A stretch of DNA of 64,000 nt. It comes from Saccoglossus kowalevskii. Lineage: Eukaryota > Hemichordata > Enteropneusta > Harrimaniidae. The stretch is taken from the NCBI RefSeq assembly GCF_000003605.2, contig NW_003149765.1:124955-188954 (forward strand). The letters run 5' to 3'. Position 1 is the first letter of the stretch, and every line of letters begins with the position of its first letter. This document shows, piece by piece, positions 1 to 64,000 of this stretch. Under the pieces are notes generated by a model. It worked only from the letters and a program-made list of their open reading frames with translations, had not been told where the DNA came from and did not search any database. A program made the position numbers and the translations under genes.

Positions 1-2939
1 AAGTCGGTGTGGCCTTAGGTTAAATTAATGACAGCAACAATTAATATAGAAGATTACACCACTATATTTACTTATATATTTTAATGCATATACTGTGTAT
101 TTTAATCTACTTGCTAATTTTTCTATAAAAAATGTAATTGTCTTTAAAATTATAATCATATTTTTCTTTTTAATATATCCGCCCCGCGTGGGCAGTTCGG
201 GTGGTTAAACTAATTGTCACCGTCTAATTTGGTACAATCAAAGACGGAGTACCACAGAAATTGTTATTATTCACCATTTTCTTTAGCTGTCACCATTGTA
301 AAATGGCATAAATATGGCGGAATTGGGTATCAACGCCGACGTAACTTTACGTAACACGTGCACCGGCGTCACTTTGCAACGGATTAGTAAGTCAATTAGA
401 AACCTAGAATGCAATTGTCAAATTAAAATATGTGTCGAATTTTCAAGCAGTTTATATCATTTATAGTTTAAACTGCTCAATATATATATGTTTATAACAC
501 TGAATTAACAGTATTGGTGATTATTTGTGTGGAAGACAGAAATTGCCTATTTGCGGGTCAGCAACTTGTTTGTATATTCTCCCATGGTTGCTATAGTTAT
601 ACTATAGTGAACTCAATAATATGGCATAATCCGATAATAGAGAATATAAAAATCTGAATATTGTTTTGACTAGCATTCACATATATATTTACAATGTAGG
701 TCAGGTTAAATGTTTTAGAGCTTGTATGACATCGATAAACGCCCATGTAATTGTTTAAACAAACATCAGTACAAGATAATAATTTGCACAATTGATATCG
801 AACGTAATGTAAAACCCCTTTTACCATAATATCCGCACATTTTCGCACATTTCCCATTGACAAAATAGCGCCAGGGGAAAACGAGACAACACGCAATCTT
901 CAAAAAAATCGCTTATTATGAATTTGCACATTTGACGTATTGTTGTACCAGGCGCAACGCTAATATTTAGTTTCATCTAGATTTGTATATGTAAGGAATT
1001 ACAAGTACGAGTGATGATATATAGTTCATTTAACCACATAAATCGTTTCATGTTCATCGTATGATCTTTGATAATTTAGTTGTACTCAGATGTTACCGGT
1101 AGTATTTTATTAACTCACGATGCTATCGAAGTTCTCCGACATTAAAAATTGACAAACAATCAAAAACACCATTTATATCACGTCGTCTTCGATATGGTTT
1201 CTATGCGACACATACACGGCGTGTAAAACATCTCGTATCTATCTGTTAAGGCGTGAACTATATTTTCATTTATATTTACAAAGCAGTTCTAATACAACAA
1301 TGTCCACAAAAACAAGTATGATGTTTTTGTATTGAAATAAACTTTCACGAGGTTTTCCCACGGTCGAGTACCATTCTGGCTATTACGGTTCAGTACCACC
1401 CTTAAAACGAAAGAAACTTTTTTACTCAGAGGGCGATATACACATACAGCTAAATACGCTCATAATCTAATAATTGCACATCAAATGGCGTCTATATTAT
1501 ACTTATTGTCCGAATACCTGCGTTATAGCAAAAATATATAGTTGTTGATATTAGTCATTGTTGACATTATTGTTTATTAATTTCCACGAGTAGATGTAAA
1601 CATATCTGGATATTATCTCACGCTCTATCCTCACATAAATTTATTACAAGCCTAATATCTAATAAATATTGATAACATACACAAGAGATATTATAACCAA
1701 ACTATTAAAAAAAGAACAAGGCTTTTAAATGAATAGGATCAACATACATTAGAAGAGTTGGTTTGTGTCTCCATAGCAACCACCAAGAAACAATACAATA
1801 AAAACAAAATCCGAATTGACATGCAATGTGTTTGTGTAAAAGGACATTTTCGTTTTGTTGACACATAGGATAGTGTCTAACATTTCGTATCATATAGTAC
1901 TCAAACACGTTTCCTATATTACTCACAGCTTATATATAAATTAGTTCACCTAATTACAATATATCTGTTTATAAATCAAAATAGGCAAAATGCAACATTA
2001 CTAGCTAAGTTTAATCAAAACTCATTCTTTAAACATTGATATTCTCGTTTACATTTTTCGTACCCTTCTTGAAGCTGACATACTTGTATTATGGGTGTAA
2101 GATTTCTGTCATATTTTATTTAATTTTGTATTGACTTAATATGACTTGCATAGATGATGTACATGTACTAACAAGTTGTAATATCGCCAACAAGTGTCGT
2201 GATCGAGAGATGACAGGCTTCCAGCTGTATGTAATCACGCAAGCAAACACAAAATGATTGATTCCATTGTTAAGCGTTCTTGAGCGTACAGTGACATAAC
2301 AGTATTCTGTCGGAATTGTGTCGACACTCAAGTTTTCAACCAGTAGTTCCACTACAATAATTCTTCAATACTAGTGACTGCTTGTATTACTAGTATTACA
2401 GGTATGTCTGAAAAATATTATGAGTATTTAAGTTACACACTACACTACACTACAAACTATTTATCAAAAAGCTGTTTGGATGACGCACCTAGAGAAATGA
2501 TGTGGAGAGATGAATAATAACGAGATATACGTAAGCGTTATTTATTATAGTCCTAACAAATAATGTATTTGGAGATATTGCAGTATACAATACAAATATT
2601 ATGAAAACCAGCAATTTATAAACTAATTATTCAATTAATTAGTTAATTAACAATGATTAACATATTCATAGTGCTCTTTTCACAATAAAACAATTACCAG
2701 AAGCAAAATGACAAAATGATATAACAATAAAAAATAAGATGAATACGCATTTTAAATAATATTGGTAACAAACAGTCGTGAGTGCGATTGAGTTTGAGTC
2801 ATATGTGGTGATAAAAATATATAGTTCAGGTCACATAAATACATAATTGTATTTGCCTATCTATATTTACTGCAGCATAAAAGAAATCGTACGTTCCATG
2901 TAGTATAAATTGCAGATTGAATGGCAAATATGGCACCAG
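1..2939. other. Non-coding flank, no gene recognised
   Basis: AT-rich sequence with only short, stop-bounded frames. None resembles a known protein, and none has plausible splice sites joined to a homologous exon. A small less AT-rich patch lies near 300-400. The part from about 2810 onward resembles the region upstream of gene A (about 5890-6110), so the right end belongs to the duplicated 5' flank of the relict gene that follows. Confidence 0.5.
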
Positions 2940-3540
2940 TAACCTGCATATTTTACAGCACGCCTGGAAACAATACAGGTGCATAATATATAATACACAA
3001 TAAACCCATCATTGTTTACAACAATGGCTCATTGTTGTTTCAAATGTTGGCTAAATTCCAATGAAGCTAAATTATTTTCAATAATTGAAAGAGATGATAT
3101 TGTTAAAACTAAAATATTATTCAAGTTAATAATTTATTTTACCAGATGCATATGCCGTTACAGGCCACTCTTAGCCTCAAACTCACTTTACCCATCATCA
3201 AAAAACATTAGTAACAACGCTGTTATGTTGCCCATGTTTGTAGTTCTAACTAATCATTCACATTCACTATTATTTACATTTATAGTAAATAGACACGACG
3301 AACTAACGATACGTATGCTGACATAGTTAGGTCATAACCTATCCACCTGATACACAAACCAAAAATAGCTCCAGGATTCTCAAGCAAATAAATTAGGATG
3401 ACAAGGAAAGGGCGACAAAAGTGCAGTTTTTACTGTTTTAATTTTAATTAACGCAAGATGAGGAGAATACTACCAGTCATGGCAATCCAAATGGTTCGAT
3501 TACTGCAAGAAAAAAAATCAAATTACATTTTCACCACAAA
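2940..3540 (+). pseudogene. Relict TRPC-like gene copy: 5' flank, part of exon 1, intron 1, part of exon 2
   Basis: This is a dead copy of an A/C-type channel gene. The 5' flank (2944-3035) matches the flank of gene A at 6048-6130. The frame then gives SNEAKLFSIIERDDIVKTK..LFK (about 3057-3124), which aligns with PNEAEFLEMVESGDVVKTKMLLK of gene A exon 1. The exon-end donor is lost: the G after AAG is missing, leaving TTAATA. The following intron still resembles intron 1 of gene A, including the stretch reading ATAGCTCCAG near 3365. At about 3458-3512, RRILPVMAIQMVRLL aligns with exon 2 of gene A, with about eight codons missing in the middle (LAAESNNF). No exon 3 or later exon follows on this strand. 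Confidence 0.8.
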
Positions 3541-4388
3541 ACAAGTTAGTACAGTGGACGTAGCATATGGCTTAGGCAGTATTATTGTATGTGCAAAGAA
3601 TTATTGGAACCTACATTTTTATTCCATAATTTTCAGTGTGGAAATTGTAGTGAGTAGTTAGTCAGATTTGTTTGTGGAGTGACTTACTTAAAAGAAGCAT
3701 TGGTATCATTCAATAATACCAACATATCGTGAATTTGCTCATCAGAACATCCATGGAAGCCTAATTCAGAAATGCATCAACCATTCAAAATACATCAATT
3801 TGCAAATGCAAATGCCAATTTCACATTAACCTCTACACGATTAAATATTCTCCGTCATCAATATTGTTAAGCTATTGTATCAGATATGTAACGGCAATCA
3901 ATAACACCGATTTTATTACAGAGTTCAGTCCGTGATAGAATCACAACTCCTGTGATTTGTTTGACATTGAATGAATTTTAAGTTCGATGTGAGAATCATA
4001 TCCATTCAGTCGTTATACAAACTGCTTGTTTTGAAAATAGTCAATATCAATGTTTAGTAAATTTGAAGGTGATCTTACTACAACCATAAAGGTTAAATAA
4101 ATATTACAACACACTGATTTCTGTCATTGTTTTAGTTATCAATCAAGCCAATCAACAAGCGCGACGCACAACGACATCAGTTGAAAACGTTTTGATGTTA
4201 TTCAATTTGCCAATATAAACCTGAAGTTTATGAATGTAAAATAACGAGTTGGTTGTGTCGAGAGTACCGTTAGTTAGGCGCTTGGACGCTTACTAATCAG
4301 GCAAGTTCTGACCTAGAGGTGAAACTGAAATGTGTCTATTTTTCAGTAGTTCGGCTTTGCATAAAAAGAGACATTTTTCCTTCACAAC

Positions 4389-5195
4389 AGAGTTAAAACT
4401 GGAATAACAATACATCTCATTATTAGGCTTTTACATAAAACAGATGGATATTACACTTTATTGTTTATTCATGAAGTGAAAATTCATGTGACAGCTTGCA
4501 TAGTAATACAATTGTCAACGATTGTTTCGACAGGTATGATAGATTGTGTAGCAGTGAGTGGACTTAAAACGTTAACAGAGTTAAAATTAAATTACGCATA
4601 GATCTTATTATTTTATAGTCCAGCTTTACATAAAAACAGATGGTTATTACACGTTTTCTGTGTATTTATAAATGCACGTGACAGCTTGTTTAGTAATACA
4701 ATTGTCAACGATTGTTTAGACGCATTCAAACCAGTGTGAAATATTGTGTAGCAGTGAGTGGAATTAAAACGTTAACGGGTAACATTAAAAATGAAATAAG
4801 CATTATGACATATCTCATTATACGGGTTGGTTATGCCGAGAGTATTGTCAGTTGGGCGTCTTAACGTTTTTCTCAGGATATGTTTGTAGATTGATTTTTT
4901 GTTTTGTTTTTGTCAATAAAATCATCAAGATGACTTGTCCCTATTAAAGTCATTGACGAAGGTTAGAGTGTTATGCGCTTAGTAATCAGGCAAGTTCTTA
5001 CCTCTAGCAACGGGAAGTTGTCTGTTGTTCGGTAGTCAAAGGGTCATAACACTTTCCCCGTTTATTTAATGTGTGGGAATGCATGTGGCAGCATGTATAA
5101 CAATACAATTATCAACAATGTTTTTAGACACATTCAAATAGGTATTCAAATGATACTATGTACCAGCGAGTGCAATTGAAACGGTTAAAATTGAA
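4389..5195. repeat. Degenerate tandem array, unit about 190 bp
   Basis: Two clear adjacent copies run from about 4389 to 4576 and from 4577 to 4767. Both contain ACAGATGG.TATTACAC, then GTGACAGCTTG, AATACAATTGTCAACGATTG and TGTGTAGCAGTGAGTGGA, and end in AAAACGTTAAC. A third, more diverged copy spans about 5030-5195. A separate block, GTTGGTTGTGTCGAGAGTA with CTAATCAGGCAAGTTCT..CCT, occurs at 4248-4322 and again at 4826-5003, where about 100 bp of unrelated sequence interrupts it. No coding frame is supported. The array lies between two relict pieces of channel genes. Confidence 0.75.
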
Positions 5196-5414
5196 ACACA
5201 CCATCACCAACATCTAAAAATAAAAACACTCAGGAAAACAATATCATATCAATACTAACATCAATATGAATGAAATTCGAGACACTAAAAATTACGGAAT
5301 TAAAAACAAAACCAGAATGATGGTACCAATAGATCTTGGCACATTTACACTACCAAACGCCAAATGCTATGTTCGCTGTAATACATGTTATTGTAGTGAA
5401 AATGATAGGTATAC

Positions 5415-5573
5415 TAATGCAATTTGAATCTATCTTGCTTCTGTTACTCTCGGCAGTGAATCGATGAATAGATCCATCGATGCCATTACTGAATCGCGGT
5501 TAGCGAGGGTAAGGTAGGCAGGTGAAGTTGGGCCACGAAATCGTTAATTCGTCGATCAAAATGTGTTCTTGTC
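5415..5573 (-). pseudogene. Relict exon 3 of an A/C-type TRPC-like gene, opposite orientation
   Basis: Read on the - strand this matches exon 3 of gene C (37104-37270) over nearly its whole length. It starts after a kept CAG acceptor (5574-5576) and includes the coding stretch SPAYLTLANRDSVMASMDL of the TRP_2 domain. In-frame stops occur near its start and its end, and a frame slip of the N-terminal part is visible, so it cannot be functional. The flanking intron sequence on both sides also resembles introns 2 and 3 of gene C. No other exon of this - strand copy was found, so it is a fragment, inverted relative to the relict at 2940-3540. Confidence 0.8.
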
Positions 5574-6047
5574 CTGAAACATAGAACATTGAACATATTT
5601 TACAGCATTGATGTTATCTGGCCGTCTTTCTATCTCTAGCAACAAACTAATTTTGAAATGTTTTTTCTTCACACCATATGTCGCCGTTTTTTCAGCTTTA
5701 CAACACAGCTTGCAATTATATAACATTCTTGTGTCATTGGTAGAATTATAAACAGCATCAAATGCCATACGTTGTGTCGATAATGACTAATTATGACATT
5801 TAGTAAATTATTTTCAGAATTATTTTGAAATGTTTTTTTTATCCGCGTGTCAGTTTGAACCGTATGTAATATTACCTAAATAACAAATACATAGATCAGG
5901 CTGCATAGAGAAATTAGTGTTTGCATTTACCGGGTCGTATTTACTGTACAATCAAAACAAATACGTTTTATATCGAATTATTAAAGAATATTAAATGAGT
6001 TGTTAATCGTTATTCGCGATTGCATGGTGAGTATGATGCAGGTAACC

Positions 6048-6130
6048 CGCATATTTTACATGTCCAGGTAATACATGTGCAATTGTAAAGGGATAAAAAT
6101 AATATACTCGTCAGCGTCACAACAATCCGT
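6048..6130 (+). promoter_or_regulatory. Conserved 5' flank block upstream of gene A
   Basis: The block reads CCCGCATATTTTACATGTCC, then AATACATGTGCAATTGTAAA and GGGATAAAAATAATA. Very similar blocks lie before the relict gene (2944-3035) and alone at 19153-19260. It is about 260 bp upstream of the gene A start codon. It may be part of the duplicated promoter or 5' untranslated region. Function is inferred only from position and conservation. Confidence 0.4.
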
Positions 6131-6392
6131 CGTCACTGATTGGCCAACGGAAAGACAAGAACAAGTAAGCCCTGGCCCAGAACAGTGGTAATAATACAAG
6201 CATGGACATGTAGTGTGCATGTGACCAGGGCGTTCGCTTAAAAAACAACAACAACGACATACTTTCTTGTCAAATCACGTTCTCAAGTGATTTACAGCGT
6301 ACTACAGTCTTAATAAACGAAGACAACCCATTCTGATTGAATAATCTGTGATTCGAAACTAAATAGAAAACGCAACTGTACCGGAACTCAAC

Positions 6393-9300
6393 ATGGCAGA
6401 GTCCGACGTGTGTGAGCTTTCCAAAATGACAACTAAAGAGTGGGCCTATTTCATGGACGGGGACGATGGACTAACACCCAACGAAGCGGAATTTTTAGAA
6501 ATGGTCGAAAGTGGTGATGTTGTTAAAACTAAGATGTTATTGAAGGTAAGCAGTTGTCCTAGCATATGGTTATGCTGTTACAGACCAGTCTTCTCCTCGT
6601 ACATATATCACGTGTGTATTTTATAATAAGAGCAGCAGCGAACACCTATTGTGTTATTGTTTGGTGCAAATGACCAGTTACTAAAGCATTTATATTAGGT
6701 AGTTTGCTCCAGTTGCCATACCCAACGCACTCATGCTAGCATGGTTTACTCATATAGTAATTATACAATGAGGTTTCTACAATTTCAGAATAATATTACC
6801 TATTAATATTAATATTTAGCGACTGTAATATCAGTGTCAATATTCATCTATGCTAATTCTTTAATGTGAGGTGACATTCGTGGGTAACATATTGTTAAGC
6901 TAACCTCACCCCAACACACACATAGACAACATAGCTCCAGCGGTTTTCGAAAACATAAATATTTTGATTTGACAAATTGCATAACAATAGTGTATTCTTT
7001 ACCCCTCTAAATGTATGCTAAGTGTGATCTATAATCTATAATAAAAACAAACCAGATAGAACCAATATCTAGGAAAGTTATATCGTATGTATGAACTAAA
7101 ATTCCGTATTTCACATCAGAGCCACACATACAATAATTAATTGGTTTTAGCCCAAAAGACTTTAACTGTAGTGCAATGAATATTAGTAATATTTCTTCGC
7201 GTATTTTAAATCTGTTTAACAGAATGGATTATTTGACGTCAACTGCGTTGTCATGCGGGGTATGCTACCAGTTACGGCAATCCAGCTTGCCGCTGAAAGC
7301 AACAACTTCCAGATGGTTCGATTGCTGTTGGATAGTGGTGTGAAACGTATTCCTAAACCGTCGATATGCATTGGTTAGTACATATGAAATAAAATTGTGT
7401 AAAGAGAAAATAGTCACAAACGTAAATATATAATGCATGCGTTTGTAACGTGTTGAATAAATGTCATTATTTCAGGAGAAGAACAGATTTTGGACGATGA
7501 CTTGAGTTACAGCATATTTTGTGGACTTGCTTCACCCGCATACCTAAACCTCGCTAACCGTGATCCAGTGATGGCATCGATGGATCTAGCAAACGATTTA
7601 CAGAAAGTAACAGAAGCAAAAGAATCTCAAATGACATCAGTGGTATTGAATTACATTATTACATATCCAGTATTTTTACTGCAATAAAAGTTATTACAGC
7701 AGACTTGACAGGGCACAGCGTATAATTGTAATATATGCATTTCTTTTTTTGTCTTCACTAAGGAAAGATATATTGAATTGAAAAATAAGGTACAACAGCA
7801 TACCCTAGATTTACTTGATTGCTGTGAATGTTCTGAAGAAGTGTCTACTTTGATTCTTGGATACAATTATGATGAAAATGCGGAAAGAAAACTTCTTCTG
7901 AAAGGAAAAGTGGTCACCAAAGCCATAGCAACCAAGCATAAAAAGGTGTGTAACAGAAAAACTTGTTATTATCACCCAAACACATTTAAATCATGTAAAA
8001 TTCAAACAATTTTGAAAGGTTTTTGAAACATTACACATATCTGGAAATACACCTTAGTACAGGTAATTTTTCAAAACATCACTGGAAAATGTAAGTTACT
8101 TTAGTACTTTTACCAATCACTGGTGTAGTACTATACTATATCGCGGAGATAATATAAATGAACCGCTTTTTAAAGAACTGGTGCTTAACTGTAATGATTG
8201 TCGGCATGTTCGTTATCTTATTCTGTAAGGAAAATGTTTATAAATAACATAAATGTGACATAGAACAGTTAGTGCCATTATGTAGAGCCGTTTTTATTCG
8301 TGTCGATAAGTGTAAATAATGGATAAGAACATTATAACTTAAGATATAAGTTATATAGAGCATAACAAATGTAGGGGTTGTATGTAATATCACTTAACAT
8401 TCGGATAGTTACAATACTATAAATAACCTAATTTGCTATTTTGGTATTAAAGTAATTTCTTAAGTAATAAGTGACTTTATCCAATTGACTTATTAAACTA
8501 ACCATGAGAAATGTGATACCTTTTGTGATGAACTATTAACATATTTCAGCTTTGGAACAACGATGTTAATGTGATTTTAGGGGGATTACCTAAACTATGT
8601 GTTTTCTAATACAATACGAGATAGATGAAACATCCTTTGTGTAACCCCGTTTGTAGCCTAGTGCATCAAACAATTGCAACATGCATTAAAATACCAGCAA
8701 ACTATCTGAGACTTAATGATTACAATGATCTGTTCTCTATTTCATACATAATTATGCCTAGTTATATACACATATATAAATGTTATGCAATACACATCCA
8801 CGTACGTTCTCATTTTTTGTATCAATTCAATGTTTACCTGGTCATGCATTGTACTGTACATTTTTAGTAGACTTGATGCTTGATATTTTTTTTATTTCCA
8901 GTTCATAGCACACTACAAATGTCAGAACGTGATTAGAAAGCTTTGGAACAAAGGCCAACCAGGATGGCATTGCAGGAATAGCTTTTGGTGGTGGGTTTTG
9001 TACTGCATATACTGTTTGATTGTATACGTGTTACTAATGCCGTTACTTGCCGTCATGTATATCATAGCACCTTGCTCGTCTGTGGCGAAAATTCTGGACA
9101 ACCCTAAAGCCAAATTTTTAACGCAAATGGTGGCATACTTGCAATTTGTTATTTTAGGCATCTTGCTTAACTTCGGTCCTGGTGGTATGTTTTATGCGGA
9201 TTATGCCTATGAGTATTTCTTATTTTGTCTCATAATTTATGAAATTGCGCTTATCTGGGGGGAAATTCGAGAAATGAGAATAAGCGGATTGATATGTTAC

Positions 9301-12300
9301 TTCAATTCTTTTTGGAACTACATGGATCTACTGGTACTGTTCTCGTTTCTTGCGGACTCCTCGCTTCGTATTGTTAGTTTGTTAAGTGGCGAGTACGTCA
9401 ATCCTGAGGTTAACTTATTCTGGATCACCTGGACGGCTTTAATTCTTACTGTTGCTTGTCTTCGATTCTTGAACAATTTCTACCTTTCCTTCTATCTTGG
9501 TCCCATGCTACTAATCTTCACTGCAATGACCAGTGACGTCATCAGATTTCTCATTATATTTCTATACACTGTAACGGCGTTTGCACTCGGATTCTACTAC
9601 CTGTATGATGATTTTGGTACCGACACTGTGTTTAGCGAGTGAGTATGCCCTGCTTTTCAGTAAAAATCTGTTGTTACATTCCCTGTTCATATGAAGTTTT
9701 TAGTTTGATTCAAATTTGCCTACTGACCTGGCAAATGTCATTAAATCTCAGTCATATCAGTAGGCATAATATGGTCAATGTTTATTTTTAACTATTGCTA
9801 TATTAGTAATATAGCCCCTGTTTGTGTCAAAAATTTTGAGTGTGGCAAATAACGGAAGGCACATTAATTACAACTTACACAAAAATATGATATTAATACA
9901 CTTATAAATGGGAAATAAGTAAAGCAATTCAAGCTCATACAAACATGTGATTAAATGATCAACTAGCTATTATTAATTTATGCGAATTATCAACACAATG
10001 CAATACTGATATATTTATTGGAGATACACATTGTTACGCTTTACTGAATGAAGTTCGTAAGTGAGATTTAAATGATGTGTTCCGAGAAAAAAGGCGCCTT
10101 GAATTCAATAATGTAAAACGGTAACACTGCGAGGGGATTCTAACCAGATCAGAGATGTATATGGTAGTTTATACATAGGGCCATGCAAGTCTGTCATATA
10201 GGCAAGAATAACTTACTAGTCTGGTCCATCTTTTATTTAAAAACGTTCTGTGAGCATTTCATGTTTGCAAAAAAGTGTTATAGGGGTTATTTACGGTTGC
10301 TTTGGTGTTATGCCCCTATTTTAAAATGATTTGTTTTACCAAGCATGATCCCAAATTGTTAAAACCAACATGGCCGCCATGTTTCACATATTTCACATAA
10401 TTGACAAATAAAAATGGTACTACATTTGTGACCAAAGAAGCCACATACTAATATTGTGTCATTTAAGTTTATAAAACATTGTCCTCTATCTTTAATATAT
10501 TCTCCAGAATGGCCGTCATATTTAAATAAAAAAATTATACTGTAGCATATTTTGAATAGTAAATATACTTATATATGTGTTATCAAATATTCCCTAATGA
10601 CGTTGCATTAGTTTTGTGCACAAAATTTTAGGATGACGCCACTACATGTGTATTACAAGAATCATAGTAAGATTCGAAAAAAGAGTGTCGTATATATGCA
10701 CTGAATTTTGTAGCACTGTTGTTTTCTTTCATAACCATTATTGTGCTGGTGTCTACCCAACGTTGTCCAACCCAACTAAGGAATGTAAACAATATATGCA
10801 TGAACAAATGCAAATGTTACGTGCTGAAGTGATTGGAAGTCTTTCCACATGCAATAAATTGCTTCTAGTAGATGCAAAATGTCACAACTTTCGCTGAGAG
10901 AATTTGCTTGTTTGGTGATCGATGGTCGAGCATTGGCAATGCCCTTTGAACACGTTTCTTAGGAAATATGCTGAGAATAAGAATTTGCCTACACGTATGC
11001 GACAGATAGCACACTTTATCAAGGACGGCACATGAACGAAACGAACACATGGGATTTGACCCATATGGTGAATAATAACAAAATAAGACTGATTTTTCAC
11101 CAGATAATTGGTTCAATTTTATTTTTTTAGATAAAAAAGCCAATGTAGCAAAGTATTACGTCACTTGTGCCTAAAATTTGGCTGTAGGATTCAAGGATGT
11201 ATCTGAGAACAACTGTTCTGATCAAGAGATAAACACTGGGCTCTTAAATGAAATGCCGTGTGTGCTGTGTACTGGACCAGTGAAAATATGGCTGAAATAT
11301 ATGAAGCATTTATTTGCTTTCGTCAAACGTTTGTGGTCATTAGAGATGGGATAGTGGTCTCCGATGTAGCACATGTTAAGCATTCCAATTTGTGGTTGGA
11401 TATACCGGAAAATTACATACCTCTTGATTGATACTGTTTTCATTGATTTAGGTTGGCAAGTTGGTCAGGGTAAAGCGTTGTAGATGTAGATGTAAATGCC
11501 GTTTGTACCATGCATTATGACAAAAAAAGCTTTATATAAATTGACTGGCTATCCTTCCAGATTTTCTGATTTGACAGGAGGCTTGAACGAGAGCTTACTG
11601 ATGCTTACTTACTTGTGGTTTTGCCAGTACTAAAACCTTTCAGCATTTTTCTTTGAAGACTACCAAGAATTTTCAAAACTATACTGACCATTTCCATTAA
11701 CATCAATAACGATGTGGGATATGTTTATGTACATAGTTCCACAGTCAGCTGTCGCATAATTGATAATAAAATAAAAGCGATATTTACTCTATGGGGCCGC
11801 CACCTCGAACACGGCATGAAACTAATTAAAGAAACAAGTTGTGAAACGCGTTTTTCAGATTCCTACAAACCGAGGAAAAAATACCACTCTTTTTCACAGC
11901 AATAGCGCACCATTTAGATAATATAAAGCTAACCACTAACAAAATTTGGCCGAATTCGTCGTTTTCGTGTGGAAAAATCCCTTGTTTTACAAAGTTGCTT
12001 TCCCAGTATATAACAATAAGAACTTTGTCTTCCCCAGCTTAGTTATATTGTGAACATACTAAATACATACTCTGACATCGACGGGTACCAGTTATATTAA
12101 AATTATTGAGAATATTTTTTCAACTTAATGATTCTGAATCACTTAACCTGCACACATGTACACACACACTCTGACGCGTAAACTTGAAAACTTGGTTTGA
12201 CATTTTTTCTGACATGACTTTGGAACATCGCGGCGGGTGTGGCATGCCAGCAGCAGATGCTTACCCTTCACGTGCACCTGGTCTGACTCCCTTGTGGGGG

Positions 12301-15300
12301 TTTGTGATGTTCCGCTTCCATCGATTTTGTCGGTATATTTTTTCTAGACTACTGTTGTGTGGAGAATGGCTTATTGGTACTACTATACTTAACTATATGT
12401 TTTCCCCGCTAACAGATTTACCTCGTCTTTTGTTGTTTTGGTCACAACGATCTTTGGAGGCAACCCAATCGAAAGTTTGAAAGCGAAGGGTATGGTTTTC
12501 AACTTAACTGGTGCCGGATATGGCGTAGTTGATGCAAGACCTATGTACAAAACAATGGGGTTTATACTATATGCATCGTTTGGTACTATATGTATGCTCG
12601 TATTGCTAAATATCTGCATTGCCATGATGTCTGACACTTATGCAAAGATGAAGGTGAGTGGACCATTCGTCATATAAAAAGCGAATATCACTCTGTTAAT
12701 TGAGAAAAGACTTCAATTCAAACACAATTCAGCAAAGCCATTGACAGAAAATGACCTTTGTGTTCTATTGTAAAGACAATTTCTTATGAATGCATTTATT
12801 TGATGCTAAAGGTTACTTATCAGTTTGCCTGGAATTGCATGTTTTCAATTTAATTTGGGATCATTTTTTCATTTTATATAAAATTTTTGAAAGTTTGTCA
12901 TTACAACGTTATAAAATACAATATGATCAGGTCAAGGGACGAGCGAAGTCTTTATTATAATTACATGTTAAATATTGTATATTATCTGTATCTGTTTATA
13001 AACTTGTTTATACATTTTATCAGACAACTGCTGTTTAGATCTATGGTTTGTGTTTATTTTCCATGTCATGAAAGATATTGTAAATTTAAGGACTAATTAA
13101 TTCATGACAATGTGCTGTAAACGTAAATTAGGTTGTCTTCAAACACCGTTGCTCTACAAGTCGGTTAAAAACATTCAATCAGAAATTGGAACACACGTTT
13201 CATCCTATAGTAAAAACTAAAACCAATCATGCATGTACCAACGACTCCCATGTCTACCGACTTGACACAAGATCTACTGAATGCACACAAGGTAAATAAG
13301 ACAACGACAAATTATTGCACAGTATTGATGATATTAGCCATTATTCAACGACGTACCCAGAAGTTTTCAGGGAATGAACAAATTGGAAATAGCAAGGTCA
13401 CCTTCAGCTTGCCCAATCAAAATTTCGTTAAAACACACACTTCATTTTTCCCTCGGGCTTTAAAGTTTCGGAACAAACAATACACGGTCAGTAGATATTA
13501 ATACAATTTTTACACTATTGATTACTGCTAAATCGCGCAACTTTTTTTATTGAATAATAAATTGAAAACAATCATCGTACACCTTCAAACATAAAGATCA
13601 ATTGAAAGCAACTGTGTCGTTCGTCCGTAGATACGACGAGGACCATCTAGTCATCCTGGGGTCGAGTTGAACTTGCTTTGTGGGTTTGCAGGTGGCTGGT
13701 GAGGCCAATCTGCTTGCGAAAAAGTCTCTGACGGTGCGGACAGGGGATTGTAGCAGCTGCTACTGGGTTGTTGACCCTGTTCTTCCTGGCCTGTCTGTGG
13801 TCTTGAGCAGCAGCACTCCTGTTGGCCTGTTTGCTCCCTTGTGAACAGCTAATCGACATGTTCCCCTGTCTTGGGCCAACTGCTCGCATTTGTCGTGACT
13901 GATGTTAAAAGCCTTCAGTGCGGCTTTTTAATGTGTCCCTGAAACGCTTCTTCTGGCCACCATGAAAGCGTTTTCCTTGCTGTAGCTCGCTGTAGATCGT
14001 CTGGGATCCTGTCCTGCCACTTTATGCCAAGAAGTTTACTGAGGTGGGTGGTGTGAAAGTGGTTTAACTTTCTGGCATGATGCTGATAGACTTTCCTGAC
14101 TTCACAGCTGTAGAGTAACGTAGTGAGCTCGACACACCTTGATCTTTGTCTCTGTGGTGATTCCTTTAGTGTAGCCTGCTAAAAGTAGCACTCACTTTAG
14201 CGAGTCTGGTGTTGACTTCGCGTGCTTGTCGCCACAGGGCTTTGGGGTGAGATGATAGATGACTTGTGTGTTGAGACTTTGTTTAAAGCAAGGAAAAGTT
14301 GCACACTAACGATCTCACTCTCTCTTCCAAAACCATCAAAATCCAGTGGCAAGACAAATCCAGTAGCTGGAGTTGCACACGCCGTCTGCGAAACCAATTA
14401 CATTCCCTTTGTTAGTATGTACGCAAAGGCTCGTGAGACTATACAGGAGTCTAGAGCATCCGAAACGCGCTCAGCTAAGGTATTCATTCTCAACAACTAA
14501 ATTATGAGGTCGCCATATATTGATTTTCATTCACAGCACACACTCCTTCAAAATGTCATACATCATATAAATTCCGTTGCAACAACAAGGTCGCAATTCG
14601 TATACACCAGGAATTCAACTAATACTGAAAACAAAGATAACATTCATTGACTCATTTTAAACTCGTGTTGTGGTAAAAGTTGTGTAAAAGAGCACTGTAA
14701 ATTCCATCAAGGGAAGGTTTATGCATTGAGAATTTTTTCCCAAATGTGGAATATTTGTTTGAAACTGCTGCAGTTAAAAAAATACTGTAAGTGTTGGAAG
14801 TCAAATCGAAAGATTTGTCAGACAGAGTTTCTACGACTGACATTACAACAACAGAAACTGAATAAGATACATTACTAAATTAACAGGGAGTGGGTAAAAT
14901 ACAATAGACTCGCTAATTATCAAATGCTTCATAATAAATATGCATATAACAGACGATATATCTACAAACGTCACAATACATCAATCACTATCTACACCGC
15001 AGAGAGACCTTCACACATTAATAATACGAACCCCCACCTGAATGACGCAAAAGATATTATAGTAATAAAAACACTATTCAGGTATATATGGATTCCACAG
15101 CCCTGTACAATGGAATCGAGCATGAATTTGCATGAACAAAAATATGTTGAAAAGAGGGCACTATCCCATCACTATGTTGCTGGGAACGTACTACATTTTA
15201 ATGATAATGTTAATTTAAAAGTTTTATAGAAATTTGACCATGTTCAAAAAAATAATATGACATAAGTACATATCTTTATTATCACGGAATCCCAAGTCTT

Positions 15301-16825
15301 ATAGAATTCCACACACACTGCAACTCGATTAACCCCAATCACCACATGCATTTAGATCTCTTCCATGGAGTAACACTCTACAATATTGACGTAGAGTTGC
15401 TCAGATGATGGAGAGCAAAGAATCCACCTCATCATGGATGATACAATCAATCCATAATATCTTGAGCCACTCTAAAAAAGCACACTCGAATTACAAGACT
15501 AAAATCCATACAGTGTCCAATTCACCACTTTTGACTGAATAATTGTAACCAAGCCAAACATATTTGAAAAACTGCACCACGATGACCATTGAATTATTAC
15601 CAGCTTATCTACCTGGACAGCGGAAGAGTGAGTAGCGAAACAATAAACTCTTCTGAACTGAAAAAATGTTGGTCTTCACCACAAATACATCGCCTCGCCA
15701 GATATGGATTCCACAGCCCTGTACACTGCAATCGAGCACGAATTTGCATGAAAAAAAAATATGATGAGAAGAGGGCACTATCCCATCACCTGATCTCGCC
15801 CAGGAAATGCTAGGCTGAGGTGTCTTGGCTCATACTTACCACAATACTATAATAAGGTAACATGTATAAAAACATTAGTACAGGATAATAACTTTAGCTC
15901 CTACACTATGGGTACTTTATTTGAACAATTTCAATATTTAAAATAACGCAATCCAGTTACAACACATTCCAGCTCAGTTCAAACTTCCCACGATACTTTC
16001 AGACCATAAAATAACAAATTAATTTTTTTTTCGACACAATCGTCTGCAATTATAGATAATATGTAAACATAAACAAGTCTACCATATTGGGTGAGTTTGT
16101 TGCACGTTTTCTAATATATGCATATTGTCAATTTTGTAGAACAGTATCGAGATTGAGTATACGTTTATGCAGACAAAAATGTGGCTGAGTTATGTCGACG
16201 CCCCCGTATTGCCAGCTCCGTATAATATCATCCCATCAGTTTCTTGTTTGATTTCCATTGTCAAAAAGTGTGTTCGTATGTGTCGGCCTAGCTCAAATAC
16301 AGATGAAGACGTTGAGGTAAGACATTCGAAAAATAACGAATGAATATGGATAATACGAACATTTATCATGTGTCTAATTCTGATTTTCCTAATGTGCAGT
16401 TAACTATACCGAAGGATAACAGACGAAAAATGCAGACAAACAAAGGATTACTCTACGAGGAGGTGAGTTAGGTATTTGTTTTGACAACTGACTTACCATT
16501 CCACTATTTAGACTTCATACATTATTCAATGAAGAAAGATCACAATTTCATTTGGCTTATTATAATATATACCAAACCTCATTGCGGTAATGTTAATTAG
16601 TTATCCCGAAGCTGTTTATTTTACAGAAAAGATTGTATATATTGTATAATTATACATATTTTAATAATTATCATATTTTTTAAAATTATTTTTTAGTTGA
16701 TAAATGTTTTATGTAATCGGTATATGGTGAGGAAAGAAATCATGAACAAGGATATCATGCGGAAGTTGTATACTTCAGTTCATTCGTTGAAAGACGAAGA
16801 CAAGTCAAGGAACCAGCAAATATGA
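6393..16825 (+). CDS. TRPC-like cation channel, gene A (9 exons, about 665 aa)
   Basis: Predicted plasma-membrane cation channel of the TRPC family. Exons: 6393-6545, 7223-7373, 7476-7642, 7763-7945, 8902-9638, 12416-12653, 16140-16316, 16400-16462, 16697-16825. All have GT-AG borders and phases 0,1,0,0,2,0,0,0, and the frame closes at TGA. Residues 35-100 hold about two ankyrin repeats (LAAESNNFQMVRLLLDSGVK). The TRP_2 domain follows (SPAYLNLANRDPVMASMDLA, then [13 protein letters not shown]). Exon 5 (from FIAHYKCQ, residue 219) carries S1 to S5 and exon 6 the pore and S6 (VTTIFGGNP, then [15 protein letters not shown]). Exon 7 has the TRP-box equivalent (IEYTFMQTKMWLSY) and [10 protein letters not shown]. 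Exons 8-9 give a short basic helix. The filter has Asn where the other four genes have Asp. Introns 5 (2.8 kb) and 6 (3.5 kb) are long and hold repeats. A poly(A) signal lies 115 nt past the stop. Sister to gene C. Confidence 0.92.
9639..12415 (+). other. Gene A intron 5, no further gene seen
   Basis: A 2.8-kb intron between the S5-bearing exon and the pore/S6 exon. It starts GTGAGT and ends CTAACAG. Short open frames occur on both strands, but none resembles a known protein or has sensible splice context. No repeat family was recognised with confidence. Confidence 0.6.
13617..14235 (-). mobile_element. 5'-truncated LINE (non-LTR retrotransposon) tail in gene A intron 6
   Basis: On the - strand the three frames give fragments typical of the region after the reverse transcriptase domain of a common LINE type. 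In order these are EVNTRLAKVSATFSRL, then LYSCEV and HARKLNHFH, then LLGIKWQDRIPDD, and finally a C2H2-like tail with IGLTSHLQTHKA (about 13680-13730). Several frame changes and stops separate the pieces, so the copy is dead. The element starts abruptly near 14235, as expected of 5' truncation, and its 3' part ends around 13620. Its orientation is opposite to gene A. Clade assignment (CR1/L2/Jockey-like) was not possible by eye. Confidence 0.8.
14238..14482 (+). other. Unassigned open frame next to the LINE
   Basis: An 80-residue open stretch on the + strand with mixed composition (for example NPVAGVAHAVCETNYIPF and SMYAKARETIQESRA) ends at AAG followed by GTATTC, a possible donor. It lies in gene A intron 6 directly beside the LINE truncation point. 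It does not resemble any TRPC exon, and I do not recognise it. It could be a captured exon fragment or chance. A similar uncertain stretch, MHVPTTPMSTDLTQDLLNA, ends at AAG|GTAAAT at 13291. Confidence 0.2.
15084..15176 (+). repeat. Direct repeat copy 1 in gene A intron 6
   Basis: About 90 bp: TATGGATTCCACAGCCCTGT, then AATCGAGC.TGAATTTGCATG and AGAGGGCACTATCCCATCAC. It recurs 620 bp downstream at 15705-15789 with a few differences. No ends or target duplications were recognised. Confidence 0.8.
15705..15789 (+). repeat. Direct repeat copy 2 in gene A intron 6
   Basis: Second copy of the block at 15084-15176, in the same orientation. It may reflect a local segmental duplication within the 3.5-kb intron. 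Confidence 0.8.
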
Positions 16826-19152
16826 CGTGTATGTAAAAGTCGGTGCACGTTATTATAACCATGATAACATTTGAATATTGTTACTACCATATAGTATTTG
16901 ACAATTCACTAATTTGATAAGTATGGCTTGAGCAGGTATAATAAACATGATAACGACTGAGGTGGGCTTTATGCAGAGTATTGTATCATAATTACAGATT
17001 CTGTATTTGACTTACTAGTGGTTATTGTGATCTCTTCGCATGTTTACGTCCAGTTATACAATTTCTGCATTTTACAGTTTCAACATATTTTATAGCTTAT
17101 TCCAGAAAGTACTTGGCTGTGCTTATTCGTTCATCTTGAGTGCAATTGAAAATATTTTCGCTACATGAGTAAATGTATTGAAGTAATCACTTTTATTTAC
17201 AACGATGTAACTCACGGGACTTGTACAATATAGTTATTAATATCAATTATTGTCTTATTTACTGCCATTGCTCAATTCAATTGCAACTTGTGCAAGATAT
17301 GTAAGTCTCACTGTGTAAGACTCCGAATGTTGTTGGCGCCCAGCATTCAGAACATGCCAAAAAAAACTTGTTCTCTCTTGTATTGTGCTATAAAGAGGGC
17401 TTTATATCCCTGTTTCAACGAAACCATTCTTTCCGTATTTGATTAAATCAGAAACATTGTGTATATATTCTATAGATTGATGAACATTACACTTTATATT
17501 GATCGACCCACAGATGTCTCAAACATGAAACCAATGTTCTGATGTACAATTACTCGCATGCCAATATACAAGTTCATATTTTGATTTCAGTAAATAATTA
17601 AATGTCCTTGGCAGTATATCAATCCATCAAATGTTCAGAATGTTGATGCTGTAAGGTACACGGTCAGCAGTGCAAAACGAATCCATTTCCATGCTAGTAA
17701 TATTAGTAATGTAATACTTTTGAAGGGATTGATTTTAAAAACAACTGTAACATAATAATTACATATGTATTAGTACAAATTGTGCCGAATTGCTTTTATT
17801 AAATGATCAAAGTACTCACTACATTTGTTGTGATTGTGACGGGACAATATTTTATGTAAATCGTACTCTGCTCTCATATTGTTTTTACACTTTTATCATC
17901 AACCAGTAGCAACAGTTGTGGTTTTAAATTGTGGTTTACCGTACATGTTTCAGAACATTTGCCAGTTCACGATATAACTGACCTGTTGTCTATCACAGTC
18001 ACCCCGACTAGTCCGACCACTACATTTTACTTGCATATTTGTGTGCACATGTATATAATGTATAGATTTTTGAATATTTGTCTTTAGCGTCTATTTCTAA
18101 ACTGTAACTATTTCTGTGATATAAAATTTGCGTAGTTTTAGGGTTATTGCGCATTATTCAATCATAATAAAGTCACAATCGATTTCGACGTGTCTGTTGA
18201 TGGTAGAAAAACAGACATATTCTAAATTGTCACAAATCTGACATCTGTCCTTTATTTTTGATATATACTGGTTCATAGTGACATTACCATAGCTTATAGA
18301 AACACATCCATTTAAATTACCAACGATGGTTAACCATTTTTTTGGTTCAAGCATAGCTTGCATAAAATTATGTTACGCATGTAAATTGTAAATACAATCA
18401 TGTTGATGCGCATTGGTGAATTCAAAACAGTAATATCTAATAATGTCATAATATCTGTATACGGCATTTTTATGTGAATACTTTATAATAACATTATTAT
18501 CATACAAAGAAGAAAATTTTGATGTACCTACCAATTACATCACTTATTTGATCATCACTTTCTTGCGAGTCTGGATATTGCCCATTATCTAATGTTAGGA
18601 TGGCCAATAAAGTTGATCAAAACCAATACAGTGTGCCTTTTATAATAGCGAGTTGCATCCTTTAAATAGATTCCAATAACCCGTATAAATTTGACAGCAG
18701 CCATTGTATCAGTTGGCATAGACAGACTGCTGTAACGGGAAATAGAGTTGACATCCTATTTTTGGACCGACAGCCAGACAGTGCTCTGGTATATAGCGAA
18801 TGCAAAGACAAGGTTTCATCTATTTGTTGCTAACCGAATATCTGTGGCTCAAGTGGCGATTGTACAAGACAGACAGTTACTAATTTTTTCTAGAATCAAT
18901 GGCGGATAAATAGTCTCAAATATACGAGGAACATGCAAAAAAGACATCCTATTGCAAACTGCATTCTAAAAGTTTATGGATCCAAAAAATAAGTTGATTA
19001 AGTATTATTATGACTTGTAGAGATTGTAGCGTAGATATTCCATCGAAGAAACTACTGCTGTAAACGAACAACTGTAGTATCGATATGCTTGAGAATAAAT
19101 CATGTTTGGCAGCCATTTTAAACTAATGTATTATTTATTGATGTTATCTATA
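16826..19152. other. Intergenic region downstream of gene A
   Basis: Contains the probable 3' untranslated region of gene A at its left end. The remainder is AT-rich sequence with no supported gene and no repeat that I could pair inside this window. Confidence 0.5.
16940..16945 (+). promoter_or_regulatory. Possible poly(A) signal of gene A
   Basis: AATAAA 115 nt after the TGA of gene A. The position fits a short 3' untranslated region, but the sequence is AT-rich, so chance occurrence is possible. Confidence 0.4.
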
Positions 19153-19260
19153 GCCCGCATATTTTAAAACATGTCTGAAAATAATACAGGTGCAATATAT
19201 AGCAATGGGATAAAAATAATAAACCCATCATTGTCTGAAAGAATGGCTCATTCAAACCAA
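19153..19260 (+). pseudogene. Orphan A-type 5' flank copy
   Basis: Reads CCCGCATATTTTAAAACATG, AATAATACAGGTGCAATATA, GGGATAAAAATAATAAACCC and AATGGCTCATTCAAAC. It aligns with the 5' flank of the relict at 2944-3050 and of gene A at 6048-6130. Nothing resembling exon 1 or later exons follows before the Tc1-like element at 19451. It is probably the leftover of a third + strand copy, or else a dispersed repeat present in all three places. Confidence 0.55.
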
Positions 19261-19450
19261 AATGCGATAAGTGTTTTCTTTCAGAATACACGGCAAAAGT
19301 GTCGTTTTAAATGGAATTATTATTATTATTTAAAAACTTTCTGTTGTCATGTGAGAACTAAATGCCCTGTGTTTATCGTATTAACCCTTGATCTTCTAAA
19401 CTAAAAAGTATATTGTAAAATATGTAAAAAAATTCCTTATTAAGTATATA

Positions 19451-20720
19451 TACTACTCAAAACAATTTAAGAAACACCTGAGTTTTTACATCAAATACGT
19501 TTGGACCATGTTAATCGATGTCATGTAACCTCAATATTGCCACAATGACAGTTTTTAATCTGCTGCACATGTCTAAATTCTTTCCTAACCTAGTAGATGA
19601 GAATACGTGCGCCCTCAATTTCACAGTTATGTACTCTTTTAGGGGGAAATCAGGTGAAAAGATGGAACATTGCTCATCACACACCTGCTCTAATTCTACT
19701 GCTTCGAAGTATGTTGAGTTTTTTCCCTGTACATAATGCATCCTTGTGATCACATCTGCCAATTATGGTAATCAGAATACACTCACTAATGGCGTTGTCG
19801 CAGCTTTTGCGAGCATGCCACCACGTCGACATTTAACAATTGAAGAGAGCAAGGGCCATAAGCTGGTTGAATGAGGGTGTTTCCTTGCGAGAAGATGCAA
19901 GAATGCTAAATGTGAGCTCATCTGTTATTCACAGACTATTCCAGTGCTTCAGAGAAACCATACAGTATATGGCAGACCCAGGCCAGGTCGTCGTCCACTC
20001 CAGCTGAGGACCGCTACCTCCTTATCTTAGCCCTTCGTAACCGAACTATAACTGGCAATTCCCCATGTATGACCCTTCGAGCAGATTGTGCGGAACCGTC
20101 TGAGAGCCAGAAATGTCAGGCCTAGGCGCCAGGCTGTTAGGCTAGTCTATTGGCGCCCTGGTGAACGCTTCACTGATGCCATACAGCACAATCAGTTTGG
20201 TGGTGGCAGCATCATGGAATGGGATGGCTTCAGCTACCACCAAAGGACCCCTCTCCATGTTATTGATGACAAATTAACTGGATTACGTTACAGAGACGAG
20301 ATCCTGCGACCTATTGTATTAACTTGTCTACATAGAATAGATGCTGCGGCAGTCCCACAGGATGAAAATGCCATACCACACCGTGCACGTGTTGTCACAG
20401 ATTTTCGAATCCAACACAACATCAACAGAATGGATTGGCCTGCTTATTCACCTGGCATGGCACCAATTGAACGTTTGTGGGATCAAAAGGTGGTCAAACC
20501 TATTATTGAAATGTTCCATGATCTGGGATTTTCATTTTCAACCCTTCTCTCTTTCAGAACTCATGCAACGAAATGTGTAATGGTTACATTCAGTCCTCAT
20601 CATCTGTTTCATTGTGCAGATGTTTCACATTAATTATGTGACAAAATGGGTTTATCTGAAATAAAGGATCTTGCTGTAACTGAGAATGTTCAAGTGTTCC
20701 TTAAATTGTTTTGAGTAGCA
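19451..20720 (+). mobile_element. Broken Tc1/mariner-like transposon with intact ends
   Basis: Terminal inverted repeats are clear: TACTCAAAACAATTTAAG and then AAACACCTGAG at the left, and the reverse complement of TACTCAAAACAATTTAAG with GAACACTTGA at the right. TA dinucleotides flank it at 19449-19450 and 20721-20722, the target duplication of this superfamily. Length is 1.27 kb, close to a full Tc1 element. Intergenic, between gene A and gene B. Confidence 0.9.
19815..20633 (+). pseudogene. Degenerate Tc1-like transposase
   Basis: The start MPPRRHLTIEE (19815) and the helix-turn-helix remains are in shifted frames with stops. The longest open stretch, 20088-20633, gives RRPGE-type sequence (YWRPGERFTDA), then FGGGSIMEWDGFSYHQRTPL, then HRARVVTDF, MDWPAYSPGMAPIE and RLWD. 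These are the hallmarks of the DDE domain of Tc1 transposases with the DxE spacing near APIE. The segment that should hold the first catalytic Asp is deleted between RNVRPRRQAVR and YWRPGERF. The second catalytic Asp, usually in QDDNARPH, reads QDENAIPH. The copy cannot encode an active enzyme, although it might still be moved in trans. Confidence 0.88.
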
Positions 20721-21059
20721 TATAATGCACTGGTTTAGAACTGTGTGTGACTGCGTTTTCACAGTACAATGATAACAAAATAATTTAGAACCAAACATAT
20801 GTTGGCCGTGGTCTTCGCTGTTTTCGAAAAGTCATTGCTATACCGCGCATGGTATTGAACTTAAACAAATAAAAGAAAATGGCGTGTTAGGCCTGCATTG
20901 ACTAACGCAACACGAAGATGATATCGAATGTGAATGTTTGAAAACCCTCAAAATATCAGTACTCAACATCAGTAAGTTATCAAACAGCAGGAATTGTTTT
21001 GCGTATAATTCCCTTGTCTAAGCATAACAGTTGTGTTGCAGATTGCTGCAACTTATCCA

Positions 21060-21440
21060 AAGCCAAAAATCTTTAAACTAAACGTCGTCTCGCTTTATTT
21101 TTGTTTAAGTACAAGAACAGTTTTTTTGTTTATGGATATCATTAGAAACATTTCTTAGCAAATGTCCTTGAGCATTTATAATACAAATGTCCATATATTT
21201 TGACTGCTGGATTAATCGCATCAAAATGTATTATTTGTCCTGTCAAGGGTGTTCACGATTAAAATCTTAAAAAATAAAAAAAATATGGGAAGGGAATTGA
21301 ATATGAAAGACGTATAATCAGTTGTCAACCAGTTCCGATGATAAACGTCCAAAAAACGAATGAATATGGCAGTGCAGCCACAACCGCTGAGGGCATATTT
21401 TTAACAACAATATAGACTGTGCTTGCTTCACTAGGCAATT
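21060..21440 (+). repeat. Interspersed repeat copy 1
   Basis: Shares with 30228-30520 (opposite strand) blocks such as AAGTACAAGAACAGTTTTT, TTAATCGCATCAAAATGTAT, AGTTCCGATGATAAA, AAAAAACGAATGAATATG and CGCTGAGGGC. No coding frame or terminal structure was recognised. Confidence 0.8.
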
Positions 21441-21991
21441 ATACCTGACACGCGCGTTGGTCTGTGACCTGACTATAGTTTATATTTCTGTGTCACATCT
21501 GCACACAAAACAGATTTGTGAATCTCTCATGTTTACCAGAATATTATATTATTCCTTGACGCTATGAGTTACTCTGGGATAAATTGAGTATAGGTTTATA
21601 TATGCAATGCAGACGCACATATTATCGGTATGTTATACCAAAATAAATGCAATTGTTTTGCTTCGCCTGTACCGACAGCTGACTGAAGCTCTAGTGGCTT
21701 ATTGGTTTCTTGTTATATTCGTTGCATTGAAAGCTCTATCAGAGCTCTAGGGGATTGCACAATAAGCCGATTACTTGGCACGACCTAAAGTTATAAATGT
21801 TCTCTGTATTTACTAAACTATTGAGCAATACTGCCCGCATCTTATGCTTAGTATGAAAGCAGCTCGCAAATTCTTAGCATGAAAGCAACTCGCCAGTTTA
21901 TGAATATTAATTGGGTTACTCATCATCGTCTAAACACATGTAATTACTACGTGGAGATCACTTCGAGGCATTGCTGTGAGAATTTATGTTA

Positions 21992-22124
21992 TTAAAGGGC
22001 GGAGGTCATCACGCAGCGCGTGTTCGAATTCCATGTAAACAAACAATGTATTTTACACGCGTTGTATACGTCGCTATGAGTCTCATATCGAACAGGACGC
22101 GGCACGACGACTGCCGCCCTTTAA
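21992..22124 (+). mobile_element. MITE-like element, family 1 copy 1
   Basis: 133 bp with imperfect inverted ends. The left is TTAAAGGGCGGAGGTCATCA and CGCAGCGCGTGTTCGA; the right, reversed, is TTAAAGGGCGGCAGTCGTCG and TGCCGCGTCCTGTTCGA. The middle contains AATGTATTTTACACGCGTTG. A second copy in reverse orientation is at 33099-33217. Confidence 0.8.
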
Positions 22125-24707
22125 ACATGGGTGTAAAGTGCAAAAAAAATAAGAAAACGTGGTGTGCGAAAAAACAAAACAAAATAACCAGGTTTTGAAC
22201 GTTTCAATGTGATTCGATACTTACATCCGCGATAGCGGTACAAATATAGCTGATGGCTTTCTTAGAAATTACGAACGCCAATTAGTGAACTGTCATGAAT
22301 TTGTTTTTGCGTATCTGTTAACCGACTTAATTAGCTGATTATTAGCTGAATTGCTGTGTTATGTCTGTCATCGTTTAGGCCTATTTGAAGTTTTGGACGG
22401 AACTTGGCTCAGTGATTTGGAACTAATTACAAGATAATCGTCGCTATTCTGACAGTTTATATTCATAGTTATTAATGTAATGAACGATTAATCAAAAGAT
22501 ATGACGTATTCAGTACTCAGTGTGATTGGCTTTATGATTGAAGGTTACGCCCTAGAGTCTTTGTACGGCTTTGTAATTGGTTAGAGTTTTGAAAATGAAT
22601 AAAGAGAGTTTGAGTTGGTCTTGGGGAGCACAGCACGACAGAGGCAGTAGAGAGAGTGCAGTCCTGGAGAGTCGAGGGCAGTCCTGGAGAGACTTGGGGC
22701 AAGTGTTGACGCAGTCTAAGAGAGTCTTGGGGATTTTTCCCCCAGGGCGTTGTGTTTTATAGAGTGCTCGATTGACCGACTAAGACGAGAGTTGAAACGT
22801 ATTTCGTTGTGTGTGTCTTATTTGACTGTAAAGTATAAGTGACTTTCCCGATCCCGTACCTCAAGGGGACGCGATAGAGAGACGAGACGAGATTCCCCCC
22901 TGACAAGTGTGGAGAACCCGAGAGAAGAGAATTTACCCCTGATAGAACTACAGATATTTCATCTGTACCTTGTTTTTGTGTTTGACAGTACGGAGCTCGT
23001 AGCGGGTTACCACAAATACTATTTTTATTTGCGCAGAATTTGCAGACACACACACACAACTCAACTTCTGAATCATACATTGTGAACAATATTGAAGTAG
23101 ACAGAAAATTAGAAATTTATTTATACAATCGAATTTGACCTAGCTATATAACAAAATATGAAGTCTTTTTGTTTTCGTCACAAAAGCTCAAAAGAAACAC
23201 ACAGAATCACGCCTACCTACTAACACTAATTGGCTGCAATTGTGACCATAACATAGTGACAGTATATCACATCGTTGATTGTATATATTCATGGCAGCGT
23301 TTGTACAGTTTCTCGCACTCCCCCATCATTCAAAGTGGCGCAAAAAACACAGATCAATACAACCCAAATGATTGTCAAGATAAATCCACCGACTGATTTT
23401 AATGAATGCAGTTTGAAGCCTATTTTACATTCACCAAATTTATATTCGGCAACACTAGTTGTCTACAATTGCAGCCGCTGGTCTATAGACAGAGGTTGAT
23501 AACTCCTGAAAAACAGCCGATAGCATGAATGCAATTCAAAAAGAACTATTCTTCAGCACTTTTGTGTAAGTGAGACATAACATCTTTACAAAATGAGTTC
23601 AATAACCGTACAGCCGAACCTTTGAGGCATCGTGGACGCGCGTACTGATGTTGTTACCGTGACTACGTAGAGTAAAGTATTGTAAGCCTTTTATAACTCT
23701 GAATTGCTCAGTCTGGACAGAATGCCCTGCCATGAGTAATATATACCACTGTCACGCGAGGTCCTTTTCTTTTCAAAGTAGTGTACTACAGAAAGCGTGT
23801 ACGTTCGAATGACATGCGAACAACAACATCGAATATTCCTTGCCCTAATACAAAGTAACGCCCTAATCATTGCGTACGTGAATCATAAAATGAAATGCAA
23901 TTTACTTGCATTATATTTAAAAAAATAATATTTAATATATTTAAATCGAACCATCAGACGTAAGAGTTCTTTAATTGTTCAATAACTTGATGATGTTATT
24001 GTACGATTTGTGGAAAAACAATCCAAATGATGTATATACAGCCTGTTTAGTAAAGGTGCGAATGTAAGTTTTTACAAACACATGTGATTGCTACACACTT
24101 TATTATTACAGGTTGTCCTCTGAATCGTAAATCATACAATTTCATATTTTGTTTTTACAAATGATTTATGCACTAGATCAATGACAAGCAACACGTGATT
24201 AATACGTATTATCGTTTAGGTAGTAATCATGCATTTTCATAATTTATATTAATTCATTTATATAACTATACATACGCAAATCAGTTACCACAATACAGGC
24301 AGTGTCTGTAATCACAATGAAATGGATTAAGTTACAAGTACACAACAACAACAACAGAAATGAAATACATAAAATAAGTGAATTAATGCAGACTGCCATG
24401 AATTAATGTAAATCTAAAGTCACAAATGTGATGAGTTATTTTTTCACTTTTGCCTTCGCATATGAATACTTCATAGTGTGAATGTGAATATTTTTGGTTC
24501 ACACATATCAGCAAGGATTTCTGGGAAGCATAATACAAATCGTCCGTGTGGAAATTCCCAACCAATATTCCTAACCATTATTATTACATTCTAATTAGTT
24601 CTATTACAAAATCGGGCTGACATTTAATAAATAAAAAATAAATTAAATGTATTTCAAAGCAATTATTTGTTTTTAAATTAGAATAAAATAAGATATATGT
24701 CACACAA

Positions 24708-27700
24708 TTATGCATTTGCTGTTGTATCATCTGTTTTTACGTCTATATGAGCATCATCAGTGGATTCACTGCACTCTATGTCTTCCTCCTTTATAAACAT
24801 TTTCATCAGTAAATAACGAACTAGAAGAACATTAACGAGCTACAAAATAAAACAGTTAGAAAGATTCAATTGCAAAAAATATCAATGAAATAAAAGTTTA
24901 CACAGGTTTATTAATTATAGTATTTAGAAACGAAATTCCGACTGCAGGCTTTAAGATATTGTCATGACATTTTACCTGCTTATAATGTAGCACTCGACTT
25001 TCTTCACTTGTGGACAATGCAAGCTGTGGAGTGTAATGTAGGTTGTAAATACGTAATGATGTATTGTTTATGCATCAGATGTTAAATGATTGCAAATCAT
25101 GTAGAATTAGTAATCAAGGTTAAGAAATAATGTAAGATATCATGTACGATAATCAACTTGAGTTGTTAGTATAAATAGTATATTATTATTATCTTATACA
25201 TATATGTCATTACATCAGATAAATTGTGAGTAATTGTCTTGAATACCATAATAATAAAACCAATTCACCTCGATTTCGTCATTTGTCACCACTTCTGTTG
25301 AAGTCGTTTCTTTCTTACTACACTTACAGTATCGCTTGCAAGACGAAACGGACGGTAAAATATTGTATGGCGCTGGAAGTACGGAGGCACGGCTGTAATT
25401 CATCCAAATTTTCGTGCGAAGGAACTTCCACTCAGTGTCGATATTTTCCTAAAAACGGTATAACAAATAATATTACTCATCGCACTATTTGCAAGATTCT
25501 TGCAAATACAATAATCGAATAACAATAATTAATATGTAAAATTTAAAGATACTCACTCTCAGCTGTGAGTACGTGTCAGACATCATGGCAATACATATAT
25601 TAACTAGAACCAACATACATAGAGTACCAAACATTGTAAAAAGTACGAAACCCATTCCTTTGTACATAGGAGAAGCATAAAAACCAGTGATGTTGTAACT
25701 CGGCATTGCACCAAAGTATAACTCATTTCCTTTAAGTTCTTCAGTTGGATCACCGCCAAAAATTGTAATGACCAAGGAAGCTATAGATGATTCCAATCTG
25801 CAAAATAACAGTATTTGACAGTAAATTCATTTCAACACGTTGCTGTTGGAAACATTGAGCTCAATTAATCGACATGTCACGCTTATCTGAAGTAAAGAAA
25901 TTGTGCTTCTTAATCTACGACCCATTTTATTTCACCAGTGACACGTCTATAAATGTTTTCAGTATTTTAGTATCCGAGAATAATCGTTCGAAAATCAACT
26001 GGACATGCATTGCACAGAAATAAACGATATACGAACGTTTTCCTGTGCGTTATAAAGTAGTATACAAAGCGTATACCTGCACAACCAATCAGAAAACACC
26101 ATTCCAGCGTAGAACGTCATTGTATAATCAAACATACGTATATATATATACTCATATTAGCTGCTGACATAGAAAGTAAAGTAAGCAAACAACACCGAAA
26201 AAACGGCAAGGTAAATACTACGCCAAATCAAAGTAAACACATACTACATGCGTGACTCGAAACGGCGCTCGCGTAGGCACCTAATGACGTGACGCTAGGC
26301 GATTGGGTGCCGTACGCGAGCGCTGGTTTGAGTTAGTAGTATTCACCGTGCCGTTTATTCTGTATATATACTCACTCGTTAAACACATTTCCTTCAACAC
26401 CTTCATACAGGTAGTAGAACCCAAATGCGAACGATAAAACAACGTATACGAAGATCACGAGAAATTTTATTACGTCCCCTTTCATTGCAGTAAACAACAG
26501 TAACATGGAACCGAGGTAATTGGTAAGGTAGACATGTTCCAAGAATCGCAGACAAGCTAGTGTCAGAGTGAGAGCTGTCCAAGTGATCCAAAAGACTTGT
26601 AGTGCATCATCAATTTCAATTTCTTCCAAACTGTTTAGTAGCCTCAGTGTAATGTCCCAACCAAACGATAAAAATATCATCAGATCTATATAATTCCAAA
26701 AGTTTGTAACATACATTTTAAAACCATTGCTTTTCATTTCCACTACCTCTGCCCAAATAAATGCCATGTCGTATATTAAAAGAAACATGAGTAGAAACAT
26801 TAGCACGCCAGTTAATGGATAATTTGGGTTTGGGGCTAAGTGCACGTTCAACGTAATAACAAGACAAAGAAATAGTAAGTATGACGTCATTTTGGTGAAA
26901 TATTTAGCTTTGGGATTATCAATAATTTTCGCCAATGTGCAGTCTGGTGCTATGATGTACGCTAACGATAACACGGGCAGCAGCACCACATACATTAAAA
27001 GACAATAAGCAGCGTAGAGTAGCGACCACGAAAAGCTGTCTGCTTGTTTTTCTCTCCAAGATGGTTGACCGTAATTCCATATTTTCTTCATAATCTTCTG
27101 GGTTTTGTAATGCGCAACGAACTGTGGAACACATAATAATTGGTTGAGTTAGGGATGGCGTTGGGGTAATCACGTAGTGCAATTAAATGTATTATTTTAA
27201 ATATTAATATTATATTAATTATAATTTTATATTAAATTGCTTCAAAAGTAATTAATTGGCCAATGAATGTAAATGACCTTTTCGAATTACGTACTATATC
27301 AGAAAATAAAAATGCATTCATTAATTTTCAAGATGATTATCCTCTTTTACAACAACCTCACAAGCGTTTTGTTAGACTAACCTCTTTATTGTAGCACTCT
27401 ATTGCTCTATTGATAATGCTCCCTGTGTCTGGAAGTGTAGTTTCCATGGCATCAATATCATTTCCAGTCAAAAGCATGCAGACTTCTTTCATGTCTTCGC
27501 AGCACTCCAGCCATTCCAAAGAATACTGGAAAACCTTTTCCCTCATCTCCTCATAGTGTTCCTATTATATGGCGAGGAATTGTGTTAGATATTGGCTATG
27601 TGCTGCAGATTGGTCATATAATCACTGATGCAAATATATATTTTTACAAATATTATCCTAGAGTTATGTCACCAATTAATAGCTTTGTTTCATTTATTCA

Positions 27701-28502
27701 ATTCACGAGTATTTACTATTTCTTACGTCTGTCACGCCTTGAATGTCATTTGCAAGATCCATAGAAGTCATAAGTGGGTCACTGTTAGCTGCGCTCAGGT
27801 AGGCAGGTGATGTTAAAGCTTTATATGTTTCGAGCATGTTATCATGTCCCAATATACTTCTTTGCTCTACAAAAGATGAGATAATTACGCTCATGAAATA
27901 TGGAATTGGGAAATGACTAATTTTTGAGTATAGAATAAATTGCGTTCGCGTTTTGTGTACACTTACTCTGGAATTTTGGTGGCCTTGTGATTGGCGTGGC
28001 TCCTTTGTTTAGTAGCAGATTGATCATGTGATAATCGTCATTTTTTGCCGCTATTTGCAATGCCGTTATTGGTTGTTTTTTTCTTAGACCTGCGCAGTTG
28101 ATGTTGAGCTCGTCATTCTGTAAAAGCGTTGACAAGTATATTACTACAATATGTGTAAATATATACTTTATATCTGATTTGTACTTAAAGGCCGGTGGCC
28201 TATGTACTTGAATAAACTTATTATTACTATTATTATTAGTATGAAAATAATATATGATGAAGATTACTTCATTTCACTTCATGAAGATTACGCAATTCAG
28301 GCTATTCATACTGATTTGTAACAAAGCACTAACCATGGAATATGTTTTTATTTACCTCCAGAAGTAATGCAACTGCATCTGTATCCCCGCGTTCAACAGC
28401 TGATAGAAATTCAGTCTCATTGTTTGTTAAATCTTCATTAGATCTGTCCTGCGTAAAATAGTTCCATTCGGCTCTGGTCAACTGACGACGTATTTTGGCC
28501 AT
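24708..28502 (-). CDS. TRPC-like cation channel, gene B (9 exons, about 654 aa)
   Basis: Predicted TRPC-family membrane cation channel. Exons in reading order: 28356-28502, 27967-28117, 27727-27866, 27382-27561, 26376-27121, 25557-25797, 25269-25448, 24976-25023, 24708-24839. All have GT-AG borders, the frame closes at TAA, and phases are as in gene A. Residues 1-100 hold the start [16 protein letters not shown] and about two ankyrin repeats. TRP_2 follows ([20 protein letters not shown], then [13 protein letters not shown]). S1-S5 lie in exon 5, beginning [15 protein letters not shown]. The pore and S6 are in exon 6 ([29 protein letters not shown]), with an NIT sequon in the outer pore loop. 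The TRP box keeps the classic EWKF ([11 protein letters not shown]), followed by [10 protein letters not shown]. The tail is short and acidic, after LVNVLLVRYLLMK. Intron 6 begins like that of gene E for about 20 bases, pointing to a recent B/E duplication. ATTAAA lies 80 nt past the stop. Confidence 0.92.
26201..26360. mobile_element. MITE-like inverted-repeat element in gene B intron 5
   Basis: Ends pair as AAACGGCAAGGTAAATACTA (left) with the reverse complement of AATAAACGGCACGGTGAATA (right). An inner pair, GGCGCTCGCGTAGGCACC with AGCGCTCGCGTACGGCACC, is separated by a short loop with TGACG. The outer right end lies only about 15 bp inside the intron from the exon 5 splice donor (26370-26375). 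It is GC-richer than its surroundings. Confidence 0.75.
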
Positions 28503-28742
28503 GAGTTCTTGTACAGATATAATCCTAACTCCTTGACGGTGTTAGTCGCAGCCGTGCTCCCTTCTATATACAGCAACTGTGTTCATGTAACGTATTATCA
28601 CAATCGTCCATGAATCACGTACATAGTTATGACTTACAATCGGGTCACAAAGCAGCTGCTAGCGTAACAATTGAATGTGTTGAATAGTTAGTTGAACACA
28701 GGGTTTAATTTTTCTGCAGGTTCCGACAGGTCAGTCTGGTCA

Positions 28743-28830
28743 CATTAGCTGTCAATCAAGAATGATAGACAGACGGTACAATGTGTGAGTAAAATTGAAA
28801 TAAGTTAATAGTACCGTGCATTTTATTTTG
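28743..28830 (-). promoter_or_regulatory. Conserved upstream block of gene B
   Basis: On the + strand: ACATTAGCTGTCAATCA, GAATGATAGACAGAC, AATGTGTGAGTAAAATTGAA. Related blocks lie upstream of E (60366-60432) and more weakly D (52295-52352), and alone at 42741-42895. It is about 240 bp upstream of the B start codon. This is a possible promoter element or 5' untranslated sequence; the role is inferred. Confidence 0.4.
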
Positions 28831-30227
28831 ATCCCTACTCTACTCTATCTTCAGCAATGTATATTTATAGATGTTTTTTTTAAAAAAAATATTGTTATTG
28901 ACATTTGTTACATCACACTCTACATTACATAAATAACGACAATCAACCGATACGTTCATTCATATAATTCCACTGATCATAATCGTGAAAACACCATGGC
29001 CGATTGTCCATATTTAGTGCATACAACTTCCATCATGTATCATATATACTGTATGGACATTCATCATGTATATTGTAATCTCAGTTTTTCGATATAATAA
29101 ACAAAAATGATGTTTCCCGGGTGATAATTCTCACCGGACATATATTCCCAAACACATACACCCCCATCTCACCTCACATACACATAAATCACACACAAGT
29201 AAACACATGCTGAACGTACCTCCTCATTTGTTTACCGTACAAAACCATGCTCATTATAAAGGCATACGTACCTCATCTGTTAATTGTTAAGCTTTTAGCT
29301 TCCAAGTGTTTGATTGTGTGCTGATTTACGCGTGTACACATACAGTCACGTGTTGTGATACAACAATACGTCGATGACGCGATCACACAACATACGGAAT
29401 TAACATATCAATACCCGCACTTAATGCGCAGCTGCTCTGACCTTTCATATTAATATATCACTTGGTGCAGCATATTTAGTGTAATCAGTATGTATATGAA
29501 AGGTCCGATATATTTTCTTTAGAACCATTTTTTACAACAGATCAAATTCTCTGAAGCCCGACAATGACATTATTTGGTCGTCGCTTTTGTTACCGATACA
29601 CATCTGATATTAACTAGACAGTACATATAAAGATACAATACATGTAAAGGTACAATATAAAGACCCTACTGTTTTTCAATTTCATAGTTCCGATATGACA
29701 TGCATTTGTGAAAATGAAAAGTGTGGAATGTTTTAAAACATGTAATATTTAACATATTTGTAGGTCACAACGTTTGCAGTGCTACATTGATATTAAACAA
29801 TAATGAATAATAATAATGAAATAAGTCATACAACAAAAAATACTGACAAAGTAAATGTTTCATTGAAATGACTGCAATATTTATACTATCAATACTTAAA
29901 TGATGAAGGTATATACACGCGATTACAATAAGCATAGTGGGAAGATCGAAGTATAAGTACAATGCCCACAGTCTAAATTTAAAGTAAAATTATAATGATA
30001 GTCTGATACTACTAATACTACTGATAATCATCATGTGATGTTTGCGGCTGCGTCGTTTAATAATCAAGCATCCTTTTATTTGCATACTCATTCTGTAAGT
30101 CTGATTTCTATTTATATCTGGTCCCGCTAGCAAAACAACTTTTTCTGGGTACTGTGTAGTGCAATGCTACCCGGCATGCGAGCAAATTTGCAACTATCTC
30201 ACACAATCGCTTGAAATATCCCTTGCA

Positions 30228-30520
30228 AGCATAGTCTATAATGATAGTACAAAAAATGCGCCCTCAGCGTTCATATTCATTCGTTTTTTGCACTTTATCG
30301 TCGGAACTGGCTGACAATTGATTCTTTATCTATACATTATTATACAATTATACCCTTGAACACCTTGAACAAGACGTAAATAATACATTTTAATGCGATT
30401 AAAACCAAAGAATTGGCGCTCTAATTGCTCAAAGACTTTGGCTGCAAAATATTGTTCATGATATTATTGGACAAAAACTGTTCTTGTACTTATGATTGAA
30501 CAAAAACAAATGGTAAAAAG
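30228..30520 (-). repeat. Interspersed repeat copy 2
   Basis: Reverse-oriented copy of the repeat at 21060-21440. Shared blocks include CATTCGTTTTTTGCACTTTA, GGAACTGGCTGACAATTGAT and TACATTTTAATGCGATTAA. Confidence 0.8.
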
Positions 30521-30911
30521 TATAAATAATAGTGATTGCAAACTGTTAAATACAAATAAAAGTATATACTTATGGAACCTTATATAGCAAGATGTACACA
30601 TGTAATCCACAATAAAGCACATACAAACTCACTGACGAAGACCATTATCGTTCCGTAGCTATTTTAATTTGAAGAAATGTACTAAATACGTGTCCCGGAG
30701 TTCACGCATGTACAAATGCAATTATTCAGTTCTATACTGTAAATCAATGATCAAATGATCAGTAAATCGTACAGGTGACAGGACAATTAAGGAGAGAATG
30801 CAGAAAGTGTACACAAATGTTCTTTCTCTATCTATCAATAGTAAGTTCAGCACAGCCGTTATGTGTTTCATATTCATAAAATTCCCCTCCCAAACAAACA
30901 TTCGTACTTAG

Positions 30912-30917
30912 TTTATT
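30912..30917 (-). promoter_or_regulatory. Possible poly(A) signal of gene C
   Basis: AATAAA on the - strand, 64 nt past the gene C stop codon. Confidence 0.4.
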
Positions 30918-30980
30918 GACAAATACAAATCGACGCGATTTAAAAATAAATCTACATTTATCACGGTCATAACATGACTT

Positions 30981-33900
30981 TTAGAAACACGTCACATCCA
31001 TAGGTTCTTTAAGGTCTTCTCCGTTTTCCGGAGGATGGGCTGAATCATGTAACTTCCTCATGATATTCTGGTTCACGATACCTTTCATTATCATATAGCG
31101 AGCACGTAGTACCTTTATTAGCTGTAAAAAAACAAACAGATTATTGATGTAGGTGAGATATATCCAAGTCTAATTACTTCTGATGAACAAACTAAATCTA
31201 GTGTGTCTTAAAACCGACTTTTATTGAAAGTATGCAATGACATTGACTATACATGTCCGGGCACTATATTTGACCTTTCGTGCTCAATAAATCAAAACGC
31301 TAGTTTACTTACCGAACAGAAACAAATATTCTTCTACTTCAGCATCGTATATTAAGCAGTGTTCTTACAATGTAAAAGTAAATGTTTCCTTTCGATAGTT
31401 TCTTTCTATAATGTTGTATACATGTTTTGTCAAAACAAAAATAAAACCCAACTCACCTCCTCATAGAGTAACCCTTTCTTCATCTGCTCTCTGCCTGTTT
31501 TATCATTTGGATCAGTTAACTGCAGATTATCCACATGCATAGAGTTAGATATGCTGAAATGAACAACTTTTACATTAATGTGATATCCATATTTACTAGC
31601 TACTTTTAACATCTCAATGCTCTTACCTCAACGTTAATATCTGTACGCGAGTCAGGTCTATACCTACAGCCACATGTTTTGACAATGGAAATAATACAGG
31701 AGACGGTTGGAATAATGTTATACGGAGCTGGCAATACGGGGGCGTCGACATAACTCAACCATATTTTCGTCCGCATAAACCTATACTCGACCTCAATATT
31801 TTCCTGAAAAAAGTCGACATATACATAAATAATATTCAAATTAAACAAAGAACCACGAGGTTTAAGAAACTTTGTAGTGGTGTCCGTGATGAAATATCTT
31901 TCCAATACCATATCCTACATGATTTAAGTGGATAAGACTTCAACGTGTTTCTGCTGGCATGTTGATACCTGAGAAAAATAGTATCCTTGTCACTGTTAAT
32001 ATATACAATTAGAATATTTAATTTATCAACGTCTTCATATTTAGCGACATTCGTTAAAGTAAAGTATTTCAATAACACCTTTTCTAACTACAGGTGTTAT
32101 CTGTTATTGCTTTGAATGTATCACCCCTGTTTAGTGTTACTTATATTTAAAGCAGTGGAGACGTCACTTGCGCATGCGTCAGATGGCCATAGCGTGTCAT
32201 TATATACAAACAAGCGTCTACCCATGAGCCTTTGCGTTTTTAGCGTGTGTTATTATCGGCGCTTAGGACTCAATTCCCGCGCGTGCGCAGGTGACGAACC
32301 TCCCGCTTTAAACACTAACAAGCGGTGCCCATAGTATTTATTTGTCATCAATCTTTGTTCATTATTTTTAAGGTAACACACCACTAATTTGCTTTCACTT
32401 GGTTGGCTAGTGTTTATCTATGCGCCTATATTGTCTATATTGACAAGACATGAACTGTAGTAGTATATCTACCATGTATACATGGCATACTTACCTTCAT
32501 CCGTGCATAAGTATCAGACATCATGGCGATGCAGATATTTACCAATACTAGCATACATATAGTACCAAACGATGCATATAGTATAAACCCCATTGCTTTG
32601 TACATAGGTCCTGCATCGACTATAGCCCCAGTAACGTTAAAAAGCAGATCGTCAGCTTTCAAATTGTCTGTCGGGTCGCCTCCAAATATCGTGGTAACCA
32701 GAGCAACAAAGGACGAAGCAAATCTACATTTCGATGGGAGTAAACAGTAAAAAACACAAGTCAGTTCCATAATATTAGCCTGTGTGTATAGGTCAAATTA
32801 TTGCATTGAAACGTGTAATTTAAGGAATATTAATATATTAATATCGAACTCGTACTGGAGTATTAGTAAATCTATTGCAATTTGCTGATGTATATAACAG
32901 AAACTGTTATCATTAACTATTTAAGTTACAAGTTATAAACATAATTACTCGCATCGCAGTGTGCATATAACTTCATAAATGTATAGATACATGTTCGTGG
33001 ACATTCAGAAAACAATACAATGCTCTAACAGTTATTTCATTGGTCTCGAAAAATTACATCAGAATTTTAAAATAAGTAAACTATTTTGGTGTTCTGCGTT
33101 TAAAAGAGCGATAATCTTCGCGCCGCTGCTTGCTGAATAGAGACGTACATAACGCGTGTAAAATACATGTTCACATAGAATTCGAACACGCTCTGCGCAA
33201 CGACTAACGCCTTTTAAATACAGTACCTGGAATGTTTGATAGTATGAGGTTATTACAAGGATACCTCAAAGTATGCACAAAGACAGTAAAAAGAGTATCG
33301 AACCACGCACAGCGACTGCGTACTTTGTGCGTGCATACTTTTAGGTATCCTCGTAATTACCTTATTATTATTATACATTTTTTCTTTCCGAGGATACATC
33401 ATAGGAATGCCGAAATGCCAAAAATTTCAGAATAAAATTAGCTTCTTTCTATGGAGTCCAGTTAAACCGTGGTGGTAGCCGTGTTTGTTTTTATTATTAG
33501 AAGGCGCGTTAGCAATTCGCATTTCCTAATATGGTAGGATGAAAATACCCCGTAAAATACCGCACATTTGCGGCACGCTGTAACCTACGGTGACAGATGT
33601 ATAATAATATGTTTTATTTTTCTATTGCAATGTTTCAACTAGGACGTAATAATATTTAAAAACGATAGCAAATACCTGAGTGCTCATTGTTTAGATAAAT
33701 GAAAGACCCGACATGACGGAAATAATGCCCATTGTGAATCGTTCTTATATTTTCTACTTGTTGAAACATATTACTAACTAATTATGGAGATTCGAGTGGC
33801 AATGCATTCTGCATCTATGCCACAATAAAATAGCTCGAAATATGCACATATTTAAATTTTGTTTTTCTTCAGGTATAAATTAAAATAACATACACACATA

Positions 33901-36900
33901 TTTCATACTCACTCGTTGAAAACATTACCGGTACCTATGTCATCATATAGGTAGTAGAATCCAAGGGCAAATGCCACGACAGTGTATACAAATATGATGA
34001 GAAACTTGATGACGTCACCAGTCATTGCATTAAATATTAGTAACAAAGGACCGAGATACAGAGAAAGATAGAAATTCTCCATAAATCGAAGACAAGCAAG
34101 AGTAAGAGTGAACGCCGTCCAAGTGATCCAGAATAAGTTTACCTCAGGGTTGATCTCCACATATTGTAAAAGACTAATTAGACGAAGGGAGATATCTGCG
34201 AGGAACGAGAACAGGATCAATAAATCCATGTAGTTCCAGAAATACGTGAAGTAACATTTTAATCCGCTGATCCACATTTCACGAATTTCACCCCAGATGA
34301 GAGCAACGACATAGATGAGAAGAAAAATTATGAAATGCACATAAGTAGATGCAAAATATAAATGGCCATCCAGCTCTATGTTAAGCAAGATGACCAGAAA
34401 AACAAATTCGAAGTATGCCGCGATTTGCATTAAGAATTTAGCTTTAGGATTATCCAGAATTGTATTCACTGGGGAGCAAGGTGCTATTATATATATAACG
34501 GCCAATAGTGGCATTAGTAGCATGTACACAGTCAAACAGTAAATGCAGTACAAAAACCGCCACCAAAAGCTATTCCTGCAATGCCATCCTGGTTGTCCTT
34601 TGTGCCAAACCTTTCTCATCACGCTCTGACATTTGTAGTGTGCGATGAACTGTGAATAATAATAACAGTATTACTCGTTAAATAATTTAACAAAGCTAAG
34701 ACAAGGAATTTGTAAAACGAAATAATTTGTTGTCATCATGTTTTTTCTTTCTGCGGGCTTAATGTGCGAGTGCTGTGTAGTTTGTCTACTCACTGATTGC
34801 TGGATTTTGCAATGGTATTAGCACGATTTGCGCAGATGGCCTATCAATTCGTTCCCTTTGCATCGGATAGAGTATAATACACAAGCGGTGTTTTCAATTA
34901 TCGGGCAAAACAGCCAAACAACCGCAAAATCTCAATTGGTCGTCTGGTAGTCATCGTAATATGCACTATCTACTCAACTTTATAAAAGTTGTAATAATAG
35001 CAGTTCTAATTACTTTCAGAGAATGGCTGAATCGTAGATAAATTTTGAACTTTACCTTCGTTTTCTCCTTAACTAGCTTATACTTTATTAGGATATCTAC
35101 TGAGTAAATCCTTAACTGAAACGCTTATTAAAAAAGGGAAAACTGCAATCATACCCAGTTTTGAAATTATTTATTTTAGAAATACTTATCTTGAAACAAA
35201 TTATATTGAAATACCCCAGTAGATCAACTAAACAAATTAGAAGTATGGCCTTTTTCAAATTTGCCCTGAAGTCGCACAGTTCGTTTGGGCTCGTATAAAT
35301 TCAGGGGGGGGGGGTGCATGACACGATTGGTTGAAATAATCATCTCATTTGCATAAATTAATATTCATGAGCAATAAAAAACTCGTCTTTTCAGTAAAAC
35401 TGTGCCAAAATGCTTTCCGATAGCATACTTTTTAGTTCTAAATTTACTGATTCTATCGTTACGAGCTGAGAAAATAATCGCAAAAATGACGTAATGGTAT
35501 TTTTGAGACACGTTTTCGATCCGACTCCAGCTAACTGTTGAAAGTAAGCACAGGTTTTCGCTTTACCATGATCATAGCAAGTTACGAAATTCATGGAGAA
35601 TGCAGAGGCACGTTTATATTTCACTCTAGTACTATTGCTCAAAATTGCTAAAAATGTTTTCGGTGACTTTTATCAGTAATAAGTTACCTAATTAGTATGC
35701 ATTTCGAGAAACCACAGTGTGTGTGCATGCGCAGTTTGAAATGGAACAGTTTTGAACGCAATAAAATCGCGCATAGAACTCGGGCTCCAGCAAGAAATTG
35801 TGGCGTCAAACTGGTTGTCGGTTGAATTGTTTTGCAATAAACATAATTTTAGGGCCTGTATTTGTCTATGAAATGTTTCTAAGTTTTGTTGAGAATTATT
35901 CTGTAAAAAAAATGCTGAAATTATTTCATCTGTTCGTAAACGGGGCGTTGTTGCGTTGACGATGGACTACGGACGACTGACGTCGAAACGTTCCATTCAG
36001 ATCGGAAGGCGCCCTCTCGTGACAATCCCCCTGTATAAATTCAAGCGTATCATCAATTTGGATACACTCAGAGGTGTTATTTTGGGTGAATTTATTTTCT
36101 TGTCATGCATATCGAGTGTATCGATAATTCCATGATTCTTTGAGCATAAGTATAGAAAATATCATTTTTTTTAGGAAATAGTCATGTTACGAATTTATCA
36201 GGGAATGTATTGAAGTTGGGTCATAACAGTTTATATGTCATAAACTAGATGCAGATGCGTTGCATATGAGAACACGTTATATTGCACATGTATAAATAAG
36301 GGTATCGAAAATAACAAACAATAGATAATATGATGTTATCATAGAACAAATTGTGATATTCGTCTAAGTGAAAGCTTCCATACAATAAATGACAAAAAAT
36401 CCAAACTTGGATATTTGTTGGGTTATTTTAGATCATTATCTTAATGGACTTCGGTATAGCATATTTGCAAGTATTTTCAAAATAATTATGACTTTTCTCA
36501 AATGAAATGTTTGTCTATATCACTAGTCTCATAAATAATACAGAGTTTCTATCGCATTACATATCGCATAATGACAAGTTATGTTACACACCTCTTTGCT
36601 ACAGGTTTCTATGGCTTTGGTGATCAATTTTCCTTTTAGAAGATGTTCACTTTTCATTTCCTTAATACCATCACACCCGCTTCCCCGCATCAGAGTAGAC
36701 ACCTCCTCAGAATTCTCACAGCAATCAAGCAAATCGATAGTGTACTGTTGTACCTTATTTTTCAGTTCGATATATCTTGCCTGAGTGGAAACAAACATAT
36801 AATAAAATACAGATATGTTATATAACTGATATACTGTAAAATGACTAATTTTCACTGGGTTTAAATTTCACTGATTTACCAGTTCAGGCATATTCAGTGG

Positions 36901-38072
36901 GTTTTAAATTCACGGTTTTGTCATTTAGATAATGTGTTCTATGCTAAATTTTACATATTCACTGTGTTTTAATTTAGCGCATTTTTCCAGTCAGCGAAAT
37001 AAGCTAAATTAAAACACAGTGACTAATTACCCCCTTTACAGTACATCAAATACTACGTCCGCTGTAAAATACTTTGTATATGTAATGATATTTTATTCAA
37101 TACCGCTGATGTCATTTGAATTTCTCTTGCTTCTGCTACTTTCTGTAAACCATGCGCTAGATCCATCGATGCCATCACTGGATCACGGTTAGCGAGGGTT
37201 AGGTAGGCAGGTGACGTTAGGCCACGGAATAGGCTGTATCGCAAATCATCATCCAAAATATGTTCCTCTCCTGAAATAAAGCATATTTATTGTATTTAAC
37301 GTGCATGGAAGACGTACGTGTACGAGTAAACAACAACAACGTTAGCGATACTGTGTCTTTGCACTGACCATTACAAGTCGATGGTTTGGGAATACGTTTC
37401 ACACCACTTTCCAACAACAATCGAACCATCTCGAAGTTGTTGCTCTCTGCGGCCAGCTGAATTGCGGTGACAGGTAGCATTTTCCGCATGACAACGCAGT
37501 TAATGTCGAGTAGTGCATTCTGCCAGAAAGGTGTAAACGAGAGAAAAACAGTTGGCATTGTTAGATGCCATTAAATGGGAGGAATGGAATATATTATGTG
37601 AAGGAATGTATACGGCAGTTTAAGCATTTTGTTTGAAAATTCTACACAAAATAAGTTATTGTGTATGAATACTACATAGTTCAGCCATATACAACGCACA
37701 AGACGTATAACTATAAAATATTATTTATTGATTACAGCAGTATGTGTTAGAAGGACAACATGGCCACTATGTGTTTTTAAGAAACAATTAAGAGCCATGA
37801 ACTAATGAGTATGCAATATATGTTTGAGGCAAAGCGATGCCTGTCGTGGCATAACGCACATGGAGTATGTGGACAGCATTTATCAGTGATTTGTTTATTA
37901 GCAAATGCGAAATTACCTTCAATAACTCTTTAGTTTTAACAACATCACCGCGTTCTACCGTAGATAAGAATTCAGCTTCGTCAGGCGCCAGTCCATTTTT
38001 TCCATCCACGAAATAAGACCACTCCTTCGTTGTCATTTGACAAAGATCACGTACGCAAGACCCCGCCGCCAT
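30981..38072 (-). CDS. TRPC-like cation channel, gene C (9 exons, about 669 aa)
   Basis: Predicted TRPC-family membrane cation channel, sister to gene A. Exons in reading order: 37917-38072, 37369-37519, 37104-37270, 36592-36780, 33913-34649, 32495-32723, 31627-31803, 31457-31519, 30981-31121. GT-AG borders, phases 0,1,0,0,2,0,0,0, frame closes at TAA. Start MAAGSCVRDLCQMTTKEWSY; about two ankyrin repeats to residue ~100 (IQLAAESNNFEMVRLLLESG); TRP_2 (LTSPAYLTLANRDPVMASMD, then [13 protein letters not shown]). S1-S5 begin FIAHYKCQSVMRKVW. Pore and S6: [19 protein letters not shown] (glycosylation sequon), [18 protein letters not shown] box VEYRFMRTKIWLSY, then [10 protein letters not shown]. 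The tail LIKVLRARYMIMKGIVNQNI is a basic helix like the calmodulin/IP3-receptor-binding site of TRPCs. Introns 3, 5 and 6 carry MITE-like insertions. ATG 38072 is chosen by alignment with gene A. Confidence 0.92.
32146..32314. mobile_element. MITE-like inverted-repeat element in gene C intron 6
   Basis: The left end TTTAAAGCAGTGGAGACGTC with ACTTGCGCATGCG pairs with the reverse complement of the right end, TTTAAAGCGGGAGGTTCGTC and ACCTGCGCACGCG. It resembles family 1 (21992-22124) in end sequence, but the middle differs. About 170 bp, GC-richer than the intron. Confidence 0.65.
33099..33217 (-). mobile_element. MITE-like element, family 1 copy 2, in gene C intron 5
   Basis: Reverse-complement copy of 21992-22124. 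Read on the - strand it has TTTAAAAGGCGTTAGTCGTT, GCAGAGCGTGTTCGAATTC, ATGTATTTTACACGCGTTA and the opposite end CGCTCTTTTAAA. Confidence 0.8.
33248..33362. repeat. Hairpin inverted repeat in gene C intron 5
   Basis: The left arm GGTTATTACAAGGATACCTC with AAAGTATGCACAAAG pairs with the reverse complement of the right arm (GGTAATTACGAGGATACCTA, AAAGTATGCACGCACAAAG). The loop is about 35 bp. It is probably a short non-autonomous element. Confidence 0.75.
35304..36032. mobile_element. Possible non-autonomous DNA element with 11-bp target duplication, gene C intron 4
   Basis: An 11-bp direct repeat GTATAAATTCA flanks the segment exactly (35293-35303 and 36033-36043). Inside, the ends are imperfect inverted repeats: a G-run followed by TGCATGACACGA at the left, and TCGTGACAATCCCCCT at the right. 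No transposase frame is visible in the 729 bp. Target duplications of 9-11 bp fit Mutator-like elements, but the family is not proven. Confidence 0.6.
36832..37043. mobile_element. MITE-like element in gene C intron 3
   Basis: Ends TACTGTAAAATGACTAATTT (left) and the reverse complement TACTGTAAAGGGGGTAATTA (right) make terminal inverted repeats. An inner perfect hairpin, CACTGTGTTTTAATTTAGC with GCTAAATTAAAACACAGTG, lies at about 36960-37022. It fills most of the 323-bp intron between exons 3 and 4 of gene C. Confidence 0.8.
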
Positions 38073-41000
38073 GACAAGTTCTTGTACCGGCAGTCGTGTT
38101 CCTGCGTTACTAATGGATAATGGATTGTCGAACTCGGAGACGACAATCTTCTAAAAACAGTATGTATTTGGTATTTGAAGCTCAGGACACATAAACATTA
38201 CGATTACGTGCTCGGCTGTCACCGTTTAGCTCCAGACTAACCCTCGGTTATACACAAGATAGACATAATGAGAAAAGTTCACAGGTTCAGACATTCATAA
38301 TATTAACCTACACACTCATAATAAGACGCCCCAGATTCGACGAATGCAAGCCGTCTTTATCAGCACAATACCGAACCAAATATACAATGCATAGTTGACA
38401 GATTTTTTTCTTTGGAGAAAACAGAGCTAACTTATCATGATATTTGAATGCATGGTATCTTCGTTCAGACAATGAAATGTCTCTAAGTGCCTTGATATAT
38501 TAACCTTTATGAACTACATACGGCGTTTGAAGCCCGAGGTCATTTGGTCGAAGCGCCCTCACCTGTAGTAACGGGAAAATCCAAATAAATTTACTGAACT
38601 GTACAATAAAATTGAACGGAGTCCAGTTAATGGCTGTATAAACAATTATGAATTAACAAAACATTTTTTTTCATTGCATCGCAAAGGGGCCGATGATTAG
38701 TTCAAAAGATATGTGGCACAAATGTCGAGTGAAACACTCTAGATACATTCTGCCAAGAGATAAAAACTAAATTGTTTAAATGCAATTGGATCGGCGATTG
38801 TTGCACTCAGAAGTAAATAAATAAATAAACAAATAAAATGTCACTATAAAAAGCTGCTCATCTTCATGATTTCAACTTTCAATAATCATTTTTTTAAGAA
38901 CCTCAATATACAAAACTAGACTGGAAATACGTGAAAAACTTATCACGTTTGAAAGACAATTATCGCAACCCAATTGACAGATTGTAGATTTTTTAAGAAA
39001 CAATGGCATCCCATTTTGCCCTTCAACACCGATTACAAAATGCAAACACACTGTTTGGCCCAAAACTTTAAATAGATTCGCTAACGTGATTTTGAATACT
39101 TAATAGTTTTTTTTACTATTTTATCAGTATTTCAGTCATTGGATACTACATTTGATAGTATTTGTACAATTAAATATTGCATAACGATATATTTAACTTA
39201 ACTGTAAAGATATTTATTCGACGAAATAGTCTCTTGTCGAAATTCCGTGCATCGAATTACATAGATTTATGGCTTTGACCAATGACATTATATTTTGAAT
39301 ATATAATATACCATTGCTCCAATAGCTCCAAACTTGGTAGAAATGTATTGTAAACAATGTACGTAATCACTGGGTCAATGAATTAGGAATTGTAATGCGG
39401 CATTGGTGTAATGACAATATTCTTGAATGTCAAGGAGTTGTTCCATACATATATCAAAACAATAGGCAGGAGACCTTTTAATTATAACAACATTTTGAAG
39501 TTTTAATATATATTTTGCTGTTACTGGCGATTTTGCAATAATAACCTTATAATAATTATAACAATTCAAAAACACAGACAGACAGTTTTTTTTCAGTCTG
39601 GACCAAGTATCGTGAACTACCTACCATGAAATGGAATTACAATTTCAAAACTGTATATTTGATTGGCTACGTACAGTCAGAACTTTTTGTCTTCTCAGAT
39701 AAAAAGAAAAGTTTTCGCCAATAGAGGACGTCCAATATGAAACTAGGATATGTATCCATGTACATGTTGGTAATCAAGTGTCATATGCATAAAACACAAT
39801 ACATGTAGGTGTCATACATGCAAAATGTGTTTTATATGTCCTCTAAAACACGCTTTGTTTCAATACACATTTGCAGGATTTTTTCGCTGATCGAATTGTT
39901 CAAGGGAATACGGTAATTTTGTTCAAATTTACATTGGGGTCAATATGGGATCAAATGTTGACTTTGCGGATTCAGAAATTTGATGGTGCCAGTAGAGAGA
40001 GGGCGCAATTCATACGAATCCATCATCAGGGTTACCAAAGGCTGTACTCTCACCACTCGTACCTTGGCCCATGGGACCACACTAGTTAATAATTTAAAAT
40101 GACTGCCATCTCATAAAATTATTGTCACTAAAGACAACTTTCATCCTTTTTAAAGTAAACAATTTATAATCATGGCGCAATAAATATTAACTGCGTATTT
40201 TATAATTTTTATAATCAAATACAAGTTATACTTGCATCAACTCGTGTTTATAATTTCTGTTTGAGTAACTAACACTCTGGTATAATTTAATAGTAGCATT
40301 GTTTGAAATACGAACACATTTGAATTTGTGAGATTGTAATTTTAAATAAAATGCTGGCTCATTATATATTCATATGTAATATGGTGTGGAATGTTAACTT
40401 AACTTAACATAAGTAATACAAGTCTGGAGGGGTGTTAATATCTGTTATCATGTATATGCAGAGTTGGCGATTGTAATATTTAACTAACAGAAAATTAGTG
40501 TACGTTCATATTCTGGAGGCCATACCAGCTGGGCGTACTGGACCATTTTGTTCGGGCATTTTTATGTAAAAAGAAATGCATTCAACACCATCATGTTTAA
40601 TTTTGTTAAATGGAAGTGTTTGAGTGAATGGGCTTAAACGATCATAAAAAATCGTTTTTCCGACATAAATGTACCGATCTATATATGCATTGTATAATTG
40701 GTGAGGTATTGTATGAATAGAGTTAGCTTTCATTCATAAAATCTTTAGCTTTTATGTGGATAGAATAAGCTTAAATCTGGAGCACCTCATCGTGGTTATG
40801 TAGTTCAAAAGGTTGGTATTATGAATGACTTGAACTAATGACCCTGTACATTATGTGTAACACACGTGTAGACGCGCTGCCGTCTGTAGAGCTAAGCAAT
40901 GCCACTTATCCGGATAGTCATGTGTATGTGATAAACGCATTGATTCATATGCCTACTGTATTAGTCTTGACCGCGTTTATACCAGCACCCATTAATCGTA

Positions 41001-41084
41001 ACGAAGGAGATCACAAACTAATTTTAGTTGAACAACCTGATATGCAATACTAACGCAAGCCGATAACCGATACCATAACACACC
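38073..41084. other. Intergenic region upstream of gene C
   Basis: AT-rich. A 72-codon open stretch at 39871-40089 (+) has no recognisable family and no splice context. No gene is supported. Confidence 0.5.
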
Positions 41085-41237
41085 ATGGCGGAGCCAGACT
41101 TACGGGATTTTTGTCAAATGACAACTAAAGAGAGGTCTTATTTCATGGACGGTAACAATGGTCTGACACCCGACGAAGCTGAATTCATATTCAAAGTTGA
41201 AAGCGATGATGTTGTAAAAAATAAAGAGTTATTGAAG
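41085..41237 (+). pseudogene. Orphan exon 1 of an A/C-type TRPC-like gene
   Basis: A full 153-nt open exon, 51 codons, the same length as gene A exon 1. It starts MAEPDLRDFCQMTTKERSYF, continues DGNNGLTPDEAEFIFKVESD and ends DVVKNKELLK. It is followed by GCAAGA, so the donor is GC instead of GT. The conserved Trp of KEW is Arg. No matching exon 2-9 was found on the + strand through 45 kb, so it is most likely a leftover of a deleted or partial duplicate. The frame is still open, which suggests a recent loss. Confidence 0.85.
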
Positions 41238-44200
41238 GCAAGAGTTTTGCTTTGACTTCGATAGTACCACCCGAAGCCTAATTTGAGGTGTTATTAGATC
41301 TTGATCTACATATTAACACATTGAACATCACGACCGAATGTTATGCAAATCACCTAATCAATATTTGTGCCAAAATTCTGTGTTCAAAATATTGTATCTG
41401 TTGGGCAACTTCCATTTCAATACATCCCGATTTGAAACAGACACACACATACGAACGGATGGGTGGATAAATCATCAGTACAAAATTTGTAAATATCTTT
41501 TTCCTACCTTCACCATCCTTTGCTATAATTGCATTAACACATTCTTGATACAACAAACATGAAGAGGAAATAACACACTAAGTACTTTGTAGATGTGTGT
41601 CGTTAGGTCTTATCTGGTCAATATTCTTATCTTCTTATCAATTTTCACCATAACAACTTTAATGTGGATCTTGAAAAAAAACATCTAAAAATGTTGCTCT
41701 GTGGGTTTTTGGTTGTCAACCCTTAAAGACAGTCAACAAGTATTATTTGAGAACAAGCAAATTTACAATTCGTAGTAAAAAAAGATTGACGCATCTACAT
41801 TATTGGTGATGGTATTGTACAGTTTGTTTTAGCTTATGTTTACAAATTGAAACTCGAAAATTAAAATAGCATCAAAATGAGAAAATATGAAGTCAGTAAC
41901 CAAACTGTGAAGATGAGTAACATTAATTTGAATGAAAAAATAACGAAATAAATAGTACTAGTTCTGTCTAACAGAAAACTGTCAGTTGTTTTGAGTAAAA
42001 GCACGAAACATAAAGTTATATATTTGATTAATACTTATCTGAGTGTTTTTTTTATAGGATGTATGGTATGTGACCTAAGAATGGGAAATTATGTTCAACT
42101 AATACGCACATGCATATGCATATTAACAGATTGAACAAATTCTCTGATGTGAAACACGAAAAAATGTTAAACACTAATGTTAAGTACGTGCTGTACAATT
42201 TGAAAAGTGGTGTGAATCTAGGTAACCTCCTCTACATATGCAAACGTGTACGTCAAAGTAACTTTGAAATATGAATCACTGAATCATCCTTTCAGCGAAA
42301 ATATTTTACAGTATTGGGAGAGAACACATGAACTTATTTGCTTTATGTTGATACCACATTTGATATGACAGGAATATCAGAATTCTTCAACACATAATCC
42401 ACTATAATTTCAAATTGAGTATATGGAAACCTGGAATTCATACAATCATGACCTAAAATAGAGTGGTTAACCCGTAAATCCGAATAGTAAATACTCAGCA
42501 ATTATCAATTAGATAGTTTCAGCTCTTTAATCTGCTACGGACGATGATTGGCTCACACCCTATTGGAGGAGTTAGTTTCAAAAGTAAACCACTTTTGCCT
42601 GCAAATCCTGTTTGCCTAATGACAAAGGTCCTTGTATTATACTGGCCAACCAGCCAACCACCCGACCGTCCAACCGAATACAGAGTAGGGAGCAAGAGTG
42701 GAAGGTGACTAGATTAGAGATTGGTCTTTTCTGTAGTTTTACCAACAGGTCATATTTGTTGTGGGTGGTATAATTAAAATTTCACGTCAGCTGTCAATCA
42801 CAATTGACTGACAGAATTGTGTGTGTGTGAGTGAAATAGATTAAAATTCATGAAAAAATGCATTTTTATTCACTCGTTATAAAAGTCATATTTGACTAAC
42901 AATTATTTGCAGAATACAATAACTGACACTGTAATAGGTTAATTATGAACGTTACAAATTATACTCGTAAACATACATGCACATACAAGAATTACTGTTG
43001 TCATTTTTGAATGATGTTTTTTGACTGCACTATATTTCAATACTTGAATGGTAATTGTGAAGCTGTGATCACAATAAGAATAGTAGAATAGAAAAATAAT
43101 GGTAAATAAATATGTGCACTTTTAATTAAATATTAAATTGCAAAACACATGTTTGTAAGAAATTTCGGATTTTCTACCAAATTTCAAATTGCAGGCTGCA
43201 GGCTTTGTACAAACTTCATTACAATATTGTTAAATGTATGATATCTTCTGTGTGCAATTCTTTACCACCTGGAGTTTGACTAAACTGTTCTCCTGCTTAT
43301 AATTAGAAAACGAAGTAGAAGAACGAGAATTCAAATTTATTTAACAGATACGATTCTGAGGGCGATGTTCAATGACTCGATTTGTTCACAGTTTACCATC
43401 ATAATGTTTGATGGCGCTTTTCAAGGACTGGACATTACCCGAATCTCGCAGGTATTTTTAAGGGCACTGTTGATCAGTGTTCGATGTAGGAAATTCTAAA
43501 GATTATTCATAATCCACAGTTACAATCCAGAATTAGTCATACTTATTCATCGCTCAGTCATACAATTATAACAGTTCCCAGCGTACAGTACCACATTATT
43601 CAGTGAAGACTAGTTATTAGTTGACATCAACTAGAATGAGTGACATATTTAGTTACTATAAACTGTGTCTGCAAAATATACAGTAATTACGTAATTCCAT
43701 AATTAACATTTTGACAGGTATTAATAATCCTTCTATGGTTAGATTCTATGGTCCATATGACCTGTTCATTTTATTGGAAAAATTTGTAAAGTTTACACAC
43801 ACAGGAATACTAACCTTAAGGAAGCCAACATGTAACATGTATATACAAACTAATTCAAAACTGGTAATTCTAAATGTTACTATATGTAACACTCGATGGC
43901 TCTGAATAAAATTCCCAAATTATTCTTGGTGTAATACGGATAATCTTCAAACATAGTATATGAATAAATAAATACTCATAAATTAACATTGACCTAGTTC
44001 TAACATCCCGAGTACAATTACCACCCTATATAGCATATACCACCCCTCCGAAAAACACAATAACATCAACTTGTGAACGTTATAGTTCAAGGCTGGACAA
44101 ACAACATAGATATCAAAATGGATATATGTCTTATAAAAAATGCGGGTCCTTAATGTATAACCTGTATATCTATAATTATACTCGCGTTATAAAAGAAATG

Positions 44201-45527
44201 CTTACATGTGCATTACGGGTTACCATACAATTGTGGTAACATCGTGGAAAACATCAAAGGGATGCGTCATTTATTTCCCCTTCGCTCCCTGGATGACAAT
44301 AAATGCCCAATCATTCTGTGGACGAGTTGTGAATATAGCAATATGTCAAAAAATGTCAATGAAACCGTGAGTGTATTTATAAATAATGTTCATTTCTAAA
44401 TTAATCACTTGAAATTAAAGATTTTAAAAGCATGTGTTCTTTGTCACAACGAATTTGCGATCTAGAATAGCTGAAACTGGTGCATGTAGAATCGTATATC
44501 TACATTATATGAAGAAATAAAAAATGTTAAATGTACGAAACATCTTGTCGTCTTTGATGCACAAGACCCTGAATACTGGCGCGCCAGTTAATTATTAATC
44601 TGTTCATGACTTGCCAATTTGTCTAGCGACGTGCACCATATTTATCATATTCATGTGCAAAATGTAGTCAGCAGTAGATTTTAACATGTTTTATTGCGTC
44701 ATCTTAGAACCTACGTAATGTAGTTCAATGCTCAATGAATCAACGACAATCTGCTCATGTCCGGAATTTTACTGAATGTTGGAATATTTGATTTACATTA
44801 CCATTACAGTGACCACTTTTGAATTAAATATCGTCATGCAAAGTGGTATTCTGACTAATGATTATTGTACCAGTAACTCCTCAACACTTGTTACCGATAA
44901 TTGCATACAATAAAACGGGGTCTTACCTAATCACAATAATGTATTCAAGATGTGGATACATTGTATAGGTGCAACAGCAATGCACAATACACAGTACACT
45001 GGGTTTTAAATATTATTGGCTGAAAACGGATATGCAGAAAGTGACATAAAATCATCACACATCATTAATATTACCTCGAGATAGTTAGTGAAATTAACAT
45101 GACACATGCGATGCAATATTTTCCCGTTTCTTATTCTTTTTTTTCTAAAGCTTCATATCACTAAACAAATTTTTGATTTGCACGTTGAACATGGCATGGT
45201 ATGCAATATGGTTAACATATTGTAATTGTTAGAACAGTGAGAGAGTGGAACTGTTATAGAACAACATTCCTATTAAACCATTTTACCACAGTTCTGTTTT
45301 TGTTTATTCACACATAATGTGAGGTAATATCGCATTATGATGAGTTTCATTTCACTCACCTATATGGAGCTATCGTAATGATATATGCATAAATAAATAA
45401 ACAATACTTAATGTAACACCAAATTATGAATTATTTTAGGAAAATTCAAATTAAAAATTGGCCTTCAACTCCGAGATATAACGAGAAACATATGTCATGA
45501 ACTCTTGTACAAACACATGTGACACTC
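41238..45527. other. Intergenic region upstream of orphan exon 1 to gene D
   Basis: No channel exons were found on either strand. It contains the orphan upstream block at 42741-42895. A 63-codon open stretch at 44208-44399 (+) is unrecognised and probably chance. The rest is AT-rich with nothing supported. Confidence 0.5.
42741..42895 (-). promoter_or_regulatory. Orphan B/D/E-type upstream block
   Basis: Reads AACAGGTCATATTTGTTGTG, CAGCTGTCAATCACAATTGA, CTGACAGAATTG, TGTGTGAGTGAAATAGATTA. It aligns with the upstream blocks of B and E and partly D, in the same orientation. A - strand gene should begin a few hundred bp to its left, but no exon 1 of that type is there. Probably the remains of a lost gene copy. 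Confidence 0.45.
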
Positions 45528-48500
45528 TCATGCTGTAATGTCTTCTGTTTTCACAACTTTATCATTTATAAATCTGCTGCACTTTATGTCTTTTTCCCGT
45601 ATGACTTTTTTCTTCAGTAAATAACGAGCAAGAAGAACCTTAATGAGCTACAGAATGTGAGAGCACGGTTATGAAGAAAGTTAGTTGGCTATAATAAACT
45701 GCATTTATATAAACGATGTGAAAGTTCATATAACTTTCGTATCTATAAACAATATTTCAAAAAGTTTGAAGTGTTCGTTACGATATCCTACCTGCTTATA
45801 TTTCAAAATCTGGTTCTCTGTAGTCCTGAACAATGTAAACTGTAGGATGTAATGATGTAATTGTTAGTCAGTTACTACCGAATTTGTTCAATGTTTATGT
45901 TTGATACAATTCAGATGCCAGATTGACATGATGGTGAACGAATGTAGACTATGTCGATGACTGAAAGGCATCCTCGGTCTTTGATTCATTTCGGGACGTA
46001 TTTCAAATGCAAATAATATATTGTCATTAACGAATACACGTATACGAGTATGCTATTAAATCAAAAGAATAAGTGAAGCCCCGAGTAGTAGCATAAATAA
46101 GTAGTCACCTCGATGTCTGTATTCGTCGCCAGCTCAGTTGAAGTCACCCCTTTAGTACAACACCTGAATAGTCGTTTAAATGATTTGGCAGATGGTATAA
46201 TATTGTATGGTGCTGGTAGTACTGGAGCACAGATGTACTTCATCCACATCTTTGTGCGAAGAAATTTCCACTCTATATCGATATTTTCCTAAACAGAATA
46301 TTAACATTTTATTAACAGGTTACTGGCAATAATCCTGCCAATAAAATAGCGATATGCTATTAAATATATTATTTAATTATACTCACTCTCATCCGTGTGT
46401 ACGTGTCAGACATCATAGCAATACATATATTAAGCAGCATCAACATACATAGAGTTCCAAACATGGTAAACAGCAAAACACCCGTCCATTTGAACATAAA
46501 ATTAGCATAAGCCGGGAGGTTGTAATCAGGAGTGGCATCAATGTTTAGTTCGTCAGTTGGATCACCGCCAAATATTGTAAGGATCAAAGACGTTATTGAT
46601 GATTCTAAACTTTAAAAACGAAAGTACTTTGTGTTATTTCTGTAAATCATATTAGTTTAATACAGGATTGCTGTGACTGATTTATTAAAATAATCGTCTT
46701 ACAGTGGTTGCAGCTTTTATCTGTTATTTTTCTGTTTTTATTATGTCTAAAAGCTTAATATACAATTTGTCAATTTAAAAAACATTTTGGCCAATCAATC
46801 AAATTATGAATTATTGAATAAAATAAAATCAACAATTATCATTATCAATTTTATTTTCAATTTTCAATGTATACTTCTATACCGCATACTACTTTGAGGT
46901 CACATTTATTTATTATGCGTTTATTGATGGAATTGTTTCAATTTGCTACAAATATGTAATAATTGGTTGTATTATATCGACGTCGGTAAGATCACGACTG
47001 ATCCAACTCATGTATACACCTATTTGTCTATATCTTGGCTTCATTCAAATATTAGTAAATTTTGTTTTTGAATGAAATAACAAACAGATAATTCATCATT
47101 CATATATATCATCACAGACTGCATGTTATACTAAAAACATGTAAATCTATGATTAATTTATCAGATTAAACCACAAATGTTACGTTCCCATAATGGCCAT
47201 TTTGTGTACGAAATTAGAACAATGTATATTTGCTTATGCATAACCGAGACCCAACTATTGCTGGATTGTTGTTTTAGCATGTTTAACTGTTAAAATAACC
47301 ACCAGCCGAAACTAATGTGTGTGATTATGCGTTATATGATTTGTGAAACAAAATGACCTGCATGAAGGCCTCATATATGTAAATGGAATCCACATCAACC
47401 CATGACATTTATGAATTTTTAGCAGAAAGCAGCCGCTATTTTGCCATCTTGCATTGGATTATGAACCGAATATGAATAAATGTTTACCAAGACGTATGAT
47501 ATATCAGTCCGAGAGTGGCACTAGGATGGCATACAATAAAACATAATGTTGACCATTTTGAGTATAATGTACAAAAACGATTTACCCTATGTTCCTCTAT
47601 TGTCTAATGCGTGTACCGAGTATAAAATCTGTCAACAAACGACTGAGATCTTGTTTTTAAATTCTTGATTTTATGAATTAATAGTGGTCATATTGAATAT
47701 TGAACACAAAACAATTGCACGTGCATATGTATCCGCAGATGTAGTATGAATGTGCGTAAATAGAACGTAAGGATACAGACAGACCAGTGAATGAACAAAG
47801 GGCTAATTAATTTATAAGGACCCAACAAGATATTTGTTTCTGGTCAAAAATGTGATATGAATTTTTACTGATTCACTTTTTTCTTGCATGGGTATGATAC
47901 ACTAGTGTGAATACATGTAATTTATATGTAATTAATGACCAAATTAGCAGATACAATTGCATAACATCAATAATTTAAAGTTTTTGTTTGAGTAACCTGC
48001 AATCTGATTACAACCAAATATCGTTTCTATATATATAGTTATTTTTTCTCTATTTATAAATAATGTGGTTTTAATTGCTTATGTATTGGTGGCCCTAACA
48101 GTTGAGGCGACCATTCTCCCAGTTACCATATTGACAATTCTCTCAAAGATTTCACGAAATCTGTCAATAGTTTACACATTTTGGTTTATACACCTGAAGT
48201 CCCAGACAAAGCAATAGAAAAATGAAATTTGCATGTCGACTCCGACACAATCATAACATTCTTAGTAAAGGAATAATTTATCCCATAGTTGGATCATAAA
48301 AAAGAGCATTTTGCCTGTCACCTTATCCTCGATCTTGCGTACTACGTGTTGCATTTTTTTCACTACACTCTACAGTTTTGTGGAAAAAACTCAAAAATCG
48401 ATCGTACCATCATCAGCTATATTGCAGTTGGTAAGTGAAATGGGAATGGAATATAGATTAAAGTAGTTATAATTTAATTTTTACATGCAGCTGATAACAC

Positions 48501-51500
48501 TATAAGCCTTGCCATGAGTCACATATGTTTCATTGCTCACATTGTTTTGTAGTCTAGTTAAAAAAATACCATCATTCAGAATGTCAAAAGATATTTCGCA
48601 ATTCTTTTTTAAAATTACGTGACCAAGGTTCATTAGGTTGAGTTAATATACGCATGCAATTAATATCGCTTACAAAAATAACACCATTAAGCTTTGCGAG
48701 AAATATATAACTTACATCGACATAAATCGTTCTTGGTAGGTAAACAAAGACTGCAGTTGTAGTAATTACTAAATCATGTAACGCCAGTATTCATTGTTCG
48801 TTCATATCAATAATGTGTTACATGATTTGACCCCGATTATTTATACAAATGTTTTGAGTGGATAATATAATCACAATTTTTAAACATAACCATGTGAGTA
48901 TACACCCTAATTTTTTTGTTGTATCGTTCATTACTGGAAAGACGTAGGTCATATTATGTTAAGAAAAGATAAATAAGAAAATCATAAAATATCTAAATAA
49001 TATAAATATGTGTGTTGTAATCAAAGTCACTAATAAAACCAAATACTTCTTGGCAGTAGGCAAGAAAAGTTGCAAATGACATTATTGACAACCTTGTTCA
49101 CTAAACATAGTGTTGATCACCTTGGCGCAATGCTCAACAATCGCCACTAGTCTACCTATTTATAGAAATGAGTTGTTCATTCCAAACAGCAATAATTCTA
49201 AAATAGGTATACCCTTTCGACAAATGCAAAGCTTTGTTGTGTTTTATGTTTCTTGTTTATGTGTTATGTGTTACTGTCCGAAATCGTATGTTGAAAATAA
49301 TTATGTTCACATAAAATATTTAATGAGACAAAAAATCGTGGCGTTATGTCGAGAGTGAAACACAAATTTGACATTCATGAACGTATGATGTTTCTGACTA
49401 CGTAAACAATCATATTAACCAGACTCTCGTTGATAACAAATCGGCGTGGTTTAAACAGAATAGTTTCCTTTTAGAAAAAAAATGTTTTGCTTTGATCGCT
49501 TTAATATTAAACATATGCGTCGGTCTGAATGATTTCTGTGCCGTTATAAAATCCAAAACCGTGTTAAGCTTCCCAGTCTGGCAATTGCAATTGTTTGTTC
49601 GCCCGCGCTTTTTTGCGCCTAAAAAACTCGCTCGAACCAGTATATCCGCGTACCCGAAACCATTGCCGTATTACGGAAACAGACATTCGTACTACAAGTA
49701 TAGAGATTTTCGACATTTGCAAAACGCCTAATAGAATTATTGTCACGACCAAATATTGTGCAAAATCGGGCGCCAAACTCTTATGTCAACTGTCCTTCTC
49801 TGTTTCGAGGATGCATTACACTCATGAATTCGCGATGCATACCACAATAAAAATGTACTGTATATACTTACAGGTTGAATGCATTGTCTGGAACACCTTC
49901 ATACAGATAATAGAACCCAATTGCAAACGCTAACACAACATACACGAAGGTCACGAGAAATTTTATAACGTCATCTTTCATTGCAGTGAACAATAGGAGC
50001 ACGGAACCAAGGTAATTTGTAAGGTAGATGTGTTCTAAGAAGCGTAGACAAGCTAGAGTCAGCGCCAGTGCTGTTGAATTGATCCAAAACACTTGCAGAG
50101 CATCTTCGACGTCAAGTACACTGTTCATAATCCATAATAAAATGTCTATTCCAAATGACATAAAAACTATTATATCAAGATGATTCCATAAGTTCATTAC
50201 ATACTTGTTGAATCCTTCAGTCATTAGCTCTACGACCTCTGCCCAAATATACGCAACGTCGTATATTAATAGAAATACGAGTAGAATTTTCACCTCATAA
50301 TTTAATTGGACGTTTGGATCTGTTTTGACATCTAAGATTATAATGAGCACGAGAAAGAGTAAATATGACGTCATTTTCGTGAAATATTTGGCTTTCGGAT
50401 TATCGATTATTTTTGCTACAGTGCAGTCTGGTGCTATGATATAAATAATTGCTAACACAGGTAGCAAAGCTACATACATTAACACACAGTACGCGACATA
50501 TAGTAACCACCAGCAGTTGTTAGTATGTTTCTCCTTCCACGATGGTTGACCAAATTTCCAGATTTTCTTCATAATCTTCTGGGTTTTGTAATGTGCAACG
50601 AACTGTAGAACACATAGTAAGTGGTGAGTGAGGAATGGGTGATATTACACTAACTAAAAAAGTAATTGAATAAATAAACGCTCTAGTAATTTATACTAGG
50701 ATACTATATTGTTTTGGGAATTACATACTACAATCATAAAAGGAAGGCAACCAATGCAAACAATGATCTATTCAGATTAAGTTCGATGCTAATTCCAATT
50801 TTAGATTTCAATATTGTTTTTAATATTTTACCTCTTTATGACAGCTCTCTATGGCTTTACTAATAATAGCTTCTTTATCTGGAAGTGTAATTGCCAAAAC
50901 ACCAATATCCTTTCCAGTCAGAAGAGTGTAGACTTCTTTCATATCTTCGCAACAGTCAAGCAAATCCAATGAATATTGGAAAGCTTTTTTTCTTACCTTC
51001 TCATAGTTTTCCTGTTTTGTTGTATAAATTATAATGTGCATAGTTTGGAATGATTTGAAAATGACAAAAAAATTGTAATTGTTGTACAATTCACAATTGA
51101 TATTCAATTCTGACGTATGTCACGCCATGGACATGTAATCGCTGTTGTAAATATTTTAATGACTTATTGAATTGTTAAATAACAAATACCCACTGTCATA
51201 ACTAAATTAACTAGCTTTGTTTGTGTTATTTGATTTGCATGTAATTAAAATCTTACGTCTGTCACGCCTTTAATATCTTTTGCAAGATCAAAACAAGTCA
51301 TTAGTGGGTCACTGTTGGCTGCACTCAGGTAAGCAGGTGATGTTAGAGCTTTATATGTTTCGAACATTTTATCATAGTCCAATATGTTTCTTTGCTCTAC
51401 AAAAGAGTAATTCATTATGTTTATGGAATATTAGGCACGTCCATTGCCATTAGACATGTATCTTTCAGTGAATGACATTCGTCTACAGCCATATAACTAT

Positions 51501-52007
51501 AGTTTGTGTCCACTTACTCTTGAACTTGGATGGTCTCGTGATTGGCTTAGCTCCTTTGTTTAGAAGGAGATTGATCATGTGATAATCGTTATTTTTTGCC
51601 GCTATTTGCATTGCCGTTATTGGTTGTTTTTTCCGTCGACCTACGCAGTTGATGTTGACCTCGTCATTCTGTAAGTATTAGCAAAATAGAATGGTGCAAA
51701 ATTACCCTCAATGTCAATGGAAATGTCCGACTAGTCAGTCTCGTTCATCATCATTAGGTTAAAATGGTATACAATACGTATTATTTCCCATCAATCAGAT
51801 TCACATCATCGTGTAACAAAACAGTAAGTATGTGTAAATATGCACAGTATGTGTATTTACCTCCAGGAATAATGCAACTGCATCTAGATCTCCGCGTTGA
51901 ACGGCTGAAATAAATTCTGTTTCATTTTTTGTTAATGCCTTGTTAGTTCTGTCTTGCATGAAATAGTTCCATTCTGCTCTGGTCAACTCATAACTTATTG
52001 TAGCCAT
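45528..52007 (-). CDS. TRPC-like cation channel, gene D (9 exons, about 639 aa)
   Basis: Predicted TRPC-family membrane cation channel of the B/D/E subfamily. Exons in reading order: 51861-52007, 51518-51668, 51257-51396, 50832-51011, 49872-50602, 46387-46609, 46109-46288, 45792-45839, 45528-45647. Frame closes at TGA. Start [16 protein letters not shown]; two ankyrin repeats ([20 protein letters not shown]); TRP_2 ([33 protein letters not shown]). S1-S5 begin [15 protein letters not shown]. Pore and S6: [29 protein letters not shown], without the outer-loop glycosylation sequon of A-C. TRP box [11 protein letters not shown], then [10 protein letters not shown]. Tail [16 protein letters not shown], very basic. 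Oddities: FWINSTAL replaces FWITWTAL before S4, and TCFDLA replaces TSMDLA in TRP_2. Intron 5 is 3.3 kb. Its exon 6 acceptor (TTTTTAAAG) has a short pyrimidine tract, so that junction is the least sure. Confidence 0.9.
46610..49871 (-). other. Gene D intron 5
   Basis: A 3.26-kb intron, by far the longest in gene D. Genes B and E have 0.5-kb introns at the same place, so this one has grown by insertion. Sequence is AT-rich except for a less AT-rich patch near 49560-49760. No recognised element or gene. Confidence 0.55.
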
Positions 52008-55000
52008 GGTAGCTGAAAGTAGAATAGGTAAAGTAGAATAATTGTTAACTGTGTTATTTGTAGCCGTACTCTACATACCCGTACATTCTGATAACAAATA
52101 TGATCATCACATTACAACATGCAACAAGTGATTCAAATTCCCGATAATGAAATGCGGCTCACCATTGAAAGCAGAGGAGCTTCTATACAGGCTAACACTC
52201 ACTATCCAAATAGCTTTTAGTGAACAGTGATCAGATATACGTGCATACATGAAACATTAAAATGATGTAAATGCTTCTCGTTATGTTTGCAAGGTCATAT
52301 TTTTGTACAGGTAGTATAAGAACAAGTTTGCATTAGCTGTTCAAAATATATATAATTTATAATGCCATATATATGCATCCAGTGTACATAGTTTTATTAT
52401 CAAACATAGTGTTCTTAAATAAATTGTATGATATGATTAGCAAGATACACCCGATTTCAATGGAAACTCAACAGTAACTATATTGTGGTATTGTATTTCT
52501 TTTGCCAATATATATCACGTATAAGTTATAGATGCTTGTTCGTGGGCACTCTCAGTGTTTTTTTTTGCTTTTCTTACCCAGACAGTCTTGGCTAGATAGT
52601 GTTGAAATTTCGGAGCATTGTCACTGCTGAAACCTGCCCAAAAATGGATTTTAAAATATAGGGAATCGAGGCACGCGTAGTTTATTAAAAGTCCCGAAAG
52701 TTTGTTTACGTTGCTGTTTGATTGACAAGTCACTGTTGATGTTATATGCAAATGAGTTGCTGGCCTCAGTTACGTTGCGGCGATGTGTAACTTCCTGTCC
52801 GCGACTCTGTTTAACTTACCTCAAGCGCTATCAACTAGTCTTGCAAACTACAAAAAATGACAAGACGTAGACACTTCCAGCATGCAAGCGGAATATAAAA
52901 AACATACAGTTATAAATGATAAGTAAACTTGTTCACTCTTATCTCGCAACATATGTCGACAAATTGTAGCCTGGCAGCTTCCAGTGGAGTACTGGCATTA
53001 TAAAACTGACTAATTATACATTTGTCGTTTCGCTGTAACGATCACCGTGTGGATAGTTACCTTAATCAGAAACCCCCTTGTCAGCTAGCATGCATCTGTA
53101 GCGATGACGCAATGTAAGTTGTACGGCCGTGCTCGGCGACCTCTGGTACTATGGCACTCTATGAATGAGGTATTTCCAGAGGTCAGGGTTCGTTTTAATT
53201 TTTATCGACCCGTCTAGTCTGCTCAATTTACAATAGCTGTCTTCCATTTCGACTTTTTCTTACCGGTGTTTGAGCGATTGAGTACAAAATCTGTAAATAG
53301 CCGTTGTGTAGCAAAATATTACGGTCCATTTCAACCTGGTCATCTAACTTCGCACGGTCCATTTCACTGCGTCATACAGAGTATTTTTTAAAGGTTTGAG
53401 GAAAGGTAAATTTAGACCCAACCCACCCAATGGGAGTCGCTATGTTTGTATAACTGTATGAATATCTCATCGGATTTACGTAATCCTTTGTGTCCCTCCC
53501 TCAGTGGAAATGATAACACGACGCCATGACAGTTTTCATGCAAGGTTTTTACTCCGCGGACGATTTTACGTCCGTTTCCCTAGTATTGTAAATATTTTTT
53601 TTTAATCTGACGATTGAACATCAGCAAGCGTCGGTGTATGATGGATTTTGGCATGTCGTCGTGATGCAATAGCCATTTTTGTGTACGATTAACGTCACTT
53701 TCATAAAACGGCCATTATCTCCGTTCGTGTTTTCTGGTTGGTCAGAGAGATAGAAAATTAATTAGCGCCCACAGTTTCTGTCAGTTTGTCTTGACATTTT
53801 CACACTATTTTGACAGCGTCTCTACGAACAAAAGGACGTCTGGGCTTATTTTTAAAGCTTCCATGGTAAACTGAAAAACACAAGTGGAGATAATGGCTAA
53901 TTTGCATAAACCATTCACTCAGTAAGAAGTTTGCTAATGCTCATATTAGCAAATGGCTGTAACAGTTTGTAACAAATTAAAACCTATTATCGTTTTGTGA
54001 AAATTTAAATATAGTGCATACTATGGAGATCCCGTCATTACTTTTTTTCACCAAGTTTCTTTTTGATTATTTATGTACAGCCTTGCTAAATCTTGCTAAT
54101 CATTCAAAAGAGAGAATGTTTGTATCAGTTTTCTATATTTTAAAATCGTCTTTTGAGTATGTTCCACTATTCATAATGCTGTGAAATTTTAACAGTCTAT
54201 AGCCAAGACTGTTCGGATAATAAAAAGCAAAAAAAAAAGAAAGAAAATTCACTCGCAAGTGCCCACGAACCTGCATCTATACCTTAATGAACTATTCACT
54301 GTTAACTCAGATATAACGTATAGTTTTGATAACAATTGTGTATCAATGTTTTTACTCCGATTGATATATAATCTATATATGAGATGCATTTTCAAATCAT
54401 GCATGGAATAACAACATGTACCATAGTTAATTGGTGATTAGTGCCAGAGTAAGATTATTTCTTTCCATTGAATTGAAACACAACACGAAGTACGAAAAAC
54501 AGGATAAAGAAATTTGAAAAAAATTATTGAATGCAACACGTCCCTGATGAATCTACGTTCACTACAACTGCTTTCACTTGCAATTCTAGAAACTCTTGGC
54601 ATTTTATTATGTCGTTGACGTGCGTACAAACGTGTGTGGAAACGATCGTTTTTTTCGCAGAACAAAGGTGAGCGTAATATATTTCCTATGTCTAGAAATT
54701 TCTGCACTCTCAAACGATACTAGTATCATACAATTAAAAAAATGGCTGTCTCGCCTGCAGAAGACGCGAAAGTAAACTCTCCACGGAGCAGTGTCTGCAT
54801 CACAACCCTCATGACTCACCCATGGAAAACGACAATATATTTACTAAAGCATAAATTTAATTATTGTCTATAAACACATATCAAGTTTTCCCTTTATAAC
54901 GTATTTTCATGTGATGTGAAAAATTAGATTTCTCACACTCATTTGGGATCTTTTTTTTTTCTGTTAAGCCCAATGTAACTTAAAGTAACACTTTTAATTT

Positions 55001-56441
55001 GTCCCATCACTACATACTCTGCTATCGCCGTTGCATAATGAGGTCCGTCGATTGGTAATGGAATTTAAATTTAAATATAACGTGTACAAAAAGCGGGCAC
55101 CTAATAATAAATGACACGTATAGCTATTATTACACACTCGTTGCAGGTTATTGCTTATTTATGCATTTCGAGGTGCATGGATCAGAGGTCGCGAGTGTTT
55201 GTAGCCAAAACGACCTAAACGCATGTAATCAGAAAATGCACCACTTGCTCCTCATCCTATAGACGTAAACGTGGTAACAGAATGCGCCATTTTATGTTTT
55301 TAGAGTAATAGACATTGTTTTTAGCATTGCAAAGGGTAATGTCACCATCATTATGTTCATTCATAAGACCACAATGGAGTTGAATAATCTAACGACTAGT
55401 GATGTGTTTGTTCACTAATTCGGTATCACTAGAATATTACCGTATTCTTATTTTAAACTGGTTATGCTAAATAAATAAATGAATGAATACATTATTTGCC
55501 TGATGCAGAAATAATTGCAATTGTTTATCACAAAGTATTTTCTAGAGAATAGATGGGTTACCAACATACATTCACATAATCAGGATTATCAAAAATATAT
55601 GGTAAAATTCTCAACAAAGTATATAATTTCTCTCTAATACGATATAAACATACAGGTCATCTTTTTCAACGACATAATAAATAGTGTTAAGTACTTTAAA
55701 CATATACTGCCACTTATCTAAGATATTACCTATTACATTAGTGAGACTGAGAAATGAATAAAAATGAGGGCAAAATAAAGTTGCAGTAGATATATAATAT
55801 ACTTACGCATATTGTTGTTTTCTCGTTTATTGCAATGCACATATTTAATTGATCCATTGAATGGCTCTGGGAATACACTATATACATATCAATTGCAAAT
55901 TCAATTTCTAGGACTGTCTTCATTGATTAAAGTCTTTAAATATACTATCAATTGCCTAATGACTAATATTTTATGATTGGTAGTGTTGTATAAACACATC
56001 ATTTCATAAAGAATTAAATAAAATTACAAACCATAGGATTAACATGAAATGCAAAACTTTCACGTAATTGTACACATGTTAATTTTTCAAAAACGTACAA
56101 AAGTACATGTGTACAAATCTTTCTATTCAGTATAGTTATTTAACTCTGTAAATGGTTACTGAGAGTGTTGATTTCTGATGAAATAATTATATGCCCAAAT
56201 TTCTTTATATGAAACAATGGCAAGCATGAAGTGCTTTGAAGTAATTAATAATTATTTAAGCGATAATACTTCATATATAAATATACATTTTTAACAAAAA
56301 TATGCAAACATTAAAACAGTATTTTGTCTAATCACACTATTTTTATAACTTTATCATACACAGAATGATACTAATCAATTACCGACTCCAAAAATACAAA
56401 CATATGCCACACAAATCATATTGCATAATAGTGTTACACAA
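52008..56441. other. Intergenic region between genes D and E
   Basis: Holds the weak upstream block of D (52295-52352) and a 1.75-kb element with long inverted ends (52529-54279). The remainder up to the 3' end of E is AT-rich with no supported gene. Confidence 0.5.
52529..54279. mobile_element. DNA element with ~140-bp terminal inverted repeats, no transposase
   Basis: The left end TAGATGCTTGTTCGTGGGCA, then ACAGTCTTGGCTA, AAATTTCGGAGCATT and ATTTTAAAATATAG (52529-52670), is matched in reverse at the right end: TAGATGCAGGTTCGTGGGCA, ACAGTCTTGGCTA, AAATTTCACAGCATT, ATTTTAAAATATAG (about 54140-54279). TA flanks both ends. The interior shows no transposase-like frame. It looks like a non-autonomous element mobilised by a TA-targeting transposase. 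Flanks and ends were set by eye. Confidence 0.82.
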
Positions 56442-59400
56442 TCATGCTGTATCTCCTGCTGTCATATCTGTATCATCAGTAGCTTGACTGCACTCTATAT
56501 CTTCCTCCTTTATAATCTCTTTCATCAGTAAATAACGAACTAGAAGAACATTAATGAGCTACAAAACAGAACAGTTATACAAATGTTTAGTTAACGAAAA
56601 TTTGCATTCAAATAAAAGTCTCGTATGTTTGATATTATCTAATTAACATACACCTTTAAGCGACATCCTACCTGCTCGTAATGAAGAACCTGTTTCTTAT
56701 CTTCTTTCAAGGACAATGCGAGCTGTGAAGTATAATGCAAATTATGCAGTCAAGTGTTACATAATATTGTTATTACTTATGCAACATGTGTCAGATTTCA
56801 GATTGCCATGAAAGCGAAAGCATGTAGAACCAAAAGGCATTCTGGAAATTTAAATATCAGCTTTTCCATGTATAGTATTATACAAAACGAAAATCACCTC
56901 CATTTCATCATTTGTCTCCACCTCAGCTGATGTCGTCTTTTTGATACAGCTCATACAGAGTCGTTTAAATATTGAAACGTTTGGTACAATGTTGTAGGGT
57001 GCTGGTAGTACTGGCGCACTAATGTAATTCATCCAAATCTTTGCACGGAGAAATTTCCACTCAGTGTCGATATTTTCCTGAAATCAATATTACAACAATA
57101 TATATGCAGCAAACCTTTGCATTATTCTTGTAAATAAAATTATGGCATATTAACAATTAATAGGTAAAATTTAAAGATACTCACTCTCAACTGTGTGTAC
57201 GTGTCAGACATCATAGCAATACATATATTAAGTAGCACCAACATACATAGAGTACCAAACATGGTAAAGAGTAAGAAACCCATATATCTGTACATAGGAT
57301 ATGCATAATAACCCTTGGTATTGTGATCGGGCGTGGCACCAAAGTTCAGTTCTTCACTTGGATCACCGCCAAATATTGTCAGTATCAAAGAAGTTATTGA
57401 CGATTCTAAGCTGCAAAAAAAATAATGTATATTAATTGTGTATTAAGGAGCTTTAATTGACCCAAAGGCCTAATTCTACGGCGGTAAATAATGCTGAAAT
57501 AATCGACATAATTATTAATATTTTGGTTTGTTGTTTAAAGAGAGACTTCGTAAATTATGTGTATATCACAAATGTGGATATCACCAAAATCTAACCCTTT
57601 TAAACAAAATTAAATCAACACGGTCAATTATCACTTTTGGGATTTCCAACATTAACTCGCAAAAACAATATTCAATAAACATATTTTAATAGTATTAGTA
57701 TTAGAATGTAATTGTAAAAAAAAGCAAAATGTAATCACTTGTTCAGAAACACATATAACTTTACTAAGATATACGTCACAGAAAAACGACATACGTAAAC
57801 GTGGGTCAGGGTTATTGGTTATTATACAAATCTTATATAAGAACAGTAGGTTTTGTGAGGAACCGTCTTGCACTACATTTGTTACTGTAATGTATCGCTA
57901 TTATAACATAATTTATTACAGTACATATACTTACTTGTTAAAAACACTGTCTTTAACACCTTCATACAGGTAGTAGAACCCAAATGCGAACGCTAACACA
58001 ACATATATGAAGATTACCAGAAATCTGGTAACGTCCCCTTTCAGCTCAGTGAACAAGAGGAGCAGGTGGCCAAGGTAGTTGGTCAGGTACATATGTTCAA
58101 AAAAGCGTAAACAAGCTAGAGTCAGAATCAGAGCTGTCCAAGTAAACCAAAACACTTGTAGTGTGTCATCGATTTCGTCCAAACAGTTCAATAACCTCAG
58201 TGAAATGTCCGATCCAAATGACACGAAAATCAACAAGTCAATATAATTCCAATAGTTCGTGAAATATTTTTTGAATCCAATACTCTTAAGCTCCACGATC
58301 TCTGCCCAAATATATGCAGTGTCGTATATTAGTAGAAACATTAGAAGACCCACTAACATATCACTTAATGGGTCATTTGGGTTTGGGGCAATTTGGACAT
58401 TTAACACGATAATGAGTACCAGGAAAAGTAAGTATGATGTCATTTTGGTGAAATATTTGGCTTTTGGATTATCGAGTATTTTTGCCACAGTGCAGTCTGG
58501 TGATATGATATAGGCAGTTGCTAACACAGGCAGTAGAACTACATACATTAATAGGCAGTACGCAACATAGAGAAACCACCAACTCCAACTGTCAGAATGC
58601 TCTTTCCACAATGGCTGTCTATGCCTCCAGATTGTTTTCATAATCTTCTGGGTTTTGTAATGTGCGATGAACTGTAGAACAAAGGATATTTTATGTGTCT
58701 GACAATCTGAATAATCTAAAAAAAATAATTAAACCATTCAGCAGTTTATGAAAGGAAATGGTTATAAGTGTTCTACTGGAATTACGTACAGATTGCCTGG
58801 ACTATGAATAATGATTCATTGATATGTTCGATGCTTATCGTCATTTTACACTACATATCAGAAGCGTAATATTACGTTCACCTCTTTATGGCAGCTCTCT
58901 ATGGCTTTACTGATAATGGTATTTGTGTCTGGAAGTGTAGTTTCCATGCAATCAGTATCTCTCCCAGTCATAAGCGTATAGACTTCGTTCATGTCTTCAC
59001 AGCATTCAAGCCATTCCATAGAATACTTGTAAACTTTTTTCCTCATCTCCTCATAGTTTTCCTGTCATTGTAAGTAGTTTTGTGAGGTAATGCAATAACT
59101 GCCTGACTTGGCGTAACTATTCAAAGCTGAGAATGTATTATGATAAATATTAATAGACGATATGTGGTCTATCTGTAATGTAATCGCTGTCCCTTATGCA
59201 ATAGTTAAATATTAAATACCTATGGTCACTACTAAAAAGCATTGTGTGTGTTATTCAATTTCGATGTAATTAAAATCTTACGTCTGTCACGCCCTTAATA
59301 TCATTGACAAGATCCATAGAAGTCGCAAGTGGATCACTGTTAGCTGCACTCAGGTAGGCAGGTGATGTTAGAGCTTCATATGTTTCGAGCATATTATCAT

Positions 59401-60010
59401 GGCCTAATATGCTCCTTTGTTCTACGAAGAAGTAATTAATTTATATTAATGAAATATAGAATTAGTGAAGCACGTCAAAGTTATGTTAGTTATATTATAC
59501 ACATTTAGTTTGTTTTGTGAATATAATTTAAGTTTGCGTTCACTTACTTTGAAAGGTCGATGGTCTTGTGATTGTCCTAGCTCCGTTGCTTAGTAGCAGA
59601 TTGATCATGTGATAATCGTCATTTTTTGCCGCTAATTGCAATGCCGTTATTGGTAATTTTTTTCGCCGGCCTGTACAGTTAACATTTATTGCGCCACTCT
59701 GTATGGTAGTAAACACAGATTATTGAGAGAACTACTGTGCTACATCACTTCGACACACAATTTGAATAGGTATGCAATGAGTAGTGCTTATTTGTCAATC
59801 AAGTTACTAACAACATTGTGTAACGAAGCAGTAATTATGAAATATAAGCACATATGTACTTACCTCTAAGAGTAATGCAACTGCATCTATATCTCTGCAT
59901 TCAACGGCTGAAATAAATTCTGTTTCATTCTTCGTTAATACATCGTTGGTTTTGGCCTGCATGAAATAGTTCCATTCTCTTCTTGTCAACTGGCAACCTT
60001 TTTTGGCCAT
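56442..60010 (-). CDS. TRPC-like cation channel, gene E (9 exons, about 642 aa)
   Basis: Predicted TRPC-family membrane cation channel of the B/D/E subfamily and the most compact gene. Exons in reading order: 59864-60010, 59548-59698, 59282-59421, 58882-59061, 57935-58671, 57185-57410, 56898-57077, 56672-56722, 56442-56558. GT-AG borders, phases as in the others, frame closes at TGA. Start MAKKGCQLTRREWNYF; two ankyrin repeats ([20 protein letters not shown]); TRP_2 ([33 protein letters not shown]). S1-S5 begin [15 protein letters not shown]. Pore and S6: [32 protein letters not shown] box TEWKFLRAKIW, then [10 protein letters not shown]. Tail LINVLLVRYLLMKEIIKEED, acidic end. The S4-S5 linker reads FTELKGDVTRF where the others have (F/N)AM(K/T)xDVI(K/R)F. 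Exon 8 is one codon longer than in B and D. Closest to gene B by intron 6 start and tail sequence. Confidence 0.92.
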
Positions 60011-61186
60011 GAGTGTGCAAAAGTTATTAATTAAAGTTAATTATAGCCGTGCTTGCTTCTATTGACAATTTTTTGCATAACGTGTAGACAACGTCCTCTA
60101 CACAATGTAATTACAGGGATATAAACATACATTACAACATGCAAAATGCAAACTCCTCGCGTCTGTATAAATACACGCCGTACTACGCAACACTTGCTGT
60201 GCAAACGATTTCTGGTCGTGTATTAAGAACACAGTAATCACGTATCTAAATATACATTTCATTTAGGTCACAGTTGAATGTGTTAACTGTTATCGCGCAC
60301 AGATCACGAATGACCCGTTTCTCTTTCAATATATTATATTTGTTACAGGCTGTGTATCTAAATGATCGCATTAGCTGTCAAAGATAATGACCTGATAGTG
60401 TATGAGTGACGTTGGTTATCAATGAATGTTTTCGTAGATTTGTTCATATGTGTTAGGCAGGTCATACCTTCAAGCTCGTGTTGTGGTAAGATATGAAAAT
60501 AATCCCGGCTCAAAGTTGCCACGAGTTTTCGAATACCATCGCGCCAAATGTATCATCCCTACTACCTTGGATATATCACATTCTACTAAACTTAATTGTG
60601 GGCGAAAAATTTGTTTATTTTTTATATCATAATCTTTTTCATTGCTGATAAATTGGACCGCGTATTATATTTTTTACCTTTCTTTATTGATCAAATTTGA
60701 CGGGCAGGTCACACCTGCATTTTGGAAAGGTTAACAAATTATAAAAAAAATGTTCTGTCCTTATTGTTGCCATGACAACGGCCAGGAATGTTGTGTTCTC
60801 GAAATTGAACAAAAGTTAAAATTGTCAACAATGTTTAAATATTTTCTATGATGTATGTGATTGTCTCAGCATGCAATTCAAATAATTCTGCATTCATCAC
60901 GAGGTGCCCACTTTGATGACACACTGCAAAAGTAATTAAAATAATAAATAATAACACATGTTTGAGAGAGTATTTATCACATCTCACTGCTGTTACGCAT
61001 ATGATGGGTTGAAACTCAGTCACATGACATTGAATAAAAATGGATATTATATGGTATATTGCCCGCCAAGTGGATATAACATGGGGATATCACATGAATA
61101 ACGTCATTGAAACTACTGTGCATAACAAATTGTCGTTCGCCGCATTGGTGCTTCCCCGGACGTTGTTGCTTTCAAGGTTTTTAAGG
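60011..61186. other. Upstream flank of gene E
   Basis: Contains the shared upstream block at 60366-60432. No gene supported; AT-rich. Confidence 0.5.
60366..60432 (-). promoter_or_regulatory. Conserved upstream block of gene E
   Basis: On the + strand: CGCATTAGCTGTCAAAGATA, ATGACCTGATAG, TGTATGAGTGACG. Related to the blocks at 28743-28830 (B), 52295-52352 (D, weak) and 42741-42895 (orphan). It is about 360 bp upstream of the E start codon. Function inferred. Confidence 0.4.
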
Positions 61187-62645
61187 AACTTTAGCCATCC
61201 GAAATAGACAGCGAACGTACCAGAACGGATATTAAGTAAGATACTCTGTTTTGATGTTTAGGCTATTCTTTATATGAAGCGAAAATGAACGTCAAAGTCG
61301 CCACTGAAACAACGGCCTGGATCGCTGTGGGCATTTCTTCGCGTTCAAGTTCCACGACGATGGTAACTGAAAACGCTCTAAGCTGTGAGACTTGTTAATA
61401 GAAGTGTAGTACGTTTGTGAGAAAGTAATTTCAAACACGTCTACGGTACTCTGACATTTTAATCTGGCGAGTGGTTAAATAACTTGCGTTTGAGAATTTC
61501 TCAATTTATTTAAAAAATGTTATACTCGATAAATGGAGTGGTTCATTTTTAGTATCCGTGGCTGAAAATAGCGTTTACTATGTGTATTCCGCAGTTTTTT
61601 CAGCAAACAATGTATGTAAATATTGAGCAATGTGGCACTTGTTATATTGCATAAAATAAAATATTGCATACTTCAAATCTAAGTGTTGTTATTTTGTGGG
61701 AAAGCGGGTGTGAGTGATGTATGGTTAGATGTGTTTGTGCATGGTGGATGTCTGCTCGATAAGCTAAAAAAACATGGTCATTCGGGCAATATCACGATTT
61801 GTTGTCTGCCCTCTGCCTTCGGCTCTGGCATCATCAATATTATGGTCATGACCACCATCCCTTGGGCAGGCAACAAATCGTGATATTACCCTCACAAACA
61901 TGTGTTATTATTTAATTGTCGTCTGCCTAAAAGATGGTTGCCATGACCATAATATTAATGATGCCAGAGCCAAAGTCGAGGGCATCATCAATATGAGGGT
62001 CTTGATCAACAGCCCGAAGGGCAGACAATTTTATCACATCGAGCAGACATCCACCATGCACAATCACATTTACCATACATCACTCACACCCGCTCTTCCA
62101 CAAAATAACAACACTTATATTTGAAGTATGCAATTTTTTATTTTATCTATTATAACAAGTTTCACATTATTCAATAGCATGATACATTGTTTGCTGAAGA
62201 AACCGCGAAATACACAAGTAAATGTTATTTTCAGCCACGCATACTCTTTTTAGTAACCGTGTTTCAGCAGTGTGAATCACTCAATTTATCAAGTGCAACA
62301 TTTCTTAAATGAATTGAGAAATTCTCAAATGTACGTTATTTCACCACTCGCCAAATAAAAAATGTCAGAGTGCTGTGGAAGTGACTGCATAACTTTCTCC
62401 CAAACGTAACACATCTTCTATTCACAAGTCATTCAGCTTTAGAGCGTTCTCGGTGAGCATCGGCGTGGCACGCGTTGAAATGCTCACAGCGTAGAACGCG
62501 CCGCAGCAATCCCGGTTGCGACGTTTCAGTGGCGGCTTCGCCGTACATTTTTGCTTCATATAAAGAATACTCTGAACATCAAAACGGAGTATCTTATTAA
62601 TATCAGTTCCCACACGTTCGATGTCTAATTTGGATGGCTAAAGTT
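61187..62645. repeat. 1.46-kb nested palindrome (fold-back element)
   Basis: The left arm (61187 to about 61880) and right arm (about 61905 to 62645) are imperfect reverse complements over some 700 bp. Matched landmarks include AACTTTAGCCATCC at both outer ends, GATACTC.GTTTTGATGTT, TGAGAATTTCTCAATT, CAGCAAACAATGTAT, AAGTGTTGTTATTTTGTGG and GTGCATGGTGGATGTCTGCT. Near the centre a second inverted pair (CTCTGGCATCATCAATATTA with ATAATATTAATGATGCCAGA) and a third (AATATCACGATTTGTTG with CAACAAATCGTGATATT) are nested. No transposase frame is clear. Arms have diverged, so it is not a recent duplication or an assembly mirror. Confidence 0.85.
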
Positions 62646-64000
62646 TTTTCTGAGCGAGTCTCAATCAATAATAGCATACGTAACATCAATGAGATGTGAT
62701 GAAGCTAAATATATCCCTCATGTACGTAAATACAAGTGAACTTTTCACTCAAAAATGCTGGTACTATGAGCTCGGATCTGTTATCAATATATGTACAACT
62801 TAGTATACAATAGTAATTAATATACAGATTTGGTACATTGGAATTGTGCTGAACAGAGTCCTCAAATGCACATGTGAGATACATTGCACCACCCAGTGTA
62901 TTGAACAAAGCCCTCGATTATATGTATAAACTGTGCAATTACTCATCCAGGTCGCACCGTAACCATTGAACATCGCCCTCAACGCTATATCTGAATAATC
63001 TGTAGACACAATCAAAGCATTCAAAGTTAACCGAGCAGCGCCCTAAACGGTAGATTATGTCAAATCTAATAAACCCGATACAGACGAGCCTTGTGAAGAC
63101 TCACCAAATCCGACAGTGTACAACACACACTTACATGTAAGATTCTGCCAGGTGAGGCCACGTATATTCAGTCCATGTATTTAGCATAAACGCACTAAAA
63201 CAGAATAATACAGCTTGTACAAACTGCTCAAAAATAAAACAACTGACAAACCAAGAACAAGAAACTAAAAAAAAAAAAAAATATGACTTGCTGGTGACCT
63301 GCAGAAAATCACTAATCTAATCGCCAGTCAATCCTACCTCCAACCCTGTGATTGATCGGACGTTTTGGTCGAGTTTTGGTTGTTGTATTAATGTGCAAGA
63401 GGCAGTGATTACCAGCAATCAGCTCGACAATCAGATCGTCCTTGGCAGATTGTCAGTCAGTTTATAATATTTACATATTAGTCACATAGTGAGATATTTT
63501 GAAATTGGCCACTTTGCCAAAACATGTAATTTAGTGTTTGAGTATAGCATTGTGTAGAATGTTTCATATTTATAAACATATACTGTTAATTGATATGGAT
63601 GGCCTTTGTTACTTGGTCAGTTTGTGTTATATATATTTAAACATTGACGTCATCTGTCTTGATTTATGAATCATGTGCAAACTTCGTGAAGATGTATTTT
63701 TCGCAATGCCTCGTCAAATAATGGTTTATTTTCCAACGACTATTTTAAGATGCTATTTTACAATATAAAGTAAATCTGCCAAAGTATTATTTTGAAACTC
63801 CAAGATGACATGCATTGAGAACTCAGTGTCGTATTTACGCCATTAAAAAAAAATCAGGTTCATTTATTTGTTGGAAAAATAAAAACAACGATTTTACAAA
63901 CGATATTTACTACAGATGCTTATTAGACCTAGAAGATGGGAAATGCAAAATGAAGGATGAGCTTGGTAGTGACTTCATTAATTAAAACGTCTAATTTCTA
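62646..64000. other. Right flank of the window, no gene recognised
   Basis: AT-rich sequence with short open stretches only. No channel exon or identifiable repeat was found up to the window end. Confidence 0.5.

What the first reader, a model, noticed from the sequence alone, without database searches (positions are those of the whole stretch)
6393..60010. Five-gene tandem cluster of TRPC-like channels with identical exon architecture
All five genes have nine coding exons with the same phases and nearly the same exon lengths. Exon 2 is always 151 nt, exon 4 180-189, exon 5 731-746, exon 7 177-180. This shows a single ancestor and local duplication. TRPC genes are normally dispersed and few per genome, so a lineage-specific cluster suggests a new sensory or signalling repertoire.
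Basis: partly seen in the sequence, partly recalled or inferred. Interest (0 to 1): 0.85.

Follow-up and report, generated by a model that had tools for sequence, protein, structure and literature searches.

The report
Large array of remodelled TRPC-like channels
The window holds five intact ion-channel genes from a larger side-by-side array of at least fifteen copies, very probably in an acorn worm, whose proteins descend from the TRPC family but lack several of its standard parts, so they look like a new branch of calcium-entry channels rather than ordinary TRPCs.

Summary
Five complete genes (A 6393-16825 +; B 28502-24708, C 38072-30981, D 52007-45528, E 60010-56442, all -) each have nine coding exons and the same phases, with 40 of 40 introns GT-AG. 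The window cuts a larger array. The same contig carries 15 exon-5 copies over 222 kb and 14 pore exons; three long runs of N lie among them, so 15 is a minimum. A-E alone are not a clade (AU p 0.0004), because outside copies nest among them. The array plus one gene on C4568 holds together (92/94) and is split from vertebrate TRPC4/5 and four same-genome TRPCs at 100/99. The proteins are TRPC by descent but lack the LFW pore motif, have an FGGD or FGGN-type filter, about two of four ankyrin repeats, Cys at a lower-gate Leu, and no coiled coil. The mitochondrial code and inverted COX1 match Saccoglossus kowalevskii. Best reading: Ca2+-permeable TRPC-derived channel subunits multiplied by local duplication. 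Function is inferred; no expression or structure data were available.

The parts
6393..16825 (+). Gene A, 665 aa. Exons 6393-6545, 7223-7373, 7476-7642, 7763-7945, 8902-9638, 12416-12653, 16140-16316, 16400-16462, 16697-16825. Filter FGGN, TRP box EYTFMQ.
24708..28502 (-). Gene B, 654 aa. Exons 28502-28356, 28117-27967, 27866-27727, 27561-27382, 27121-26376, 25797-25557, 25448-25269, 25023-24976, 24839-24708. Filter FGGD, TRP box EWKFLR.
30981..38072 (-). Gene C, 669 aa. Exons 38072-37917, 37519-37369, 37270-37104, 36780-36592, 34649-33913, 32723-32495, 31803-31627, 31519-31457, 31121-30981. Filter FGGD, TRP box EYRFMR.
45528..52007 (-). Gene D, 639 aa. Exons 52007-51861, 51668-51518, 51396-51257, 51011-50832, 50602-49872, 46609-46387, 46288-46109, 45839-45792, 45647-45528. 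Filter FGGD, TRP box EWKFLR.
56442..60010 (-). Gene E, 642 aa. Exons 60010-59864, 59698-59548, 59421-59282, 59061-58882, 58671-57935, 57410-57185, 57077-56898, 56722-56672, 56558-56442. Filter FGGD, TRP box EWKFLR.
3051..3152 (+). Possible relic of an exon 1 of the A/C type (weak, E 0.003).
5421..5577 (-). Relic of an exon 3 of the A/C type, with a stop (E 4e-9).
41085..41237 (+). Orphan exon 1 of the A/C type, open, with no further exon matches beside it (E 1e-15).

Best explanation
The window is one end of a tandem array of at least 15 gene copies descended from one TRPC-type channel gene, in a hemichordate (Saccoglossus kowalevskii or a close relative). SHOWN by sequence: intact genes with a common exon plan, purifying selection, clade membership, inverted and dead copies, and a remodelled protein. 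INFERRED: the array grew by local duplication such as unequal crossing over; each protein is a six-helix subunit that assembles as a tetramer and passes cations, including Ca2+, downstream of receptor/phospholipase C signalling, as TRPCs do. The Asp in the filter of 11 of 14 copies should favour Ca2+ entry, and the Asn of A, I and J should weaken it. Multiplication supplies subunits that differ in filter, lower gate and TRP box, hence separate or combinable currents.
For: 15 exon-5 copies on C3976 and one on C4568, and 14 plus C4568 and C346 by an independent exon-6 search. Ion_trans over its cut-off in 5 of 5 window proteins; the TRPC-specific TRP_2 matched in 5 of 5, over its cut-off in B, C, D only. 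Best solved relatives are TRPC4 and TRPC5 (8e-85) against TRPM2 (6e-18) and NompC (2.5e-15). dN/dS 0.19-0.33. Array plus C4568 holds together 92/94 and is split from canonical TRPCs 100/99. Filter, gate and TRP-box residues per copy. Filter residues set Ca2+ permeation in Drosophila TRP (Asp621) and TRPC5 (N584) (PMC7565274, passages).
Against: No expression, structure or physiology: structure prediction was off. All 14 copies lack the LFW motif, whose replacement by AAA makes a TRPC subunit dominant negative (PMC7565274, passage), and the coiled coil that helps the tetramer, so some copies may not conduct alone. The filter Asp sits one place earlier than the acid of C2917 (FGLVD), so its role is by analogy. 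K is broken and M has an in-frame stop.
Confidence: 0.65

Rival explanations
1. The array encodes modulatory subunits that do not conduct alone but join canonical TRPC subunits in the same cell and change or silence their current.
For: LFW absent in 14 of 14 copies while LFW-to-AAA subunits are dominant negative (PMC7565274, passage). Canonical TRPCs with LFW (C1005, C3897, C1053) or LIW (C2917) are present in the genome. About half the ankyrin domain and the coiled coil are missing.
Against: The whole pore region, S6 and TRP box are kept under purifying selection (dN/dS 0.19-0.29 over S5-S6). The filter is not degraded but consistently Gly-Asp or Gly-Asn. Without a coiled coil, joining other subunits is also harder.
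Confidence: 0.2
2. The array is a separate TRP subfamily, sister to all TRPCs rather than derived from within them.
For: Long branch of 1.46 to canonical TRPCs, loss of LFW, S1-S5 in one exon instead of several.
Against: TRP_2 and the TRP box are present and TRPC4/5 are by far the best solved matches. The tree has no outgroup, so it cannot decide.
Confidence: 0.3
3. The cluster is just the five window genes, an ordinary small tandem family.
For: A-E are the only complete members inside the window.
Against: Ten more exon-5 copies on the same contig; A-E alone as a clade rejected, p 0.0004.
Confidence: 0.02
4. The copies are assembly duplicates of haplotypes, or mostly pseudogenes.
For: Long runs of N in the scaffold. 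K is broken, M has a stop, and relics exist.
Against: dS is 0.60-0.80 for the closest pairs among the window genes, far above allelic difference. Five of five window genes are intact, dN/dS is 0.19-0.33 and introns are nearly unalignable.
Confidence: 0.03

Closest known systems
Vertebrate TRPC4/TRPC5
   Same: Ion_trans, TRP_2 segment, TRP box, N-I-A of the gate, start of the C-terminal connecting helix; best solved matches.
   Different: Array lacks LFW, has filter FGGD/FGGN, lacks a counterpart of TRPC4 residues about 92-142 (ankyrin), has a short S5-filter and long filter-S6 linker, Cys for L620, and no coiled coil.
Canonical TRPCs of the same genome (C2917, C1005, C3897, C1053)
   Same: Same superfamily and TRPC-type exons.
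   Different: They keep LFW (LIW in C2917), Leu at the gate, and split S1-S5 over several exons; the array has S1-S5 in one exon.
Oyster TRP expansions (Crassostrea gigas: TRPC3 x7, TRPM2 x21)
   Same: Lineage-specific TRP multiplication, with tandem duplication reported (PMC8004665, passages).
   Different: Assigned there to ordinary subfamilies; no loss of TRPC hallmarks was seen in the passages read. Sequences were not compared here.
Drosophila TRP
   Same: Acid in the filter; Asp621 sets Ca2+ selectivity (PMC7565274, passage).
   Different: Its sequence was not compared here. By the FGLVD of C2917 the array acid is one place earlier.

Membership tests
Group I TRP superfamily | 12-residue fingerprint; 95% of TRPs have at least nine (PMC9242649, section 6 read) | tested here: met
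   A-E each have 9 of 12 identical. Over the 14 array rows the range is 8 (H, I) to 10 (L, N, O). Lost are F576 (14 of 14), L620 (14 of 14: Cys in 13, Phe in J), W639 (7 of 14) and, in B, D, E, F367 to Tyr.
TRPC (canonical) | TRP_2 domain and Ion_trans | tested here: met
   Ion_trans over cut-off in 5 of 5; TRP_2 matched in 5 of 5 over part of the model, above cut-off in B, C, D, slightly below in A and E.
TRPC (canonical) | TRP box EWKFAR (PMC7565274, passage) | tested here: inconclusive
   EWKFLR in B, D, E; EYTFMQ in A, EYRFMR in C.
TRPC (canonical) | LFW motif in the pore helix, said to be in all TRPC channels (PMC7565274, passage) | tested here: not met
   0 of 14 array copies have F or W at these places. 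Controls: LFW in C1005, C3897, C1053, C4614, TRPC4, TRPC5; LIW in C2917; LLW in C4610.
TRPC (canonical) | Four ankyrin repeats (PMC7565274, passage) | tested here: not met
   The profile aligns to TRPC4 25-91 and again from 143, so about 92-142 has no counterpart; the junction is inside exon 2, so no exon was missed. Control C2917 matches the trp profile from position 1 (1-110 and 117-289).
TRPC (canonical) | Connecting helix, CIRB site and coiled coil | tested here: not met
   Alignment ends at TRPC4 728 and TRPC5 727; only about 20 profile positions follow and each gene ends in a stop. The start of the helix is kept. Calmodulin binding is not testable here.
TRPC (canonical) | Groups with known TRPCs in a rooted tree | tested here: inconclusive
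   Unrooted tree: split 100/99 from TRPC4/5 and four same-genome TRPCs; no TRPN or TRPM outgroup.
TRPC (canonical) | Receptor-operated cation current | not testable with these tools
   No physiology available.
Tandem gene array | Neighbouring copies of one family on one contig | tested here: met
   15 exon-5 and 14 exon-6 copies on C3976. The 14 array rows alone as a clade are not rejected (p 0.256), but the best tree puts C4568 among them.

The most novel reading that the evidence does not exclude
The array is a separate TRPC-derived channel subfamily with its own pore: LFW-less pore helix, Gly-Asp or Gly-Asn filter, short S5-filter and long filter-S6 linker, Cys lower gate and a halved ankyrin domain. 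In this acorn-worm lineage a TRPC was turned into a multigene, Ca2+-preferring repertoire of the kind usual for chemoreceptors, with Asp/Asn filter switches tuning Ca2+ entry copy by copy.
Probability: 0.35. Interest if true: 0.7.

Novelty: new variant of a known kind. Interest (0 to 1): 0.52.

Why it matters
A recent review suggests that large sensory channels such as TRPs might be less prone to tandem duplication (PMC11526382, passage). A run of at least 15 copies argues that a TRPC can multiply like a chemoreceptor family. The copies differ naturally at the filter, lower gate and TRP helix, so they are a set of evolved variants for asking what the LFW motif, the ankyrin repeats and the coiled coil are really needed for. 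If the organism is an acorn worm, the case also bears on how TRPC diversity changed in deuterostomes outside the vertebrates.

Tried and rejected
GC donors for exon 3 of A and C were dropped when divergent copies showed nine more conserved codons ending at GT. A five-gene clade was rejected by AU test. Haplotype duplicates were rejected on dS. An ordinary-TRPC identity was rejected on LFW, ankyrin repeats and coiled coil. Rfam and tRNA scans of the window found nothing and tandem repeats found six short AT-rich or unremarkable rows. NCBIfam gave only TIGR00870, matched by 5 of 5; the one score printed, for E, is below the curated cut-off. Structure prediction was never possible, so no fold search was made. 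A rooted tree was not made. Genome searches with PF08344 and with exon 5 of A were asked, not answered and not pursued. In one search the automatic linker count picked a wrong FG for B, E and J, and H's S5-filter figure includes read-through residues, so these are left out of the linker comparison; the S5-filter figures of C1005, C3897 and C1053 are also unusable because an exon is missing from the joined rows. K was left out of the 24-row tree as broken; C1005, C3897, C1053, C4614 and C4610 entered with missing pieces.

Literature: searches listed no paper whose title or abstract start describes this array. Eight papers hold both 'Saccoglossus kowalevskii' and 'TRPC' (listing only; two of them also appeared in other listings). 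Most subscription papers are not in that library. PMC13402157 (one passage) did not help.

Full report
What is there. The window is eukaryotic DNA at 32-39% G+C. Comparing its reading frames with each other and placing splice sites (corrected in 98) gives five complete genes: A (6393-16825, +) and B, C, D, E (28502-24708, 38072-30981, 52007-45528, 60010-56442, all -). Each has nine coding exons with phases 0,1,0,0,2,0,0,0; 40 of 40 introns are GT-AG; none has an internal stop. One detail was missing: exon 3 is 167 nt in A and C but 140 nt in B, D and E, which use a donor nine codons upstream.

Not chance, not decay. Within the two groups (A, C; B, D, E) proteins are 66-73% identical, between them 43-47%. 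dN/dS is 0.26 (A-C), 0.22 (B-D), 0.19 (B-E) and 0.33 (D-E), at dS 0.60-0.80; between the groups dS is saturated. Introns under 400 nt align from 2 points worse to 10 points better than shuffled ones. So the duplications are old and the proteins are under purifying selection.

The array is larger than the window. The window is positions 124,955-188,954 of contig C3976 (1.46 Mb) in a 572-Mb genome. A search of the whole genome with exon 5 of E finds 15 copies on that contig, all between 133,856 and 355,765, plus C4568, C346, C4614, C4610 and a weak match on C814. Exon 6 finds 14 on the contig plus C4568 and C346, then canonical C3897 and C1752. I name the outside copies F to O. In the 200 kb fetched beyond the window, exons 1 to 7 were found for F, G, H, I, L, M and N (some weakly: exon 1 of H E 0.03, of L 0.007). 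J lacks exons 1-2 beside a run of N, O lacks exon 1, and K is broken; M has one in-frame stop in exon 6. Of four runs of N of 9-25 kb in the 200 kb, three lie inside the array; they may be assembly gaps or withheld stretches, so 15 is a lower bound. Relics of further copies lie inside and outside the window. Most genes run on the minus strand; A, M and N are inverted.

Relationships. A 24-row tree of S1-S6 splits TRPC4/5 and C2917, C1005, C3897 and C1053 of the same genome from the array, C4568, C346, C4614 and C4610 at 100/99 over a branch of 1.46. The 14 array rows with C4568 hold together at 92/94, below the tool's mark for strong support; B, D, E at 100/100; A, C, F, G, I, J at 100/100. 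An earlier 21-row tree of exon 5 alone gives the array with C4568 81/90 and places the broken K with A. A-E alone as a clade is rejected (p 0.0004); B, D, E with canonical TRPCs is rejected (p 0.0027); the 14 array rows alone are not rejected (p 0.256). C346, C4614 and C4610 are long branches and their place is unsure. The tree has no outgroup, so 'inside TRPC' and 'sister to TRPC' both stand. TRP/TRPC-type exon matches lie on 19 further contigs (60 of 232 candidates scored; the weakest may not be TRPC).

The proteins. Ion_trans passes its cut-off in 5 of 5; TRP_2 is matched in part in 5 of 5, over the cut-off in B, C and D; ankyrin matches are weak, passing a cut-off in B, D and E for single models. 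The best solved relatives are TRPC4 and TRPC5. Relative to TRPC: (a) TRPC4 residues about 92-142 have no counterpart, and the junction is inside exon 2, so about two of four ankyrin repeats remain; (b) the F and W of the pore-helix LFW are absent in 14 of 14 copies; (c) the filter reads FGGD in 9, FGGN in A, I and J, FGSD in L and FTSD in O, so Asp in 11 of 14; (d) the S5-filter linker is about 18-24 residues (10 rows) against 37-41 in TRPC4, TRPC5 and C2917, and the filter-S6 stretch 47-54 (11 rows) against 38-39 in TRPC4, TRPC5 and the four canonical genes; (e) L620 of the gate is Cys in 13 of 14 and Phe in J; (f) the TRP-box Trp is Tyr in 7 of 14; (g) the chain ends soon after the start of the connecting helix. 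On the tree the filter Asn needs one change and the TRP-box Tyr two. Against a clean contrast: C2917, the closest to TRPC4/5, has LIW, C4610 has LLW, and C4614 has LFW with a short S5-filter linker. S1-S5 is one exon in the array and in C346, C4614 and C4610, whereas the four canonical genes split it.

Organism. The 17-kb mitochondrial contig C4830 reads ATA as Ile and AAA as Lys at conserved places of ND5 and ND1, and AGA as Ser in ND1 and cytochrome b. It has ND6 on the opposite strand and COX1 inverted between ND1 and COX2 (the conserved motifs are recalled, not searched). Passages of PMC2697986 and PMC3121625 give ATA=Ile for Ambulacraria, AAA=Lys for Saccoglossus, and an inversion of COX1 as one of two steps that separate S. 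kowalevskii from Balanoglossus. I take the organism to be S. kowalevskii or a close relative. Against it: I recall a larger assembly for that species.

How it most likely works. Shown: intact, constrained, multiplied TRPC-descended genes with a changed pore. Inferred: tetrameric, Ca2+-permeable, receptor-operated cation channels. The filter acid is the best candidate for a functional difference between copies, because Asp621 of Drosophila TRP and N584 of TRPC5 affect Ca2+ permeation (PMC7565274, passages). The rival, modulatory subunits, rests on the LFW loss and is not excluded.

Known or new. TRP families are known to expand with tandem duplication (oyster, PMC8004665, passages), so multiplication is not new in kind. 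New, as far as searches show, are the size of one TRPC-derived array, its place in a probable hemichordate, and the consistent loss of TRPC hallmarks.

Noticed in passing
window 20073-20633 (+): 186-aa open frame with a weak DDE_3 match (E 0.004, below cut-off), looking like a Tc1-type transposase fragment between genes A and B.
   Followed up: partly
window 61645-62152: Short frames that match each other on both strands, which suggests an inverted or repeated element.
   Followed up: no
19 contigs other than C3976 (C2917, C1005, C3160, C814, C3368, C211, C4610, C934, C3977, C1053, C1752, C3897, C1468, C3424, C3046, C3365, C4614, C1298, C1841): TRP/TRPC-type exon matches, so the canonical TRPC set of this genome also looks large.
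   Followed up: partly
L031 (C4614) and L032 (C4610): Long-branch relatives that keep LFW or LLW but have S1-S5 in one exon and a long filter-S6 stretch; possibly intermediates between canonical TRPCs and the array.
   Followed up: partly
L037, L038 (C4830): Mitochondrial contig with inverted COX1, ATA=Ile, AAA=Lys: Saccoglossus-like.
   Followed up: yes
exon 3 donors of B, D, E (27727, 51257, 59282): The three share a GTAAGA donor where A and C read GCAAAA or GCAAGA, so one donor shift probably shortened exon 3 by nine codons in their ancestor.
   Followed up: partly
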